Origin: Herbiconiux aconitum
Lineage (GTDB): Bacteria > Actinomycetota > Actinomycetes > Actinomycetales > Microbacteriaceae
Direction: 5' to 3'
DNA length: 64,000 nucleotides
Assembly (NCBI RefSeq): GCF_024979235.1
Contig: NZ_JANLCM010000002.1
Location: forward strand, 930,001 to 994,000
A model generated the notes under the pieces. That model saw nothing but the letters and a program-made list of their open reading frames with translations, did not search any database and was not told where the DNA came from. Each line of letters opens with the position of its first letter. Position 1 is the stretch's first letter. Positions 1 to 64,000 of this stretch are shown here, piece after piece. A program made the translations under genes and the position numbers.

Positions 1-631
1 CGCAGAGCTTTCGATCGGGCGCACCGTGCCGGAGCCACTCGAAGACCGGCGCGTCGTCGTCGTACACCCCGTATTTCAGCCGACCGCTCGCATCCGGAAC
101 CGGGGCGGACACCGTCCACGGATACTTGCAACTCGCATCGAGGCTCGCCCGCGTGAGGTTGAGGCCCACACTGCGGCCCTCGCCGTCGAACACCTTCGGT
201 TCGAGCCGGGTCAGGATGCGCAGACTCTGCGCGTTGCCCTCGAACCCGCCGATGTCGCGGGCCCAGTCGTTGAGGGCCCGCTCGCCGTTGTGCCCGAACG
301 GCGGATGCCCGAGGTCGTGCGCGAGGCACGCGCTGTCGACCACATCGGGATCGAGATCGAGGCTGTTGGCGAGCTCGCGGCCGACCTGGGCCACCTCGAG
401 CGAGTGCGTGAGGCGGTTGCGGGCGAAGTCGGCCACCACGGCCGGGCTCAGCACCTGCGTCTTGGCCGCGAGTCGCCGCAGCGACGAGGAGTGCAAGAGG
501 CGCGCCCGGTCGCGCGCGAAGTCGCTGCGACGGGTGTAGTGCTCCTCGGGGAGGAATCTCTCGGCGTCGGCTTCGGAGTAGCCCTTCGTGGGCGTCGCGG
601 TCGACAGGTTGTGCAGGGGCTCAGCCACCAC
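1..631 (-). CDS. dgt: Deoxyguanosinetriphosphate triphosphohydrolase-like protein (3' end outside window)
   Basis: HD-superfamily nucleotide hydrolase that splits dNTPs into deoxynucleosides and triphosphate, acting in the cytoplasm on the dNTP pool. About 210 codons are visible. The metal-binding HD signature [12 protein letters not shown] lies at residues 105-116, preceded by NRLTHSLEV with another ligand His near residue 75; both are typical of dGTPase. The start is GTG at 631 (a second GTG follows at 628), overlapping the dus stop by a few bases, which suggests translational coupling. The gene runs off the left edge, so the C-terminal half is unseen. In many actinobacteria dgt follows dus and precedes dnaG, which fits this order. 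Confidence 0.93.
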
Positions 632-1847
632 TGTGACTCAGTTCTGCCTCGGCGAGGTCGACCCGCCCGGCGCTCTCGAGCGAACGGGACTTCAGCCATC
701 CGTCGGGCAGCGCCGGGTTCTTCGGGCTGCCGGCCCGGCCGCGCGGGCCCTCGGCGTCGGCGCCCGGGTAGGGCTCCGACCAGTCGAGGGTGGCGAGGAT
801 CTCATCCATCTGGGCCAGGCTCGTGACGGTGCTGAGCGCGGCCCGCACCTCGTGGCCGGCCGGGTAGCCCTTCAGATACCACGCGACGTGCTTGCGGATG
901 TCGCGGCAGGCGCGATTCTCGTCTCCGAAGAACTCCACCAGCAGCTCGGTGTGCCGGCGGAGCGTGCGCGCCACGTCGCCGAGCGACGGGGCGGCCCGCA
1001 GCGCTGCCGCCTCGTCGGCCGTGAGCTCACCGGCGCGCACCCGGAACGCCGCCGCGAGGTCGCCGAACAGCCACGGGCGGCCGAGGCAACCGCGCCCCAC
1101 GACGACCCCGTCGCATCCGGTCTCGTCGACCATGCGCAGCGCGTCTTCGCCCGACCAGATGTCGCCGTTGCCGAGCACCGGAATGCTCGTGATGGTCTCT
1201 TTCAGCCGCGCGATGGCCGACCAGTCGGCCTGACCGCTGTAGAAATCGGCCGCCGTGCGCGCGTGCAGCGCGATGGCCTTCACACCGGCACCCTCGGCGG
1301 CGCGGGCCGCTTCGAGGTAGGTGAGGTGGTCGGTGTCGATGCCCTTGCGCATCTTGACGGTGACCGGGATGTCTCCGGCCGCGTCGACCACCGACTCGAC
1401 GATCTCGCGGAAGAGATCGAGCTTCCAGGGCAGTGCTGCACCCCCACCCTTGCGCGTGACCTTGGGCACCGGGCAGCCGAAGTTCATGTCGATGTGATCG
1501 GTGCGGTCTTCGTCGACCAGGATGCGCGCCGCCTCGGCCATCGTGGCCGGATCGACCCCGTAGAGCTGGATGGAACGAGGCGTCTCGGACGGGTGGTGGG
1601 TGATGAGCCGCATCGTCTCGGGCGTGCGCTCGACGAGGGCCCGGCTCGTGATCATCTCGCTCACGTAGAGGCCGGCGCCGAACTCGCGGCAGAGCCGTCG
1701 GAACGCAGTGTTCGTGATGCCCGCCATGGGCGCCAGAACGACGGGCACGTCGAGCCGGATGGGCCCGATGGCGAGCTTGTCGTCGACGGAGGTCAGCGCG
1801 TCGCCGACGGCCTTCGGTGCGGGGGCGGTGAGTGTTGGAGTGGACAT
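621..1847 (-). CDS. dus: tRNA-dihydrouridine synthase (DusB type)
   Basis: FMN-dependent enzyme that reduces uridine to dihydrouridine in tRNA. The protein is 408 aa, a TIM barrel with the [11 protein letters not shown] flavin motif near residues 40-50 and the catalytic cysteine in NFGCPVPK (Cys125). The gene opens with ATG at 1847, behind GGGAGAA at a good distance; a longer open frame reaches upstream but runs through the divergent ybaK-like gene and was rejected. The stop overlaps the dgt start, so the two are probably co-transcribed. The C-terminal 40 residues, rich in Pro, Gly and Ser, are not part of the conserved fold. Confidence 0.95.
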
Positions 1848-1916
1848 CGTGGTCAATTCTCCCAGACTGGCGCCGGGGGTGTGTCGGGATCGGGAATCCT
1901 GTGGAGAGTCGGGCTG

Positions 1917-2417
1917 TTGAACACGATTGTGAGTGACAAGAACGGTATCGACAGAGTGCTCCATGACGCCGAGGCCCGGGGCATCCCGGTGGAGGTCGTC
2001 GAGCGGCCCGCCGCCGACTCGCTGGAGGCGGCTGCCGCGCTGCTCGGGCTCGCACCCGGCGACGTGATGAAGAGCCTCGTGGTGAAGCGTCACGACGGCG
2101 GCTTCCTGTTCGCCCTCATCCCGGGCGACCGTCAGATCAGCTGGCCGAAGCTCCGCACCCTGGTCGGGGTGAACAGGCTCTCGATGCCGCATCAGGATGT
2201 CGCGCACGAGGCCACGGGCTACGAACGCGGCACGATCACCCCGCTCGGCTCGACCACGGCCTGGCCCGTCTATCTCGACGCCTCGTTCGTGGGCAAGCGC
2301 GTCGCGATGGGCGCCGGCGCCCATGGGCACAGCGCTTTCGTCGACGCCGACACCCTGGCAACGGGGCTGGATGCGGTGGTCGCCGACATCTCCGACCCGA
2401 TCCCCGCGCGCGACTGA
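1917..2417 (+). CDS. YbaK/EbsC-family Cys-tRNA(Pro) deacylase
   Basis: Small single-domain protein of the YbaK/aminoacyl-tRNA deacylase family, which clears mischarged Cys-tRNA(Pro). It carries the expected features: SLVVKRHDGGFLFALIPGD, the lysine in SWPKLRTL, and the GYERGTITPLG loop. It is divergent from dus, with only about 70 bp between the two genes. The start is uncertain: TTG at 1917 has GGAGAG nine bases upstream, while GTG at 1929 gives the usual N-terminus but has no ribosome site. It converges on the DsbA block and ends directly before a long hairpin. Confidence 0.85.
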   Translation: MNTIVSDKNGIDRVLHDAEARGIPVEVVERPAADSLEAAAALLGLAPGDVMKSLVVKRHDGGFLFALIPGDRQISWPKLRTLVGVNRLSMPHQDVAHEATGYERGTITPLGSTTAWPVYLDASFVGKRVAMGAGAHGHSAFVDADTLATGLDAVVADISDPIPARD

Positions 2418-2480
2418 CATCGAGTGGGCACGAATCGTCGCCCAAGCCCAGGGGAACCGACGAATTGTGCCCACTCGATG
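2418..2480. terminator. Long hairpin between converging genes
   Basis: Imperfect inverted repeat with 23-bp arms (2418-2440 and 2458-2480), 21 of 23 positions paired, around a 17-nt loop. The arms begin CATCGAGTGGGCAC. It starts right after the ybaK-like stop and lies about 20 bp from the end of the opposing small gene, so it could end transcription from both sides. There is no T-run, so an intrinsic terminator of the classical type is not proven. Confidence 0.6.
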
Positions 2481-2500
2481 ATGCCGAGGGCGCCTGAGCG

Positions 2501-2641
2501 TCAGATCGCGCAGGCGTCGCCCTCGCAGGCGGCACCCGGGTCGCCCACGAGGGTGAGGGTCAGCGGTGCGCGAGGCAGGATCTGTACGGGCTGAGGGGGC
2601 GTCGCGGCGGGAGCAGCCTCGCCTGCGGCATCGGCGGTCAC
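2501..2641 (-). CDS. Small cysteine-containing protein coupled to the DsbA-like gene
   Basis: A 46-residue protein too short for most gene callers. Its GTG start (2641-2639) overlaps the TGA of the DsbA-like gene as GTGA, the usual sign of translational coupling. The first half is Ala/Pro rich; the second contains LTLTLVGDPGAACEGDACAI, with two cysteines five residues apart at the extreme C-terminus. I do not recognise a named family. A substrate, partner or metal-binding role next to a thiol oxidoreductase is a guess from position only. Confidence 0.6.
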   Translation of the reverse strand: MTADAAGEAAPAATPPQPVQILPRAPLTLTLVGDPGAACEGDACAI

Positions 2642-3306
2642 GCGCCGACCTCCGTCTTCTCGTCGGTCACCTGGCGCAGCACCTGCGCGAAGGTCGCCGG
2701 GTCTTGCGCGCCCGAGACGCCGTACTTCCCGTCGATCACGAAGAACGGCACGCCCTGGATGCCGTAGGCGATCGCGGTCTGCTGATCGGCGCGCACGTCG
2801 GCCAGGTACTCGTTCGAGCTCAGCGAGCGCACGACGTCGTCGCGGTCGAAGCCGAGTTCGGCACCGAGATCGGCGAGTCCGTCGATCGTGCCCACCTGAC
2901 GGCCCTCGACGAAGTAGGCCTTCAACAGCCGTTCCTTGGCCTCGAGCTGCACTCCCCGAGCTTTGGCGTAGTGGATGAGTTGGTGCGCGAGCACGGTGTT
3001 CGCGTGCTTGAGGTTGCCGTAGTCGTAGTCGAGACCCACCGAGGCGGCGATGCCGGTCACCCGCTCGATCATCGGCCCGATCTGCTCGACCGGGAAACCC
3101 TTCGTGGCCAAGAACTCCTCGTGGCTGCCGTCGAAGTCGACCGGCGTATCGGGCGAGAGCTCGAAGCTGTGGTATTCGATCTCGACGGGTGCAGCGCCCT
3201 CGTCGCCTTCGTATTCGGCGATGCCGTATTCCAGTTTGCGTTTTCCGATGTAACACCACGGGCAGGCGATGTCGGACCAGATGTCGATTTTGATGGCTTC
3301 AGTCAC
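2638..3306 (-). CDS. DsbA-family oxidoreductase (FrnE / 2-hydroxychromene isomerase-like)
   Basis: Thioredoxin-fold protein of 222 aa with an N-terminal CPWC active site (Cys15, Cys18) in DIWSDIACPWCYIGKRKLE, a helical insert, and the cis-proline loop in GIQGVPFFVID. This is the FrnE-like branch of DsbA proteins; it has no signal peptide and is predicted cytosolic. The start is GTG at 3306, giving VTEAIKIDIWSD. A longer frame from 3393 would overlap the uppS stop and adds non-conserved sequence. It sits about 50 bp downstream of uppS on the same strand and is followed by the coupled 46-aa protein. Confidence 0.9.
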   Translation of the reverse strand: MTEAIKIDIWSDIACPWCYIGKRKLEYGIAEYEGDEGAAPVEIEYHSFELSPDTPVDFDGSHEEFLATKGFPVEQIGPMIERVTGIAASVGLDYDYGNLKHANTVLAHQLIHYAKARGVQLEAKERLLKAYFVEGRQVGTIDGLADLGAELGFDRDDVVRSLSSNEYLADVRADQQTAIAYGIQGVPFFVIDGKYGVSGAQDPATFAQVLRQVTDEKTEVGA

Positions 3307-3355
3307 GAAGAAGCCAACGCGGGCATCCGCGATCTCATTCCGCGACGGAAGGGCG

Positions 3356-4180
3356 TCAGACCCCGATCTCGTCTTCGGTCGGGTCAGGCGCATCCACGGC
3401 CCCGCCGAACCGCCGGTTGCGTCCGGCGTAGTGCTCGATCGCCTGCCACAGGTCGACGCGCGTGAAATCGGGCCAGAGCCGGTCGAGGAACACCATCTCG
3501 GCGTACACCGACTGCCAGGGCAGGAAGTTCGAGGTGCGCTGCTCCCCCGAACTCCGCACGAAGAGATCGACGTCGGGCAGCTCGGGCACGTAGAGACGCT
3601 TCTGGATCAGCTTCTCCGACACGGCCGAAGGGCGGAGGCGCCCGGCCGCGACGTCGTCGGCGATGGTGCGCACCGCATCCGTGATCTCGTTGCGGCCGCC
3701 GTAATTCACGCACATGGTGAGGGTGAGGGTCGAGTTGGCGGCCGTGAGGCGTTCGGCGAACTGCAGTTCCTTGATGACCGAGGCCCAGAGCCGCGGCTTG
3801 CGGCCGGCCCAGCGGATGCGCACACCCCACTCGTTCAGCTGGTCGCGCCGGCGGTGCAGCACCTCCCGGTTGAACCCCATCAAGAACCGCACTTCGTCGG
3901 GAGAGCGTTTCCAGTTCTCGGTGGAGAAGGCGTAGACGCTGATGTGCTTCACCCCGATCTGGATGGCGCCGGCCACGACGTCCAAAAGCGCCGCCTCGCC
4001 CGCGCGGTGCCCCTCGATGCGGGTGAGACCACGCTGGTTGGCCCACCGCCCATTGCCGTCCATGACGATCGCCACGTGCTTCGGAACGGCGCCGGCAGGA
4101 ATCGACGGCGGGTGGATGCCCGTCCAGTCGAGGGGCCGGAACGGCTCCGCCAACGGGGAGGTCTTCTGAACGGGACTCAC
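3356..4180 (-). CDS. uppS: Isoprenyl (undecaprenyl) diphosphate synthase
   Basis: cis-Prenyltransferase that elongates polyprenyl diphosphate for the cell-wall lipid carrier. The 274-aa protein shows the family blocks in order: [18 protein letters not shown] (catalytic Asp, substrate Arg), [35 protein letters not shown] and [16 protein letters not shown]. The GTG start at 4180 overlaps the recO TGA as GTGA, so translation is probably coupled to recO. A longer frame to 4324 lies inside recO and was rejected. Confidence 0.97.
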
Positions 4181-4926
4181 TGCGGTTGAACCTTCTTCGT
4201 CTGCGACCGTTCGACGTGCTCGAGCGATCGGAGCCCGCGTTCCAGGTGCCATTGGGTGTACGCCGCCACGATACCGCTCGCGCGTGAACGGGTGCCCGAC
4301 TCCGCGGCGTCGGCCGCCGCCCAATCACCCGTGAGCAGGGCGCCGAGCAGGCCCAGGGTGGCGGTGTCGAGTCGCGGCGTGCCGGGCGGGGCCACCTCGT
4401 CGCTCACCACGCCGCCGAGCTGCACCACGAAGGCGGAATGCGGCCCCGCCTCACCGGTGACCGCGCAGTCATGGAAGCTCGGCGCCCAGCCCGCCATCGA
4501 GAGGGCGCGCAGCAAGTAGGAGTCGAGCGTCATGGTGGGTCCGTGCTCGCCGCGAGCGAGCGAGCGCAGGGCGCCGACGAGCAGCAGGTACTGCTGCAGC
4601 GAGGGCTCCTCCTCGGTGAGCTTGTCGGCGGTCTCCACCATCGCGCTCGCGGCCGTGTAGCTGGCGTAGTCGGCGGTGATCTCGGCCCCGTACGACCCGA
4701 TCGTGACCGCCTGGGTGATGGTGTCGAGGCTTCGGCCCTCGTAGAACTGCACGTCGGCCACCATGAAGGGTTCGAGCCGTGCCCCGAACTTCGAGGCCGT
4801 GCGTCGCACCCCCCGGGCGACGGCGCGCACCTTTCCGTGCTGCCGGGTCAGCAGCGTGACGATGCGATCGGCCTCACCCAGCTTGTGGGTGCGCAGCACG
4901 ACGGCTTCATCTCGGTAAACGGGCAC
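4177..4926 (-). CDS. recO: DNA repair protein RecO
   Basis: Recombination mediator that loads RecA together with RecR and anneals SSB-coated strands. The 249-aa protein starts [20 protein letters not shown] and keeps the OB-fold N-terminus with [17 protein letters not shown], followed by the helical domain. The Cys-rich zinc region is reduced, with only one clear Cys ([10 protein letters not shown]). The start is GTG at 4926. A GATACT hexamer lies exactly 6 nt upstream, consistent with a leaderless promoter of its own. recO and uppS overlap and form an operon. Confidence 0.95.
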
Positions 4927-4993
4927 CCGTCAAGTATCCCGCCGACCGCTGACAGGATGCCGGAGCGACCCGGATCGCCCGACCAGAACGCGA

Positions 4994-5668
4994 TCAGAAC
5001 GCCTCGAATGCCCGCCCGAGCTGGAGGGCGCCCAGGATGACGAACAGCACCGCCATGATGACGTTGTTGTGCCGGATGAGCCCCGACTTCGCCGAGGCCA
5101 GAGCATCCGCCACTGTCCGCGACCCGGAGCCGCCGACGATGGTGAGCACGATGAGGCCGAGGCACGAGGTGGCGGCGAACACCGCCGCGCAGAGGAACAC
5201 GAGCGACCACGCCATGTCGGCGGAACCGATCGTCGCACCGGCCGCGATGGCAATCGGCACGTTCTTGATGTTGGCCACGCCGAGCAGCAGACCGAGTCCG
5301 GCCGACTTCACGACACCGAAGGAGTCCATCGCAGCGAGCCATTTCGGTTCGACCGGTGCGACATCCTTCTTCGGCCGCTTCTGCCAGCTGCGGAACGCGA
5401 GGTAGAAGAACAGCGCCGCGAACGCGAAGCCGATCACGATGTGGAACACCGTGGCGAAGAAGGAGTCGTTCTCGGTGGTGCCCTTCGACCCGGAGGCGAG
5501 CCCCAGGGTCAGCGCGAAGAACGACACTGCGAAGGCGACCGTGAAGGCGACGGCGTTTCCCCGGCCGCGCGGCCCGAGCAGCAGCGTGATCACGGCCACC
5601 AACGGCATCGGAGAGATGATGACCGCGAACGCAAGAGGAACGACCTCCCCCAAGGCTTGCCAGAACAT
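4994..5668 (-). CDS. SfLAP/GAP-family integral membrane protein
   Basis: Protein of 224 aa with about six hydrophobic segments, a short charged loop (FRSWQKRPKKDVAPVEPK) and the ISPMPLVAVITLLLGPRGRGNA N-terminus typical of the GAP/sulfolipid-addressing (SfLAP) group, a LysE-like fold. Members are suspected lipid or small-molecule exporters; the substrate here is unknown. TAGGCT sits exactly 6 nt before the ATG, suggesting a leaderless transcript. It is divergent from the ABC exporter operon with 58 bp between. A second member of the family is at 54560-55225. Confidence 0.85.
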   Translation of the reverse strand: MFWQALGEVVPLAFAVIISPMPLVAVITLLLGPRGRGNAVAFTVAFAVSFFALTLGLASGSKGTTENDSFFATVFHIVIGFAFAALFFYLAFRSWQKRPKKDVAPVEPKWLAAMDSFGVVKSAGLGLLLGVANIKNVPIAIAAGATIGSADMAWSLVFLCAAVFAATSCLGLIVLTIVGGSGSRTVADALASAKSGLIRHNNVIMAVLFVILGALQLGRAFEAF

Positions 5669-5726
5669 ACCCCGAGCCTAGCGAGCCGCAACATGCCCGA
5701 CATATTCGCCGTATACCCTCTTTCGA

Positions 5727-8700
5727 GTGCCACTCCCGCTACAACGCTCCCGGGCCGGAGTGTCCTTTCTCCTCGCGCTCGGCGCGGTCGTTCTGATCGC
5801 TGTCGCACTCCTGGGGGGCACGAGCAGCTTCCTGGCCGGTTCGACGCTGCAGGCCATGCGCACCACGTTGGCCGACGCTCCCCCGACCGAGGCCGCCCTG
5901 CGCGTCTCGAGCTCGTTCGACCCCGCGACCGCTGGCGCTCAGGATGCCGCGACCCGCGTGGTGGTCGACGACGCGTTCCCTGGAGTGCCGCTCGCGGTGT
6001 GGCGCACCGTGCGCACGGCGCCGGTTCCCCTGCAGATCCTCGACCCGAAGGCGCCTCCGGCCGGAGCCGACGGTGGCTCCGGTCTGCCCGCCGTCGTGCT
6101 GCAATCCGACGACCGGTCCGATACGGGCATCACGACCGTGACCGGCACCTGGCCGACCGCGCCGGGCGAGGCCGCGCTCGAGGAGCGCGCCGCTGCCGCT
6201 CTCGGTGTCGACGCCGGCGACCGTGTGCTCGTGGGCCCGGACACCGGCCGCAGCGAATTCCTGGTCACCGCCCTCTGGCACGCCGACGACCCGACCGGCG
6301 CGCGGTGGTTCGCCGACCCCGCAGTGGCCTCCGGACACGCCGGCGACGCGGTCGGACCCCTCCTCGTCTCCGACGCCGACCTGGCGGGCGTGACCGCTGC
6401 CGCCACCACGCGATGGGTGATCCAACCGGATGCCGCCACCCTCACCTCCGCGGACTGGACCGCGGTCGAGGCCGCCTCGCGCGACGGCGCTCTCGCCGAG
6501 CTGCTGGCCCGGGCGGACGTCTTCGGCGCCCAATCGGTGACCGTCGAGGGCGACCTGCACGCCGAGACCGCGCGTGTGACGCAGGAGGCCTCGGCCGCCC
6601 AGGCCGTGACGCTCGTGCCCGCGGTGCTCGTCGCCACACTCGCGGTGATCGCTCTGCTCCAGCTCGCCACCTTGCTCGCGGGCAGCCGCTCCGCCGACAC
6701 CCATCTGCTGCGCGCCCGGGGCGCATCCGTCACCCAGGTGACTCTGTGGACGGCCGCCGAGACCGCGGTCGTGGCGGTGGCCTCGGCCGTCGTCGGCGGC
6801 ACCCTGGGGGCTGTTGCGGGATGGGTGCTCGCCGGCGGTGTCGGCGGCCTCGCCGAAGCGTTCGCTGCCGGCGGCGTGATCGCGGCCGCCGCCGCCGTGG
6901 TGACCGTGATCGTGGTGACGGCACGAGGAAGTGCCGCGGCCTGGGCAGCCGGGCGGCGCGCACTCGCACCGCGGTCATCCGGAGCGCCGGCGCTCGTCGC
7001 TGCGCTGTTCACGGCGGCTCTGGCCGCGTTCGCGGGGTGGCAGCTCCTCGCTGCGGGCTCTCCCCTGATCGCGGGCGGATCGGTCGGTGGGCCCGGCGGA
7101 GCCGACGTGAATCCGATCGCGGTGCTGGCCCCGGGTGTCGGGATGCTCGCGCTCGCCTTGTTCGCGGTGGCCGGGATCTCCCCCATCACCCGTCTCCTCG
7201 GTGCCGGTGCCGCGCGCGGCCGCTCCCTCACCCGACTGCTCGCGGTGCGCACGCTCACCCGGCGCGCCTCTCTCTTCACGGTCGCCGTTCTCGTCACCAC
7301 CCTCGCCGCGGGCGGAGCCGTGTTCGCCGCCGCCGTGTCAGGTTCGCTCCACGAGACCGACCTGCGCACGGCCGCACTCCAGACCGGCGCCGACGTGCGC
7401 GCCCAGGTCGCGGTGCCCGCCAACGTCGACCTCGATGGCCCCCGGGTGTCCTCGCTGCTCGCGGCCGGGGCACCGGGGACGTCCGCCGCCGCCACCGCGC
7501 TGTCGACGACCGCGACCCTCGGCACCGACGACATCGGCCTCATCGGACTTCCGGTCGCGAGCGTGCCGCAGGTACTCCCGGGCACGCAGCTGGCCGGCGC
7601 GGTCGGCGATCTCGGTGCCGCCTCCGGCGCAGCACCCGGTCTCGGAGTAATCCCTGAACAGTCCACCTCACTCACCCTCACGGTGACTCTGACCGGAACG
7701 GACTCGGCGGAGCTCACCGACACCGCGGGAACCGTCACCGTCGCCGCCTGGCTCGCGGACAGCAGCGGCGCGATCTCGGAGATCTCCCTGGGCGAGATCG
7801 ACGCCGCGACGACCGCGAACGGGGCCGGCTTCAGCGCACCGCTCCCTTCCGCCGTCGGCGAACTCACCCTGCTCGGGCTCGATGTCGCACGGGTCGGGTC
7901 GGCCGAAGGCTCCCGCTCCGCCCTCGTGCTCGACGCCGCGGCCGTCGCGAACGCTGACGGTCAGACGGTGCCGGTCGAACTCGTGGCAGGCGGCAGCTCC
8001 GGAGCCCTCTCGACCACCGTGACGCGCCAGAACCCGCGCGGACGTATCCTCGCGCCCGCCGCCCAGGAGCGCGTGCCCGTGCTGTTCACCGCCGCCCTCG
8101 CCGAGCGGTTGGGGGTGAACGCCGGTGCCACGTTGACCCTCATCCCGTCGACGGGGCGACCCGTCGAGATCGTGCTCGCCGCGACCGTCGACGCGGTGCC
8201 CGGCTCCGGCCGCGAACTGGTCGCCTTCGCTGACACGACGGCGCTCGCCCAGGGCATCCTGCAGGCGGGCGGGGCTGTTCCCCTTCCCGCTGAGGTCTGG
8301 GTCGCGACATCCGATCCCGCCGGCACCGCCACGACGATCACGACCGCGTCGGCCACGGCGGTGACCGTGACGACGCGGGCGAACTCCTCCGCCGCACCGA
8401 TCTTCGAGCCGGCGGTGGCCGCGGTTCGGGCCGGGGTGGCCGGAGGGGTCGTCGTCGCGCTGGTCTGCCTCGTCGCGGTGACGGCGGCACTGCTGGGCGC
8501 CCGCCGCGGCGAATCCACCGTGCTCGGAGCGCTCGGCAGCGTGCGCCGCGACGACGTGGCCGAGCGTCGTGGCGAAGCGGGCGCGGCGGTCGTCTACGGT
8601 CTGCTCGCCGGGGTGGTCGCGGGCGCGGTCGTGGCGACGGCCTTCGCGGGTGTGTTCGCCCGAGCCGCCGTTCCAGGGGCCGATGTCGTCGAGGCACTGG

Positions 8701-8804
8701 CCGGCTTCGATCTGCCGCAGGCAGCCATCGCCTTGGCTGCGCTGACCGTCGGTGCAGCCGCGGTCGTCGGGGCCTACGGATCGCTCGTCAGGAGGTCGCG
8801 ATGA
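5727..8804 (+). CDS. FtsX-like ABC transporter permease (first subunit)
   Basis: Very large permease, 1025 aa, of the MacB/FtsX superfamily. An N-terminal membrane segment (FLLALGAVVLIAVALLGG) is followed by a long extracytoplasmic domain, a first group of membrane helices around residues 285-480, a second extracytoplasmic domain, and a last group of helices near 890-1020. It forms an operon with a second permease and two ATPases, so it probably extrudes a lipoprotein, peptide or envelope component. The start is GTG at 5727; TACCCT ends seven bases before it and no ribosome site is visible, so the mRNA may be leaderless. No periplasmic adaptor gene is present. Confidence 0.88.
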   Translation: MPLPLQRSRAGVSFLLALGAVVLIAVALLGGTSSFLAGSTLQAMRTTLADAPPTEAALRVSSSFDPATAGAQDAATRVVVDDAFPGVPLAVWRTVRTAPVPLQILDPKAPPAGADGGSGLPAVVLQSDDRSDTGITTVTGTWPTAPGEAALEERAAAALGVDAGDRVLVGPDTGRSEFLVTALWHADDPTGARWFADPAVASGHAGDAVGPLLVSDADLAGVTAAATTRWVIQPDAATLTSADWTAVEAASRDGALAELLARADVFGAQSVTVEGDLHAETARVTQEASAAQAVTLVPAVLVATLAVIALLQLATLLAGSRSADTHLLRARGASVTQVTLWTAAETAVVAVASAVVGGTLGAVAGWVLAGGVGGLAEAFAAGGVIAAAAAVVTVIVVTARGSAAAWAAGRRALAPRSSGAPALVAALFTAALAAFAGWQLLAAGSPLIAGGSVGGPGGADVNPIAVLAPGVGMLALALFAVAGISPITRLLGAGAARGRSLTRLLAVRTLTRRASLFTVAVLVTTLAAGGAVFAAAVSGSLHETDLRTAALQTGADVRAQVAVPANVDLDGPRVSSLLAAGAPGTSAAATALSTTATLGTDDIGLIGLPVASVPQVLPGTQLAGAVGDLGAASGAAPGLGVIPEQSTSLTLTVTLTGTDSAELTDTAGTVTVAAWLADSSGAISEISLGEIDAATTANGAGFSAPLPSAVGELTLLGLDVARVGSAEGSRSALVLDAAAVANADGQTVPVELVAGGSSGALSTTVTRQNPRGRILAPAAQERVPVLFTAALAERLGVNAGATLTLIPSTGRPVEIVLAATVDAVPGSGRELVAFADTTALAQGILQAGGAVPLPAEVWVATSDPAGTATTITTASATAVTVTTRANSSAAPIFEPAVAAVRAGVAGGVVVALVCLVAVTAALLGARRGESTVLGALGSVRRDDVAERRGEAGAAVVYGLLAGVVAGAVVATAFAGVFARAAVPGADVVEALAGFDLPQAAIALAALTVGAAAVVGAYGSLVRRSR

Positions 8805-11725
8805 AGGCTCGTCATGTGCCGACAGGGCACGGTCGCGCGCTTGCCACGGGCGGGCTGCTCCGCCGCTCCATCCTTGCGGGTCCGGCAGCCACGATCGCGC
8901 TGGCGGTCGTGGTGGGGTTGACGGCGGGGCTCGCCGCGGCCGCACCGGATCTCCTCTCCCGCTCGGCGACCGCAGCCGTGCGGTACGACGTCGCGACGGA
9001 TGCGCCGGCCGATCAGGCCGACGTCATCGCCCAGGCCACCGGTGGGCCCATCACGGGAGCATCGGCCGGCGGCGCGGCATCCACCGGGCTGGCGCCCGAT
9101 GTCGACCCCATCTGGGGTGCTCAGGAAGACGCTCTGCGCGAACTCCGCGACAGTCTCCCGCAGCCGCTCGACGAAGCGCTCGGCGACCCGGAGATCACCG
9201 TGACGAGCGACCGGCTTCCGCTCACCGAACTCCCGGGCCTGCCGCCGACGCGCCATGCCCAGCTCGGCTTCGGGTTCGACCCCCGCTACAGCGACCGGAT
9301 CGAACTCGTCTCCGGCGCTTGGCCCGGCCCTGGCGACGACTTCTTGTCAACCGGCTCTCCGATCGAGGTCGTGCTTTCGCAACCGGTGAGCGACGCGATG
9401 GAGTGGGCAGCCGGCGAGACACGCCAGGTCGTCTTCGGAGACGGGCAGACGCATCCCGTCATCCCCACCGGCATCATCCGGGCGATCGACCCGGACGCCC
9501 CGTACTGGTTGCACAGTCCGACCATCGTGGAGCCAGGGCTCGTGCAAGACGGCTCCGGTGGCACCAGCGTGGTGGCCGAGGCCTTCGTCAATCCCGCCGC
9601 GTGGGTCGCCGCAGCCCGCTTGCCCGTGCACGAGCAGACCCGGATGTGGTTCCCGGCGATCCCGGATGCGCTCACCGTGTCATCGGCACCGGTCGTGAGT
9701 CGCCAGCTCCGCGAGTTCGTGAGTTCGCCGCATCCGATCGCTCCCGCCTCTGCAGCCTCGAACCTGCCGCCCCTGCCCACCGAGCCGGGCGCGCCACCCG
9801 CCCCGCTTCCGGCGTTCGAGCCCGGCGTGACCTCACTCTCGTTCGGCTCTCGACTGCCGACCCTGATCGACGACTCGCTGGCGCGCAACGCCGCCACGAA
9901 CGAGGTGATCGCCATGGCCGTGAGCGGTCCGGTCGGGGTGCTCGCCGGCGTGGTGCTGCTCGGTGCATCCCTGCTCCTGCGGCGGCGGGGCAGCACTCTC
10001 GCGCTGCTCGGCGCCCGCGGCGGGTCTCCCGGCCAGCTCCGCGGCCTGCTCGCGGTCGAAGGAGCGGCCATCGGGCTCGCCGGGGCCGCGATCGGCACGG
10101 CGGCGGGGCTCGCCGTCTCCGCCGCCCTCGTCGGGCCGAGCACGTTCACCATCACTCGTGTGCTCACCGTTGTGGGCATCGGCCTCCTGCTGGCGGTGAT
10201 CCCGGTCGTCGTTCTGGTGCTGCAGGGAGGGCGGAGCCGCGGCGGGCGGTTGGTCGGAGTCGGAGCCGCGACGGAGCCGGGGGCGAACGGGTCGGGAGCG
10301 AACGGGTCGGGAGCGCGCCGCATCCGCTGGATCGCCGACGGCGTCATCCTGCTCGCGACGGCGGCGTCGATCGTCGTGCTCGCCGTCGGTGGGTCGGCCT
10401 CCTCCTCCTCGTCCTCCTCCGGGGCGTCGTTCGACCCGGTGCCCGCCGCAGCACCGCTCCTCATCGCCCTCGCCGTCTGCGCCATCACGGTGCGCGCCTA
10501 CCCCTCGATCCTTCGCTGGACCGCCGCCTGGGCGCGATCCCGATCCGGTGTCGTGGCCTTCGTCGGGGCGACCCGAGCCCGCCGCCGCCCGCCCGGCGGC
10601 ACGGTGCTCGTGTTCGCTGTCGTGATCGGCGTGGGCATCGCCCTGTTCTCGACGGTGTTCCTCAGCACGGTGCGGTCGGGCATCGAGTCCGCGGCGGTCG
10701 CCGATCTGGGCGCCGACATCTCGATCCGCGGACAGGGCATCCCGGAGGCGGTGCTCGACGACGTGGCCGAGGTGCCCGGGGTCGAAGCGACCGCGGCTGT
10801 CTTCGCCGACCAGCCCGTCGTGGTCATCGTCGGCGGCTCGCGCACGCGCATCCGCGCCGTCGTGGTCGACACCGACCGGCTCGCCGAGGTGCAGCGCGGC
10901 CGTCCGGGCGCCATCGCCGTTCCGCCGGGCCTCGCCGCCGACACCGGCGACGGCCAGGACTCCGTCATCCCCGTGTTCGCCTCCGCACCGGCGGTCGCCG
11001 ATCTCGGCGGCGCCGAACCGCGCCTGAACGGGCATCCGCTCGACGTGCTCGCGACCTCGGCCACCGCTGCTCTGCCGTTCACCACCGCGACCTCGTGGCT
11101 TCTGGTCGACCGCGAGAACGGCGCGTCGGTGGTGGGCGACATCACCTCGGCCGAGCGGGTGCTCGTGCGCGTCGCCGCCGATGCCGACACGGCCGAGGTG
11201 GCGAAGGCCGCACAGGCGGTCGTGGACGACGCCACCGGCACCAGCTCCGTGGTCACCACCGCCCAGGACATGGCTCGCTCGACCGCCGCGAATCCGCGGA
11301 TCGCCACGTTGCAGACCGCGCTCCTGTTCGCGATCGGCTTCGCACTGCTGCTGTGCCTCGGCGCGGTCGTGATGACCCTCGCGCTCGGCCGGAGCGCTCG
11401 CGCCCGACTGACCGGACTGATGTCGGCTCTCGGCGCGGATGCCCGTCAGAATCGCGCCCTCGCCGTGTGGGAGATGGCTCCGACCATCCTGATCGCGACC
11501 GTGGGCGGCGTCGTCGCCGGTGCCGCCGCCTCGGCCCTGGTGCTCACGCTCGCGGATCTCACCGCGTTCACGGGAGGCACGGAGAGACCGGGCGTGACAG
11601 TCGACCCGTTGACCGCCGCGAGAGCGGTGGCCGGGTTCCTGGTGGTGGCCGTTGCAACACTCTTGATCAGCACGGTGCGCCGGTCGCGGTCTGCGATCCC
11701 TCGTTCGCCCGGTGAGGAAGGATGA
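8801..11725 (+). CDS. FtsX-like ABC transporter permease (second subunit)
   Basis: 974-aa permease similar in layout to its neighbour: N-terminal membrane helix, Pro-rich extracytoplasmic region (around residues 310-345), a helix cluster, a second extracytoplasmic domain, and C-terminal FtsX helices. The start ATG at 8801 overlaps the previous stop as ATGA, with AGGAGG at 8790-8795. A short internal repeat around 10280-10318 encodes GANGSGANGSGA in a cytoplasmic or loop segment, and a serine run SSSSSSSG follows. Probably forms a heterodimer with the first permease. Confidence 0.88.
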   Translation: MKARHVPTGHGRALATGGLLRRSILAGPAATIALAVVVGLTAGLAAAAPDLLSRSATAAVRYDVATDAPADQADVIAQATGGPITGASAGGAASTGLAPDVDPIWGAQEDALRELRDSLPQPLDEALGDPEITVTSDRLPLTELPGLPPTRHAQLGFGFDPRYSDRIELVSGAWPGPGDDFLSTGSPIEVVLSQPVSDAMEWAAGETRQVVFGDGQTHPVIPTGIIRAIDPDAPYWLHSPTIVEPGLVQDGSGGTSVVAEAFVNPAAWVAAARLPVHEQTRMWFPAIPDALTVSSAPVVSRQLREFVSSPHPIAPASAASNLPPLPTEPGAPPAPLPAFEPGVTSLSFGSRLPTLIDDSLARNAATNEVIAMAVSGPVGVLAGVVLLGASLLLRRRGSTLALLGARGGSPGQLRGLLAVEGAAIGLAGAAIGTAAGLAVSAALVGPSTFTITRVLTVVGIGLLLAVIPVVVLVLQGGRSRGGRLVGVGAATEPGANGSGANGSGARRIRWIADGVILLATAASIVVLAVGGSASSSSSSSGASFDPVPAAAPLLIALAVCAITVRAYPSILRWTAAWARSRSGVVAFVGATRARRRPPGGTVLVFAVVIGVGIALFSTVFLSTVRSGIESAAVADLGADISIRGQGIPEAVLDDVAEVPGVEATAAVFADQPVVVIVGGSRTRIRAVVVDTDRLAEVQRGRPGAIAVPPGLAADTGDGQDSVIPVFASAPAVADLGGAEPRLNGHPLDVLATSATAALPFTTATSWLLVDRENGASVVGDITSAERVLVRVAADADTAEVAKAAQAVVDDATGTSSVVTTAQDMARSTAANPRIATLQTALLFAIGFALLLCLGAVVMTLALGRSARARLTGLMSALGADARQNRALAVWEMAPTILIATVGGVVAGAAASALVLTLADLTAFTGGTERPGVTVDPLTAARAVAGFLVVAVATLLISTVRRSRSAIPRSPGEEG

Positions 11726-11729
11726 CCAG

Positions 11730-12815
11730 ATGACCGTCGAGAGCACCGCATCCGTCGACCCGCACATCCTGTGCGTCGACCTGGTGCGCATCTTCAGCAC
11801 CCGCGGGGTCGAGGTGCAGGCGCTGCAGGGCCTCAACCTGCGCGTGGAACCGGGCGAGATCGTTGCCGTGATCGGAGCCTCGGGCTCGGGCAAGTCGACC
11901 CTGCTCTCCATTCTGTCGGGGCTCGACACGCCGACCGCCGGCTCCGCCAGCGTGGCCGGCCACGACCTGCTCAGCATGGGCGGCCGCGAGCGGGTGCAGT
12001 TCCAGCGTGGCAGCGTGGGATTCGTGTGGCAGCAGACCTCGAAGAACCTGCTCCCCTACCTCACCGCGGCCGAGAACATCGAGGCGGTCACCGCGATCGC
12101 CCGGAGCGGTGCCGCCCGCGACCGCCGCCGGCGCACCGACGAGCTGGTGGAGTTGCTCGAGCTCGGCGACATCCGGAACCGGCGACCGGATCAGCTCTCG
12201 GGCGGACAGCAGCAGCGCGTGGCCATCGCGGTCGCCATCGCCAACGAGCCGCGCGTGCTGCTCGCCGACGAGCCGACCGGTGAGCTCGACGAGGCGTCGA
12301 GCGTCGACGTTCTCGACGCCCTGCGTTCGGTCAACGAGTCGCGCGGCGTCACCACGCTCATCGTGACGCACGACCCGTCGGTGTCGTCGCACGTTCGGCG
12401 TACCGTGCAGATCCGCGACGGCCGCACCTCGACCGAGGTGCTGCGCAGCACCCGCATCGCCGACGACGGGTCGGAGCACGCCGTCGCCGAGGAGTTCGCC
12501 GTTCTCGACCGGGTGGGCCGCTTGCAGCTGCCCGAGAACTTCACCACCGAGCTGGGCCTCCGCGATCGGGTGCGCCTGGCGCTCGAGAGCGATCACGTCG
12601 GGGTGTACTCGGGTGATTCCGCCGCCCCGCCCCGGGCTCTGAACCGCACCACCCGGCCCCGCTCGACGGTCGAGACCGTGCCAACACCCGCGCCCGCCGT
12701 CGAGGCCTCTGCGTCGCCCGGCTACCCCACGGAACCGGCCTCCGTGCCACGCCGGCGCGCGCGCCACGCCGGGCCGTTGGAGCAGCCCGCCACCCCACAG
12801 GAGGAGACCCCGTGA
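11730..12815 (+). CDS. ABC transporter ATPase with long C-terminal extension
   Basis: MacB/LolD-like ATPase, 361 aa. Walker A GASGSGKS is at residues 49-56, followed by the signature LSGGQQQR, Walker B VLLADEPTGELDE and the switch His in VTHDPS. The ABC domain ends near residue 235; about 125 more residues follow, including a folded-looking stretch (FAVLDRVGRLQLPENFTTEL) and then a Pro/Arg-rich tail. That extension is unusual for this family. The ATG at 11730 has AGGAAGGA 8 nt upstream; the GTG at 11712 would lie inside the previous gene. Confidence 0.92.
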   Translation: MTVESTASVDPHILCVDLVRIFSTRGVEVQALQGLNLRVEPGEIVAVIGASGSGKSTLLSILSGLDTPTAGSASVAGHDLLSMGGRERVQFQRGSVGFVWQQTSKNLLPYLTAAENIEAVTAIARSGAARDRRRRTDELVELLELGDIRNRRPDQLSGGQQQRVAIAVAIANEPRVLLADEPTGELDEASSVDVLDALRSVNESRGVTTLIVTHDPSVSSHVRRTVQIRDGRTSTEVLRSTRIADDGSEHAVAEEFAVLDRVGRLQLPENFTTELGLRDRVRLALESDHVGVYSGDSAAPPRALNRTTRPRSTVETVPTPAPAVEASASPGYPTEPASVPRRRARHAGPLEQPATPQEETP

Positions 12816-13609
12816 CCGATCCGACAGCGAACACGGCGCCGCATCCGCCGACTACAGCACGAACGGCGCCGGCCCGCGCGCGCAGCGCAACCGGCTCAGC
12901 ATCCGGGCCCGCCACCACCCCGCCCGTGCTCAGCGCGCGCGGCCTCACCCGCGTGTTCACCACCCCCGCCGGTGAGGTGCGCGCCTGCGACGACATCTCG
13001 TTCGACGTCGCCCCCGGCGAACTGGTGGTGGTGCGCGGCCCCTCAGGGGCGGGCAAGACGACACTGCTCAACCTGGTGGGCACCCTCGACCAACCCACCT
13101 CGGGCTCGATCGAGATCGACGGAGTGGCCGTCGCAGGCCTCGACGCCGACAGCGTCGCCCGGTTGCGGCGCGACGCCCTGGGCTTCGTGTTCCAGGGCTT
13201 CGGCCTGCTCGACGTGCTCACGGCCGCCGAGAACGTCGAGGTGCCGCTGCGGCTGCGTCGAACGGATGCCGCCGAGCGCGACGCCCGGGTGCGCGAAGCC
13301 CTCCGCACGGTCGGTCTCGCGGATCACGCCGATCAGCTGCCCGACGAGCTCTCCGGCGGTCAGCAGCAGCGGGTCGGCATCGCGCGAGCACTCGTCGCGA
13401 ATCCGCGCCTGCTCCTCGCCGACGAGCCCACCGGTCAGCTGGACAGTCAGAACGCGCAGATCGTGATGGATCTCATCGCCGAGCTGGTGCACCAGCGCGG
13501 GGTCGCTGCCGTCGTGGCGACGCACGACCCCGTGTTCGCGGCGCGTGCCGACCGCGTCATCGAGCTCCGCGACGGCCGTCAGCAGCCGCGCAAGAACGAC
13601 GTGAAGTAG
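12812..13609 (+). CDS. ABC transporter ATPase (second)
   Basis: 265-aa MacB/LolD-type ATPase with a 37-residue Pro/Ala/Thr-rich N-terminal lead, then Walker A GPSGAGKT (76-83), signature LSGGQQQR, Walker B LLLADEPTGQLD and switch His in ATHDPVF. The GTG start overlaps the previous stop (GTGA) and is preceded by GGAGGAG. Two different ATPases plus two different permeases imply a heteromeric exporter. A hairpin directly follows the stop. Confidence 0.93.
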   Translation: MTDPTANTAPHPPTTARTAPARARSATGSASGPATTPPVLSARGLTRVFTTPAGEVRACDDISFDVAPGELVVVRGPSGAGKTTLLNLVGTLDQPTSGSIEIDGVAVAGLDADSVARLRRDALGFVFQGFGLLDVLTAAENVEVPLRLRRTDAAERDARVREALRTVGLADHADQLPDELSGGQQQRVGIARALVANPRLLLADEPTGQLDSQNAQIVMDLIAELVHQRGVAAVVATHDPVFAARADRVIELRDGRQQPRKNDVK

Positions 13610-13651
13610 CGCAAAGTCGCCCTTACGAAGCCCGCAAAGGCGACTTTGCGC
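13609..13651. terminator. Hairpin between ABC operon and leuA
   Basis: Perfect inverted repeat GCGCAAAGTCGCC (13609-13621) and its complement (13639-13651) with a 17-nt loop. It begins on the last base of the ABC operon stop codon and lies about 30 bp from the end of the opposing leuA, so it probably serves both. No T-run follows. Confidence 0.65.
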
Positions 13652-13681
13652 GACCTGGCGAGCACCCGCGGGTGCTCGAGA

Positions 13682-15564
<1,883 letters not shown>

Positions 15565-15586
15565 GGGGTCAGCGTATCACGGAGCC

Positions 15587-16309
15587 CTACGGGGCCACCC
15601 GCCCGTTGGCGTCGAAAGCCGCTGCCGTCAGAGGCATCAACTCGGCCCAAACGGCCTCCATCTTCTCGGCGCACATCTCGATCTCGCGCTGCGGGAAGCT
15701 CGGAAAGTGTGTGTCGGCGCGCTTCGTGCGCAGCGACAAGAAGTTCATCAGCGAGCGGGCGTTCATCGTGACGTACATCGACGAGTAGATGTTCAGCGGC
15801 AGCACGATGCGCGCGACCTCGCGGGCGATGCCGGCTTCGAGCATCCGTTCGTACGACTCGAAGGCGGCGGTGCAGACGGCACGCACCTCCTCGGTCACGA
15901 GCTCGGTCTGCGACGGCGTGCCGGGCAGGAAGTCGTAGGCGCCGGGCTTGCCCACCTGCACGAGGTTGCGCGACGCGCCGGGCACATAGAACACCGGACG
16001 CAGCTCCCGGTAGCGGCCCGATTCCTCGTTGTAGCTCGCGATGCGGTGCCGCATGAACTCACGGAACACGAAGATCGGCGCCTGCACGTAGAAGGTCATC
16101 GAGTTGTGCTCGAACGGCGAACCGTGCCGGTCGCGCATCAGGTAGTTGATGAGACCCCGGTCGCGCTTCGGGTCGGCCTCCTCCCCGGATTCGGCCGACG
16201 AGAGCGTCTGCTCGCCCTGCGTCGACACACGCGCCGCGAACAGCACATCGGAATCGTGGGCACTCGAGCGCACCAGCTCGACGGTCACATCGCTTCGGAA
16301 CTCGATCAC
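15587..16309 (-). CDS. thyX: FAD-dependent thymidylate synthase
   Basis: Makes dTMP from dUMP using methylene-THF and FAD. The 240-aa protein has the diagnostic ThyX motif RHRIASYNEES at residues 87-97 (RHR-x7-S), plus the dUMP-binding region SLRTKRADTHF near the end. The start is GTG at 16309; TATGGT ends 5 nt upstream and there is no ribosome site, so translation is probably leaderless. The longer open frame towards 17020 passes through the divergent thioredoxin gene and was rejected. ThyX near dapB is the usual actinobacterial setting. Confidence 0.97.
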   Translation of the reverse strand: MIEFRSDVTVELVRSSAHDSDVLFAARVSTQGEQTLSSAESGEEADPKRDRGLINYLMRDRHGSPFEHNSMTFYVQAPIFVFREFMRHRIASYNEESGRYRELRPVFYVPGASRNLVQVGKPGAYDFLPGTPSQTELVTEEVRAVCTAAFESYERMLEAGIAREVARIVLPLNIYSSMYVTMNARSLMNFLSLRTKRADTHFPSFPQREIEMCAEKMEAVWAELMPLTAAAFDANGRVAP

Positions 16310-16365
16310 ACTTGACCATAGCTGCCGGAGGGCCCGTGCTTCGCGCGGGCTCTCCGGGCGTCGCC

Positions 16366-16470
16366 GGTCCCTGCCCGGCGCCGCGCGACATGTTCCGGTG
16401 AGGTCGCTTCGCGGCCTCGCCGTCACCCTGGGTCGTTGAGTAAGGCCTGTTGCGTTCGAATTTCGTTTCG
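16366..16470 (+). repeat. Dispersed structured repeat, partial copy A
   Basis: Lies in the divergent gap between thyX and the thioredoxin gene. It contains the module GCGCGACATGTTC, the UUCG-type hairpin GAGGTCGCTTCGCGGCCTC and TCACCCTGGGTCG, in the same order as the full copies. It then continues with a segment (GAGTAAGGCCTGTTGCGT) that matches the left end of the copy at 23.28 kb. The middle of the full element is missing here. Confidence 0.7.
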
Positions 16471-16564
16471 CTCTTCCTCCCTTTCCTCTGCTCTGCTGTG
16501 CTCTGGTCGTAACAATCGTCATGAACGGATGCGACGGGGCGGGGCCGCCTACGCTGCGATCACC

Positions 16565-17002
16565 ATGAATCTTCTCGTCGTCATCGCGTTCCTCATCGGC
16601 CTCGTCGCCGTGAGCACCCTCGTGGGCTTCGCATGGAAGTCGCGGCAGGGCGCCGCTCGCGCCGTGGCGGCACAGCCATCCGTGCCACCCGAGCTCTTCG
16701 ACGCCGCCGCCGGAACCACACCACCCCGATTCGGCGAGCGGGCGACCCTGGTGCAGTTCTCCACCGAGTTCTGCTCGGGCTGCCCCGCCACCCGCCGCGT
16801 TCTCGCCGAGATCTCGACCCGCACGAGCGGTGTCTCCTACCTCGACGTCGACGTCACCCACCGGCCCGATCTGGTGCAGCGCTTCAGCATCCTGCAGACC
16901 CCGACCACGCTCATCCTCGACCGCGACGGAGTGGTTCGCACCCGCATCGGCGGCGCGGTGCGCCGGGCCGTGGTGGAGACCCGATTGAAGGAGCTCGCAT
17001 GA
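16565..17002 (+). CDS. Membrane-anchored thioredoxin-like protein
   Basis: 145 aa with an N-terminal membrane anchor (LLVVIAFLIGLVAVSTLVGF, residues 3-22), then a thioredoxin fold with a CSGC redox motif (Cys70, Cys73) and the cis-Pro loop QTPTTLILDRDG. The redox domain is probably extracytoplasmic. It overlaps the following DUF4395 gene (ATGA); this pair recurs in actinobacteria and suggests a thiol-redox couple in the membrane. A TACGCT hexamer ends about 10 nt before the ATG. Confidence 0.85.
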   Translation: MNLLVVIAFLIGLVAVSTLVGFAWKSRQGAARAVAAQPSVPPELFDAAAGTTPPRFGERATLVQFSTEFCSGCPATRRVLAEISTRTSGVSYLDVDVTHRPDLVQRFSILQTPTTLILDRDGVVRTRIGGAVRRAVVETRLKELA

Positions 17003-17472
17003 TCGACCCCCGCGCCCCACGGTTCACGGCCGGCATCACCGCCGTTCTGCTGCTGGTCACGATCGTGCTGAGTTTCGCCTATCCCACCGATACGCAGTTA
17101 GCGCCGGTGGCACGCATCCTCTCCCCCGCCTTCCTGCTGCTGGCCGCCCTCAGCCTCCTCTTCCTCTGGGGCGCCACCGCCGGCGTCAAGCGGCACCCCT
17201 TCGGCTGGTTGTTCCGCACGCTGGTGCGACCGAGGCTGGCCCCTCCGGCCGAACTCGAAGACCCGAAGCCGCCGACCTTCGCGCAGCTCGTCGGCTTCAT
17301 CGTGACGCTCGCCGGTCTCGTGCTCGGAGCGCTCGGCGTGCCGTTCGCCATCACCATCTTCGCCTCGCTCGCCTTCGTGGCGGCCTTCCTCAACTCCGTC
17401 TTCGGCTACTGCATCGGCTGCCAGCTCTACCTGCTTCTCATCCGGGTGAGGCCGGTTTCGCCCCGCACCTGA
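16999..17472 (+). CDS. DUF4395 membrane protein
   Basis: 157-aa membrane protein with four hydrophobic segments (around residues 12-30, 43-60, 98-118 and 118-136). The DUF4395 hallmark is the C-terminal motif GYCIGCQLY, with two cysteines three residues apart near residue 140. The ATG at 16999 overlaps the thioredoxin stop and has AAGGAG six bases upstream. The CxxC next to a membrane thioredoxin suggests electron transfer between the two; the substrate is unknown. Confidence 0.85.
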   Translation: MIDPRAPRFTAGITAVLLLVTIVLSFAYPTDTQLAPVARILSPAFLLLAALSLLFLWGATAGVKRHPFGWLFRTLVRPRLAPPAELEDPKPPTFAQLVGFIVTLAGLVLGALGVPFAITIFASLAFVAAFLNSVFGYCIGCQLYLLLIRVRPVSPRT

Positions 17473-17481
17473 GGAAATGGC

Positions 17482-17510
17482 CTGACGCTTCGGGCGAAAG
17501 CGAATAGTCT
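17482..17510 (+). promoter_or_regulatory. Promoter of the OsmC gene
   Basis: CTGACG at 17482-17487, a 17-bp spacer, and TAGTCT at 17505-17510, about 27 bp before the ATG. The spacing is ideal for a housekeeping sigma factor. A GGAGAGG ribosome site follows, so this transcript has a normal leader. Confidence 0.5.
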
Positions 17511-17537
17511 GGACGCACCGACGGAGAGGTATGTCCC

Positions 17538-17969
17538 ATGACTGTCACCAGCGAGTCCACGACCGTATGGCGCGGAGATCTGCTCACCGGGTCGGGAACG
17601 ACCACGCTCGACACCTCGAAGGCCGGCACCTTCGCCGTGAACTGGAAGGCGCGTTCCGAAGGAGAGGGGGCCGACAGCGTCACCACACCCGAGGAGTTGC
17701 TCGGCGCGGCGCACGCCTCCTGCTTCTCGATGGCGTTCGCGAACGCCCTGGCCCGCTTCGGGTCGAGGCCGGAGTCGTTGCAGACCACGGCCGCCGTCAC
17801 CTTCGACCCCGCCGAAGGCGTCACCGGAAGCCACCTGCTGGTGAGCGCGGTCGTTCCCGGCATCTCGGAGACCGACTTCCAACGCATCGCCGAGGAGGCG
17901 AAGGCCGGCTGCCCGATCTCGCGTGCCCTGGCGGGCATCCCGATCACCCTCGAAGCGAGCCTCGCGTAG
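17538..17969 (+). CDS. OsmC-family peroxiredoxin-like protein
   Basis: 143-aa OsmC/Ohr-type protein expected to reduce organic hydroperoxides with a Cys pair. The two catalytic cysteines are Cys62 (AHASCFSMA) and Cys125 (KAGCPIS), placed as in the family. The ATG at 17538 follows GGAGAGG. It lies just after the thioredoxin/DUF4395 pair, making a small thiol-redox cluster, but has its own promoter. Confidence 0.92.
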   Translation: MTVTSESTTVWRGDLLTGSGTTTLDTSKAGTFAVNWKARSEGEGADSVTTPEELLGAAHASCFSMAFANALARFGSRPESLQTTAAVTFDPAEGVTGSHLLVSAVVPGISETDFQRIAEEAKAGCPISRALAGIPITLEASLA

Positions 17970-18009
17970 TGATCGCACCGGGGATCGTCACGGCGGCGAG
18001 GACGAGCTG

Positions 18010-18903
18010 ATGACCGAACCGCGCACCGTGCTCATCGCCGGTGGTTCGGGCTTCATCGGAACCGAGCTCGCCGCCCAGCTCCGCGCCGACGGGCACACCG
18101 TGCTGATCCTCGTGCGCCGCCCGGCGCGCACCCCGCTGGAGCGCACCTGGGACCCGGAGGCCCGCTGGATCAAGTCCAGCATCATCGACGGCGCAGATGC
18201 CGTGGTGAACCTCTCCGGCGCTTCCATCGCGAGATTGCCGTGGACGCTGTCGTACAAGCGGGAGATCCTGCAGTCGCGCATCCAGGCCACCTCGACGCTC
18301 GCCGATGCGATCCTGCGTTCGGAATCGCCGCCCGACGTCTTCATCAGCGGCTCGGCCGTCGGCTTCTACGGAGACCGGCCCGGTGAGTTGCTGACCGAGG
18401 CCGCGCCGGCCGGCGATGGCTTCCTCGCCAAAGTCGCGGATGCCTGGGAGCGCGCGGCAGCACCGGCCGCGGCTCGCACACGGGTCGTCGTCGTGCGCAC
18501 CGGACTGGTGGTGGGAGCGGGCGGTGGCGCCCTGAAGCCCCTGAGACTGATGGCCAAGGCCGGCCTCGCCGGGCCGCTCGGCACGGGCGATCAGGTCTGG
18601 CCGTGGATCGGCCTCTACGACGAAGCCGCCGCCATCCGGCACCTGCTGAACTCGTCGCTCGACGGCCCGGTGAACCTCGTAGGCCCGGAGCCCGCCGCCG
18701 CGAGTCTGGTGGTGCGCGAACTGGCCGAGCAGCTGCACCGGCCGTACTGGCTCCGCGCGCCGGCCTGGGCGCTGAAGGCGGCTCTGGCTGACGCGGGCAA
18801 AGACCTCCTACTGTCCGATCAGGATGTCTCGAGCCAGCGCCTCGCGGCCGACGGCTTCACCTTCCGCGACGACACCCTCGAGAAGGCCCTGGCCGCCGTC
18901 TAG
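18010..18903 (+). CDS. TIGR01777-type NAD-dependent epimerase (SulA/YfcH-like)
   Basis: 297-aa extended SDR-like protein. N-terminal nucleotide-binding motif GGSGFIGTELAAQL, then NLSGASIA, SGSAVGFYGDRP (replacing the usual YxxxK region) and a C-terminal domain ending in LEKALAAV, all typical of the TIGR01777 group. Its substrate is not known in general. The ATG at 18010 follows GACGAGCTG; the longer frame from 17923 would overlap osmC. Confidence 0.9.
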   Translation: MTEPRTVLIAGGSGFIGTELAAQLRADGHTVLILVRRPARTPLERTWDPEARWIKSSIIDGADAVVNLSGASIARLPWTLSYKREILQSRIQATSTLADAILRSESPPDVFISGSAVGFYGDRPGELLTEAAPAGDGFLAKVADAWERAAAPAAARTRVVVVRTGLVVGAGGGALKPLRLMAKAGLAGPLGTGDQVWPWIGLYDEAAAIRHLLNSSLDGPVNLVGPEPAAASLVVRELAEQLHRPYWLRAPAWALKAALADAGKDLLLSDQDVSSQRLAADGFTFRDDTLEKALAAV

Positions 18904-18908
18904 AGCAG

Positions 18909-19352
18909 CTAACGCCCCTTGCGTTCCAGGGCGATCGCCGTGCGCAGAGCCCCGCGCGCACGACGGCGGTCGCCGCTGGCGTCGTAGGCGAGGCCCAGTC
19001 GGAACCAGGCGCGCCAGTCGGTCTCGTCGGCCTCGACGGCGTCGCGGTACTGCGGGAACTCCTCGTCGGCGGCCGCGCGGAGTGGCCTCCCGCTCGCTTT
19101 CTTCGGCAGGTCGTCGACCGGCAGCTCGCCTTCCCTCTCGAGCTGCTCGACGAGGCGCTGGGTGCGCATCCCGAACATCAGCTCGCGCACGAGCGCCCAA
19201 GCGCCGACGATCGGCAGGATGATGAGTGCCACCCCGATCCCGATCGCGATCGGCACCCCCGTCAGCACGAACTGCACGGCGCGCACCCCGACGAGCACGA
19301 TGTAGACGGCCAGCAGCACCGCCATCAGGAGGGCGGCGAAGCGGTTCTTCAC
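18909..19352 (-). CDS. Membrane protein with TPR-like C-terminus
   Basis: 147 aa. Two hydrophobic segments (about residues 7-28 and 33-55) are followed by a soluble part whose end (DWRAWFRLGLAYDASGDRRRARGALRTA) has the spacing of a tetratricopeptide repeat. GTG at 19352 overlaps the dapB TGA (GTGA), so the two are co-translated. This small TPR protein next to dapB is common in actinobacteria; function unknown. Confidence 0.82.
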   Translation of the reverse strand: MKNRFAALLMAVLLAVYIVLVGVRAVQFVLTGVPIAIGIGVALIILPIVGAWALVRELMFGMRTQRLVEQLEREGELPVDDLPKKASGRPLRAAADEEFPQYRDAVEADETDWRAWFRLGLAYDASGDRRRARGALRTAIALERKGR

Positions 19353-20221
19353 GGATGCACACTCGTGGCGGTGGCCGCCTGTCCGGACACGTTCTCGGGG
19401 TCGGGGTCGGTCGGCAACGATGCGGAATCGGTCGACGCGGCATCCGTCGCCCCGGCGCCGGCGACGGGATGGCCGCCCTGGGCCGACCCGGAATCGAGGC
19501 CGAGCAACTGGTCGAGCCCCAGGATCACGCCGCGTGCAGTGGCCGCCGCTGCGAGAGCCAGCGTGATTCCGGCCGCGTAGGCGCTCGGCGAGATGGTCTC
19601 ATGGGTGATCGTGAGCACTTCGCCGGTGCCGCCGAACACGACGTCCTGCTTGGCCACGATCCCGTTCAGGCGCAGGCTGTGGATGGGGATGCTCGCCACC
19701 TGCTGCCCGCGCGCCCGCTGGTCGGTGTGAGGAGCGGCGACCGGTCCGATGGCGGCCCGCGCCGCACCCATCAGTTCGGCGGTGCGCACGGCGGTGCCCG
19801 AGGGCGAATCGACCTTCGTGGAAGCATGCGTCTCGACGATCTCGATCGAGTCGAAGTACCGCGCCGCCATCGCGGCGAACGACGTGGCGAGAACGGAGCC
19901 GAGCGAGAAGTTCGGAATCACCACGATGCCCGACGTGGGCTCGTCGCCGAGGCTGCGACGGAGGCCCGCGATGCGGTCGGCCGACCATCCGGACGTGCCG
20001 ATCAGAAGGTTCTTGCCGTTCGCCACCGCGAACTCGACGACCCTCTGGGTGACACCAGGCACCGTGACGTCCACCACGAGCTCGGCCACCAACATGTCGT
20101 CGAGGGAGCTCCGCGAATCCAGCGAGGCGACGAGTTCGAACTCGGGCGACTCCTCCACGAGACCCGAGATCAGTCGGCCCATCTTCCCTGTCGCACCGAC
20201 GACGGCAACCTTCGTAGTCAT
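19349..20221 (-). CDS. dapB: 4-hydroxy-tetrahydrodipicolinate reductase
   Basis: Second step of the diaminopimelate/lysine branch, NAD(P)H-dependent. 290 aa: N-terminal VAVVGATGKMGRL nucleotide site and the catalytic block ETHASTKVDSPSGTA, with the acid/base His132 and Lys136 kept, while the second His of the common HH pair is Ala. The core ends near residue 245; a 45-residue Gly/Ala/Ser/Asp tail follows that has no role in the known fold. Divergent from the acetyltransferase across 338 bp of repeats. Confidence 0.96.
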   Translation of the reverse strand: MTTKVAVVGATGKMGRLISGLVEESPEFELVASLDSRSSLDDMLVAELVVDVTVPGVTQRVVEFAVANGKNLLIGTSGWSADRIAGLRRSLGDEPTSGIVVIPNFSLGSVLATSFAAMAARYFDSIEIVETHASTKVDSPSGTAVRTAELMGAARAAIGPVAAPHTDQRARGQQVASIPIHSLRLNGIVAKQDVVFGGTGEVLTITHETISPSAYAAGITLALAAAATARGVILGLDQLLGLDSGSAQGGHPVAGAGATDAASTDSASLPTDPDPENVSGQAATATSVHP

Positions 20222-20265
20222 TGTTCCAGCTTATTGCGCGCCGCCGCCGCTGCGGCGCGCCTTGC
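20222..20265 (+). repeat. Fragment G of the dispersed repeat
   Basis: Just upstream of dapB. It reads CTTATTGC followed by a GCGCGCCGCC/GGCGGCGCGC-like palindrome, matching the core of the full copies (CTTATTGCTCGCGCCGCC) with small differences, and then diverges. Too short to be certain. Confidence 0.4.
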
Positions 20266-20331
20266 GAAGTGGTCGTGGGAGCCCACGCACCGGGCGCTCT
20301 CACCGCAGAACGCGCCGTCACGCCGCCGCGT

Positions 20332-20528
20332 TCCGCCGACCCCATTTCGTTGACCGCGCTTCGTTGACCCCATTTCGTTGACCGCGCTTCGTTGACCGCG
20401 TTTCGCCGACCGCGTTACCCCGACCCCACTTCGCCGACCGCGTTACCCCGACCCCACTTCGCCGACCGCGTTCCGCCGGCCCCGTTCCGCCCGGGCCCGT
20501 TTCGCCGGGCCCGCTTCGTCGTGCCCGC
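20332..20528 (+). repeat. 14-bp tandem repeat array
   Basis: About 14 head-to-tail copies of a 14-bp unit, consensus TTCGYYGACCGCGT, alternating in the middle with the variant TACCCCGACCCCAC; one unit near 20486 has an extra base. The period is not a multiple of three and no frame reads through cleanly, so it is not coding. It fills the space between dapB and the acetyltransferase promoter. Confidence 0.85.
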
Positions 20529-20559
20529 TCGGTCGGCCGGCGGCTCGTAGGCTGGGGGC

Positions 20560-21033
20560 ATGCGCATCCGAACCGGCGACGTCACCGGCGGCCCCGAACG
20601 AGCTCTTCTCGACGACTACTTCGCGTTCCGTGCCGGGGCGTTTCCGCAGTCCGGCGGGCCGTACACCGTGTCGTACCCGTCTCCCGTGGACTTCGACGGC
20701 GTGAACGGCGTCTTCCTCGTGGTCGAAGACGACGAGGGAACCCCGGTGGGCTGCGGCGGCATCCGGATGCTCGCCGACGCGGATGCGGGCGTCGTGCGCT
20801 TCGAGGTCAAGCACGTCTGGCTCTCTCCCGCCATGCGGGGGCGCGGTTGGGCCGGGCTGCTCATGGCAGACCTGGAGCACCGGGCGCGCACCTTCGGCGC
20901 CACCGAACTCGTGCTCGACACCCACGACACGCTCGACGGGGCGGCCCGCCTCTACGCACGCCTCGGCTACGAGCAGATCCCGCCCTACAACGACAACCCC
21001 AACGCGACCCGCTGGTACCGCAAGCTCCTTTAG
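20560..21033 (+). CDS. GNAT-family N-acetyltransferase
   Basis: 157 aa with the GNAT acetyl-CoA motif in KHVWLSPAMRGRGWAGLLMADLE (R/Q-x-x-G-x-G/A pattern) and a C-terminal ARLYARLGYEQIPPY block. Substrate unknown. TAGGCT lies exactly 6 nt before the ATG, so the transcript is probably leaderless, although GGGGG just before ATG could weakly pair with 16S rRNA. Confidence 0.88.
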   Translation: MRIRTGDVTGGPERALLDDYFAFRAGAFPQSGGPYTVSYPSPVDFDGVNGVFLVVEDDEGTPVGCGGIRMLADADAGVVRFEVKHVWLSPAMRGRGWAGLLMADLEHRARTFGATELVLDTHDTLDGAARLYARLGYEQIPPYNDNPNATRWYRKLL

Positions 21034-21044
21034 AACTTGAACCG

Positions 21045-21240
21045 GGAATGTGGGTACCGCTTCGCCCCTTCCCGCGCTCGCCCGGCCTTCGGCTGGTCGG
21101 GCGCTCATTGCTCGCGCCGCCGCTGCTGCGGCGCGAGGCGACATGTTCGCGAGCGGTCGCTGACGCGGCCGCGCGCTCACCTTGGGTCATCGAGCGCGGC
21201 CCGCAGCCTGCGCTCTCGTTCCCAAGTCAGAGGGCGGTGG
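21045..21240 (+). repeat. Dispersed structured repeat, copy B
   Basis: Full-length forward copy between the converging acetyltransferase and phosphatase genes. Order: GGGTACCGCTTCGCC end motif, hairpin CGCCCGGCCTTCGGCTGG, CTCGCGCCGC/GCGGCGCGAG palindrome, the invariant 19-mer TGCGGCGCGAGGCGACATG at 21127-21145, a degenerate GCGGTCGC...GCGGCCGC stem, CACCTTGGGTCATCGAGCG, and GCGGCCCGCAGCCTGCG before CTCGTTCCCAAGTC. Confidence 0.85.
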
Positions 21241-21254
21241 GATGTGGCGGCAAG

Positions 21255-21857
21255 CTAATACGGCTGCGGGTCGTTCACACCGGTACGCAACTCCACCGGC
21301 AAGTGGCCCAGGTCGTTGTAGGCCACGAGCTCAGGCAGGCGGCCGGCCTTGAATCGGATGATCGTGAGACCCGCGTGCGCCTGGTTCAGCCCGGCCCAGC
21401 GCCACTCCGGCGCATCCATCGCCTCCCGCACGAACCAGGCGATCACGAAGTTGTGCGTGATCAGCAGGTCGTGGGTGGTGGCGCGTGACGGGGTCAGGAA
21501 TTCGGCCACCGCATCCGACATCTGGGCGCGTCCGGCCTCCACCTCGTCTTCGGTGACGGAGTTGAAGAAGGGCTCGAAGTTGTGGGGCATCTGCGGCGAG
21601 TATCCGGTCGGCACACAGTCGAAGAGCAGGGCGCTCGGCTTGGGGTCGAGGGCCGGCAGGTGCTCGCTCATGATGAGCGCGGTCTGCTCGGCGCGCTGCA
21701 GGGGCGAATGCCAGACGTTGTCGAAGGGCACACCGCCGAGCCGATCCGCGATCAGCCGTGCCTGGCGTTGGCCGCGCGGGGAGAGGGGTCCGTCGTCGAC
21801 GCCGTGCTCGGCGTCGAGCTGCTCCCCGTGACGCACGAGGTAGAGGGTGTGGGCCAT
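21255..21857 (-). CDS. Histidine phosphatase family protein
   Basis: 200-aa phosphoglycerate-mutase-like phosphatase. The phospho-accepting His is in LVRHGEQ (residues 7-13), the second catalytic His in LLITHNFVIAWF, with PLSPRGQRQARL and SPLQRAEQTA between. Substrate unknown. The ATG overlaps the TGA of the M16 peptidase (TGATG), so it is in that operon. Confidence 0.93.
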   Translation of the reverse strand: MAHTLYLVRHGEQLDAEHGVDDGPLSPRGQRQARLIADRLGGVPFDNVWHSPLQRAEQTALIMSEHLPALDPKPSALLFDCVPTGYSPQMPHNFEPFFNSVTEDEVEAGRAQMSDAVAEFLTPSRATTHDLLITHNFVIAWFVREAMDAPEWRWAGLNQAHAGLTIIRFKAGRLPELVAYNDLGHLPVELRTGVNDPQPY

Positions 21858-23227
21858 CAGATGTTCACCACTTGGCGAAAGGCGTCGTCATCGACCGGGC
21901 CGACCGCGGCGATGCTCACCGGATGCGCAGCCAGCTCCTGCGCGAGTTCCTGCACGTCGTCGCGCGTCACGGCCATCAGGCGGCGCACACTCTCGTCGAG
22001 GTCGACGAACTCGCCCAGGGTGAGTTCGGAGCGGCCGAGCCGCGACATGCGCGTGTCGGAGTCTTCGAGTGCGAGGGCGGCAGAGCCCGAGAGCTGGCCG
22101 TGGGCGCGATCGAGTTCGTCGGCCGAGATGCCGTCGGCAGCGAGGCGGCGCAGCTCGCTCAGCATGAGTTCGCTGACCGTGCCCGAGCGCTCGGGGGTGC
22201 AGCCGGCGTACATCGTGAACACGCCCGCATCCGAGTAGCTGGCCGCGTAGGAGTAGACGGAATAGGCGAGGCCGCGCTTCTCACGCACCTCCTGGAACAG
22301 TCGCGACGACATTCCGCCGCCGAACGCGGAGTTCAGCACGGCCATCGTGGTGCGACGGTCGTCGGTGGCGACGAGTCCGGGCATGCCCACCATCACACTC
22401 GCCTGTTCGGTGGGTTTGGCGACCACGCTGACCGGGCGAGGGCGACCGAGCACGGCCGGCTCGACGGATCGGCGGGGGCGCGGGGCAGCGATGATCGAGA
22501 GGTCCCAACCCGACGCATCCAGAGCCGCCGTCACGGCCGCCACGATGGCATCGTGATCGACGGCACCGGCTGCCGAGACCACGAGGTCGTTGGGCCGGTA
22601 GGAGGCGGTGTAATGCTCCCACACGGCGTCGCGAGTGACGGCGCGGATGGTCTCCGGCGTTCCGCCGACCGGGCGGCCCAACGGATGCTCGCCGAGCACG
22701 GCTTCGAACAGACGCTCCCCCACGAGATCCGACGGGTCGTCTTCGGCCATGGCGAGCTCTTCGAGGATGACGCCGCGCTCGGTTTCGAACTCACCGTGCT
22801 CGAGGAGCGAGGAGGTCAGCATGTCGGCGATGACCGTGACGGCCATCGGCAGGTCGGCGTCGCGAACCTTCGCGTAGTAGCAGGTGTACTCCTTGGCCGT
22901 GACGGCGTTGTGCTCACCGCCGACCGAGTCGAACGAGATCGCGATGTCGAGTGCGGTGCGACTCGGCGTGCCCTTGAAGAGCAGGTGCTCGAGGAAGTGC
23001 GTCGACCCGAATCGCGACGGCACACCGGCAACGGCGCCCAGCTCGTCGCGCGAGCCGGCGGCCACCCAGTAGCCGATGGTGGCGCTGCGACTGCCCGGGA
23101 TGTGCTCGGTGAGGATGCGCACCCCGCTCGGCAGGATCGTTCGCCGCACCAGCCCTTCGGCGACGGTGCCGATCGAGAGTTCCGGAAGGTCAAGGGGTAG
23201 TGGCACGGCGTTGTTCATCAGGGGCAA
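21857..23227 (-). CDS. M16-family zinc metallopeptidase
   Basis: Pitrilysin/processing-peptidase-like protein of 456 aa. The inverted zinc motif HFLEH is at residues 77-81 with the downstream Glu in the ERGVILEELAM region; the C-terminal M16C domain contains GGGMSSRLFQEVREKRGLAYSV. One chain of this size usually dimerises. Start: TTG at 23227 has GGGAAGG five bases upstream; ATG at 23218 would lie 14 bases away from it, so TTG is preferred but not certain. Lying downstream of pnp is the conserved actinobacterial order. Confidence 0.93.
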   Translation of the reverse strand: MPLMNNAVPLPLDLPELSIGTVAEGLVRRTILPSGVRILTEHIPGSRSATIGYWVAAGSRDELGAVAGVPSRFGSTHFLEHLLFKGTPSRTALDIAISFDSVGGEHNAVTAKEYTCYYAKVRDADLPMAVTVIADMLTSSLLEHGEFETERGVILEELAMAEDDPSDLVGERLFEAVLGEHPLGRPVGGTPETIRAVTRDAVWEHYTASYRPNDLVVSAAGAVDHDAIVAAVTAALDASGWDLSIIAAPRPRRSVEPAVLGRPRPVSVVAKPTEQASVMVGMPGLVATDDRRTTMAVLNSAFGGGMSSRLFQEVREKRGLAYSVYSYAASYSDAGVFTMYAGCTPERSGTVSELMLSELRRLAADGISADELDRAHGQLSGSAALALEDSDTRMSRLGRSELTLGEFVDLDESVRRLMAVTRDDVQELAQELAAHPVSIAAVGPVDDDAFRQVVNI

Positions 23228-23237
23228 GCCTACCTTC

Positions 23238-23640
23238 CCTCGCTCCGGGAACGTGGGTACCGCTTCGCCGCTTTACCGCGGGCGTCGAGTAGGGCCCGTT
23301 GCGTGCCGCGCCGCATTCGAGTGTGCGAAACGACGGAGTTTCGCGCCCCAGACCGGAAACGACGGAGCCTCAGCCCGCAGTTCCGCGCCCCCTCCGTCGT
23401 TTCGCTCTCGTTTCCCAAGTCGTGGGGAACGAGACCGCAGGCCGCGGGCCGCGCTCGACGCCCCAGGGTGAGCGCGAGGCCGCGAAGCGACCTCACGCGA
23501 ACATGTCGCCTCGCGCCGCAGCAGCGGCGGCGCGAGCAATAAGGGCCCGCCCAGCCGAAGGCCGGGCGAGCCCGAGGGGCGGCGGGTCGGCACCCGCGAA
23601 TCTGGCGGCCCTCCGGCAGGCGGCACCCCCGCTCACCCCC
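23238..23640 (-). repeat. Dispersed structured repeat, longest copy C (inverted)
   Basis: Fills the 472-bp gap between the M16 gene and pnp. In reverse orientation it carries all modules of copy B (19-mer at 23502-23520). Beyond them is an extra module with AACGACGGAG/CTCCGTCGTT inverted repeats near 23330-23405, then a segment shared with copy A. GGGTACCGCTTCGCC stands at the left edge and a degenerate inverted version at the right edge, so this copy has terminal inverted repeats. Open frames here (for example 23299-23703) are artefacts of the repeat. Confidence 0.85.
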
Positions 23641-23648
23641 ACAAACGA

Positions 23649-23684
23649 CGGATGCCCGCCCCGACGAATCGGGACGGGCATCCG
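23649..23684 (-). terminator. pnp terminator
   Basis: Hairpin with 16-bp arms (CGGATGCCCGCCCCGA and its near-complement, 15 of 16 paired) closed by a CGAA tetraloop, 15 bp past the pnp stop. Strong stem, no long T-run. Confidence 0.8.
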
Positions 23685-23699
23685 GTGCTGCAGTGAGAC

Positions 23700-25991
23700 C
23701 TAGCCTTCGGCCGGGTCGGTCGGGCCCTCGCTGTGCGCGGCGGAACCCTCGGTGTCTGCAAGCTCGGCGAGCACCGGAGCGAGCGACAGCTTTCCGCGGT
23801 CGTCGATCTTCGTGATCTCCACGAGGATCTTCTGGCCGACGCCGAGCACGTCTTCGACGTTCTCGACACGCTTGCCACCGGAGAGCTTGCGCACCTCGGA
23901 GATGTGCAGCAGGCCGTCCTTGCCCGGGAGCAGCGAGATGAACGCACCGAAGGTCGCGAGCTTGACGACGGTTCCGAGGAACTGCTCGCCGATCTCGGGG
24001 TTCTGCGGGTTCGCGATGGCGTTGACCTGCTGGCGGGCAGCCTCGGCCGAGGGGCCGTCGACGGCGCCGATGTACACGGTGCCGTCTTCCTCGATCGAGA
24101 TGTCGGCGCCGGTCTCGTCCTGGATCGCGTTGATCGTCTTGCCCTTCGGGCCGATCAGCTCGCCGATCTTGTCGACCGGGATCTGAACCGAGATCACGCG
24201 GGGCGCGGTCGGGGCCATCTCGTCGGGCGCGTCGATCGCGGCGTTGATCACGTTGAGGATCGCGTCGCGAGCGGCCTTGGCCTGCTTGAGGGCACCATCC
24301 AGAACCGAGGTCGGGATGCCGTCGAGCTTGGTGTCGAGCTGGATCGCGGTGATGAACTCAGACGTGCCGGCGACCTTGAAGTCCATGTCACCGAGGGCGT
24401 CTTCGGCGCCGAGGATGTCGGTGAGAGCCGCGTAACGCGTCTCGCCGTCGACCTCGTCCGACACCAGACCCATAGCGATACCGGCGACCGGGGCGCGCAG
24501 CGGCACACCGGCGTTCAGCAACGACAGGGTCGAGGCGCAGACGGAACCCATCGAGGTGGAGCCGTTGGACCCGAGGGCCTCCGACACCTGACGGATCGCG
24601 TAGGGGAACTCCTCGCGGCTCGGCAGCACCGGCACGAGCGCGCGCTCGGCCAGGAAGCCGTGCCCGATCTCGCGACGCTTCGGCGAACCCACGCGGCCGG
24701 TCTCACCGGTCGAGTAGGGCGGGAAGTTGTAGTGGTGCAGGTAGCGCTTCTTCGTGATCGGGCTCAGGGAGTCGATCTGCTGCTCCATCTTGAGCATGTT
24801 CAGCGTGGTGACACCCAGGATCTGGGTCTCGCCGCGCTGGAAGATCGCCGAGCCGTGCACGCGCGGGATGACCGCGACCTCGGCGTCGAGCGGCCGGATG
24901 TCGGCCAGTCCACGGCCGTCGATGCGCACGCCCTCTTTCAGGATGCGACCACGCACGACCACCTTGGTGACCGACTTGTAGGCGGCGGAGACCATGGGCG
25001 GCACGTCGCCACCCAGCTCACCGGCGTCGACCTTGACCTGAACGGCGGCCTTGACGCGCTCCTTGAGGGCGTCGTCGGCGTTCTGGCGCTCGATCTTGTC
25101 GGCGATCTGGTAGATGTCGACGAGCTCGGCGTAGGCCAGCTCGGCGACCGCGTCGTAAGCAGCCTGCGAGTAGGGCAGGAACACGGGGTACTCCTGCACC
25201 GCCTTGTTCGCCTGCTGAGCCATCGAAGCCTGAGCCTCGACGAGCTGCTTGATGAAGGGCTTGGCGGCCTCGAGGCCCTCGGCCACGATGGCCTCGTTCG
25301 GCTTGGTGGCGCCGCCCTTGATCAGGTTCCAGCTGTTCTCGGTGGCTTCGGCCTCGACCATCATGATCGCGACATCCTGGTTGCCGTTCTTGTCGGTCAC
25401 GACACGGCCGGCCACGACGAGGTCGAACACGGCCTCTTCGAGCTGCGAGTACTTCGGGAACGCGATCCACTGGTCGGGCTCTGAGCCGTAACCCGGCATG
25501 AGCGCGAGGCGCACACCACCGATCGGACCCGAGAACGGGATGCCCGAGATCTGCGACGACGCGGAAGCGGCGTTGATCGCGAGCGAGTCGTAGAACTCGT
25601 CGGGAGCGATGCTCAGAACGGTGATGACGACCTGGACCTCGTTGCGGAGGCCGTTGACGAACGACGGACGCAGCGGGCGGTCGATCAGACGGCAGACCAG
25701 GATGGCCTCGGTCGAGGGGCGACCCTCGCGGCGGAAGAACGAACCGGGGATCTTGCCGGCGGCGTAGGAACGCTCTTCGACGTCGATCGTCAGCGGGAAG
25801 AAGTCGAAGTTGTCTTTCGGGTGCTTGCTCACGCTCGTGGCGGAGAGCAGCATGGTCTCTTCGTCGAGGTAAGCGGCAACGGCGCCCTGGGCCTGCTGCG
25901 CGAGGCGGCCGGTCTCGAAGCGAACCGTGCGGGTGCCGTACTTGCCGTTGTCGAGAACGGCTTCGGCGAATTTGATCTCAGGACCTTCCAA
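23700..25991 (-). CDS. pnp: Polyribonucleotide nucleotidyltransferase (PNPase)
   Basis: 3'-5' phosphorolytic exoribonuclease of the RNA-degradation machinery. 763 aa with two RNase PH domains (first from [15 protein letters not shown], second from [15 protein letters not shown] with the catalytic [18 protein letters not shown]), then a KH domain ([14 protein letters not shown]) and a C-terminal S1 domain ([24 protein letters not shown]). Start TTG at 25991, with AAGGAGA about 10 nt upstream. It sits far from rpsO, its usual upstream neighbour, and has a long leader. Confidence 0.98.
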
Positions 25992-26234
25992 GAGGTCTGT
26001 CTCCTTTGTTTAGCGTCGCAACCCCGTGTGGGTCGCGACTCCTCGCGTGGGAGCAGGCGTGACGGCAGCGAAAACGAGCCGTTACGTGTGTCGATGGGCG
26101 ACGCTGTGAATGAACACATGCTGGCCACCAGTAGAAGACCTCCGCGACGCGTCTGCATGATGCAGAACGCGATTCGGAAAACCACCACCGAGGACCAGCT
26201 TCCTGCCAGCCTGCTCTCAACCTCTTTATCCTAA
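25992..26234 (-). promoter_or_regulatory. Long pnp 5' leader and probable promoter
   Basis: About 240 nt between pnp and the next gene with no reading frame of coding quality. It holds the palindrome TCTGCATGATGCAGA (26152-26166) and a GTCGC/GCGAC stem close to the start codon. GTTAGGATAAAGAGG at its upstream end resembles the GGATAAAGAG at the rpsO promoter, so transcription probably begins there. A structured pnp leader is known as an autoregulatory site in other bacteria; that role here is inference. Confidence 0.35.
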
Positions 26235-26285
26235 CAGGCGGGGGGCGGAGAACCGAGGAACGCTCGCCGTGGGTCCAGCGGGCAC

Positions 26286-26873
26286 TCAGGCCGGGATTTC
26301 GCCGAGGCCGAAGTCGACGGTGAACGGGCGCGCCGACCCGTGGATCGTGACCGGCACGACGACGGCAGCCCGGCGTGCCGCCAGGCGCCGGAGAGCGGCG
26401 CCCAGCTCGAGATCGACCTCAGGCGGTACGAACCCGGCGCGGTAGATCTGGCCGTCTCCCCCGATCAGGTCGACGGCCACGCGCAGCTCGCGGCCGAGCC
26501 AGCGACTCGCATCCGGCGTCAGCACCGCTGTCACGGGGCCTGAGGTCTTCGCCTGCGCGGCGTCGATCGCGTTCTGCCGGCGATCGGAATCGACCACCCG
26601 CAGCGTCTTCGTCGGGTCGACCTCGAGGAGTTCGACGCCCTCGAGGCTCTTCCGGGTGTTCTCACTGTCTCGGCCGTTGGGGAGGAACAGCGGCAGCACG
26701 AGCAGCACGGCGATGCCGACGGCCCCGACGAGCAGCACGATCGCAAAGATCGGACCCAGCACCGGCCAGTCGGCCCGGGTCACGAAGTTGGCGGCGATCG
26801 CCAGAACGAGAACCATCGCGAAGAGGAAGGCCTCCCACCGCCAGAACGGCTTCCATCTGCGTGTGTAGTTCAT
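26286..26873 (-). CDS. Two-helix membrane protein of unknown function
   Basis: 195 aa. A basic N-terminus (MNYTRRWKPFWRW) precedes two membrane helices (about 15-32 and 40-62); the rest is soluble, with a beta-rich C-terminus (GPVTAVLTPDASRWLGRELRVAVDL and VVVPVTIHGSARPFTVDFGLG). No family recognised. Same strand as the genes further right, separated from them by repeat copy D. Confidence 0.7.
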   Translation of the reverse strand: MNYTRRWKPFWRWEAFLFAMVLVLAIAANFVTRADWPVLGPIFAIVLLVGAVGIAVLLVLPLFLPNGRDSENTRKSLEGVELLEVDPTKTLRVVDSDRRQNAIDAAQAKTSGPVTAVLTPDASRWLGRELRVAVDLIGGDGQIYRAGFVPPEVDLELGAALRRLAARRAAVVVPVTIHGSARPFTVDFGLGEIPA

Positions 26874-26879
26874 AGGGGT

Positions 26880-27070
26880 ATTCTGCCGTGTCGGTACCGC
26901 TTCGCCGGTTCCCGCGATGCGCGGCCGGCGGTCGCGCGTCGCTTATTGCTCGCGCCGCCGCTGCTGCGGCGCGAGGCGACATGTTCGGCTTCGGTCGCTC
27001 GCGCGGCCGAGGCCTCACCCTGGGTCGTCGAGCGCGGCCCGCGGCCTGCGATCGCGAACCGCACCTTCTG
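26880..27070 (+). repeat. Dispersed structured repeat, copy D
   Basis: Forward copy directly upstream of the two-helix membrane protein. It has GTCGGTACCGCTTCGCC at the left end, a degenerate first stem, TTATTGCTCGCGCCGCC, the invariant 19-mer at 26965-26983, a GGTCGC...GCGGCC stem, CTCACCCTGGGTCGTCGAGCG and GCGGCCCGCGGCCTGCG. The following CTCGTTCCC part is degenerate. Confidence 0.83.
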
Positions 27071-27091
27071 CAAGTGACCTGCCGCTTCGGC

Positions 27092-27514
27092 TCAGCCCAG
27101 CATCAGCGCGTCGCGGTCGGTGGGGCTCACGCGGAACGGGTACATCGCCCCGGGCTGCCAATTCGGCAGCGCCGCCTGCGCGATCACGGTCTTGTAGACG
27201 GTGCGGTAGGGCTCCGCGCCCGGCAGCGTGACGTCGAGGTCGACCGCGAAGATCACGTCGCCGCCGATGCGTCCGCCGGTGTCATGCAACGCGACGACCG
27301 TGCCCGAGCCCTGGATCATCGACGCGTACATGCTCAGGTTCGTGAACGGATTCGCCGTCGCGGCGCCGTGCGTGCCAAGTGGTGCGTTCGGGTCCTTCCC
27401 GGCGAACTGCTCGGCGAGATCCGCCGACTGCCGCAGGTTCTCGGCATAATCGGTCTGCGCCGTCTGCTTGGCTCCCGCCTTCACGAGACGCCACACGTCG
27501 TTGAAGACACCCAT
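27092..27514 (-). CDS. Hypothetical protein, paralogue of its neighbour
   Basis: 140 aa. Begins MGVFNDVWRLVKAGAKQTAQ, then a helical part, and a beta-rich C-terminal domain (VIFAVDLDVTLPGAEPYRTVYKTVI...MYPFRVSPTDRDALML). The C-terminal pattern matches that of the gene at 27527-27979, so the two look like tandem duplicates. Only 12 bp separates them. No family recognised. Confidence 0.75.
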   Translation of the reverse strand: MGVFNDVWRLVKAGAKQTAQTDYAENLRQSADLAEQFAGKDPNAPLGTHGAATANPFTNLSMYASMIQGSGTVVALHDTGGRIGGDVIFAVDLDVTLPGAEPYRTVYKTVIAQAALPNWQPGAMYPFRVSPTDRDALMLG

Positions 27515-27526
27515 TGGTGCGTCGGT

Positions 27527-27979
27527 TCAGCTCGTGAGGGCGATGGCCTGCGGGTTCGCCGGGTCGACGGCCACGGTGTGCGTGGTGCCCTCGGCGTAGT
27601 TCGCGAGGAACTGCGGCGGCACCATCTCGCGTTTGGAGACCGTGTACGGAGTCTGGCCGGGAAGCGTCACCTCGATCTCCAGCTGGTACCAGGGGTTGCC
27701 CGAGGTGCGCTCCCCCGTGTCGACCGAACTGCGGATGACGGATGCCCCGGGTGCGCCGACCGCGATGATGCGGTTGAGCTCCTGGCCGTAGGCGTTCAGT
27801 ACGTCGTGGTCGGCCGACATCTGCGCGCCGACCGATCCGGCGTTCGCCATCGTGACCGGGGCGCCGTCGGTGTATCCCGCGTCGCGCATGGCCTGGTCGG
27901 CCATCTGCTGCGCTGCGGCCGCCTGGGCCGCCATGTCTCCCCCACCGAACGCGTTCTTCGCTTTGCCGAACAGACCCAT
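27527..27979 (-). CDS. Hypothetical protein with Gly/Ala/Gln-rich N-terminus
   Basis: 150 aa. MGLFGKAKNAFGGGDMAAQ start, a helical Ala/Gln segment, then a beta domain (QLEIEVTLPGQTPYTVSKREMVPP and HTVAVDPANPQAIAL). ATG at 27979 follows AGGGATGGTC; an upstream extension to 28060 has no support. Likely co-transcribed with its paralogue 27092-27514. Function unknown. Confidence 0.75.
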   Translation of the reverse strand: MGLFGKAKNAFGGGDMAAQAAAAQQMADQAMRDAGYTDGAPVTMANAGSVGAQMSADHDVLNAYGQELNRIIAVGAPGASVIRSSVDTGERTSGNPWYQLEIEVTLPGQTPYTVSKREMVPPQFLANYAEGTTHTVAVDPANPQAIALTS

Positions 27980-28081
27980 GACCATCCCTTGTCTCGCCTT
28001 GTCGCTCAGTGTGCCAGAGCCGGAACCTCCGAACAAGGCACACCTCGACACCTGTCGCACTCGGCGATCCTCAGAACCGAT

Positions 28082-28645
28082 TCAAGGAATCCTGACGGTG
28101 GACTGCCGCGGAACGGCCGAGGAGTCGTCCGACCAGGTGACCAGTATTCGTTTCGCAGCGAGTGTCGACCGGGGGGATGTCCGGACGACGAAGGCCGCAC
28201 CCGGAATCAGGGTGGGGTGCTCCGCATCGGAGACCAGAAGTCCCGCGTGCTCGGGCGGGTCGGTGCTGAGGGTGACGTCACGCGCCTCGATCGATCCGAC
28301 GTTCCGGAGACGGAAGGAGTTGGGTTGGTCGCGTTCTTCGACGATCCACTCCACGCCGGACTCCAGCACCAGCGCGTCAAGATCGTCATCGAGCGCTTCC
28401 GCGAGGAGGGTGCCGGCCTTGGCGCCCGATCGTTGAGCCGCGATCAGTTCGACGGCGGTCGCAATGCGCTCGGTGGCTTCGGCGCTCTTCACCAGGGCCG
28501 CTGAGGCATCCGCTTGAGCATCCGCGGCCGCGGCCTCGGCCGCATTCGCGCGTCGACGGGCGAACACCGAAACGACGAAACCGATCGCACCGCCCGCCAG
28601 ACCGATGCTCGAAAGGATCAGGCTGGCAAACTCGAACGGAGTCAT
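28082..28645 (-). CDS. Membrane-anchored coiled-coil protein
   Basis: 187 aa: an N-terminal membrane helix (ASLILSSIGLAGGAIGFVVSVF), an Ala-rich helical stretch to about residue 75 likely to form a coiled coil, and a soluble domain (SGVEWIVEERDQPNSFRLRN ... PGAAFVVRTSPRSTLAAKRI). Family not recognised. TAGGCT is placed exactly 6 nt before the ATG, a leaderless promoter signature. Confidence 0.72.
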   Translation of the reverse strand: MTPFEFASLILSSIGLAGGAIGFVVSVFARRRANAAEAAAADAQADASAALVKSAEATERIATAVELIAAQRSGAKAGTLLAEALDDDLDALVLESGVEWIVEERDQPNSFRLRNVGSIEARDVTLSTDPPEHAGLLVSDAEHPTLIPGAAFVVRTSPRSTLAAKRILVTWSDDSSAVPRQSTVRIP

Positions 28646-28726
28646 GGCCGAAGCCTAGCGAGGTGTTTCACGCGCCAGAAGCCCGATTGGGCCAGTAGTC
28701 CGGTTCACTCAGGTAGTCCGATTCAC

Positions 28727-29923
28727 TCAGAGGGAGTGCATCGTGAAGGCACGCGCCAGGCGGTCGTGCAGCGCAGGAGTCGACGCCGCCCGCACCACCA
28801 GGCGGCGGGCCGCGAATCCGAGCCGTGTGGTCGGCCGGCCCATGACCATGTTGAACTCCGCCGTGCGCGATGCCCGGGCCGCCGAACCGAGGCGACCCCG
28901 TTCGAACTCGCGCACCAGGGCCGATGCCCGGGCGCCCGCGTTCCGCTCGGCGGCCAGCAGGTCGGGAACGATGCCGGCCAGCGCCTCCGCGTCGAGCCAG
29001 CCGAGGTTCATGCCTTGCCCGCCGATCGGGCTCACCTCGTGCGCGGCGTCGCCGATCAGCAGCATCCTGCCGTCGCCCATCCGCGGCACCGTGCGCCGGC
29101 GCACCCCGAACACGCTCGTCATGGTCGATGTGCGGGCGTCGGTACGCACCCCCGTGCGCTCGAAGATCAGCCGAGAGAGTTCGGCCGCCACGACCGGGTC
29201 GTTGGTCTCCCCGGAATCCGGCGCGGCCGCGTTCGCCAGCGCTCCCCCGTTCGGCAGATGCGTCACCCAGCGCCGCCGCCCCCCGGGCAGCGGGAACGAT
29301 TCCACGATCCCCTTCGGGTGCAGGTGCAGCACTGCCACCGGGCCCTCGGCGGTCTCGTCGAGCACGTCTCCCATGACGTAGCGGTAGGGATACGGATACA
29401 CGGTGTCGCGGATGCGGGCCGCCGACCGAACCGCACTGAGCGGGCCGTCCGCACCCACCACGAGACGCGCTTCGACGCGCAGATCATCGCCGCGTGCCGT
29501 GTGACCGAGCACCCCGACACCCCGTGCCCGGCGCTCGAAGCGCTCGACCTGCACGCCGCCACGCAGCGCATCCGGTGCCCGCGTCGCCAACTGCGACCTC
29601 AGGATGCGCTCGGTCGCCACCTGCGGCAACGACACGACGAACGGAAACGGCTCCGGCACCCCGCTGAAGTCGAGCTCGGCCACCATCTCGCCGTCGATCC
29701 GCACGATGCCGCGATCGATGCGCACCCCCGCCGCCAGAACCGGCTCGAGCACACCGAGTCGGTCGAGCGCCGCCAGGGAAGGCGGGTGGATGCCGATGGC
29801 GCGGGAATGCAGGCGCGGGCCACCGCGCCGCTCCAGCACCACCACGTCGATGCCGCGCTCGGCGAGTGCGGCGGCCAGGAAGAGCCCGGCCGGGCCCGCG
29901 CCCACCACGGCCACGTCATGCAT
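28727..29923 (-). CDS. FAD-dependent hydroxylase of the type III PKS operon
   Basis: 398-aa group A flavoprotein monooxygenase. Dinucleotide-binding motif VVGAGPAGLFLAAAL at residues 6-20, the middle motif VVGADGPLSAVR, and the second FAD motif LLIGDAAHEVSPIGGQGMN. These enzymes hydroxylate aromatic rings. As third gene after a type III PKS and a methyltransferase, it is placed like the flavin hydroxylase of the Streptomyces srsABC phenolic-lipid operon. ATG at 29923, GGAGGA upstream, overlaps the methyltransferase stop by 8 bp. Confidence 0.9.
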   Translation of the reverse strand: MHDVAVVGAGPAGLFLAAALAERGIDVVVLERRGGPRLHSRAIGIHPPSLAALDRLGVLEPVLAAGVRIDRGIVRIDGEMVAELDFSGVPEPFPFVVSLPQVATERILRSQLATRAPDALRGGVQVERFERRARGVGVLGHTARGDDLRVEARLVVGADGPLSAVRSAARIRDTVYPYPYRYVMGDVLDETAEGPVAVLHLHPKGIVESFPLPGGRRRWVTHLPNGGALANAAAPDSGETNDPVVAAELSRLIFERTGVRTDARTSTMTSVFGVRRRTVPRMGDGRMLLIGDAAHEVSPIGGQGMNLGWLDAEALAGIVPDLLAAERNAGARASALVREFERGRLGSAARASRTAEFNMVMGRPTTRLGFAARRLVVRAASTPALHDRLARAFTMHSL

Positions 29924-30650
29924 CCGGTTCTGGTCCTCCGCTCCGGGCGGCGCTGCTCGCCGCATAACTCAGCAGGTTGCGAAACGGGAACAGCGCCTCG
30001 ACGGTCCAGCCACGACGCGCCGCCACGCGGAGTTCGGCCGTCGTGTAGCTGCGACGGATGGACGTGAGTCCGTCGACGCGGATGTACGAGCGACGGAAGA
30101 ACGGCAGCGTGCCGGCCGAGAAGGCACCGTAGGCGACGGCGCTGCGACGGATGTCGCCGTGCAACGCCAGCCCACGGCAGAGCAGCTCGCTGTCGATCTG
30201 CAGGTCGGCGAGCTGCTCGGAGCTCAGGTGGTGCAGCACGTGGTTCGAGATCACGAAGTCGAAGCGCTGCGCGGCATCCACCAGTTCGCTGCTCTCGGCG
30301 AGCAGGAACCGCACGCCGTCGGGGTTCGGGGTACGCCGGGCGAACTCGAGGGCGCGGGCATCCGGGTCGATCCCGGTCACCTGCAGCTGCAAGCCGTCGG
30401 CCGCCGCCCAGCGGGCGAGGGCGCGGGCGATGTCGCCGCCGCCGCAGCCGATGTCGAGCAGGGTCGACGGCAGCATCGGCGATAGCAGGGGGCGGATGCG
30501 GTCACGGTAGATGCCGTGCCAGCCCGAGACGAGCGAGTTCACGATGCGGAACTGATCGTAGGTGCGGGCGAGGAGCACCGGATCGCAGTCCGGATCGTCC
30601 ATCAACTCGTGCGCGTCGATGGCGCGCCGCCGGAGAGTCGATCGGGCCAC
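29916..30650 (-). CDS. Class I SAM-dependent methyltransferase
   Basis: 244 aa. SAM motif I LLDIGCGGGD at residues 64-73, motif II region VTGIDPDARALEFAR, and VISNHVLHHLS as the post-motif block. Probably methylates the PKS product or its hydroxylated form. GTG at 30650 begins 2 bp after the PKS stop with GGAGG upstream; the longer frame to 30872 overlaps the PKS and was rejected. In the Streptomyces srs operon the methyltransferase is of another fold (isoprenylcysteine-type), so the analogy is functional, not strict. Confidence 0.88.
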   Translation of the reverse strand: MARSTLRRRAIDAHELMDDPDCDPVLLARTYDQFRIVNSLVSGWHGIYRDRIRPLLSPMLPSTLLDIGCGGGDIARALARWAAADGLQLQVTGIDPDARALEFARRTPNPDGVRFLLAESSELVDAAQRFDFVISNHVLHHLSSEQLADLQIDSELLCRGLALHGDIRRSAVAYGAFSAGTLPFFRRSYIRVDGLTSIRRSYTTAELRVAARRGWTVEALFPFRNLLSYAASSAARSGGPEPDA

Positions 30651-30652
30651 GA

Positions 30653-31948
30653 CTACGCCTCCGACACCTCGGCCAGCACCCTCGCCGGAGTCGTCGCGGG
30701 AGAAGGGGTCGGTGCAGGAGAAGGAGCCGGTGCGAGAACCGGAACCGATGCCGTTGCAGGCACCTCGACCAGCGCGTCTGCCGCCACCGCTGCCGTCGCG
30801 TCGGCCGGCACCGCGCGCACCGTCATCAGTCCGGTTTCGACGGTGAGTCCGGGCCCGAAGGCCATGGCGCACACACGATCGCCGTCGCTCGGCGGGGTCT
30901 CCGATTCGAGGATGGCCTTCAAGACGAACAGGATCGTGGCGCTCGACATGTTGCCGTAGTCGTGGAGCACCGCGCGCGACTGCGCCATCTGCGCCTCGGA
31001 GAGGCCGAGCTTCGACTCCACCTTGTCGAGGATGCTGCGCCCGCCGGGGTGCACCGCCCAGTGGGCGATCGACTCGTGCGGAGCGGAGACCAGCTCAGGT
31101 TGACGCGCGAGCAACGGCTCGAGCGCACCCGCAATGTGCTCGTCGATGATCTTCGGCACATAGGAACTGAGGATCATCTCGAATCCCTCGTCGCCGATCT
31201 TCCAGGCCATGTCCTGCTCCCCCACCGGGGTGAGCACGCTCTCGAAGAAGTCGAGGTCGAGCACGAATCCGTCCTCCGCACCGGCGGGCATCGGCTTCGC
31301 CGTGATGACCGCCGCGGCGGCGCCGTCGGCGAACACCGAGGAGGCCACGATCTGGTCGGGCTCGTTCGAGGAGCGCACGTGCAGGGTGCAGAGTTCCGCG
31401 CTGACGACCAGCACGACGGCATCCGGATCGGCCTCGCAGAACGACTTCGCCATCCGGAGCGCGGGGAAGGCGGCGTAGCAGCCCATGAAGCCGACGTGGT
31501 AGCGCAGGGTGCTCGGCGCGAGGCCGAGCTCGCGCACCAGCACGTAGTCGGGTCCGGGCGCGAAGAACCCGGTGCACGACACGGTGACGACGTGGGTGAC
31601 GTCGGCCGCTGTGAGCCCCGGCACGGCGTCGAGTGCCTTGCGGGCGGCTTCGGTGTAGAGCAGGGAGGCGCGCTCGATGTAGAGCTCGTTGCGCACCCGG
31701 GTCGAGGGCGCCAGCAGGGCCCCGGATGCGAGGTCGAAGAACTGCGGATCGTCGAACTGCCGATCGAGCGTCAGCTCGTCGATCACGGAGTACCGCGTCT
31801 CGATGGCCGATCCGTCGAAGGAGGCCGTCACGAGTCGTTGACCCAAGCGGGTGAGCCCCTCTTGGCTGGCGAACACGTCACGCACTTCGTGCTGGGTCAA
31901 CACGGTTGCCGGAATCGCGGTCTGGATGGTGCGAACAGTCACTGCCAT
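30653..31948 (-). CDS. Type III polyketide synthase with long Pro/Ala tail
   Basis: Chalcone-synthase-like iterative condensing enzyme, 431 aa. The catalytic triad is visible: Cys157 in GFMGCYAAFP, His300 in HWAVHPGG and Asn333 in YGNMSSAT. The fold ends near residue 380; the last 50 residues are a Pro/Ala/Thr-rich tail (VPVLAPAPSPAPTPSPATTP) not found in classical members. The operon (PKS, methyltransferase, FAD hydroxylase) suggests alkylresorcinol or alkylquinone phenolic lipids. TTACAT lies 6 nt before the ATG inside a 36-bp palindrome. Confidence 0.93.
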   Translation of the reverse strand: MAVTVRTIQTAIPATVLTQHEVRDVFASQEGLTRLGQRLVTASFDGSAIETRYSVIDELTLDRQFDDPQFFDLASGALLAPSTRVRNELYIERASLLYTEAARKALDAVPGLTAADVTHVVTVSCTGFFAPGPDYVLVRELGLAPSTLRYHVGFMGCYAAFPALRMAKSFCEADPDAVVLVVSAELCTLHVRSSNEPDQIVASSVFADGAAAAVITAKPMPAGAEDGFVLDLDFFESVLTPVGEQDMAWKIGDEGFEMILSSYVPKIIDEHIAGALEPLLARQPELVSAPHESIAHWAVHPGGRSILDKVESKLGLSEAQMAQSRAVLHDYGNMSSATILFVLKAILESETPPSDGDRVCAMAFGPGLTVETGLMTVRAVPADATAAVAADALVEVPATASVPVLAPAPSPAPTPSPATTPARVLAEVSEA

Positions 31949-31949
31949 A

Positions 31950-31985
31950 GGCCCATGTAAGCACGATCATGTGCTTGCATGGGCC
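31950..31985 (-). promoter_or_regulatory. Palindrome overlapping the PKS promoter
   Basis: 15-bp arms (31950-31964 and 31971-31985, one mismatch) around a 6-nt centre; the inner part is AAGCACATGATCGTGCTT on the minus strand. One arm contains TTACAT, placed exactly 6 nt from the PKS start codon like the other -10 hexamers in this window. It is therefore more likely an operator over the promoter than just a terminator of the upstream FMN-reductase gene, but either is possible. Confidence 0.5.
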
Positions 31986-32026
31986 CAACTCAGCAATGTC
32001 GGATGCGTCGCGCCGCTGCTCCGCCG

Positions 32027-32671
32027 CTACTGCGCTCCGTAGCCGCCGACCGGGCTGAACGAGGCGTCGAGCGCGAAGGGGTCCACGACGCGGCTCGAGC
32101 GCTCGGAACGCTGCACCGAGTCGGCGAGTTCGCTCGCGGCGCGGTGGATGCGATCGGGCAGCGAGGCGACGCCATCGGCCCCTGAACCCCAGTCTTCCGA
32201 CGAAGCGTAGACGCTCGTCGGCATGACGGGTGCGCGCAGGTAGCTGAACAGTGGTCGAACGGCGTGCTCGAGCGCCAGGGAGTGGCGCGGAGTGCCGCCG
32301 GTGGCCGCGATCAGTGTCGGCAGACCGGTGAGAGCAGTGTTGTCGATCACGTCGAAGAACGACTTGAACAGGCCGCTGTAGCTGGCGGTGAAGATCGGGG
32401 TGACCGCGATCAGCCCGTCGGCTCCGGCGACCGCGTCCAGCGCGCTCTGCAGCTTGGCGCTCGGGAACCCGGTGACCAGGTTGTTCGTGATGTCCTGGGC
32501 GATGTCGCGGAGCTCGATCGTGCGGAGCTCCACGTCGACGCCGCGGTCGCGGAGATCGGCGACCGTCGCATCCGCGAGCCGGTCGGTCAGCAGTCGGGTC
32601 GACGACGGCTGGCTGAGGCCCGAGGAGATGGCGACGAGCTGCTTGGGGGCGGTGTTCGTGGTGTCGGTCAT
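32027..32671 (-). CDS. NAD(P)H-dependent FMN reductase (CE1759 family)
   Basis: 214-aa flavodoxin-like reductase. LVAISSGLSQPSSTRLLTDRL binds the FMN phosphate; TPIFTASYSGLFKSFFDVID and AATGGTPRHSLALEHAVRPL complete the pattern. It supplies reduced FMN to the luciferase-like monooxygenase encoded just upstream, whose stop lies 2 bp before this ATG. This monooxygenase-reductase pairing is a known recurrent unit. Confidence 0.92.
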   Translation of the reverse strand: MTDTTNTAPKQLVAISSGLSQPSSTRLLTDRLADATVADLRDRGVDVELRTIELRDIAQDITNNLVTGFPSAKLQSALDAVAGADGLIAVTPIFTASYSGLFKSFFDVIDNTALTGLPTLIAATGGTPRHSLALEHAVRPLFSYLRAPVMPTSVYASSEDWGSGADGVASLPDRIHRAASELADSVQRSERSSRVVDPFALDASFSPVGGYGAQ

Positions 32672-32673
32672 GA

Positions 32674-33867
32674 TCAGGCTCCCTTGATGCCGAAGGCTGC
32701 GCCGGTGTGGGCGGAGGAGCCCCCGGCACGCGTGGCTTCGTCGGCGACGGCGGACCGGCCGTCGACGTCGGCGACCTGACGGGCGGCCTCGCGGGCACGC
32801 ATCCGCTCGATCTCGGAGGCGTGCGTCGGGCCGTCGGGCACGTGGGCGGGGCGCTTGGCGTCGAGCTCCTTGCGGAGCGTGGGCACCACGAGCTCGCCGA
32901 GCATGTCGAGCTGCTCGAGCACGGTCTTGAGGGGCAGGCCGGCGTGATCCATCAGGAACAACTGGCGCTGGTAGTCGCCGAACGTCTCACGGAAGGTGAG
33001 GGTGCGGTCGATCACCTGCTGCGGGCTGCCGACGGTGAGCGGGGTCTGCTCGGTGAAGTCTTCGAGGCTCGGGCCGTGTCCGTAGACGGGCGCGTTGTCG
33101 AAGTAGGGGCGGAACTGCTTGATCGCGTCCTGCGAGTTCTTGGCCATGAAGACCTGGCCGCCGAGGCCCACGTAGGCCTGGTCGGCCTTGCCGTGGCCGT
33201 AGTGCTCGAAGCGCTGACGGTAGTAGTTCACCAGGCGCTGGAAGTGCTCCTTGGGCCAGAAGATGTGGTTGGCGAAGAATCCGTCGCCGTAGTAGGCCGC
33301 CTGCTCGGCGATCTCGGGGCTGCGGATGCTGCCGTGCCAGACGAACGGCGAGACGTCGTCGAGCGGGCGCGGGGTGCTGGTGTAGCCCTGCAGCGGAGTG
33401 CGGAACTGGCCCTCCCAGTCGACCACCTCTTCGTCCCAGAGGCGGCGGAGGAGCGCGTAGTTCTCGATGGCGAGCGGGATGCCCTGACGGATGTCCTTGC
33501 CGAACCACGGATACACGGGGCCGGTGTTGCCGCGGCCCATCATGAGGTCGACGCGGCCGTCGGCGATGTGCTGGAGCATCGCGAAGTCTTCGGCGATCTT
33601 CAGCGGGTCGTTGGTGGTGATGAGGGTCGTGGCGGTGCTGAGGATGAGCTTCTCGGTCTTGGCCGCGACGTAGCCGAGCATCGTGGTGGGGCTCGACGGC
33701 ACGAACGGCGGGTTGTGATGCTCGCCCGTGGCGAAGACGTCGAGTCCGACCTCTTCGGCCTTCTGCGCGATCGTCAGGATCGCCTTGATGCGCTCGCCCT
33801 CGGTGGGGGTGGTGTTGTTGGTGGGGTCGGTGGTGACGTCTCCGACGGTGAAGATTCCGAACTGCAT
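32674..33867 (-). CDS. LLM-class FMN-dependent monooxygenase (CE1758 family)
   Basis: 397-aa luciferase-like TIM barrel. MQFGIFTVGDVT start, then FATGEHHNPPFVPSSP, GRVDLMMGRGNTGPVYPWFG and SPFVWHGSIRSPEIAEQAAYYGDG, as in the CE1758 family. ATG at 33867 behind GCGAGG; the upstream extension to 33909 is not conserved. Works with the reductase gene that follows. Substrate unknown; proximity to the PKS operon makes a tailoring role conceivable but unproven. Confidence 0.92.
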   Translation of the reverse strand: MQFGIFTVGDVTTDPTNNTTPTEGERIKAILTIAQKAEEVGLDVFATGEHHNPPFVPSSPTTMLGYVAAKTEKLILSTATTLITTNDPLKIAEDFAMLQHIADGRVDLMMGRGNTGPVYPWFGKDIRQGIPLAIENYALLRRLWDEEVVDWEGQFRTPLQGYTSTPRPLDDVSPFVWHGSIRSPEIAEQAAYYGDGFFANHIFWPKEHFQRLVNYYRQRFEHYGHGKADQAYVGLGGQVFMAKNSQDAIKQFRPYFDNAPVYGHGPSLEDFTEQTPLTVGSPQQVIDRTLTFRETFGDYQRQLFLMDHAGLPLKTVLEQLDMLGELVVPTLRKELDAKRPAHVPDGPTHASEIERMRAREAARQVADVDGRSAVADEATRAGGSSAHTGAAFGIKGA

Positions 33868-34213
33868 GTCGACCTCGCTGCTGTCTCTCTGCTGCTGTCT
33901 CAAGTTCAATGCGTTTGCATGAATATTACTCTCAACAGCCGGGCGTCGAAACTATTCCCTCCCCAGATTGCGGCGTCGAGCCGTCTGCGCCGCATCGCTC
34001 GACTTGACTGCTTCCATGAGCGAGCAAGGGGAATCTTTCGGTCGGGCAGCCACGCGGCGATACCAACTTCGTCTCCTCGTCGACGAGGTCGCCGCGATCG
34101 ATGGGTTGCTCGAACTGCTGGAGATTCGCCGAGCCCGCGTGCACCTGGAGGTCCGCCTGCTCCTCGATACCCCACTCCATCCAGTGTCGGTGGCTGGTGA
34201 TTGAATTATTCTC
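33868..34213. other. 346-bp gap: LLM promoter with operator-like dyad and a doubtful small ORF
   Basis: On the minus strand TTTCGA (33946-33951), a 17-bp spacer and TAATAT (33923-33928) form a good promoter for the LLM gene. Immediately downstream is the dyad TTCAATGCGTTTGCATGAA (33905-33923), a likely regulator site; its CATGCAA core recurs in the PKS palindrome. On the plus strand 34018-34204 a 62-codon frame (MSEQGESFGRAATRRYQLRL...) has moderate third-position GC but no ribosome site; it may be noise or a remnant. Confidence 0.4.
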
Positions 34214-35695
34214 ATGAACGAGAGCGGGATGCGCATCGACGTCATCCTCGACGAATTGGTCGCCGAGGAAGCGATTCGGGCTGCGTCGTCGGCGCGCACC
34301 GCCGTGCTGCTGGCCGAGGCGACGACGCTTCGGCTGGCGGAATCGCGGTCGGATCAGCACGGACTGGCGATGCGCTCGCTCGCCGCAGAGATCTCGTGCG
34401 CGACCCGTCTTCCGGAGGGGACGGTGATCCGATTCCTCAACGAGGCGGAGATCCTCGTCAACACCCTTCCCGCCACGCTCGAGGCGCTGACTGCCGGCGC
34501 GATCAGCTACCGACACGCCCAGGTCATGGCTTCCGCTGCCGGCTCGCTGCCGCGGGAGGCTCGCGGTGCCTTCGAGCGCGAACTTCTGCCGGTCGCTGCG
34601 TCTGCGACAGCCGCACGGTTCGAGCGCACGGCGCGGCACGAACGCGAACGCCTGCACCCGGAGACGATCGAGACCCGAACGGCCACCGCGGTCGCCGAGC
34701 GTAGCGTCGAACTCACTCCGGATGCGGATGGCATGGCGTAGCTCACGTGCCACCTCCCCGCGGTCGCCGCGGTGGCGATCGACACCCGCCTCACCCGGAT
34801 CGCGCGCGCCGCCCACACGAGTGCAGAACCGCGGACGCACACGCAGCTCCGTGCCGACGCGCTCACGACCCTGCTGCTCGGCGATGGCGTGCGGTCCAGG
34901 CATGCCGAGGCATCATCTCGCGGAGACCAGGCGCGGAATGGCCGCTCGCTCGACGACTCCCCCCTCGGATCAGCATCCGCCGCAGGCAGGCTCGCCGACG
35001 CGCTGCCGGCCGACCACGCACCCTCAAGCCCTGTGGCCGCTGACGTCGCCGTCGACGCCGACGACTCGGCCGGCCTCGAACCGGGCGACTATTCGCTTGC
35101 CGCGACGCCACCGGTTGCGAGTCAGGATGAGCGATTCGAGATCGATGACGCATTCCTCGGGATCGTGCCGACCGTCGTGGTGACCGTGCCGGCGCTATCG
35201 TTGCTCGGGCACGACGCCGGTGCGGCTGAGCTGCACGGGTTCGGGCCGATCGACATCCGCACCGCCCGGAGGCTCGCCGCGCGGGCGCCGAGCTTCGTGC
35301 GCATCCTCACCCACCCCGACACCGGGGAGACGATCTCCGTGGGGCGCACACGATACCGGCCGCCGCCCGACCTGCGGCTCGCGCTACTGCTCGACGACGA
35401 GAGCTGCCGGTTCCCGAACTGCAACCGGCGGGCCGAATCCTGCGAGCTCGACCACACCGCCGACTGGGCCCACGGGGGTGAGACGGGGCGCGCCAACCTG
35501 CACCACCTGTGCCCCAAGCACCACCACCTGAAACACGACTCGACAGGGTGGAGCGTCGCCGCGCGACCAGGCCGCACTCTCGAGTGGAGGTCGCCCACCG
35601 GGCGGCACTACGTAACTGCGCCGCGAGACCGAGCGAGCAAGCCAGCACGCCCGACCTTCGTGCCTGCGGGCGATCCTCAGGGGGTGGTCGCCTGA
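34214..35695 (+). pseudogene. DUF222/HNH endonuclease gene interrupted by an amber codon
   Basis: One continuous frame encodes the N-terminal DUF222 helical region (34214-34741) and the C-terminal HNH nuclease (to 35695), broken only by TAG at 34739-34741. The flanking sequence reads DADGMA*LTCHLPAVAA; the family normally has Trp here, so TGG to TAG is the simplest explanation. The HNH part is intact: CRFPNCNRRAESCELDHTAD and HHLCPKHHHLKH with zinc cysteines. Such genes occur in many copies in Microbacteriaceae and are often linked to mobility. A split gene with a restart at 34772 or 34747 is possible. Confidence 0.85.
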
Positions 35696-35708
35696 TAGCG
35701 CGAACGAC

Positions 35709-35740
35709 GAAGGCCGCCACCCCGCAGGGTGACGGCCTTC
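35709..35740. terminator. Hairpin between HNH gene and rpsO
   Basis: 14-bp arms (GAAGGCCGCCACCC and near-complement, 13 of 14 paired) with a CGCA tetraloop, 14 bp past the HNH stop. Serves the plus-strand gene and possibly rpsO, which converges from the right. Confidence 0.75.
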
Positions 35741-35845
35741 TGAAGTAGATCGTGTCAGCGGCGAAGAGCTGCCGGTGTCATCGATGCCACGGTGTCGCCT
35801 GGAGGGCGAACAGTCAATACTGTGCCCAGAGGGCGGACCATTGGC

Positions 35846-36115
35846 TCAGCGGCGCAGGCCGAGTCGCTCGATGAGCGAACGGTAGCGGTCGATGTCGATG
35901 TCCTGCAGGTAACCCAGCAGGCGGCGACGCTGGCCCACGAGCAGCAACAGACCACGACGTGAGTGGTGGTCGTGCTTGTGCTCCTTGAGGTGCTCGGTGA
36001 GATCCTTGATCCGCTTGGTCAGGATCGCAACCTGAACTTCGGGGGATCCGGTGTCACCGGGGTGGGTTGCGTACTCTTCGATGATCGCCTTCTTGACGTC
36101 TGCTTCGAGTGCCAT
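35846..36115 (-). CDS. rpsO: 30S ribosomal protein S15
   Basis: 89-aa primary 16S-binding protein. [60 protein letters not shown] and [12 protein letters not shown] are hallmark segments. The ATG at 36115 follows AAAGGGGA. In most actinobacteria pnp comes next; here it is almost 10 kb away. Confidence 0.99.
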
Positions 36116-36171
36116 AGATGGGATCCCCTTTCTCTCGTTGCGCGGTGCCAATCAGCCGGATGCTGTGGCTC

Positions 36172-36199
36172 TCTTTATCCGCGGCCGTCTTCACGGCAA
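36172..36199 (-). promoter_or_regulatory. rpsO promoter
   Basis: TTGCCG (36194-36199), 16-bp spacer, TAAAGA (36172-36177), about 57 bp before the start codon. The GGATAAAGAG core recurs in front of pnp. Confidence 0.45.
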
Positions 36200-36311
36200 C
36201 CTGTAGAGACTACCAGAAACACACCCGTAACATTCAGGCCGCCGAATCGACTCCGGAACGGGAACACTCCATAGTGGGAAGTCGTTAGTAGTTCGCGGAA
36301 CGGAAATACTT

Positions 36312-37364
36312 ATGACTCTCAGCACCCCCGGCACGGCGACCCTTCCCGTGCTCGACTTCTCGCGGCTCGCCGAGGGCGACGCAGAAGCCGCGGCCTTCCG
36401 CACCGAACTGCGCGAGGCCACTCACGACTACGGCTTCTTCTCCCTCGTGGGCCACGGAGTCCCCCAGGAGCTGATCGACCGCATCATGCTCACCGCCCGC
36501 CGCTTCTTCGACCTTCCCGAAGCCGACAAACTGGCCATCGAAAACCTGAAGAGCCCGCATTTCCGCGGTTACACCCGGGTGGGCGGCGAACTCACGCAGG
36601 GCAAGGTCGACTGGCGCGAACAGATCGACATCGGCACCGAACGCGAACCGGTCGCGATCACCCCCGAAACCCCTGACTACCTCCGCCTCGAGGGCCCGAA
36701 CCAGTGGCCCGCCGCATTGCCCGAGCTGCGGGAAGTCGTGACCGAATGGCACGACGAGCTCACCCGCGTGAGTCTGACGCTGTTGCGCGAATGGGCGCTC
36801 TCGCTCGGCGCCGATGAGCACGTCTTCGACGCCGCCTTCGCGGAGCGCCCCTCGACCCTGATCAAGATCGTGCGCTACCCGGGCAAGAGCGACCCGGAAC
36901 CGAAGCAGGGTGTCGGCGCCCACAAGGACTCCGGCGTGCTGACACTTCTCCTCGTCGAACCCGGTAAGGGCGGCCTGCAGGTGGAGAAGGATGGCGAGTG
37001 GATCGACGCTCCCCCCATCCCGGGCGCCTTCGTGGTGAACATCGGCGAGCTCCTCGAGGTGGCGACGAACGGCTACCTCAAGGCCACCGTGCACCGGGTG
37101 ATCTCGCCGCGCATCGGCGACGACCGCATCTCCATCCCCTTTTTCTACAGCCCGGCATTGGATGCGACGATCCCCGTGCTTCCGCTGCCCCCCGCGCTCG
37201 CGGCGCAAGCACGCGGTGTCACCACCGACCCCGACAACCCGATCTTCACCACCTATGGGGAGAACGCGCTGAAGAGCCGCCTGCGGGCGCATCCTGACGT
37301 CGCAGCCATCCACCACGCCGACCTCGTGTCGAAAGCGGTCACCCCCGCATCCGTCGACGAGTGA
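36312..37364 (+). CDS. 2-oxoglutarate/Fe(II)-dependent dioxygenase (isopenicillin N synthase family)
   Basis: 350-aa double-stranded beta-helix oxygenase. Iron ligands His204 and Asp206 (GAHKDSG) and His261 (TVHRVISP), and the 2OG or substrate-carboxylate Arg272-Ile-Ser274. N-terminal DIOX_N region LPVLDFSRL ... YGFFSLVGHGV. The reaction is not predictable from sequence alone. It overlaps the following MFS exporter (GTGA), so the product may be exported. Divergent from rpsO. Confidence 0.9.
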   Translation: MTLSTPGTATLPVLDFSRLAEGDAEAAAFRTELREATHDYGFFSLVGHGVPQELIDRIMLTARRFFDLPEADKLAIENLKSPHFRGYTRVGGELTQGKVDWREQIDIGTEREPVAITPETPDYLRLEGPNQWPAALPELREVVTEWHDELTRVSLTLLREWALSLGADEHVFDAAFAERPSTLIKIVRYPGKSDPEPKQGVGAHKDSGVLTLLLVEPGKGGLQVEKDGEWIDAPPIPGAFVVNIGELLEVATNGYLKATVHRVISPRIGDDRISIPFFYSPALDATIPVLPLPPALAAQARGVTTDPDNPIFTTYGENALKSRLRAHPDVAAIHHADLVSKAVTPASVDE

Positions 37365-38719
37365 GCGACCAACCCGCAGCAGCACCGGGGCCGGTACCGG
37401 AGGCCGACGCCGACGAGCCGGCCCGGCGGCGCAACCCCTTCGCCGACCTGACCCCCCTCCGTGCGAGCCCCGCGTTCGCGCGCCTGTGGGCCGGTCAGGC
37501 GATCTCGGGAATCGGCAGCCAGATGACAATCGTGGCCGTAGGGCTCGACATCTACCGCCTCACCGAATCGACGCTCGCGGTCGCCGGCGTCGCGCTCTTC
37601 GCACTGGTTCCGATGATCGTGTTCGGTCTCTACGGCGGCATGCTGGCGGATGCGTTCGACCGGCGAGCCGTCGCCCTGATCGCGGCCATCGTGGCCTGGT
37701 CGTCGACGGCGGCCATCGCGATCCTGGCCTGGTCGGGCGCCGACAGCGTCGTTGCCCTCTACGCGCTCTCCACGGTGAACGCCGTAGCCGCGACCGTCAT
37801 CACGACCACGCGCTCGGCGATCTTCCCGCGCCTGCTCCCCCGCGAGCTGCTGCCCGCGGCGGCGGCTCTGAACGGCATCACCTTCGGCATCATGGTGACC
37901 GTGGGCCCGGCTTTGGCGGGCGTACTCGTGGCGACGGTCGGCTTCGGCTGGACCTATTCGGTCGACGTCGTGCTCTTCGTCGCCGCGTTCCTCGGCATCG
38001 CGAGCCTCCCGCGCATCCTGCCCGAAGGCGAGGTGCAGCGACCCGGCTTGGCGTCACTGCGGTACGGATTCGCGTTCCTGAAGCGAGCCCCGAACATCCG
38101 GGCGTCGTTCCTGATCGACATCTTCGCGATGACCTTCGGTCAACCCCGCGTACTCTTCCCGGCGATCGGGGTGCTGGTGCTGGGCGGCGGAGCGATCACG
38201 GTCGGCATCCTCACCGCCGCGTACGCGATCGGCTCGACGCTCACGGGCGTGTTCTCGGGGCGACTCGGCCACGTGCGGATGCAGGGCCAGGCGATCGCGC
38301 ACGCCGTGCAGGTCTACGGCGGGTTCATCGCGGCCTTCGGCGGGGTGGTGCTCATCGCATCCACCGCCGGAGCACCGGTGTCGCAGGATCTCGGCGACGC
38401 GAACGTGCCGGCCCTGGTTCTGGCCGCTGTCGCGCTGATCGGCGCCGGCGCCGCCGACGAGGTGAGCGCCATCTACCGAGGCACGATGCTGCAGACCGCC
38501 GTGCCCGACAACATGCGCGGACGCCTGCAGGGCGTGTTCACGGTGGTGGTGACCGGTGGGCCACGGGTCGGCGACCTCTACGTCGGAGCTCTCTCGGTCT
38601 TCGCCGCGCTCTGGTTCCCGCCGCTGTTCGGCGGCGTCGTGATCGTGGTGGCGGTCACGATCATCCTGCGTCTGGTGCACTCCTTCCGCGCCTATGACGC
38701 GGTCGACCCCCGGCCCTAG
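37361..38719 (+). CDS. MFS transporter (EntS-like)
   Basis: 452 aa with about twelve membrane helices and a long charged N-terminus. The MFS loop 2-3 motif appears as YGGMLADAFDRR. The sequence type (SPAFARLWAGQAISGIGSQM, LPRELLPAAAALNGI) is that of the MFS_3/enterobactin-exporter branch, generally drug or siderophore export. The GTG start overlaps the oxygenase stop. Confidence 0.9.
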   Translation: MSDQPAAAPGPVPEADADEPARRRNPFADLTPLRASPAFARLWAGQAISGIGSQMTIVAVGLDIYRLTESTLAVAGVALFALVPMIVFGLYGGMLADAFDRRAVALIAAIVAWSSTAAIAILAWSGADSVVALYALSTVNAVAATVITTTRSAIFPRLLPRELLPAAAALNGITFGIMVTVGPALAGVLVATVGFGWTYSVDVVLFVAAFLGIASLPRILPEGEVQRPGLASLRYGFAFLKRAPNIRASFLIDIFAMTFGQPRVLFPAIGVLVLGGGAITVGILTAAYAIGSTLTGVFSGRLGHVRMQGQAIAHAVQVYGGFIAAFGGVVLIASTAGAPVSQDLGDANVPALVLAAVALIGAGAADEVSAIYRGTMLQTAVPDNMRGRLQGVFTVVVTGGPRVGDLYVGALSVFAALWFPPLFGGVVIVVAVTIILRLVHSFRAYDAVDPRP

Positions 38720-38780
38720 GAGCCGGCGGCCCCAGGGAACCTCGGCCTCAGCAACCCTCAGCCCCCCACGAACGCTCGCC

Positions 38781-41018
38781 TCAGAGCCCCGCGGGTGGCT
38801 CCTCGCCGGGCGCCAAGAGGAGCGCGAGACGCTGAGTGGGGCGCGTCATCGCAACGTAGAGAGCCGAGGCGCCGCGGGTGTTCTCGGCCACGATCCCGGC
38901 CGGTGAGACCACGACCACCGAGTCGAACTCGAGGCCCTTCGCTTCGGCCGGCTCGAGCAGGGCTACCCGGCGCGAGAGGCCGGCGACACCGACGCCGACA
39001 CCGGAACCGAACGCATCCGTCAGCACTCGCGTCAACGACGGGATCAGTGAGACGGGCGCGATCACGGCGACCGTTCCGCCCGCGGCGGCCATCGCGGAAG
39101 CCTCGTCGGCTGCATCCGCGACGAGCGACGCCTCCGAGTCGCTCGACCTCGCCGTCACCGGCCATTCCGTCGTGCGCACCGAACGCGAGCGTGTGACCGT
39201 CAGTCCGCTGGCGTGCGCCACCCGCTCGGCCGCATCCACGATCTGTGAGGGCGTTCGGTAGTTCACCGTCAACTCCTCGAGCCGCCAGTTCTCGCCGATC
39301 AGCGGTTCGAGAGTCGATGACCAACTCGTCGACGAGGCCGCCGAACTCGCCTGCGCGACATCCCCCACGATCGTGAAGGAGCGCAGCGGCGACTTGCGCA
39401 GCAGCACACGCCACTGCATCGGCGAGAGCTCCTGCGCTTCGTCGACCACGATGTGCCCGTACGTCCACGAGCGATCGGATGCCGCACGCTCCGCCGTGGT
39501 GAGGCGCACCGTCGACTCCTCGAAACCGGCCACCACCGACTCGGCCGAGACCAGACCGCCGACCTCCATGTTGCGGATGGCGTTCTTCGCGTTCTCGAGA
39601 TCGCGCTTGCGTTGCGCCTTCTCGGCACGTTTCACGGCGGCGTTCCCCGGGTCGTATTCGCCGAGCAGTTCGGCCGCCTCGTCGAGCAGCGGAACATCCG
39701 AGACCGTGAAGGCGCTTCCCCGCTCTCGGCTCAGCAGCTCGCGCTTCGCCTTCGACCAGTGCCCCGTGATCGTCGCGAGCCATTGCGGGCGGGCGTAGAG
39801 GTCTTCGACCAACTTCTCGGGGGTCAGGGGCAGCCAGGCCGTGTTGAGCGCGACGCGCACGTCGTAGGCGGTGCGGATATCCTCCCGGAGGTAAGCGAGA
39901 TCGGAATCGTCGACCGTGCTCCCCCGCCGCCGCAACTGGTCGGCCAGCTGACGCGTCAGCTGCGCCAGCACGTTCTTCACGAACTGCACGCGCCCCTCGT
40001 TGTAGGGCTTGCCCGACTCGCGCGCCTTCGCCATCGCGTCGGCGATCACCGCGGGTTGGAGCAGCAGCTTCTCGCCGTTGATCTCGAGGGCGATCGCTTC
40101 TTCGGGCACGCGCTGCCGCGATCGCACCGCGCGACGCACCAGCGCCGCCATCTCGGCCGATCCTTTCAGCGCGGCGACGGCGGGCGCATCCTCCTCGAGC
40201 GCTTCGAGGCCGGGGTACAACTGCCCGAGACTCGACAACACGACGCCGGTCTCGCCGAGGCTCGGCAGCACCGCATTGATGTATTGCAGGAACGCCGGGC
40301 TGGGGCCGACCACGAGCACACCGCTCGACCCGAGCCGCTCCCGGTAGGTGTAGAGCAGGTAGGCGGCGCGGTGCAGCGCCACCGCCGTCTTGCCCGTTCC
40401 GGGGCCGCCCTGCACCACGAGCACGCCACCCAGTTCCGACCGGATGACGCGATCCTGCTCGGCCTGAATGGTGGAGACGATGTCGTGCATCTGTCCGGTG
40501 CGCTGTGCGGAGAGGGCCGCGAGCAGGGCGCCCTCGCCCTGGAGCTGGGTGCCCTCCTCGTCGAGCAGGGTGGAGTCGAAGACCTCGTCCTCGATGCGAA
40601 CGACCTCACGGCCGCGCGTGGTGAGGTGGCGACGGGCCCGGGCGCCGAGCGGTGTGGCCGCCGTGGCCTGGTAGAAAGCCCGGGCCTGCGGGGCACGCCA
40701 GTCGAGCAGCAGCGGTTCGAGGTCTTCGTCACGCAGGCCGATGCGTCCGATGTAGCGCAGCCGGGAGCCGTCGGTGTCGGGATCGATCAGTTCGAGCCGG
40801 CCGAACGCTAGTCGTTCTCCGACCTCGCGAAGCTGGTGGATGCGATCTTCATACGCACGGGCGAAGGCATCGCGCTCCGAACGGCTCTGGTGATTGCCAC
40901 CGACATTCTCGCGCCGCACGGCGGCGAGTTCTTGCTCGGCCTCGCTGCGCAGATGATCGAGGCGAGCATAGAGTCCTTCGACGTAGTCACGCTCGCGCGC
41001 CAGTTCTTCCTCCGCCAC
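38781..41018 (-). CDS. HelD/HelR-like RNA polymerase-associated UvrD-family ATPase
   Basis: 745 aa. An N-terminal coiled coil (EEELARERDYVEGLYARLDH...) that reaches into RNA polymerase channels, then a UvrD/Rep-like motor: Walker A QGGPGTGKTAVALHRAAYLLYTY near residue 204, Walker B HIVVDEAQELSPMQW, and C-terminal motifs AKGLEFDSVVVV and YVAMTRPTQRL. Such proteins free stalled RNA polymerase; the actinobacterial HelR form also displaces rifampicin. Start GTG at 41018 behind GGGAGG; the TTG at 41039 has no ribosome site. Confidence 0.9.
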   Translation of the reverse strand: MAEEELARERDYVEGLYARLDHLRSEAEQELAAVRRENVGGNHQSRSERDAFARAYEDRIHQLREVGERLAFGRLELIDPDTDGSRLRYIGRIGLRDEDLEPLLLDWRAPQARAFYQATAATPLGARARRHLTTRGREVVRIEDEVFDSTLLDEEGTQLQGEGALLAALSAQRTGQMHDIVSTIQAEQDRVIRSELGGVLVVQGGPGTGKTAVALHRAAYLLYTYRERLGSSGVLVVGPSPAFLQYINAVLPSLGETGVVLSSLGQLYPGLEALEEDAPAVAALKGSAEMAALVRRAVRSRQRVPEEAIALEINGEKLLLQPAVIADAMAKARESGKPYNEGRVQFVKNVLAQLTRQLADQLRRRGSTVDDSDLAYLREDIRTAYDVRVALNTAWLPLTPEKLVEDLYARPQWLATITGHWSKAKRELLSRERGSAFTVSDVPLLDEAAELLGEYDPGNAAVKRAEKAQRKRDLENAKNAIRNMEVGGLVSAESVVAGFEESTVRLTTAERAASDRSWTYGHIVVDEAQELSPMQWRVLLRKSPLRSFTIVGDVAQASSAASSTSWSSTLEPLIGENWRLEELTVNYRTPSQIVDAAERVAHASGLTVTRSRSVRTTEWPVTARSSDSEASLVADAADEASAMAAAGGTVAVIAPVSLIPSLTRVLTDAFGSGVGVGVAGLSRRVALLEPAEAKGLEFDSVVVVSPAGIVAENTRGASALYVAMTRPTQRLALLLAPGEEPPAGL

Positions 41019-41106
41019 GGCACCTCCCGGATTCGGCAAGCAAGTCTACGCCGCGAATGCCGGGAAGATGCCGAGGCGAAGGTTTCCGGAGGGTGAATCC
41101 GAGGTG

Positions 41107-41481
41107 TTAGGGAACGTCGACCAGGTCGATCACGAAGATCAACGTCTTCCCGGCGAGGAAGTGGCCGCTGCCCTCGGGGCCGTAGGCCAGGTGCGGCGGG
41201 ATGGTGAGCTTGCGACGACCGCCGGCCTTCATGCCCGGGATGCCTTCCTGCCAGCCGGCGATCAGGCCGTTCAGCGGGAAGGTGATGGTCTCGCCGCGGT
41301 TCCAGGAAGAGTCGAACTCCTCGCCGGTCTCATATTCGACGCCGAGGTAGTGAACCTCGACGGTCGCGCCGGGAGTGGCCTCCGCGCCGGTGCCCTCGAC
41401 GACGTCGACGATCTCGAGAGCGGTGGGGGCCGGGCCCTCGGGGAATTCGATTTCGGGCTTGGTGCCGATGGGATCTGTCAT
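41107..41481 (-). CDS. FKBP-type peptidyl-prolyl isomerase
   Basis: 124-aa single-domain FKBP. GATVEVHYLGVEYETGEEFDSS, FPLNGLIAGWQEGIPGMKAG and IPPHLAYG are the standard strands and loops. No signal peptide, so cytosolic. ATG at 41481 behind GGAG. Lies on the same strand as the PrsW-like gene 26 bp upstream. Confidence 0.96.
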   Translation of the reverse strand: MTDPIGTKPEIEFPEGPAPTALEIVDVVEGTGAEATPGATVEVHYLGVEYETGEEFDSSWNRGETITFPLNGLIAGWQEGIPGMKAGGRRKLTIPPHLAYGPEGSGHFLAGKTLIFVIDLVDVP

Positions 41482-41507
41482 GTCTCCATCCAATCCCACC
41501 CCGGGGG

Positions 41508-42752
41508 TCAGGTCAAAGCGGACGCCGCGGCCAGCGCGACCCTGTCGGCCAGGATCGCGTCGAGCAGCTCCGCCTCGTCGTGCTTCGGCGCGATGTTCGC
41601 GCGGTCGACGAGAAGCCGTTGCCGCACGAACGCCAAACGGGTGGAGTCGCGGATGAACGACTTCAGTGCGGCGGGACCGTTGCCGCCCGGCAGCGTGCGC
41701 GCCCAGCGCCGCGCCTGCCGCCTTCCCGCTCCCGACGAGAGCATGTCGACCTCGGCGGGGCTGAACCAACCGGCCTCCGCGTATTCGCCGAGCCTCGCCC
41801 GGGTGAGTCGCGCCTCTGATTTGCGCAGCAGCACAACGAACACCACGGCCAGGGCGAAGAGCGGCACCTGCACCACGAAGTAGATGAGGAAGAAGCCGTC
41901 GAGGCCCTCGACCACGAAGGTCGAGCCGTTCCAGAGCGCGTGCAGCGCGATGGCCAGCAGGAGGCCGGCGAAGAAGATGCCCACGCCCTTCAGCCAGCCC
42001 TTGCGTCGAGCGGCGAAGCCCAGCGCGACACCGGTGCAGGCCGTGAACATCACGTGCGCGAACGGCGACATGATGCCGCGCAGCACGAAGGTGAAGCCGA
42101 GCCCCACCCCGCCCGACTCGATCAGCGCCTGACCGAAGTAGAGGATGTTCTCGGTGAAGGCGAACCCGGCGGCCACTGTGGAGCCGTAGACCAGTCCGTC
42201 GACCGGACCATCGAACTGCTTGCGGAAGAACAGCAGCAGGATCAGGACGCCGACGGCTTTCGCCCCCTCTTCGACGATGGGAGCCTGGATCACCGACCCC
42301 CACAGCTCGCTCGTCGTGCTCTGGCCGTCGCTTGCGATGGCGACGGCCACCTGCACCCCGAAATCGACGATCAGGGCGATGGCGATGGATGCCGCAGCCC
42401 CCCAGAGGAACGCGAACCAGAGTGCGGGCCGGGGTTCGGGTTCCCATCGGTCGATCACCGTGATCGCGGTGACGACGACGGCAAGCGGCACCAGGGCGAG
42501 GATGGCGCAGATGACGAACGCCGCCGGCCCGAGCCCGAGCACGAGATAGCCCACGACGGCGAGGAAGACGAAGCCCAAAAGGATGAAGCCCACGATCGCC
42601 AGCGCGAACACCGCGGTGCGGGTGCGGCGCGGTGGGGGGCCGGGCGCGATGACGGGCATCGGTGGCAACGCGACCGTGGGCGGCTGCACCGCTCCGGGTG
42701 CGGATTCGGGGGCAGCGCCGTTCTGCGGCTCCGCGGACACGGGATCGAACAT
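41508..42752 (-). CDS. PrsW-family intramembrane metalloprotease
   Basis: About 414 aa with a Pro-rich N-terminus and nine or so membrane helices. Family motifs: APIVEEGAKAVGV (Glu-Glu), FAFTENILYF, SPFAHVMFTA and ALHALWNGS, which carry the proposed catalytic Glu/His. Relatives cut anti-sigma factors; no sigma/anti-sigma pair is present here. Start assigned to ATG 42752; TTG at 42764 or 42758, closer to AAGGTGAGGA, is also possible. Confidence 0.9.
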   Translation of the reverse strand: MFDPVSAEPQNGAAPESAPGAVQPPTVALPPMPVIAPGPPPRRTRTAVFALAIVGFILLGFVFLAVVGYLVLGLGPAAFVICAILALVPLAVVVTAITVIDRWEPEPRPALWFAFLWGAAASIAIALIVDFGVQVAVAIASDGQSTTSELWGSVIQAPIVEEGAKAVGVLILLLFFRKQFDGPVDGLVYGSTVAAGFAFTENILYFGQALIESGGVGLGFTFVLRGIMSPFAHVMFTACTGVALGFAARRKGWLKGVGIFFAGLLLAIALHALWNGSTFVVEGLDGFFLIYFVVQVPLFALAVVFVVLLRKSEARLTRARLGEYAEAGWFSPAEVDMLSSGAGRRQARRWARTLPGGNGPAALKSFIRDSTRLAFVRQRLLVDRANIAPKHDEAELLDAILADRVALAAASALT

Positions 42753-42876
42753 CGTCAAGAGCAATCCTCACCTTCGCAACACTCGACAGCGTAGCGGACC
42801 GGGGCCCCGCACCGCAGCTTCTGACTGCCGCCGAGCTGCCATCCGGTACACCGGTCGTGCCCGATAGCCTGGGCAG

Positions 42877-43761
42877 GTGAGATTCGCGCACCTGTCCCCC
42901 CGTTCCACAGCCGGAAGGGAGCCCGCAGGCTTCTACGTCGTCGACGGGCACCGAGTGCTTCCGGTCGGAGCGGTCGCCGACGATGCTCCGCGAGACCTCC
43001 AAGAGCTGATCGAGCGGGGAGACGGCGAACTGCAGCGCCTCCGTGCCGCCGTCGCCGCTCACGGATGGAACGACGCCGCCGACCTCTCGGGGTTCGAACA
43101 CGCTCCCGCGGTCTCCCGGCCGCCCTCGATCATCGCCATCGGGCTGAACTACGGCGCGCACGCCTCCGAACTCAACCTCGACATGGCGGCGGCGCCCACC
43201 GTCTTCGCCTTCTGGCCGAGCTCGCTCGCGCCGCACGAGGGCACCACGAGCTGGCCAGAGTCGCTCAGCAGCGAGGTCGACTACGAGGCCGAACTGGGCG
43301 TCATCATCGGCAAGCCGGCCAAAGACGTCAGCATCGCGGATGCCCTCGACCACGTCTTCGGATACACGATCGTCAACGACATCACGGCGCGCAACGTGCA
43401 GTTCAGCGAAGCCCAATGGATCCGTTGCAAGAGCTTCGACGGTTTCACCCCGGTGGGGCCCGTGGTGGTCACCGCAGACGAAGTGCCCGATCCGCAAGAT
43501 CTGCGACTGGGCACGGTGCTCGACGGTCGCACGGTGCAGGACTCCTCGACGAGCGAGATGATCCACAGCGTCGCGAAGCTGATCAGCGTGCTCTCGCAGT
43601 CGACCACGCTGCTGCCCGGCACGCTGATCTCCACCGGTTCACCGGCCGGCGCCGGCTACTCGCGGAAGCCCCAGATCTTCTTGAAGAACCACTCCACGGT
43701 CACCATCTGGATCGACGGCATCGGCCAGCTCACGACGCACTGCCGGGTGATCGGGGAGTAG
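42877..43761 (+). CDS. Fumarylacetoacetate hydrolase family protein
   Basis: 294-aa FAH-fold hydrolase/decarboxylase. Metal-ligand region DYEAELGVIIGK (135-146), NDITARNVQ and the C-terminal GTLISTGSPAGAGYSRKP. Could act on acylpyruvates or ring-cleavage products; substrate unknown. GTG at 42877 with TAGCCT ending exactly 6 nt upstream, so probably leaderless. Confidence 0.92.
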   Translation: MRFAHLSPRSTAGREPAGFYVVDGHRVLPVGAVADDAPRDLQELIERGDGELQRLRAAVAAHGWNDAADLSGFEHAPAVSRPPSIIAIGLNYGAHASELNLDMAAAPTVFAFWPSSLAPHEGTTSWPESLSSEVDYEAELGVIIGKPAKDVSIADALDHVFGYTIVNDITARNVQFSEAQWIRCKSFDGFTPVGPVVVTADEVPDPQDLRLGTVLDGRTVQDSSTSEMIHSVAKLISVLSQSTTLLPGTLISTGSPAGAGYSRKPQIFLKNHSTVTIWIDGIGQLTTHCRVIGE

Positions 43762-43773
43762 CGCTCGCTGGGG

Positions 43774-43804
43774 TTGACCTGGAGTGGGGTCCAGGTTGCA
43801 GCAT
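43774..43804 (+). promoter_or_regulatory. MerR-type promoter with operator
   Basis: TTGACC (43774-43779) and CAGCAT (43799-43804) are 19 bp apart, the stretched spacing that MerR regulators correct. The spacer holds the dyad ACCTGGA-N6-TCCAGGT (43777-43796). The -10 ends exactly 6 nt before the merR ATG. It likely drives merR and the aldo/keto reductase. Confidence 0.75.
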
Positions 43805-43810
43805 GGGGGT

Positions 43811-44278
43811 ATGCCTCCTGTCCCGCTTCCCCGTCTCGACGTACCGGTGCCGGCCGACGGACTGTCAATCGGCGATGTCGCACACGCGACCGGGCTGAGC
43901 ATCGACACCCTGCGGTACTACGAAAGCGCCGGGCTGATGCTCGACCCCACGCCGCGTGATCCCGGCGGTCGCCGCCGCTACACACGCAACGACCTCGACT
44001 GGATCGCCGGGCTGATCATGCTCCGCGAGACCGGCATGTCGATCGCCGACGTGCGACGGATGGCCGAGCTCAGCCGCGAGGCCGGCACCGAGGCCGACCG
44101 TCTCGTCGTGCTCGAGGGCCACCGCGCCCGCGTGCTCGCCGACCTCGCCCGAACGCGGGCGCACCTCACCGCCCTGGAGAAGAAGATCACGTCGTATCGC
44201 GCGGCAATAGAGGCAGATACGAACGCAGATACGAACGAGACCGAAAGCCGCGGGCCGCACTCACCCACCCCGGGGTGA
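43811..44278 (+). CDS. MerR-family transcriptional regulator
   Basis: 155 aa. N-terminal winged helix LSIGDVAHATGLSIDTLRYYESAGL (about 18-42) and RRRYTRNDLDWIAGL, then a coiled-coil dimerisation helix (LADLARTRAHLTALEKKITSYRAAI). There are no metal-binding cysteines, so it probably senses an organic compound or aldehyde. The last roughly 16 codons (after IEADTNADTN) lie within repeat copy E, which also provides the stop. It is autoregulated through the dyad in its own promoter, by inference. Confidence 0.92.
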   Translation: MPPVPLPRLDVPVPADGLSIGDVAHATGLSIDTLRYYESAGLMLDPTPRDPGGRRRYTRNDLDWIAGLIMLRETGMSIADVRRMAELSREAGTEADRLVVLEGHRARVLADLARTRAHLTALEKKITSYRAAIEADTNADTNETESRGPHSPTPG

Positions 44279-44395
44279 GCGCGCGGCCGCGTCAGCGACC
44301 GCACGCGAACATGTCGCCTCGCGCCGCAGAAGCGGCGGCGCGAGCAATAAGGGCCCGCCCAGCCGAAGGCCGGGCGAGCCCGGAAAGCGGCGATT
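44226..44395 (-). repeat. Dispersed structured repeat, copy E (inverted)
   Basis: Reverse copy between merR and the aldo/keto reductase gene, beginning inside merR. The invariant 19-mer is at 44310-44328 (complement). The GCTCGCCCGGCCTTCGGC hairpin, the CTTATTGCTCGCGCC block and the GGCCCGCGG block are all present; the right edge (GGGTGCCGAATCGCCGC on the minus strand) is a degenerate end motif. Confidence 0.85.
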
Positions 44396-44426
44396 CGGCA
44401 CCCCCACCCACCCGAAAGGACCCCGC

Positions 44427-45413
44427 ATGACCACCCCCACATCCCCCCTAGGCGACGGCCTCTCCGTGTCGGCCATCGGACTCGGCGCCATGGGCATGAG
44501 CGCCTTCTACGGCGCGAGCGACGAGACCGAATCGATCGCCACCCTGCGCCACGCCCTCGACCTCGGTGTCACGTTCATCGACACCGCAGAGGCGTACGGC
44601 CCGTTCGAGAACGAGAAGCTGATCGCGCGTGCGCTCGGCGACCGCCGCGACGAGGTGACGCTCGCCACGAAGGCGTCGGCCGAGACCGACGACGACGGCA
44701 CCGTGCACGGTCGCAACGGCACCCCGGCCTACATCCGCAAGGCCGCCGAGCGCTCGCTGCGCCACCTCGGCACCGATGTGATCGACCTCTACTACCTGCA
44801 CCGCGTCGATCCCGGCGTTCCGATCGAGGAGAGCGTCGGCGCCATGGCCGAGCTCGTGGCCGAGGGAAAAGTGCGGCACATCGGGCTGTCGGAAGCCTCG
44901 GCGACGACGATCCAGCGGGCGCACGCCGTGCATCCGCTCGCCGCCGTGCAATCGGAGTTCTCGCTGTTCGCGCGCGACGTGCTGCACAACGACGAGAAGG
45001 CCACCACCGACGAACTCGGCATCGGGTTCGTCGCGTTCTCGCCACTCGGACGCGGATTCCTCACCGGCGACATCCGCTCGGTCGACGACCTCGACCCCGA
45101 CGACGCACGGCGGGGCCTGCCGCGGTTCCAGCCCGATGCCATCGCCGCGAATCTCGCACTCGTCGACCGGGTGAACGCGATCGCAGCCGAGAAGGGCGTC
45201 TCGAACGCCCAGATCGCCCTGGCCTGGCTGATGGCGCAGGGCGTGGTGCCGATCCCGGGCACACGCAGCCGCCGGCGGCTCGAGGAGAACGCTGCGGCGA
45301 CGAGTATCCGCCTCGACGCCTCCGAGCTCGCACGCCTCGCCGACGCGCTGCCTGACGACGAGATCGTCGGCGGCCGCGACTTCGTCGAGCACGCCGCAGG
45401 CGTCGATCGCTGA
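44427..45413 (+). CDS. Aldo/keto reductase
   Basis: 328-aa NADPH-dependent reductase. Catalytic tetrad Asp52, Tyr57, Lys82, His125 (IDTAEAYG, ATKAS, YYLHRVDP), and the cofactor region PIPGTRSRRRLEENAAA. Likely converts aldehydes or quinones, consistent with control by the MerR protein encoded upstream. ATG at 44427 behind GAAAGGA. Confidence 0.95.
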   Translation: MTTPTSPLGDGLSVSAIGLGAMGMSAFYGASDETESIATLRHALDLGVTFIDTAEAYGPFENEKLIARALGDRRDEVTLATKASAETDDDGTVHGRNGTPAYIRKAAERSLRHLGTDVIDLYYLHRVDPGVPIEESVGAMAELVAEGKVRHIGLSEASATTIQRAHAVHPLAAVQSEFSLFARDVLHNDEKATTDELGIGFVAFSPLGRGFLTGDIRSVDDLDPDDARRGLPRFQPDAIAANLALVDRVNAIAAEKGVSNAQIALAWLMAQGVVPIPGTRSRRRLEENAAATSIRLDASELARLADALPDDEIVGGRDFVEHAAGVDR

Positions 45414-45416
45414 TGA

Positions 45417-45482
45417 GTTACTACGGATTCGAAGAGGAGTGGTGGCCTATAGGGCACCGGTCCCCTTCGAATCGGTAGTAAC
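45417..45482. terminator. Hairpin between aldo/keto reductase and tetR genes
   Basis: 18-bp arms (GTTACTACGGATTCGAAG, 17 of 18 paired; 45417-45434 and 45465-45482) with a 30-nt loop that can itself pair (GGTG/CACC). Placed between converging genes; the right arm touches the tetR stop codon. Confidence 0.7.
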
Positions 45483-46129
45483 TAGTCACCACCCCGTGAT
45501 GCGAGCTGGGGCGACGGATACGGCAACGGATTCGCGTGCCGCGGCAGCAGGCCGTCCAGCGCCAGCGCGAGGTAGCGACGCCAGAGGGCGGGCTCGCTGC
45601 GGGCCAGCGGCGCTGCCGTCTGGTAGATGCCGCTCAGCAGCAGGGCGATGTCGTCTCCCGTGACGTCGGCGCGGATGGCGCCGGCCTCCCGGGCGCGCGC
45701 CGTGAGTGCGCCGACGAGGGCGTGCAGCCGCTCGATCGACTCCTGAACCCGCTCGTTGTCGGCGGATGCTCCCGCCACGACCTCGCAGAACGCGCGGTCG
45801 TCGGCCTGCCGGTGAATCGCCTCAGTCATGAACTCCCGCAGCGCGTCGGCCGGCGGGAGCGTCGCCGCGAGCTCCTGGCCGCGAGCGAGCAGCGTCTCGA
45901 GCACGTCGCACACCACCTCAGCGACCAGCGCGTCCTTCGACGCGTAGTGGCGGAACACCGTGCCCTTGCCGACGCCCGCACGAGCGGCGATGTCGGCGAC
46001 CGAGACCTCCGTTCCGTCGCGCGCCAGCAGTTCTCCCGCGGCGGTGAGCAGGCGCTCTCGATTGCGTCGGGCATCCCGTCGCAGGGCCGGTGCCTGCTCG
46101 GGCGCGGTGTTCGAAGCCTGTTCGCTCAT
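45482..46129 (-). CDS. TetR/AcrR-family regulator
   Basis: 215 aa. N-terminal HTH domain (RERLLTAAGELLARDGTEVSVADIAARAGVGKGTVFRHYASKDAL) and a ligand-binding C-terminal domain of the SCO1712-like type (GDDIALLLSGIYQ). Divergent from the SDR at 46240; two matching dyads between them are its probable operators, so it likely represses both genes. Confidence 0.93.
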   Translation of the reverse strand: MSEQASNTAPEQAPALRRDARRNRERLLTAAGELLARDGTEVSVADIAARAGVGKGTVFRHYASKDALVAEVVCDVLETLLARGQELAATLPPADALREFMTEAIHRQADDRAFCEVVAGASADNERVQESIERLHALVGALTARAREAGAIRADVTGDDIALLLSGIYQTAAPLARSEPALWRRYLALALDGLLPRHANPLPYPSPQLASRGGD

Positions 46130-46145
46130 GGCTCAAGGATAACCT

Positions 46146-46203
46146 GACCGCGTGGTCCGATTGCCGGGGGAAGTGCCATTACGATCAAACTGACCGAGCG
46201 GTC
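46146..46203. promoter_or_regulatory. Two TetR-type operators
   Basis: GACCGCGTGGTC (46146-46157) and GACCGAGCGGTC (46192-46203), each flanked by CT and CG, lie 46 bp apart between the divergent tetR and SDR genes. Repeated dyads in a divergent tetR gap are typical operators. Confidence 0.65.
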
Positions 46204-46239
46204 CGCTTAGAGGACCCGGGGATTCAAGGAGATCGATCA

Positions 46240-46995
46240 GTGACCGACATGTCGAAGACCAGCCAGACGATGAGCGGAAAGGTCGTGCTCGTCACGGGCG
46301 CGTCATCCGGGATCGGGGAGGCGGTGGCACTGTCGCTCTCTGCAGCCGGCGCGAAAGTGGCCGTCGGAGCGCGACGGGTCGACCGGCTCGACGCGCTGGC
46401 GCAGCGAGCGGAGGGCGAGGTGTTGCCGCTCGAGCTCGACGTGGCCGATCAGGCCTCCGTGCGTGCCGCCGTCGCGGCCACCCTCGAGCGGTTCGGGCAC
46501 CTCGACGTGCTCGTGAACAACGCCGGCCTCATGCTGAGTGGCCTGATCGACGGCGCCGACACCACGGAGTGGGATCGGATGGTGGGCACCAACCTGCTGG
46601 GCACCCTGTACATGACCCACGCGGCGCTGCCCCACCTGCTGGAGAGCAAGGGCACGATCGTGCAGCTCTCCTCGACCTCGGGGCGCATCGCGAACGCCGG
46701 CGGAGGCGTGTACGCGGCCACGAAGTTCGGGGTGAACGCGTTCTCCGAGGCCCTGCGCCAGGAGGTCACCACGCGGGGCGTGCGGGTCGTCGTGGTGGAG
46801 CCGGGGTTCACCTCGACCGAGCTCACCACCCACATCTCCGACCCGGTGTCGCGCGCGATGGCCGCGCAGCTGGCGACGCAGATGCGCACCCTGCAGCCCG
46901 CCGACATCGCCGCTGCCGTGCTCTACGCGGCCTCGCAGCCGGCGCACGTCGCGGTGAACGAGATCCTCATCCGTCCGACCGATCAGACGCAATGA
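46240..46995 (+). CDS. SDR-family oxidoreductase
   Basis: 251-aa classical SDR. TGASSGIG cofactor loop near residue 19, NNAGLM, catalytic Ser in LSSTSGR and YAATK (Tyr, Lys). Start GTG at 46240, 8 nt after AAGGAG; the internal ATG at 46249 is further than usual from it. Probably repressed by the divergent TetR protein. Substrate unknown. Confidence 0.92.
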   Translation: MTDMSKTSQTMSGKVVLVTGASSGIGEAVALSLSAAGAKVAVGARRVDRLDALAQRAEGEVLPLELDVADQASVRAAVAATLERFGHLDVLVNNAGLMLSGLIDGADTTEWDRMVGTNLLGTLYMTHAALPHLLESKGTIVQLSSTSGRIANAGGGVYAATKFGVNAFSEALRQEVTTRGVRVVVVEPGFTSTELTTHISDPVSRAMAAQLATQMRTLQPADIAAAVLYAASQPAHVAVNEILIRPTDQTQ

Positions 46996-47068
46996 CCTGA
47001 GGTCGTCACGGATGGCGGGTGCATCCGGTCGGAGTTCGTGAGGGCCGAGCAGCACACGTCTGGCCGGT

Positions 47069-47857
47069 CTAGCTGCGCCGCCAGCGGTACGGGGTGGTCG
47101 TCGAGACCTTCTGCAGACCCGAACGCTCGAGGATCGGTCGCGAGTACTCGGTCGAATCGCTGTGGATGAGCGACTTCCCCGCGGAGATGGCTGACTGCGC
47201 CCGCGCGGCGGTGAGCGCGCGGTAGAGGCCACGACCCCGCCACTCCGCGCGCGTCGCCCCGCCCCAGATGCCGGCGAACGACGTGCCGGCAACGGGTTCG
47301 AGGCGACCCGCGGACACGATCTCGCCCTCCACTTCGACCACCCAGAGCTCCATCCCGTCACCGAACCCGAGTCGACGAAGCAGCGCGTTCGCCATCTCAT
47401 CGGAGGGTGCGTCTCCGAAAACCTCGTCCTGCATGGCGCTCATCGCTCGAACGTCGGCTTCCACGCTCACCTGGCGCAGCGTCGCGCCGGCGGGCAGCGG
47501 AATATCGACCGCGAGCGCCTCCGCCGAGCCGATCATGATGGACTCCTGCTCGTCGGGGGTGAACCCGTGGTCGAGGAGTGCCTCATGGAGGCCGGGTGCG
47601 ATGTCGTGCCCGCGAGTCTTCCACTCCACCCGGGTGATCTCCGGGTCGGCGCGGTAGTGCGCCAGGGCCTCGGCGACGAGTCGTCGGATCTCGCCCGCAT
47701 CGGCTCCCCCGAGGTCGCGGTAGGTCACGAATCCGCGGCCGTTCGCGAAGGTCACGAGGCGCAACGGCCCCAGAAGGGCGACTTCGATGGCGCTCGGCGT
47801 CTCGGCGTCGGTGCGCAGTTGGTCGTCGTAGGCGGCAAGGAGTTCAGCAGTGCTCAT
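47069..47857 (-). CDS. GNAT-family acetyltransferase
   Basis: 262 aa; the N-terminal half has no recognised domain, and the C-terminal half is a GNAT fold (LWVVEVEGEIVSAGRLEPV ... IWGGATRAEWRGRGLYRALTAAR), with the acetyl-CoA loop in RAEWRGRGLYRAL. Substrate unknown. Confidence 0.85.
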   Translation of the reverse strand: MSTAELLAAYDDQLRTDAETPSAIEVALLGPLRLVTFANGRGFVTYRDLGGADAGEIRRLVAEALAHYRADPEITRVEWKTRGHDIAPGLHEALLDHGFTPDEQESIMIGSAEALAVDIPLPAGATLRQVSVEADVRAMSAMQDEVFGDAPSDEMANALLRRLGFGDGMELWVVEVEGEIVSAGRLEPVAGTSFAGIWGGATRAEWRGRGLYRALTAARAQSAISAGKSLIHSDSTEYSRPILERSGLQKVSTTTPYRWRRS

Positions 47858-47959
47858 GGATCACCATGATGCCGGATGATCGCCCGCCCTTGCCGACCCG
47901 AGCCCGGTGCGGCGACCGCCGTCGGGCATGCCGGATCGGCTTCCACGGTTGGAACCATC

Positions 47960-48769
47960 ATGAGTACCTTCTTGATTCTCGGTGGCACCGGCAAGACCGG
48001 GCGCCGCCTCGCCCAGCAGCTCCGCATCGCGGGCCACGCTCCTCGACTGGCGAGCCGCGGGCCTCGCGGCGACGTGGTCTTCGACTGGCGAAACCCCTCG
48101 ACCTACCCCGAGGCCCTCCGCGGCGTGGAGGGCGTCTTCGTGGTGGGCCCGGGATCGGCGACCGACTGGACACCGCAGCTCACCGAGTTCCTCCGCGTCG
48201 CCGATGCCGCCGGGGTGGCACGCGTCGTGCTGCTCTCGGCCCGGGGCGTCGAGTTCCTGCCCACCGGGATCGTCGCCCGGGCAGAGGATGCCTTGCGCTC
48301 GGGGCCTGTGCCGAGCACCATCCTCCGGCCCTCGCATTTCGCCCAGAACTTCACCGAGGCGATGTTCGTTCCCGTCGACGGGCGGGTCATCGCGCCGGTA
48401 GGCGACGGCGCCGAGCCGTTCATCGACGTGGCCGACATCGCCGAGGTGGCTGCCGTCGTGCTGGCCGACGACGGCTTCGACGGCGAGGTGCTCGAGCTCT
48501 CGGGACCCGAGGCGATCACCTTCGATCAGGCCGTCGGCGCTCTCAACGCTGTCACCGGTCACAGCGTCGTCTTCGTCGACGAGAGCGACGATGACCACAT
48601 CGCGAGACTGCGAGCCGCGGGCACGCCCGAGGCCTACGTGACATGGCGGATGGCGATGCTCAGGGGCATCCGGAGCGGCGCGGATGCCCGGGTCAGCGAC
48701 GGCGTGCAGCGTGCGCTGCACCGGGCGCCGACCTCCTTCGCCGACTGGGCTGCCCGAGAGGCCGCTTGA
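47960..48769 (+). CDS. NmrA-family NAD(P)-binding protein
   Basis: 269 aa atypical SDR. ILGGTGKTGRRLAQQL at the N-terminus, VVLLSARGVEF, ILRPSHFAQNF and FIDVADIAEVAAVVL, as in NmrA/quinone-oxidoreductase-type proteins. ATG at 47960. Its last codons overlap the promoter of the next gene. Confidence 0.9.
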   Translation: MSTFLILGGTGKTGRRLAQQLRIAGHAPRLASRGPRGDVVFDWRNPSTYPEALRGVEGVFVVGPGSATDWTPQLTEFLRVADAAGVARVVLLSARGVEFLPTGIVARAEDALRSGPVPSTILRPSHFAQNFTEAMFVPVDGRVIAPVGDGAEPFIDVADIAEVAAVVLADDGFDGEVLELSGPEAITFDQAVGALNAVTGHSVVFVDESDDDHIARLRAAGTPEAYVTWRMAMLRGIRSGADARVSDGVQRALHRAPTSFADWAAREAA

Positions 48770-48823
48770 CTTTTGTTGACCGATCGTCTATGAATGTCTC
48801 ATCAGTAGTTGACTGATCGTCTA
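48766..48823 (+). promoter_or_regulatory. Promoter with two TetR-like operators
   Basis: TTGACT (48766-48771), 17-bp spacer, TATGAA (48789-48794). GTTGACCGATCGTCTA (48775-48790) lies in the spacer and GTTGACTGATCGTCTA (48808-48823) just downstream, centres 33 bp apart (three helical turns). Each contains a TWGAC-N5-GTCWA dyad. It begins within the NmrA stop region and controls the SDR gene at 48848. Confidence 0.75.
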
Positions 48824-48847
48824 CCAACATCGGAAGAGAACGGAATC

Positions 48848-49561
48848 ATGAGCACACAGAAGAAGGTCGTCGTCGTCACCGGAGCATCCCAGGGCATCGG
48901 AGCGGGTGTCGTGGAGGGCTTCAGGAAGCGCGGCTTCGCGGTCGTCGCGACCTCTCGATCGATCACACCCTCGAACGACCCCGACGTCGTCACCATCGCC
49001 GGCGACATCAGCGATCCCGAGACCGCCCGGCGCGTGGTCGCAGCAGCCGTGGAGAATTTCGGCCGCATCGACACCCTCGTCAACAACGCCGGAGTCTTCG
49101 CCTCCAAGCCGTTCACGGAGTGGACGCAGGAGGACTTCGAATCCACCCAGGCCGTGAACGTCGGCGGCGTCTTCCACGTCACGCAGGCCGTCGTCGCCCG
49201 CCTGCTCGAGCAGGGTGAGGGCGGCCACGTGGTGAGCATCACCACCGCGCTCGTCGACCAGCCCGATGCCCGCGTTCCCGCCGCCCTGGCGTCGATCACC
49301 AAGGGCGGTCTCAACGCCCTCACCAAGGGTCTCGCCATCGAATACGCGAGCCGCGGCATCCGGGTCAACGCCGTCGCCCCTGGCTTGATCAAGACACCGA
49401 TGAACCCCGAGGCCTACCACGAGACCCTGGCCGGCATGCACCCGTTGAACCGGATGGGCGAGATCGACGACATCGTCGACGCCATCCTCTTCCTCGACTC
49501 CGCGACCTTCGTGACGGGTGAGATCCTGCACGTCGACGGTGGCCAGAACGCCGGGCACTGA
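48848..49561 (+). CDS. SDR-family oxidoreductase lacking the usual Tyr
   Basis: 237 aa. TGASQGIGAG loop, NNAGVF, RVNAVAPGLIKTP and TGEILHVDGGQNAGH at the C-terminus. The catalytic-helix motif is ASITK instead of YxxxK, so the canonical Tyr is missing; a subgroup of SDRs shows ALAS-x-TKGGL here. Activity may differ from a standard reductase. ATG at 48848; strong promoter with operators upstream. Confidence 0.9.
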   Translation: MSTQKKVVVVTGASQGIGAGVVEGFRKRGFAVVATSRSITPSNDPDVVTIAGDISDPETARRVVAAAVENFGRIDTLVNNAGVFASKPFTEWTQEDFESTQAVNVGGVFHVTQAVVARLLEQGEGGHVVSITTALVDQPDARVPAALASITKGGLNALTKGLAIEYASRGIRVNAVAPGLIKTPMNPEAYHETLAGMHPLNRMGEIDDIVDAILFLDSATFVTGEILHVDGGQNAGH

Positions 49562-49565
49562 GATC

Positions 49566-49961
49566 ATGGCCCAAAGCGAAAGCGAGACCGACACCATGAG
49601 CGACACCGAACGCACGGTCGCAGCCGTGCTCGACGGCTGGAAGGCCGCCATCGAGAACCACGAGCCGGAGAAGGTCGCCACCTTCTTCACCGAGGACGCC
49701 CTGTTCCAGGGCTTCCGCCCGACCCATTCGATCGGTCGCGCCGGAGTCACGGAATACTATGCGTCGCAGCCGCTCGGCCTCACCGCCGACTACCGCATCC
49801 TCGACGCCCGGCAGCTGGCCGACGACGTGATCGTGGGCTACCAGACCGTGGACTTCGGGTTCACCGATCGCCCCACCATCGCGGTGCACCTCACGGTGGT
49901 GCTGCGGAAGGTCGGCGGGGAGTGGCTGATCAGCCATTACCAGGTGTCACGGATCGACTGA
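49566..49961 (+). CDS. SnoaL/NTF2-like protein
   Basis: 131-aa cone-shaped NTF2 fold of the SgcJ/EcaC type: VAAVLDGWKAAIENHEPEKVATFF...ALFQGFRP, ADYRILDARQLADDVIVGYQTVDFG and GGEWLISHYQVSRID. Often isomerase/cyclase-like or a binding protein. Lies 5 bp after the SDR and is probably co-transcribed with it. Start ATG 49566; ATG 49596 is an alternative. Confidence 0.85.
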   Translation: MAQSESETDTMSDTERTVAAVLDGWKAAIENHEPEKVATFFTEDALFQGFRPTHSIGRAGVTEYYASQPLGLTADYRILDARQLADDVIVGYQTVDFGFTDRPTIAVHLTVVLRKVGGEWLISHYQVSRID

Positions 49962-50002
49962 GACAGCACCCCGATCGAGGCCGCCGCGACTGAGCGCAGT
50001 CG

Positions 50003-50995
50003 TCAGGAGAGGGCGGGGATGACCCGTTCCTCGAGCAGACGGATGCCCGAGAGGTCGTAGGCGGCCTCCGGTGCGTAGAAGATGCTGTAATCCAAGCCGC
50101 GCGCGGCCATGTCGGCGAGGCGTTCGGTGACCTGCTCGACCGTTCCGACTCCGAGGGCGTTGGGGCCGCGGTAGGCCTGCATGAAGGTCTCGGTGGTCTT
50201 CTCGCCGAGGTGGGGCGCGACGCGCTCTTCGATGATCCGGAGGCGGTCCTCCACCTCCGACTCGGTCTCCCCCACGACCGCACCGTAGTTGGTGGTGCGG
50301 GTGATGGTGCCGAAATCGCGCCCGAGGCGGTCGCAATGCGCGCGCAGCACGGCACTCTTGTGGTCGAACTCCTCCGGCGTGCCCCCGAAGTTCGTGTAGT
50401 CGGCGTACTGGGCGGCGATCCGCAGAGTCACCTTCTCGCCGCCACCCGCGACCCAGATCGGGATGCCGCCCGGCTGCAGCGGCAGGGGGCGGACGATCGC
50501 ACCGTCGAGGGTGAAGTGCGCGCCCTGGTGCGAGACGACACCGTCGGTCCAGGCCGCGCGGAAGATCTGCACCGTCTCGTCGAGCATGCCGAGCCGGTCG
50601 CCGATGGCGGGGAATCCGTAGCCGTAGGCACGCCATTCGTGCTCGTACCAGCCACCGCCGATGCCCATCTCGACGCGGCCACCCGAGATCGCGTCAACGG
50701 TGGCGGCCACCTTCGCGAGGTAGGCCGGATTGCGGTAGCCCGCGCAGGTGCACATCTGCCCGAGCCGCACACGGGAGGTGGATGCCGCGAGCGCGCTCAT
50801 CAGCGTCCAGGCCTCGTGCGTGGCCTCCTCACTCGGCACCGGGGTGGTGTGGAAGTGGTCGTAGACCCAGACCGACTCCCACACACCGGCATCGGCGTGT
50901 GCGGCGATCGACCGCATCGTGCTCCAATGATCCTCGGTGGGGATGCCCACCAGATCGAAACGCCAACCTTGGGGAACGAAGAGACCGAAGCGCAT
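50003..50995 (-). CDS. LLM-class F420-dependent oxidoreductase (TIGR03560 type)
   Basis: 330 aa luciferase-like TIM barrel. MRFGLFVPQGWRFDLVG, VWVYDHFHTTPVPSEE, LGQMCTCAGYRNPAYLAK and GRVEMGIGGGWYEHEWRAYG are characteristic of the F420-linked group. Substrate unknown. TACGCT ends exactly 6 nt before the ATG (leaderless). Confidence 0.9.
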   Translation of the reverse strand: MRFGLFVPQGWRFDLVGIPTEDHWSTMRSIAAHADAGVWESVWVYDHFHTTPVPSEEATHEAWTLMSALAASTSRVRLGQMCTCAGYRNPAYLAKVAATVDAISGGRVEMGIGGGWYEHEWRAYGYGFPAIGDRLGMLDETVQIFRAAWTDGVVSHQGAHFTLDGAIVRPLPLQPGGIPIWVAGGGEKVTLRIAAQYADYTNFGGTPEEFDHKSAVLRAHCDRLGRDFGTITRTTNYGAVVGETESEVEDRLRIIEERVAPHLGEKTTETFMQAYRGPNALGVGTVEQVTERLADMAARGLDYSIFYAPEAAYDLSGIRLLEERVIPALS

Positions 50996-51084
50996 GGGCC
51001 GAGCGTAGCGCGGTCACCCCGCGAATCCGGGACCCCACTTCGTTAACGTGTGGCAAATAAATGCGGGTGACCCATTAGAGGGGC

Positions 51085-51579
51085 TCAGTGCACCAGGATC
51101 TTCAGCAGCACCGCCATGAGACCGAGGCACGCGGTCGCGAGCGCTCCCCCGACCCGCCAGTACCAGCGGTTACCCCGCCCTTCGAAAGCGATCCAGCCGA
51201 TCACGGCGAGAGACGCGACCCCCACCCAGAGCGCCGCCCAATAGGCGACGATGCCCTCGTTGACACCGAACAGCCCGATCACGAGGAAGACGGTCGGCAG
51301 GATCGCGGCGAACAGGAAGCCCCGCGATTTCGCCAGGGCGATCCGGAGGGACTTGCCGAGGTCGACGGAGTCGTCCGACGTGCGTCGACGCTGCTCCGCC
51401 ACGGTGTGCGAGAAGACTTCGGTGAACCAGAAGACGAGCACGCTCACCACGGTGATGGCGAAGACGTCGAGCACACCGTCGTTCTGGTCGGCCACGGCCA
51501 CGAAGACGCTGACCAGAACGATGCCGGAGACCAGCTCGGGCGTGACGAGGGTCTGACGCAGGGTTCGCTCCGACACCAT
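51085..51579 (-). CDS. Small integral membrane protein
   Basis: 164 aa with about five membrane segments (GIVLVSVFVAVADQNDGV, AITVVSVLVFWFTEVF, LFAAILPTVFLVIGLFGV, WAALWVGVASLAVIGWIAF, ALATACLGLMAVLLKIL) and one charged loop. No family firmly recognised. The start is ambiguous: ATG codons at 15-bp steps upstream (51594, 51609 and so on) are in frame because of a minisatellite; ATG 51579 is chosen because GGAG lies 9 nt before it and the conserved-looking part starts there. Confidence 0.7.
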   Translation of the reverse strand: MVSERTLRQTLVTPELVSGIVLVSVFVAVADQNDGVLDVFAITVVSVLVFWFTEVFSHTVAEQRRRTSDDSVDLGKSLRIALAKSRGFLFAAILPTVFLVIGLFGVNEGIVAYWAALWVGVASLAVIGWIAFEGRGNRWYWRVGGALATACLGLMAVLLKILVH

Positions 51580-51653
51580 CCGCACTGACTCCATCCGCAC
51601 TGACAGCATCCGCGCTGACAGCATACGCACTCACACCATCCGTGCTGACACCA
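51564..51653 (-). repeat. 15-bp minisatellite over the start of the membrane-protein gene
   Basis: Six tandem units, consensus GSTGTCAGYGCGGAT, between the DUF2252 gene and the membrane-protein gene and reaching into the latter. Most units place an ATG in the same frame, so changes in copy number would lengthen the N-terminus by five residues without a frameshift. Confidence 0.85.
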
Positions 51654-51657
51654 TCAC

Positions 51658-53118
51658 CTAGCTGTTCGCCGTGATCCGCCCCGACTCGGCCGCCGCCCGC
51701 ACACTCTCGTAGTCCGCGTCGTTCTGATCAGCGTAGCGGTCAGCGAACTCCGCAACAGCCTGATCGAACACGTCTCGGGCGCCCAGGTAGGCGCTGATCT
51801 CGAGCCGGCTTCCGGCTCGGGCGTGCGCCCGGGCGAGGGTCTCCCCGCAGAGCCGGGCGTAGATCAGCGCACCCGCAGGCCGAGCCCGCTCCATGTCGAC
51901 GGATGCCTTGCCGTCACTGAGCTGACGGATGTAGTAGTCCCGCGACGTGCCGTCGACCCGATCCACCCGTTGCCAGCCGAGGAACGAGTCGCTCGCAGCC
52001 TGCATCAGCCGCTGGCCCCGCACCACCCGTTCGCCGTGGTTCTCGTACTCCGGCGCATCCATTCCGAACTCGAGAACCGATCGCTGGGCTTGCTTCGCCT
52101 GCAGCAGCAGCGGATCGCCCGCATCCGTGCCCTGCAACAGAATCACCCATGCCCGGGTGCCGACGCTCCCGACTCCCACCACCTTCCGGGCGAGATGGTA
52201 ATAGCTGAACTCCCGCAACGGATGCGGCTGGTCGAGCAGCGTGGACTGGTAGCTGCGCAACAGGGCCGGGATGGCCACACGGTCGTCGACCAGGTCGCCG
52301 CCGCCGAACCCGCCCTCGTCGGGGGGCAGCTCCTCGACCGGCACGATCAGCGGCGGCGTGGAGACGAACTTCAGTCGGCCGTCGACCTCGCGCACCAACT
52401 TCGAGAAGGCCCGGGCACTGTCGTGCTCGTTGGCCGACGCGATCGTCGACTCGGTGACCTTCATCTGGTGCTGCTTGGCGGTGCCCTCGGCGGCGGCCTC
52501 GCGCAGCAGAGCGCGCACCTCGTTCGCCTCGAGGCGCTCGTACCAGCTGTCGAGAACCCTGCCTGAAGCGGCGCGGCGGATCGCACTGCGGTAGGCGCCC
52601 GCCACGGCCAGAACGGTCGCCCGCCGGTCGGCGTCGGAGAACCCCCGATGCCGCGCGGCGATCTCGAAACTGGCCGCGAGCCGCTTCACGTCCCACTCGA
52701 AGGGGCCTCGCGCGGTCTCGTCGAAGTCGTTGAGGTCGAAGATCAAGGATCGCTCGGGCGTCTTGAACAGGCCGAAGTTCGCCAGGTGGGCATCGCCGCA
52801 GAGTTGCGTGACGATGCCCGAGTCGGGCAGGGCGGCGAGATCGCCCGCCATGATGGCAGCGCCTCCCCGGTAGAAGGCGAACGGCGAGCTGAGCATCCGT
52901 TGGTAGCGCACCGGGATGAGGGAGCGCACTCGCGACTCCGCCTGCTTCTCGAGCGTGTCGACGACGTCGGTGCGGTCGTCGGCTGGTCGCCAGACGGCGT
53001 GGCTCCGCCGGGGAGAACGGGCTCGAGCGGAACGCCCCGCATCGGTACGCTCGGCGTTGCTGCGCGAGAGGGGCACCCCGCTGTCGGCCGCGATGGTGAC
53101 GAGCGAGTTGGTGGTCAT
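51658..53118 (-). CDS. DUF2252 protein (kinase-like fold)
   Basis: 486 aa. Family motifs RYQRMLSSPFAFYRGGAAIMAGD, LCGDAHLANFGLF (GDxHxxN, kinase-like catalytic loop) and FDLNDFDETARGPFEWDVKRLAAS. Function unknown; the fold resembles small-molecule phosphotransferases. ATG at 53118 with AGGAGG; only 12 bp after the DUF1254 gene, same operon. Confidence 0.92.
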   Translation of the reverse strand: MTTNSLVTIAADSGVPLSRSNAERTDAGRSARARSPRRSHAVWRPADDRTDVVDTLEKQAESRVRSLIPVRYQRMLSSPFAFYRGGAAIMAGDLAALPDSGIVTQLCGDAHLANFGLFKTPERSLIFDLNDFDETARGPFEWDVKRLAASFEIAARHRGFSDADRRATVLAVAGAYRSAIRRAASGRVLDSWYERLEANEVRALLREAAAEGTAKQHQMKVTESTIASANEHDSARAFSKLVREVDGRLKFVSTPPLIVPVEELPPDEGGFGGGDLVDDRVAIPALLRSYQSTLLDQPHPLREFSYYHLARKVVGVGSVGTRAWVILLQGTDAGDPLLLQAKQAQRSVLEFGMDAPEYENHGERVVRGQRLMQAASDSFLGWQRVDRVDGTSRDYYIRQLSDGKASVDMERARPAGALIYARLCGETLARAHARAGSRLEISAYLGARDVFDQAVAEFADRYADQNDADYESVRAAAESGRITANS

Positions 53119-53130
53119 GATCGTTCCTCC

Positions 53131-54465
53131 TCAGAGCACCACGGGCTTCAGTGCGGGTGGATTCCAGGTGCCGTCGAGGGCCGACGGCTGGGGCGAGTAG
53201 AGCCGCATGATGATCCGCAAGGGTCCGGCCGGCGCCGGCAACCAGTTCGCGGTGCGGTCGCCGCCGGGGTCGGTGGCGCTGTAGTAGAGGTCGAGCGACC
53301 CGTCGGGGTTGTAGACCAGCGGATCGCGGTCGCCGAGCGCGAAGCGATCCAGCGGATTGGCTGCCTGGAAACTGTCCTTGTCGTACATGGTGACCGACCA
53401 GAAGGCGTCCACCGGGGGCAGCTCGGTCTTCTCGAAGTGCTGCAGATACGATTTCTCGCCCACGATCGGTGATCCGTCGGAATCGGCGACGACCATCGGG
53501 TACACCGCGTCCTCGGCGGGGTTCGCGCCGAGACCCACCATCGCCACGATGGCGCGTTTGAGGTAGAAGTTGCCGTACACCCCCATCGTGTCGGTGTTCA
53601 TCACCCACCCGTTCGTGACGCGGGCCAGGGTCGGCAGCTCGGCCAGCTGGTGGGCGAGCGCATCCGCCTTGCCGGCTTCCAGCGCGGCCAGCCCGTCGGC
53701 ATCGAGGCCGGAGGCATCGAACTCCTCCCCCGGCATGAAGCCGAGGCGGGCGATCCGGGCGAGCACCGAGAAGTCGGTGGCGTGCGGCGGATACTGCTGC
53801 ACGAGCCGTGCCGCGTAGCCGAGGAAGTCGACCGCCGAGAGTCCGTTCACGATGTGCAGCGGCTCGCCCGTCAGGTCGACACCGGACGGGGCGACGGATG
53901 CCCGCACCTCGTGTGTGAGGTCGCCGCCGTCGAGCGCACTCAGCGTCAACCCGCTCTGAAAGCGGTGCACGGCGTCGTAGTCGGCCGGCCCGTCGGTCTG
54001 GGTGCGGCCGATCAGCCACACCACCGAGGTGGTCGCACGGATGAGGTGCGCGCCCGCCGGCACGTCGCCGCTCCAATCCGGCCCCGCGATGACGAAGGTT
54101 CCGGCGCCGGTGCCGGTGGTTCGTTTCCCCGGCACCGCGAACACGTCGGTCCACATGTCGAGCAGGGGGAGCAAGTAGTAGCGCCCGCCGGAATCCGCGA
54201 CCCCGAGCACGATCGGGCCGTCTTCGAGGTCGAGCCAGACGACGCTGTACAGGGTGTCGAAGTTCGGCGCGACGACGCTCCGGAAGTCGGCCGGCGGAAA
54301 CTGCTGCACGTGTGAGAACGCGTTCGGGGCGCTGTGCCCGACGGCGGTGGCGTCGGTGGTGTCGGTCAGCTGCATCCGGGTCACGTCCATGGTGACGATC
54401 GGGTACAGATAGGAGAAGGCCTCAGCGGCCAATTCGCGGATCTCGCCCGCGTCAATCGTGCTCAT
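53131..54465 (-). CDS. DUF1254/DUF1214 protein
   Basis: 444 aa. The N-terminal DUF1254 part (AFSYLYPIVTMDVTRMQ, NFDTLYSVVWLDLEDGP) and C-terminal DUF1214 part (AFWSVTMYDKDSF, LDLYYSATDPGGDRTANWLPAPAGPLRIIMRLYSP) are both complete. No signal peptide seen. Function unknown. ATG at 54465 behind GGAGGA; the longer frame to 54552 is not supported. Confidence 0.92.
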   Translation of the reverse strand: MSTIDAGEIRELAAEAFSYLYPIVTMDVTRMQLTDTTDATAVGHSAPNAFSHVQQFPPADFRSVVAPNFDTLYSVVWLDLEDGPIVLGVADSGGRYYLLPLLDMWTDVFAVPGKRTTGTGAGTFVIAGPDWSGDVPAGAHLIRATTSVVWLIGRTQTDGPADYDAVHRFQSGLTLSALDGGDLTHEVRASVAPSGVDLTGEPLHIVNGLSAVDFLGYAARLVQQYPPHATDFSVLARIARLGFMPGEEFDASGLDADGLAALEAGKADALAHQLAELPTLARVTNGWVMNTDTMGVYGNFYLKRAIVAMVGLGANPAEDAVYPMVVADSDGSPIVGEKSYLQHFEKTELPPVDAFWSVTMYDKDSFQAANPLDRFALGDRDPLVYNPDGSLDLYYSATDPGGDRTANWLPAPAGPLRIIMRLYSPQPSALDGTWNPPALKPVVL

Positions 54466-54559
54466 CGTCGTTCCTCCGGGGTCGCTGCTGCGAGTCAAGC
54501 GGAGCCCGGTAGCACTGTCGTCATCCCACTCGGGTGATCCCGACAGGGGCACATCCGCC

Positions 54560-55225
54560 TCAGAGTCGCGTGATCCCGTCGCCGATGACGACCACGCCGA
54601 TGATCAGCAGGATGAGCGTCGTGACGGTCGCGTTGTTCTTCTCGATCCAATGGCGCATCGCCTGCAGCCAGCTCTGCGCGTGCTGCGGCGAGGCCGCGGC
54701 GATCACGATCGGGGCGATCACGGTGGAGGTGGCGAGAAGGGTGAACACGAGCACCAGCACGGTCAATTCGCCCGGGGAGAGCCGGTCGCCGCGCACCGAC
54801 AGCCCGGCGGCCGCGCAGATCAGAATCGACTTCGGTCGGAAGCAGAGCAGCAGGCCCAGCCCCGCGGAGCGCAACGGGCCGAATCGCGTCACGATGTTCA
54901 TCCACTTCGGCACGCCCGGTGATTGGTTGTGCATCGCCTGCACACCCGACACCACCGCGAGCACGACGAGGGCAGCGCCGATCACGATCAAGGCGATCCC
55001 GAGCGCGGATTGCGGATGCTTCACGACCGGTGTCGGAATCACCTGGGCCAAGGCGATGCATCCGGTGAACACGCCGGCGACCCCCACCACGAACCCGATC
55101 AGAAAGGGGAACGCCGAGCGCCGCGAATTCGGCGAGAGCAGGATGAGGATCGTCACGAGGATCGGCACCGAACTGATCGCCAGCGCGACCGCCAGTGGGA
55201 GCACTCGTCCCAGCGCATCGGCCAT
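54560..55225 (-). CDS. SfLAP/GAP-family membrane protein (second)
   Basis: 221 aa, six hydrophobic segments, with AISSVPILVTILILLSPNSRRSA and LLLCFRPKSILICAAAG, as in the family member at 4994-5668. ATG at 55225, GGAG overlapping the stop of the cardiolipin-synthase gene 2 bp upstream. Co-transcription with cls supports a lipid-related transport role, by inference. Confidence 0.85.
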   Translation of the reverse strand: MADALGRVLPLAVALAISSVPILVTILILLSPNSRRSAFPFLIGFVVGVAGVFTGCIALAQVIPTPVVKHPQSALGIALIVIGAALVVLAVVSGVQAMHNQSPGVPKWMNIVTRFGPLRSAGLGLLLCFRPKSILICAAAGLSVRGDRLSPGELTVLVLVFTLLATSTVIAPIVIAAASPQHAQSWLQAMRHWIEKNNATVTTLILLIIGVVVIGDGITRL

Positions 55226-55227
55226 CG

Positions 55228-56700
55228 TCACTCCAGGGCGGAGGTGAGGCGGGCGACTCCGTCGAACACCGTCCGGCTGAGCGGCTCCCGCTCCCACTCC
55301 TCCCGGGTCAGCTCGTGCCCGATCGCCCGGTAGTGCTCCTCGACCGCGCGCATGCCGTCGACGAACGAGCTGCCGCGCACCAGCAGCGAGATCTCGAGAT
55401 CGAGGTTGAACGACCGGATGTCCATGTTGCTCGATCCGATCACCGCGAGATCGTCGTCGATCGACAGGTGCTTCGCGTGCAGGATGAACGGGGCCGGGTA
55501 CTGGAAGATGCGCACCCCCACCTCGAGCAGCGCGCCGTAGTACGAACGCTGGGCGTGGAACACCGGCCCCTGGTCGCCGATCTCCGAGACGAACAGCTGC
55601 ACCTCGAGCCCACGCTGGCAGGCCGCCGTGATGGCGTACATCATCGCCTCGTCGGGAACGAAGTAGGGACTCGTGATGATGACCTTGCGTTCGGCCCCGT
55701 AGATGAGGCCGAGGAACATGCGCAGGTTGTTCTCGAAGGCGTACCCGGGGCCGCTCGGCACGAGCTGGCATTCCAGGGCGTCGGGCCCGGAGGCGCGGGG
55801 CTGGAGAGCCGCGGGAACGTTCTCTTCGGTGATCAGCTCGCCGGTCTCGGTGAACCAGTCGCCGAGGAAGATCGCGTTCACACTGGCCACGACCGGTCCG
55901 CTCAGCCGTGTCACCAGTTCCTGCCATTTGAGACCCCGTTTGAGGTTCTTGGGCGTGTTGTAGGTGCGGTCGATGAGGTTCTGCGACCCCATGAACGCCA
56001 CCCGGCCGTCGACCACGACGAGTTTGCGGTGATTGCGCAGATCCGGTCGCTGGATCTCGCCTTTGAACGGGCGCACCGGCAGCATGTACGACCAGATGAC
56101 CCCGATCCGGTCGAGTTCGGCGAACGTCTCCTTGCTGTGCACGGCACGGGTGGACGAGAGGTGGTCGGCGAGCAGGCGCACGGTGACACCGCGCTTCACG
56201 GCCGCCTCCATCGCGGCGAAGAAGTCCTTGGTGGTGGCGTCGAAGGAGACGATGAAGTACTCGACGTGCACGAAGGTGGTGGCCAGCTCGATCTCCGCCG
56301 TCATCGCGGCGATCGAGCCCTCGTAGTCGCCGTAGAGCGTGGCGGTGTTGCCGTCGGTCGGCGGGATGCGCGTCAGCCGCTCGTTCTGGATCACCAGATT
56401 GTCGAACCACACCGGCCATGACGATCGCCGCGGCGTGAGGTCGAGGCCCGCGGCCTTCTCGGCGATCATCCCGTCGACCGTGTCCTGCAGGGCGAGGCGC
56501 TTCTTCGGCAGCTTCGTGCGGCCGATCACGAGGAAGAGCAGGATGCCGATGAACGGGATGAGGAAGATCGCGAGCAGCCAGGCCATGGCCGCGGTGGGCT
56601 TGCGACCACGGGGCACGATGATGAGCGCCGCGATCCGGATGGCCAGATCCGCCGCGACGACGACGATCCAGATGAGGTTGGTGAACAGGACGTCGCTCAT
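55228..56700 (-). CDS. cls: Cardiolipin synthase
   Basis: 490-aa phospholipase-D-type enzyme joining phosphatidylglycerol units at the membrane. Two N-terminal helices (LIWIVVVAADLAIRIAALII, WLLAIFLIPFIGILLFLVI) and two HKD motifs: HRKLVVVDGRVAFMGSQN and HAKHLSIDDDLAVIGSSN. TAGGTT ends exactly 6 nt before the ATG, so the transcript is probably leaderless and likely carries the SfLAP gene too. Confidence 0.95.
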   Translation of the reverse strand: MSDVLFTNLIWIVVVAADLAIRIAALIIVPRGRKPTAAMAWLLAIFLIPFIGILLFLVIGRTKLPKKRLALQDTVDGMIAEKAAGLDLTPRRSSWPVWFDNLVIQNERLTRIPPTDGNTATLYGDYEGSIAAMTAEIELATTFVHVEYFIVSFDATTKDFFAAMEAAVKRGVTVRLLADHLSSTRAVHSKETFAELDRIGVIWSYMLPVRPFKGEIQRPDLRNHRKLVVVDGRVAFMGSQNLIDRTYNTPKNLKRGLKWQELVTRLSGPVVASVNAIFLGDWFTETGELITEENVPAALQPRASGPDALECQLVPSGPGYAFENNLRMFLGLIYGAERKVIITSPYFVPDEAMMYAITAACQRGLEVQLFVSEIGDQGPVFHAQRSYYGALLEVGVRIFQYPAPFILHAKHLSIDDDLAVIGSSNMDIRSFNLDLEISLLVRGSSFVDGMRAVEEHYRAIGHELTREEWEREPLSRTVFDGVARLTSALE

Positions 56701-56811
56701 GAGGGGAACCTAGCGAACCGCGCCGCCGCGCTGCATCACCCTGACGGGATGACGACAGCCGCGCGGCCGCCCGCCTACCGTGAGGGCATCTGAACGAGCG
56801 GGAGCACGCCG

Positions 56812-58029
56812 ATGACCGACAGCACCGAGTCACGATCGCCGTATCCGCGCGGGGCCATCATCCTGGTCGGGCTCGCCTCAGCCGTCGTCGTGGCCATCGG
56901 GATCAGCTCGCTGCGGGGCATCCTGGCGCCGGTTCTGCTCACCTTGATCCTCACGATCTGCGCGAGCCCGGTGCGCACGGGCCTCGAGAAGCACGGAGTG
57001 CCGCGGGGCCTGGCCACGGGAGCGGTCATCCTGGTGGTGTTCGGCCTGCTGGCCGCGTTCACCTACACGATCCTGATCGCGTTCTCGCAGTTCGTCTCGA
57101 TGCTCCCCGACTACGCGTCGCAGTTCCAGCAGATCGGGCAGGCGATCGGCAGCTGGCTGACCGGTCTCGGCATCGACCAGGCCCAGATCCAGGACATCGT
57201 GAAGGGCATCGACCCCGGCAACATCGCGGCCGCGGTGAGCGGCGCCCTCGGCAGCGTCGCCGGCATCACGGGCGCGCTGGTGATCGTGCTGACGATGATG
57301 ATCCTGATGGCCGCCGATGCCGTGTACGCCAAGACGATCCTCGGTCAGCTGAAGACCCGCAAACCCGCTCTCGTGGCCGCGATCACCTCCTACACCTCGA
57401 ACGTGCGGCGCTACATGGTGGTGACGACGGTGCTGGGCATCGTGCAGGGCGTGCTCGACACGATCGCGTTGGTGATCCTGCAGGTGCCGGCCGCTCTGCT
57501 CTGGGGTTTGCTGGCGTTCCTCATGAGCTTCATCCCGAACATCGGATACTTCTTCGCCATCATCCCGCCGGTCATCTTCGGGTTCCTGGTGGGCGGCTGG
57601 CCGACCGTGATCGCCATCGTGATCGTCTACGGCATCATCAATGCGGTGGTGCAGTCGATCATCCAGCCCCGGGTGGTCGGGCAGGCGGTCTCGCTCAGCC
57701 AGACCATCACCTTCTTCTCCGTGCTGTTCTGGGCGGTGGTGATCGGCCCGATCGGCGCCATCCTCGCGGTGCCGCTGACCTTGCTCGGCAAGATGATCCT
57801 CATCGACGCGAATCCGGATGCGCAATGGTGGCGACCGGTGCTCGGCCCCACGGCCGAGACGCGCGGCATCCTGCAGTCCGACTACGTGGAGGAGAAGACC
57901 GCGCGCAAGTCGGCCAAGGCGCAGAAGGCTGCTCTGGCCGGCCGGCGCGGCGCGGCGCCGCCGGCGGCGGCGAACGAGCCGGCACCCGACGAGGCGCCCG
58001 AGTCGCCTACCGCGCCGCCGCCGGGTTGA
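56812..58029 (+). CDS. AI-2E family transporter
   Basis: 405 aa with eight predicted helices in the family arrangement: a hairpin at the N-terminus, an amphipathic middle (SQFVSMLPDYASQFQQIGQAI), and the core LLAFLMSFIPNIGYFFAIIPPVI with QSIIQPRVVGQAVSLSQTI. Family members export small molecules or ions; the signal-molecule role is not general. The C-terminus is Ala/Pro rich and overlaps the opposing small gene by 23 bp. Confidence 0.92.
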   Translation: MTDSTESRSPYPRGAIILVGLASAVVVAIGISSLRGILAPVLLTLILTICASPVRTGLEKHGVPRGLATGAVILVVFGLLAAFTYTILIAFSQFVSMLPDYASQFQQIGQAIGSWLTGLGIDQAQIQDIVKGIDPGNIAAAVSGALGSVAGITGALVIVLTMMILMAADAVYAKTILGQLKTRKPALVAAITSYTSNVRRYMVVTTVLGIVQGVLDTIALVILQVPAALLWGLLAFLMSFIPNIGYFFAIIPPVIFGFLVGGWPTVIAIVIVYGIINAVVQSIIQPRVVGQAVSLSQTITFFSVLFWAVVIGPIGAILAVPLTLLGKMILIDANPDAQWWRPVLGPTAETRGILQSDYVEEKTARKSAKAQKAALAGRRGAAPPAAANEPAPDEAPESPTAPPPG

Positions 58030-58264
58030 CCGACACCAGGTCGATGTTCAACTCCCCGAACATCGAGAGCAGACCGTGCAGGGCAGCCTGATCGACCACG
58101 AGCCCGGTGACGTGCGTGAAGGAGTCGTCGTCGACGAACACCTGGTAGCCGGTCAATGACGCCGCGAGTTCGGGGCTCAACCGGCCCCGCACGACGATCT
58201 CGAACGTCTGCTCCCGCACTCGCGCCTCCGAAGCGTCGCCGATCGAGGGAATCTCCCTCGTCAT
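58007..58264 (-). CDS. Small conserved protein of the DQAALHGLL type
   Basis: 85 aa: TFEIVVRGRLSPELAASLTGY, then HVTGLVVDQAALHGLLSMFGE. Short actinobacterial proteins with a VRGRL..., TxLxGxxxDQAALHGLL pattern, often near LuxR regulators, are familiar to me; their function is unknown. Here it is divergent from the MalT-like regulator about 100 bp away and converges with the transporter gene, overlapping its end. Confidence 0.75.
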   Translation of the reverse strand: MTREIPSIGDASEARVREQTFEIVVRGRLSPELAASLTGYQVFVDDDSFTHVTGLVVDQAALHGLLSMFGELNIDLVSVNPAAAR

Positions 58265-58362
58265 CGAGTGTGCGCCGCCGGGCGAATCAGGGCGTCATCC
58301 GCCATGGATGACTTCTGCCCTTCGCTGCCATACTGGGGTTCGGGCGCGGGAAAAGAGGCCGG

Positions 58363-60543
58363 ATGGGTCAGCTGCATGTTCCTCCGCGTCACGCGGTCGA
58401 CCGACCGGGCCTGCGGCATCTGCTCGACGACGGACAGTCCGGTCCGGCCACGTTGATCGTCGCCCCGGCCGGCTCCGGTAAATCGGTGCTGATCAGCCAG
58501 TGGGCGGCCTGCCGCAACGATCTCGTCTTCGTCTGGCTCGACGTCGGCCCCGAAGACAGCGATGCTGCCTGTTTCGCTCGACGTCTGACGGCCGCGCTCA
58601 CCCCGCTCTCCCCGGGCATCGCGACCATCGGGTCGAAAGTGGTCGCCGCCGGCGGCGGTCTGGGTCGGCCCTTCGTCGACGCGCTGAGCGATCGGATGCA
58701 GTCGTTGCCGGAATGCGTGATCGTGCTCGACGACCTCCACCTCCTCGCGAACGAGAAGGTGCTCGCCGATCTCTGGACCCTCGTCGACATCGTGCCTCCG
58801 CAGATCCACTTCCTGCTGTCGTCGCGGCGCGACTTCCGGCTGGGTTGGGGGCCGCTGCGCCTGCGGCACAACCTTCTCGAGATGCGGCAGTCGCACCTCG
58901 CCTTCGACGACGAGGATGCCGCGGAGGCGGTGGTGCGCATCAGCGGCCGTGCGCTCGCCCCCGAGGACGTCTCGGTGCTGGTCGAGCGCACCGAGGGCTG
59001 GGCGGGCGGTGTGCAGCTGGCGGCGCTGACACTGCGCGACTCCGATGATCCGGAGGTCTTCGCCTCGGTGATCGCCGGAAGCGATCGGCTGATCGCCGAC
59101 TACCTCGGCGAAGAGGTGCTGCTCGCCCAATCGGAGGGGCGCCGCGAGAGCTTGCTCCGACTGTCGGCCCTGAAGGAGATGAACGCCGATCTGGTCGCCG
59201 CCTGCACCGGGAAGCCGCAGGCGCAGGCCGCCGAGCTGCTCGAATCGTTGCAGGACCAGTCGATGTTCCTGCGCCCGGTGACGGGCAAACCCGGGTGGTA
59301 CCGCTTCCATCACCTCTTTCGTGAGTTGCTGCGCTACCGGCTGCACGCGAGCGATCCCGACGGTGAGACGACGGTGCTCCTGCGGGCTGCCGAGTGGTCG
59401 CTCGAACACGACTCCTTCGAGAAGGCCATCGGCTACTTCATCGAGGCGGAGCACTGGGATTCGGTTCTCGCGGTTCTGCTGGCCCGCGGATCGGACGTCT
59501 TCGAACGTGGGCAGACCGCCACCATGCTCAGCTGGCTCGACGCCGTTCCGGAGGGTGCGCTGCGACACAATCCGGAGGCGCGTCTGCTCCGCGGCATGCT
59601 GCTCGGCCTGAGCGGGCGCGTGGCCCAGGCGGAGGATCTCTTTCGCGAACTCGGGGCCGACCCCGCTCTCACCCCGGGTCAGCAGCTCGTGGCCCACAGC
59701 TACCTCACGGCGCGGGTGCAGTTCCGGCCGAGCCCTGCCCTCTCGTTGAGCGACGCCGAGGTGGCGGTGGGCCTGCTCACCGCCTACGACGGTTACCCGG
59801 TGCCTGATCTCCTGCGCCTGACCAGCGTCAAGATGCTCTGGCCGTTCGTGCTGGCCGCGGGCGGCCGGTCACTGTTCTTCCTCGGCCGGCTCGACGAGGC
59901 GAGAACGTGGCTGCAGCGCGGCCTGGACACCCCGGGTGGACGGTATTCGGCCTACCGCATCCACCTGCTCGGGAGCCTCGCGCTGGTGGATGTCTGGGAG
60001 GGCCACCTCGAACGAGGTCTCGACACAGCCGACGAGGCGATCCAGCTCGCGCGAGAAGTGGGACTGCTCGGGCACCCCGCTCCCGCCGACGCCTATCTCG
60101 CCCGGTGCTTCGCGGCCATCGCTGTCGGTCGCACCGAAGCCGCCGTGTCGGCCATGCGCGAAGCCGAAGCGCTCGCGGCGCTCAACAATCGCACGCAGTT
60201 GCTCTGGTTGGTGCGTCTGGCGAAAACGCTTCTGCTCGGCCACTTGTTCGTCGACGACGAGGCCATCGGTCCTCCGCCTCCGGTCGTGGCCGCCGAACTC
60301 GGTCGCGCACGCGACGCGGTGCCGCTGGCGGCCACGACCTCGCCGCTGCCGGTTCCGCTCACCGATCGCGAGCGTGAGCTGCTGGCCTACTTCCCGAGCC
60401 GCTATTCGAACGCCGAGCTCGCGTCACGGCTGTTCGTGTCGGTCAACACCATCAAGACGCACATGGCGCACATCTACCGCAAGCTCGACGCCCCCGACCG
60501 GGACGCCGCCATCCTGCGGGCGCGAGAGCTGGGGCTGTTGTGA
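58363..60543 (+). CDS. LuxR-family MalT-like ATP-dependent regulator
   Basis: 726-aa STAND-type regulator. Walker A VAPAGSGKS (33-41), Walker B CVIVLDDLHLL (about 117), a winged-helix-like segment (GWYRFHHLFRELLRYRL), a helical repeat sensor domain, and a C-terminal LuxR HTH (LTDRERELLAYFPSRYSNAELASRLFVSVNTIKTHMAHIYRKLD). It senses an unknown inducer and activates genes when ATP-bound. ATG at 58363 behind AAAGAGG. Likely partner in context: the small DQAALHGLL gene. Confidence 0.93.
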   Translation: MGQLHVPPRHAVDRPGLRHLLDDGQSGPATLIVAPAGSGKSVLISQWAACRNDLVFVWLDVGPEDSDAACFARRLTAALTPLSPGIATIGSKVVAAGGGLGRPFVDALSDRMQSLPECVIVLDDLHLLANEKVLADLWTLVDIVPPQIHFLLSSRRDFRLGWGPLRLRHNLLEMRQSHLAFDDEDAAEAVVRISGRALAPEDVSVLVERTEGWAGGVQLAALTLRDSDDPEVFASVIAGSDRLIADYLGEEVLLAQSEGRRESLLRLSALKEMNADLVAACTGKPQAQAAELLESLQDQSMFLRPVTGKPGWYRFHHLFRELLRYRLHASDPDGETTVLLRAAEWSLEHDSFEKAIGYFIEAEHWDSVLAVLLARGSDVFERGQTATMLSWLDAVPEGALRHNPEARLLRGMLLGLSGRVAQAEDLFRELGADPALTPGQQLVAHSYLTARVQFRPSPALSLSDAEVAVGLLTAYDGYPVPDLLRLTSVKMLWPFVLAAGGRSLFFLGRLDEARTWLQRGLDTPGGRYSAYRIHLLGSLALVDVWEGHLERGLDTADEAIQLAREVGLLGHPAPADAYLARCFAAIAVGRTEAAVSAMREAEALAALNNRTQLLWLVRLAKTLLLGHLFVDDEAIGPPPPVVAAELGRARDAVPLAATTSPLPVPLTDRERELLAYFPSRYSNAELASRLFVSVNTIKTHMAHIYRKLDAPDRDAAILRARELGLL

Positions 60544-60554
60544 AGGCTTCTTCG

Positions 60555-60900
60555 GGCACGGCCGGGCGGTTTCCCGGGCTCGCCCGGCCTTCGGCTGGGC
60601 GGGCCCTTCTTGCTCGCGCCGCCGCTTCTGCGGCGCGAGGCGACATGCTCGGCTGAGGTCGGAGGGCCCGGCCTGCGGTCGGACCCTCCGGCCTCGGCCT
60701 CACCCTGGGTTGTCGAGCGCGGCCCGCGGCCTGCGGTCTCGTTTCCCCACGACTTGGGGAACGAGAACGAGAACGAGACCGAGACCGAGAACGAGAACGA
60801 GAACGAGAACGGAACGACGGAGGGGGCGCGGAACTGCGGGCGGAGGCTCCGTCGTTTCCGGTGTGGGGCCTGAAACTCCGTCGTTTCGTAAGCGAGGCGC
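60555..60900 (+). repeat. Dispersed structured repeat, long copy F
   Basis: Forward copy filling the 388-bp gap between the converging luxR and LLM genes. All core modules are present (19-mer at 60629-60647), with the middle stem enlarged by a GGAGGGCCCGGCCTGCGG insertion. Like copy C it continues into the module with AACGACGGAG...CTCCGTCGTT inverted repeats. Between the two parts is a hexamer array. Confidence 0.85.
60761..60808 (+). repeat. Hexanucleotide array inside repeat F
   Basis: Eight head-to-tail copies of ACGAGA, with two CCGAGA variants in the middle. The other copies have only one or two such units at this place, so it has expanded within this copy. Confidence 0.85.
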
Positions 60901-60931
60901 GCTCGTCTCCGCGCACGGCGGCGGAGCGCAA

Positions 60932-62305
60932 TCAGGCCAGCGCGGCCTTCTGGCCCTCGCGGAGTGCACCTCCGGGGTGGCGGTCGGGGAGCAGAGGGCC
61001 CCGGCCCTCGAAGAGGCGTTCGCGGAGCGTCTCGTTCGGGGTGTACGCGGTGCGGTAGCGGCCGCGCTTCTGGAGCTCGGGTACAACGAGCTCCACGAAG
61101 TCCTCGAAGGTGCCGGGTGAGAGGTATTGCACCAGGTTGAAACCGTCGAGCCCGATCGAGTCGGCGAGCTCCTCGATCCGGTCGGCCACCTGGGAAGGCG
61201 TGCCGTAGACGAAGAACGGATCGGAGAACGGGTCGTCGTAGTGGTCGACGACGCTCTGCACGGTCTTGTCGGCGAAGGCCGACTCCAGCGACTGCACGTG
61301 GTCGCGCGCCTTGTACTCGATGTACTCCTCGGCGCCGAGCTTCGACAGGTCGATGCCCGAGCCACCGCCGAAGTGCACCAGGTAACCCACCACGTCGCGG
61401 TACGACAGGATGTCGTCGAGCTTCTTCTTCACCTCGGCCTCGGTCTCGGCCACGACGACGTTCAGCCCCAGCAGGAACCGGATGTCGTCATCCTGCCGCC
61501 CGAGCGACACGGCGAGCTCCTTCACCTCGGTGATGACCTTCCGCGCCTGTTCCGGTGTGCGGGCGCCCACGAAGATCGCCTCGGCGTGCCGCGCCGCGAA
61601 GACCCGGCCGCGGTCGGAGGCGCCGGCCTGGTAGATGACCGGCGTGCGCTGGGGAGACGGCTCCGAGAGGTGGGGGCCGGCCACCGTGAAGTAGCGCCCG
61701 TCGTGGTCGATCTGCCGCACCTTCTGCGGGTCGGTGTAGAGGTTCGCCGCGACATCCCGCACCACCGCATCCGCTTCCCAGGAGGTCTCCCACAGCTTGT
61801 ACGACACCTCGAGGAACTCCTCGGCCAGATCGTAGCGGTCGTCGTGCTTGACCTGGTCGCTCAGACCGAAGTTGCGAGCGGCATCGGGAAGGTAACCCGT
61901 CACGACGTTCCACGCCACCCGGCCTCCGGTGAGGTGGTCGAGCGTGCTGAAGCGACGGGCGTTCGGAAAGGGCTGCTCGTAGGTCGTGGTGAAGGTCACC
62001 GCGAAACCGAGGTTCGAGGTGACGGCCGCCATCGCCGGCACGAGCAGGAACGGGTCGTTGTTCGGCGTCTGCACCCCGCGAACGACCGCCGGGTCGCGGC
62101 TGCCGTCGTAGACGTTGTAGGTGCCCACGACGTCGGCGAGGAAGATCGCGTCGAAGAGCCCGCGCTCGAGCAGCTTCGCCGTCTCGGTCCAGTACGACAG
62201 CTCGGTGTAGCGGTGTCGGTTGTTCTCCGGATGCCGCCAGAGACCGTGATTGATGTGGCTCGGCGTGTTCATCTCGAAGCCGTTGAAGTGCAGCTCTTTC
62301 GTCAT
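60932..62305 (-). CDS. NtaA/DmoA-family FMN-dependent monooxygenase
   Basis: 457-aa luciferase-like enzyme of the nitrilotriacetate/dimethylsulfide monooxygenase type. Landmarks: FNGFEMNTPSHINHGLWRHP, GLFDAIFLADVVGTYNVYDG, STLDHLTGGRVAWNVVTGY, and PQRTPVIYQAGASDRGRVFAA. It needs a separate flavin reductase, not present here. Divergent from a solute-binding lipoprotein gene, a setting typical for uptake and oxidation of sulfur compounds or chelators. Confidence 0.93.
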   Translation of the reverse strand: MTKELHFNGFEMNTPSHINHGLWRHPENNRHRYTELSYWTETAKLLERGLFDAIFLADVVGTYNVYDGSRDPAVVRGVQTPNNDPFLLVPAMAAVTSNLGFAVTFTTTYEQPFPNARRFSTLDHLTGGRVAWNVVTGYLPDAARNFGLSDQVKHDDRYDLAEEFLEVSYKLWETSWEADAVVRDVAANLYTDPQKVRQIDHDGRYFTVAGPHLSEPSPQRTPVIYQAGASDRGRVFAARHAEAIFVGARTPEQARKVITEVKELAVSLGRQDDDIRFLLGLNVVVAETEAEVKKKLDDILSYRDVVGYLVHFGGGSGIDLSKLGAEEYIEYKARDHVQSLESAFADKTVQSVVDHYDDPFSDPFFVYGTPSQVADRIEELADSIGLDGFNLVQYLSPGTFEDFVELVVPELQKRGRYRTAYTPNETLRERLFEGRGPLLPDRHPGGALREGQKAALA

Positions 62306-62476
62306 TCCGCCACTCTCGATGCCCTTCTCGCGCGGGCGCAAGCCGCACGTAACACGGCGCAAAACAGTTACGCCAGGCGTCGTCATGTGACGGCGGCGGC
62401 TATCGGTCGCGCCGTGCCGCCCCCTACCGTCTGAGCATCCCCCGACCACCGACCTCCCGTTCAGGAGAACAGCTCG

Positions 62477-64000
62477 ATGTCCAATCACTTCCGAGTCCTG
62501 CCGATCGTGGCCCTCGCCACCGCAGCAGCCTTGACGCTCGCCGGATGCTCCGCGGGCGCCTCGGCCGGACCCGCCGCCGATGCGCAGCGCGTCGAGGGCG
62601 GCACCATCGTCTACGGCCACCAGCAGGAACCCGCGTGCGTGTTCGGCGGCTGGATCGAGCAGGCCTACCTCTCCACCCAGGTGCTCGACAGCCTGGTCTC
62701 ACTCGACGAGAACTCCCAGGTCGTGCCGTGGCTCGCGGAGTCGTGGGAGGAATCCGACGACCAGCTCACCTGGACCTTCCACCTCAAGCCCGGTGTGACC
62801 TTCACCGACGGCACGCCCGTGAACGCCGAGGCCATCGCCTACAACTTCGACTACTGGGTCGGCGGCGGCAACAGCACCGCGAAGGTGTGGCTGCAGGGCT
62901 ACTACCAGTCGGCCGAGGCGATCGACGACACCACGGTCGCCATCCATCTGCAGAAGCCCTACGCGCTGCTGCCCGAGACGCTCACCCAGGGCTATTTCGG
63001 CATCCAGTCGGAGCAGGCGCTGAAGACGCGCTCCGACGAGGACAACTGCAACAGCCCCATCGGCTCCGGAGCCTTCGTCGTGAAGCAGTGGAACCGTGGG
63101 CAGGACATCGTGCTCACCCGCAACGACGACTACACCTCACCGCCTGCGAACGCGAAGCACACGGGGCCCGCCTACGTCGACGAGATCGACTGGAGGTTCG
63201 TGCCCGACCCCACCACCAGGGTCGCCTCGCTCCGCGCCGATGAGACGAACGCCATCTACGACGTGCCGGCGATCGAGTGGTCGACCCTCGAGGGTCAGGG
63301 TTACCAGCTCGAGAAGTACGTGACCCACGGCCGCCCGCAGCAGCTGACCTTCAACACCGCCGAGGGGCCATTCACCGACGAGAACGTGCGCAAGGCCTTC
63401 GCCTACAGCCTCGATCGCGAGCCGCTGGTCGAGACCATCGGGCACGGCGTCATCCCCTACGAGGGCAACGGCGGCGTCAGCCAGACCACGCCGGGCTACA
63501 GCCAGGCAGCGGCCGACACCTACTCCTTCGACGCCGACAAGGCGAACGAGCTGCTGGATGCCGCCGGCTGGACAGGCCACGACGCCGACGGCTACCGCAC
63601 GAAAGACGGTCAGACCCTCGAGGTCGTGCTGCCGTACGGCGCCGGCTCGATCATCAATGCCGACGGCGCCTCGATCCTCCAGGGCGTGCAGGAGCAGGTG
63701 AAGGCCACCGGCTTCAAGGTGAAGCTCATCCCCGTGCCGCAGAGCGAGTTCTTCTCCGGCGCCTACTCCAAGCCCTCGGAGAAGGACATCAGCGCGGGCT
63801 ACTGGACGAGCGTCGGCTCCGGCATCCTGCTGATCAACTGGGGTCAGAGCACTCCGGATGCCCCGAACTACAACAACGCGGCGTTCTACAACAGCCCCGA
63901 GCTCGAGAACGACATCCTGCAGGCCAATTCCACGGCCGACCCGGATGCGCGGAACGCCCTCTACGCCCAGGCGCAGCAGTACATCGCCGACCACGCCCTG
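62477..64000 (+). CDS. ABC transporter solute-binding lipoprotein, family 5 (3' end outside window)
   Basis: About 508 residues visible. The signal peptide ends in a lipobox (TLAGC, Cys24). The family 5 (oligopeptide/nickel) fold starts GGTIVYGHQQEPACVF, followed by TFHLKPGVTFTDGTPVNAEAIAYNFD and VRKAFAYSLDREPLV. ATG at 62477, AGGAGA 8 nt upstream. The permease and ATPase genes would lie beyond the right edge. Ligand unknown; pairing with an NtaA-type monooxygenase suggests an organosulfur or amine compound. Confidence 0.92.
   Translation, partial: MSNHFRVLPIVALATAAALTLAGCSAGASAGPAADAQRVEGGTIVYGHQQEPACVFGGWIEQAYLSTQVLDSLVSLDENSQVVPWLAESWEESDDQLTWTFHLKPGVTFTDGTPVNAEAIAYNFDYWVGGGNSTAKVWLQGYYQSAEAIDDTTVAIHLQKPYALLPETLTQGYFGIQSEQALKTRSDEDNCNSPIGSGAFVVKQWNRGQDIVLTRNDDYTSPPANAKHTGPAYVDEIDWRFVPDPTTRVASLRADETNAIYDVPAIEWSTLEGQGYQLEKYVTHGRPQQLTFNTAEGPFTDENVRKAFAYSLDREPLVETIGHGVIPYEGNGGVSQTTPGYSQAAADTYSFDADKANELLDAAGWTGHDADGYRTKDGQTLEVVLPYGAGSIINADGASILQGVQEQVKATGFKVKLIPVPQSEFFSGAYSKPSEKDISAGYWTSVGSGILLINWGQSTPDAPNYNNAAFYNSPELENDILQANSTADPDARNALYAQAQQYIADHAL

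Follow-up and report, generated by a model that had tools for sequence, protein, structure and literature searches.

REPs are described as units of 20-40 bp and REPINs as inverted doublets, singlets being regarded as remnants, in the accessible text of the two papers concerned (PMC3116915, PMC6006769). A second group, the CGTC REPs, is depicted in the accessible part of PMC3733652 as single stems of 8-9 bp that carry a CGTC tag and, in most cases, a CCA tail, and that occur chiefly in alpha-Proteobacteria; the same part reports no dedicated transposase for them and states their mode of spread as open. The repeats analyzed here resemble the REP/REPIN ones, yet they are without the transposase thought to move those. 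Folded single strands are the recognised form of two further systems, the integron attC sites and the ends of IS200/IS605 elements, and in attC structure is conserved over sequence. No account of the Herbiconiux repeat family was found by title or abstract among the matches listed, which came mostly from outside the subscription literature and included, in its accessible part, a pangenome paper (PMC10011130).

The host is a plant-associated, soil-dwelling bacterium, and the window, that is, the whole stretch of 64 kb analyzed, contains the copies collected in Table 1. An earlier note had counted six of them plus a fragment at 20.22-20.27 kb; R1, a covariance model of hairpins II and III, recovers all six at 79-103 bits and also matches the fragment (21.2 bits, E 0.007). 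The training alignment A2 included the copies at 16.4, 21.1, 23.3 and 26.9 kb; those at 44.3 and 60.6 kb lay outside it and are still matched, and the copies are visible also as plain repeats. The 19-mer TGCGGCGCGAGGCGACATG, said to be common to five copies, does occur exactly five times, in both orientations (at <=3 mismatches shuffles average 0.14 occurrences and 0/100 reach 5), and the extra AACGACGGAG/CTCCGTCGTT module is indeed carried by two long copies. Other statements of that note have to be amended. The end motif GGTACCGCTTCGCC is exact at three places, whereas the opposite end of copy C bears the diverged form GGTGCCGACCCGCC, so that its description as inverted at both ends is only loosely true; the copy placed at 16.37 kb is a real one, but it belongs to a different arm type (a B arm) and starts at about 16319; and the view that no protein is encoded does not quite hold for the copy at 44.23-44.40 kb, whose inner end forms the last ~12 codons of a MerR regulator gene (43847-44278 in a codon-usage gene model). 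Copy C is flanked by pnp and an M16 peptidase gene, as judged by gene families. Rfam gave no match in the window at the gathering score, and one copy used as a query found no match in the plasmid collection.

Table 1. Repeat copies in the window and their matches to the covariance model R1.
Feature	Positions	Strand	R1 match	Description
Copy A	16319..16455	+	16359-16450, 101.6 bits	Single B arm: foot TAGCTGCC, hairpin I' then II, III
Fragment	20236..20264	+	20236-20313	Isolated hairpin II-like piece
Copy B	21053..21223	+	21112-21204, 103.2 bits	One A arm with GGTACCGC foot, hairpins I to III and a conserved tail
Hairpin I, copy B	21074..21104	+		Predicted fold; hairpin I series
Hairpin II, copy B	21112..21136	+		Helix 1 of the covariance model, covarying
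Hairpin III, copy B	21149..21176	+		Helix 2 of the covariance model, covarying
Copy C	23256..23595	-	23444-23535	A arm and central AACGACGGAG module, inverted GGTACCGCTTCGCC foot at the end
Copy D	26893..27060	+	26950-27042	Single A arm
Copy E	44230..44404	-	44250-44343	Single A arm
Copy F	60574..60890	+	60614-60727, 79.5 bits	A arm without GGTACC foot; extended hairpin III; central AACGACGGAG module

An arm of ~140-185 nt runs from a foot through hairpins I, II and III, with stems of 9-14 bp joined by near-invariant linkers (GCGACATGTTC; TCACCCTGGGTCGTCGAG), to a tapering tail. The foot of the A arms is GGGTACCGC (GGGTACC), and that of the B arms is looser, lying around TAG ahead of TGCC: among 41 B arms the tetranucleotide is CTAG in 14, TTAG in 9, GTAG in 2 and ATAG in 1, and in the remaining 15 the 8 nt that precede the hairpin contain no TAG. 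High-copy extragenic palindromic units and inverted doublets are shared with REPINs, but the GTAG/GTGG foot of the latter is not consistently found, given the A foot and the two GTAG occurrences among the B arms. In the host genome, 16 of the 72 elements are inverted (+/-) doublets with arms able to pair, against 55 single arms; according to a crude motif rule for arm typing, the doublet ends are A and B in 10 of the 16, and two doublets are A-A. The two doublets that were folded (L009 and G258) lie far below their shuffles (z -11.4 and -10.2), linker being predicted to pair with linker in a rod from which hairpins are thrown out; in the predicted G258 fold hairpins III and III' stand at a four-way junction, whereas that of L009 has no such junction, its hairpins III pairing mutually along the rod. 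A rough comparison favours between-arm pairing, linkers included, in 16/16 host doublets, and a single A arm has a modest advantage over shuffles (z -2.65).

The stems covary strongly. In hairpins II and III of A2, 8 of the 21 pairs show changes, with 61 cells altered on both sides and none on one; in A3, made of 107 distinct sequences, 13 of the 21 do so, with 283 both-sided versus 14 one-sided cells (counted as sequences, not events) and 78 unpaired ones. The shuffled mean of both-sided cells is 81, none of 500 shuffles is as high, and the slid controls remain at <=34. Hairpin I' behaves similarly, its 22 distinct stems being 94.3% paired where shuffles reach 79.5% at most (cells: 43 both-sided, 5 one-sided, 15 unpaired). 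Cells of the G-U type number 204 versus 39 of the A-C type; U-G wobble pairs in hairpin III are conserved across the family, the one at columns 46/84 being retained in 107/107 sequences.

The host genome (G000) has 89 R1 matches, i.e., arms, in its 72 elements, and the family is present in 14 of the 16 genomes of the genus with 1-89 arms each. Under strict filters, 249 Microbacteriaceae genomes gave only two weak matches outside the genus, in G180 (another repeat type having one hairpin core in common) and in G053; further matches, at E 0.02-0.1, fall in G009, G264, G006 and G127. An exact pattern scan of the contig collection returned 63 stretches, 55 of them from Herbiconiux; the other 8, from 'Microbacteriaceae bacterium 3FA27C10' and 'Corynebacterium-like bacterium B27', belong to the same genus, arm coordinates and scores identifying these with G155 and G254. 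The genomes holding at most one arm, three in all, fall into a single clade, so that inheritance accounts for part of the pattern. Positions also differ between relatives. In a 164-kb comparison of nine G000 elements with the sister species G251, six sites are armless, two elements are common and one lies in a stretch missing from G251, which has no arm at the sites of copies A and D and just a hairpin I'-like remnant at the copy F gene end. Arm remnants are kept at three of the six armless sites, so that some site differences reflect decay, not insertion. The same gene end may carry, in different species, an A(+), B(+) or B(-) arm, or none. A target duplication could not be seen at any of the sites compared, but the flanking sequences have diverged and arm remnants persist at several of them.

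A remaining question concerns the enzyme that might move these repeats. None of the 14 genomes with elements yielded a RAYT (Y1_Tnp) gene in a search that did pick it up in E. coli and further controls, and within the genus only G011, which has no repeat copies, harbors one. A reverse transcriptase partner can be rejected, RVT_1 being limited to 3/16 genomes (G250 and G011, without copies, and G254, with 24 arms), and so can an IS110 partner, above the cut-off in G093 only (1/16) with one sub-threshold match in G252; Y2_Tnp matched none of the 16, and likewise none of the controls. The 140 genes beside arms reveal no recurrent Pfam family among the 25 most frequent of 222; these belong to ordinary enzyme, transporter and ATPase classes, with <=3 members each. 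No mobilising enzyme was found among the families searched, and the non-autonomous status of the repeats is supported. Genuine REPINs, moved by a RAYT since lost from these genomes, appear very unlikely: the inverted doublets, the conserved wobble pairs, the 3'-end location and the TAG ahead of the hairpin in 26/41 B arms (2 of them GTAG) would suit them, but 15/16 genomes, all 14 carriers included, are without Y1_Tnp, the one gene sits in a genome without elements, loss in every carrier would be a strained history, and the A foot is GGGTACC. We also consider it very unlikely that the family is a MITE belonging to a DDE insertion sequence that bears terminal repeats. This might be suggested by GGGTACCGC, which in intact or diverged form stands inverted at the two ends of copy C and of the two A-A doublets; however, 10/16 doublets have unlike ends, no target duplication was seen where sites were compared, and IS110 (DEDD) exceeds the cut-off in 1/16 genomes.

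The position of the repeats relative to genes opens a different explanation. Nearly all the host arms are intergenic and, in counts based on codon-usage gene calls rather than on an annotation pipeline, 47/72 elements lie between convergent genes and 1 between divergent ones, where 143 gene pairs without an element give 25 and 29, respectively (Fisher p 7e-12 for the convergent excess); 63/89 arms start <=110 nt behind a stop codon, which is TAG in 41 of the 62 read versus 83/271 other genes (p 4e-7). All this might point to a 3'-UTR RNA element or terminator useful to the host, which selection maintains at gene ends, spread being secondary. Consistent with it, the G258 and G252 copies have a long stem flanked by an A-tract and a T-tract, as in a two-way terminator, a laxer terminator scan of positions 16001-28000 flagged hairpin I in copies C and D (not in B), and the conserved U-G pairs suit an RNA, though folded ssDNA too. 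On the other hand, a hairpin with a strict T-tract occurs in just 13/72 elements versus 3/25 element-free convergent gaps, which is not clearly an enrichment, so that a terminator role is weakly supported; moreover, a copy number of 0-89 within the genus and orthologous gene ends occupied by different elements are unlike a needed regulatory RNA, and REPs in general are described with a similar distribution in the accessible part of PMC3733652. We regard selection at gene ends as possible but doubtful. The covariation itself could have a mutational source, with template switching or cassette exchange inside the palindromes copying one side of a stem onto the other; in that case, it would say little on selection for the fold. 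The 216 purine-pyrimidine flips among the 283 both-sided cells (67 are transitions), the mere 14 one-sided paired cells and the breakpoints of some nested copies, apparently in hairpin loops, are in agreement with this; nevertheless, every sequence keeps the imperfect U-G match at columns 46/84, which palindrome repair should have corrected now and then, and with 78 cells unpaired and counts that represent sequences, not events, we consider it rather improbable. Such an origin is compatible with the REPIN-like reading given below.

The earlier note had proposed a non-autonomous mobile element or a structured RNA/terminator family, naming as outcomes at odds with it the lack of further copies, or copies at the same place in all relatives without covariation. 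What was found is 89 arms in the host genome, positions that differ and stems that covary; thus, a dispersed, structured, probably mobile and non-autonomous family is supported, the terminator half weakly. We lean, if only just, toward a genus-level, large REPIN-like repeat family, non-autonomous, whose folded single strand would be recognised by a trans-acting factor. The arm, with its foot, three hairpins, near-invariant linkers and tail, is the unit, and two facing arms make a doublet by predicted linker-linker pairing; recognition might occur in the folded single-stranded form, ssDNA or RNA, the factor reading the invariant linkers and the fold, not the stem sequence. Positions turn over between species, as the site differences show; the repeats would settle or survive at gene 3' ends, and single arms would mostly be decayed doublets. 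Placed a few bases past a stop codon, a hairpin would belong to the 3'-UTR of the gene and probably influence the 3' end of the mRNA. Several observations do not sit easily with the REPIN-like reading, namely the failure to find an enzyme, or a target duplication at the compared sites, the remnants at 3/6 armless sites, the excess of single arms (55 to 16), the modest z of the single A arm, the four-way junction in only one of two folded doublets, the loose B foot and the single clade of the 0-1-arm genomes. A more speculative possibility, which we would not expect but keep in mind, is a fold-recognised mobile element that depends on none of the transposase classes so far linked to repeats, but on some other enzyme or a replication-fork process, and that inserts preferentially at gene ends (often TAG/CTAG); here the invariant unpaired linkers would be the recognition core, with stems free to vary while pairing.

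Whatever the mechanism, the Herbiconiux family offers a system for a question that the accessible part of PMC3733652 states as open for CGTC REPs, namely the spread of REP-like repeats that lack a dedicated transposase. It is useful in that turnover can be followed in one genus, from 0 to 89 copies, with a near-empty clade beside full genomes, and in that its anatomy parts the constant (linkers) from the changeable (stems); in addition, many ordinary genes have their 3' ends rewritten by the repeats, and here and there the stop codon as well.

As to the known systems, intrinsic or bidirectional terminators share the GC-rich hairpin near stop codons of convergent genes, but the invariant linkers and doublets would be needless for a terminator, and the strict T-tract is not clearly enriched. 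IS200/IS605 elements differ by their Y1 transposase, not found in the Herbiconiux carriers. With the REPIN/REP-BIME systems and their RAYT, as far as the accessible text of PMC3116915 and PMC6006769 goes, the family shares high-copy, non-coding, intergenic inverted hairpin doublets; it departs from them in its three-hairpin arms of ~140-185 nt instead of REPs of 20-40 bp, in two dissimilar arm types, in having no consistent GT[AG]G foot and in carriers in which no RAYT was found. The CGTC-tagged REPs, in the accessible part of PMC3733652, are likewise REP-like, form dimers, lie in gaps between convergent or same-direction genes and have varying stems, the Herbiconiux arms differing from them by their three hairpins of 9-14 bp and by other feet.

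The dispersed repeats of the window represent a real, genus-level family of REPIN-like multi-hairpin repeats, for which no mover was found among the enzymes tested. The 19-mer reported earlier as identical in five copies occurs exactly five times, and none of 100 shuffles gave five matches, even at up to three mismatches. R1, a covariance model built on hairpins II and III, retrieved all six copies listed in the earlier note, four of which were in its training alignment, and matched the fragment at 20.24 kb at the detection limit. The first copy, at 16.3 kb, represents a second arm type that the earlier note had left unseparated. Rfam gave no match anywhere in the window.

The anatomy of the arms was read from an alignment of thirty blastn copies, all from the host genome, where such copies lie in at least 49 places, with the best 40 of 183 candidates scored. 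Two arm types, A and B, are apparent in this alignment. The A arm comprises, in order, the GGGTACCGC foot, hairpin I (stem mostly of 13-14 bp), TYATTGC, hairpin II, GGCGACATGTTC, hairpin III, TCACCCTGGGTCGTCGAG and a tail; the B arm comprises a loose foot, hairpin I' with the loop TGCTTCGC, hairpin II', CGCGACATGTTC, hairpin III and a linker identical to that of the A arm. The B-arm foot is looser than the A-arm one; TAG occurs within the 8 nt preceding the hairpin in 26 of 41 B arms. In the long copies, the arm leads through a central module to a second, oppositely oriented arm. Apart from the arms, a run of head-to-tail 14-nt units of the CCGCGCTTCGTTGA type was observed upstream of an acetyltransferase gene.

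In the host genome of 4.16 Mb, R1 matched 89 arms, a number that may be a lower bound because scoring covered the best 150 of 12,461 first-look candidates. These arms group into 72 elements, of which 55 are single arms, 16 are inverted doublets and one is a direct pair, and the doublets join A with B in ten cases, A with A in two, B with B in two and include an unclassified arm in two. The single arms are presumably decay products of doublets. Arms are present in 14 of the 16 Herbiconiux genomes searched with R1 (from 1 to 89 per genome), with zero arms in G250 and G011, two genomes that a tree of pnp and M16 peptidase DNA unites in one clade with G256, which has one arm. Across 249 Microbacteriaceae genomes, strict filters gave matches in six, four of them Herbiconiux (the host included) and the other two both weak.

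The elements are biased towards the 3' ends of genes. Convergent genes flank 47 of the 72 host elements, 24 lie between genes of the same direction and one between divergent genes, versus 25, 89 and 29, respectively, of the 143 pairs of neighbouring genes without an element in 164 kb (Fisher p 7e-12 for the convergent excess). In 63 of the 89 arms, the outer end follows the stop codon of a gene oriented towards the arm by no more than 110 nt; the stop codon before the arm is TAG in 41 of the 62 readable cases versus 83 of 271 other genes, and for nine B arms exactly 37 nt separate the end of the TAG stop from the model start. The element probably affects mRNA 3' ends. The adjoining genes are ordinary ones (in the window, thyX-like, thioredoxin-like, acetyltransferase, histidine phosphatase, pnp, M16 peptidase, MerR and aldo/keto reductase), and a Pfam scan of ten window neighbours left two without a match. 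We also observed that the repeat supplies the C-terminal codons of the MerR-type gene.

Element positions are polymorphic between species. Over the 164 kb compared between the host and its relative G251 (aligned blocks mostly at 82-92% identity), six of nine host elements have no arm in G251, three of these sites bearing arm remnants, two are shared and one lies in a stretch missing from G251. Among five G251 positions, two are absent from the host, which retains a B-arm remnant at one of them, two are shared and one is not comparable. The 21.1-kb site, compared in 11 of the 16 genus genomes, harbors A arms with different stems in the host (G000) and G251, a B arm in G254, a reversed B arm in G155, diverged remnants in G255 and a lone hairpin II in G249 and G257; G205 and G259 have no element, the two stop codons overlapping there at CTAG, and in G252 and G253 the upstream gene is missing together with the element. 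The compared sites showed no visible target duplication, and some nested copies (L026, L029, L030) appear to break in hairpin loops.

Other sequences were observed at gene ends as well. One gene end with a B arm in the host holds, in G251, a long inverted repeat that is unrelated (AAAATCCGCCCCTAAAC/GTTTAGGGGCGGATTTT). The pnp/M16 peptidase gap, occupied by copy C in the host, is larger by about 0.7-0.9 kb in several relatives, and the additional sequence is apparently a related gene. Behind pnp lies a ACGACGGATGCCCG-type stretch, in which a terminator-like hairpin is strong; it was found in most of 15 relatives, beside any other content of the gap.

Coordinates of the additional features observed in the window and in the compared genomes and loci
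Feature	Location
CCGCGCTTCGTTGA-type units	window 20312-20493
ACGACGGATGCCCG-type stretch	window 23640-23690
MerR-type gene ending within the repeat	window 43847-44278
Unrelated inverted repeat of G251	L190 about 8401-8572 = G251:C3 about 128.4-128.6 kb
Extra stretch in the pnp/M16 peptidase gap	L172:7900-8840, L173, L174, L177, L183
GGTTGAGTAG/CGTATCGAAACC repeat	G012 contigs; L064:1450-1700; L243-L248

The stems of the arms are compensated. In the alignment of 30 arms, 98.7% of cells are paired, with both-sided changes in 61 cells and one-sided changes in none. Among 107 distinct arms from other-species loci (100 loci, a subset of those available), both-sided changes concern 13 of 21 pairs and 283 cells, versus a mean of 81 in shuffled controls and at most 34 in slid ones, in an alignment that was fitted to the model and hence biased towards the structure, the counts being of sequences rather than events. 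The 22 distinct stems of hairpin I' in the host have 94.3% paired cells versus at most 79.5% in 1000 shuffles. One caution applies here: purine-pyrimidine flips make up 216 of the 283 both-sided cells, and among paired cells just 14 are changed on one side. Stepwise compensation does not usually give such a pattern, which points to stem exchange or templated palindrome repair, besides or instead of selection. Two U-G pairs of hairpin III are retained (in 107/107 and 91/107 arms) and G-U type cells exceed A-C type ones (204 vs 39 in the 107 arms, a count favored by drawing the structure on the sense strand); therefore, folding is better on the sense strand than on the complementary one. For a single A arm, the advantage over shuffles is only modest on the sense strand (z -2.65) and smaller still on the opposite one (z -1.20). 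The repeat is presumably recognized as a folded single strand.

The predicted folds of two doublets have energies well below those of shuffles (z -11.4 for locus L009 and -10.2 for a doublet of G258). In the G258 prediction, GCGACATG pairs with CATGTCGC, a rod makes up the centre, and there is a four-way junction where hairpins III and III' exit; in that of L009, the arms would pair straight through hairpin III in one long rod, from which hairpins I and II of one arm are thrown out. The four-way junction is one possible form of the doublet and is not established, because pairing between arms is better than within arms in 16/16 host doublets, according to a rough energy comparison of 45-nt pieces including the linkers.

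Concerning the mover, a RAYT as resident partner was rejected as far as PF01797 (Y1_Tnp) detects it: none was found in carriers, a Y1 transposase being present only in the element-free G011, with positive controls. A reverse transcriptase, present only in G250, G011 and G254, and IS110, above cut-off only in G093, were rejected as well. A search for Y2_Tnp matched none of the 16 genus genomes and none of the control genomes either. Among 140 flanking genes, no recurrent family stands out in the 25 families listed.

A second Microbacteriaceae repeat was also observed, in which constant GGTTGAGTAG and CGTATCGAAACC (or close variants) flank a short palindromic stem; almost every copy has a different stem sequence, yet self-complementarity is kept. 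Its pattern has 13 exact matches in the 1.4-Mb genome G012 and matches in 3 of 60 genomes searched, and G180 harbors an inverted doublet of similar make-up.

REPINs have been linked to RAYTs and GT[AG]G feet (PMC3116915, PMC6006769). Compared with REPINs, the Herbiconiux repeats fail two of the defining features tested, foot and RAYT, and are much larger, and for these reasons we do not class the family as REPIN; the two are, however, alike in arrangement and location.
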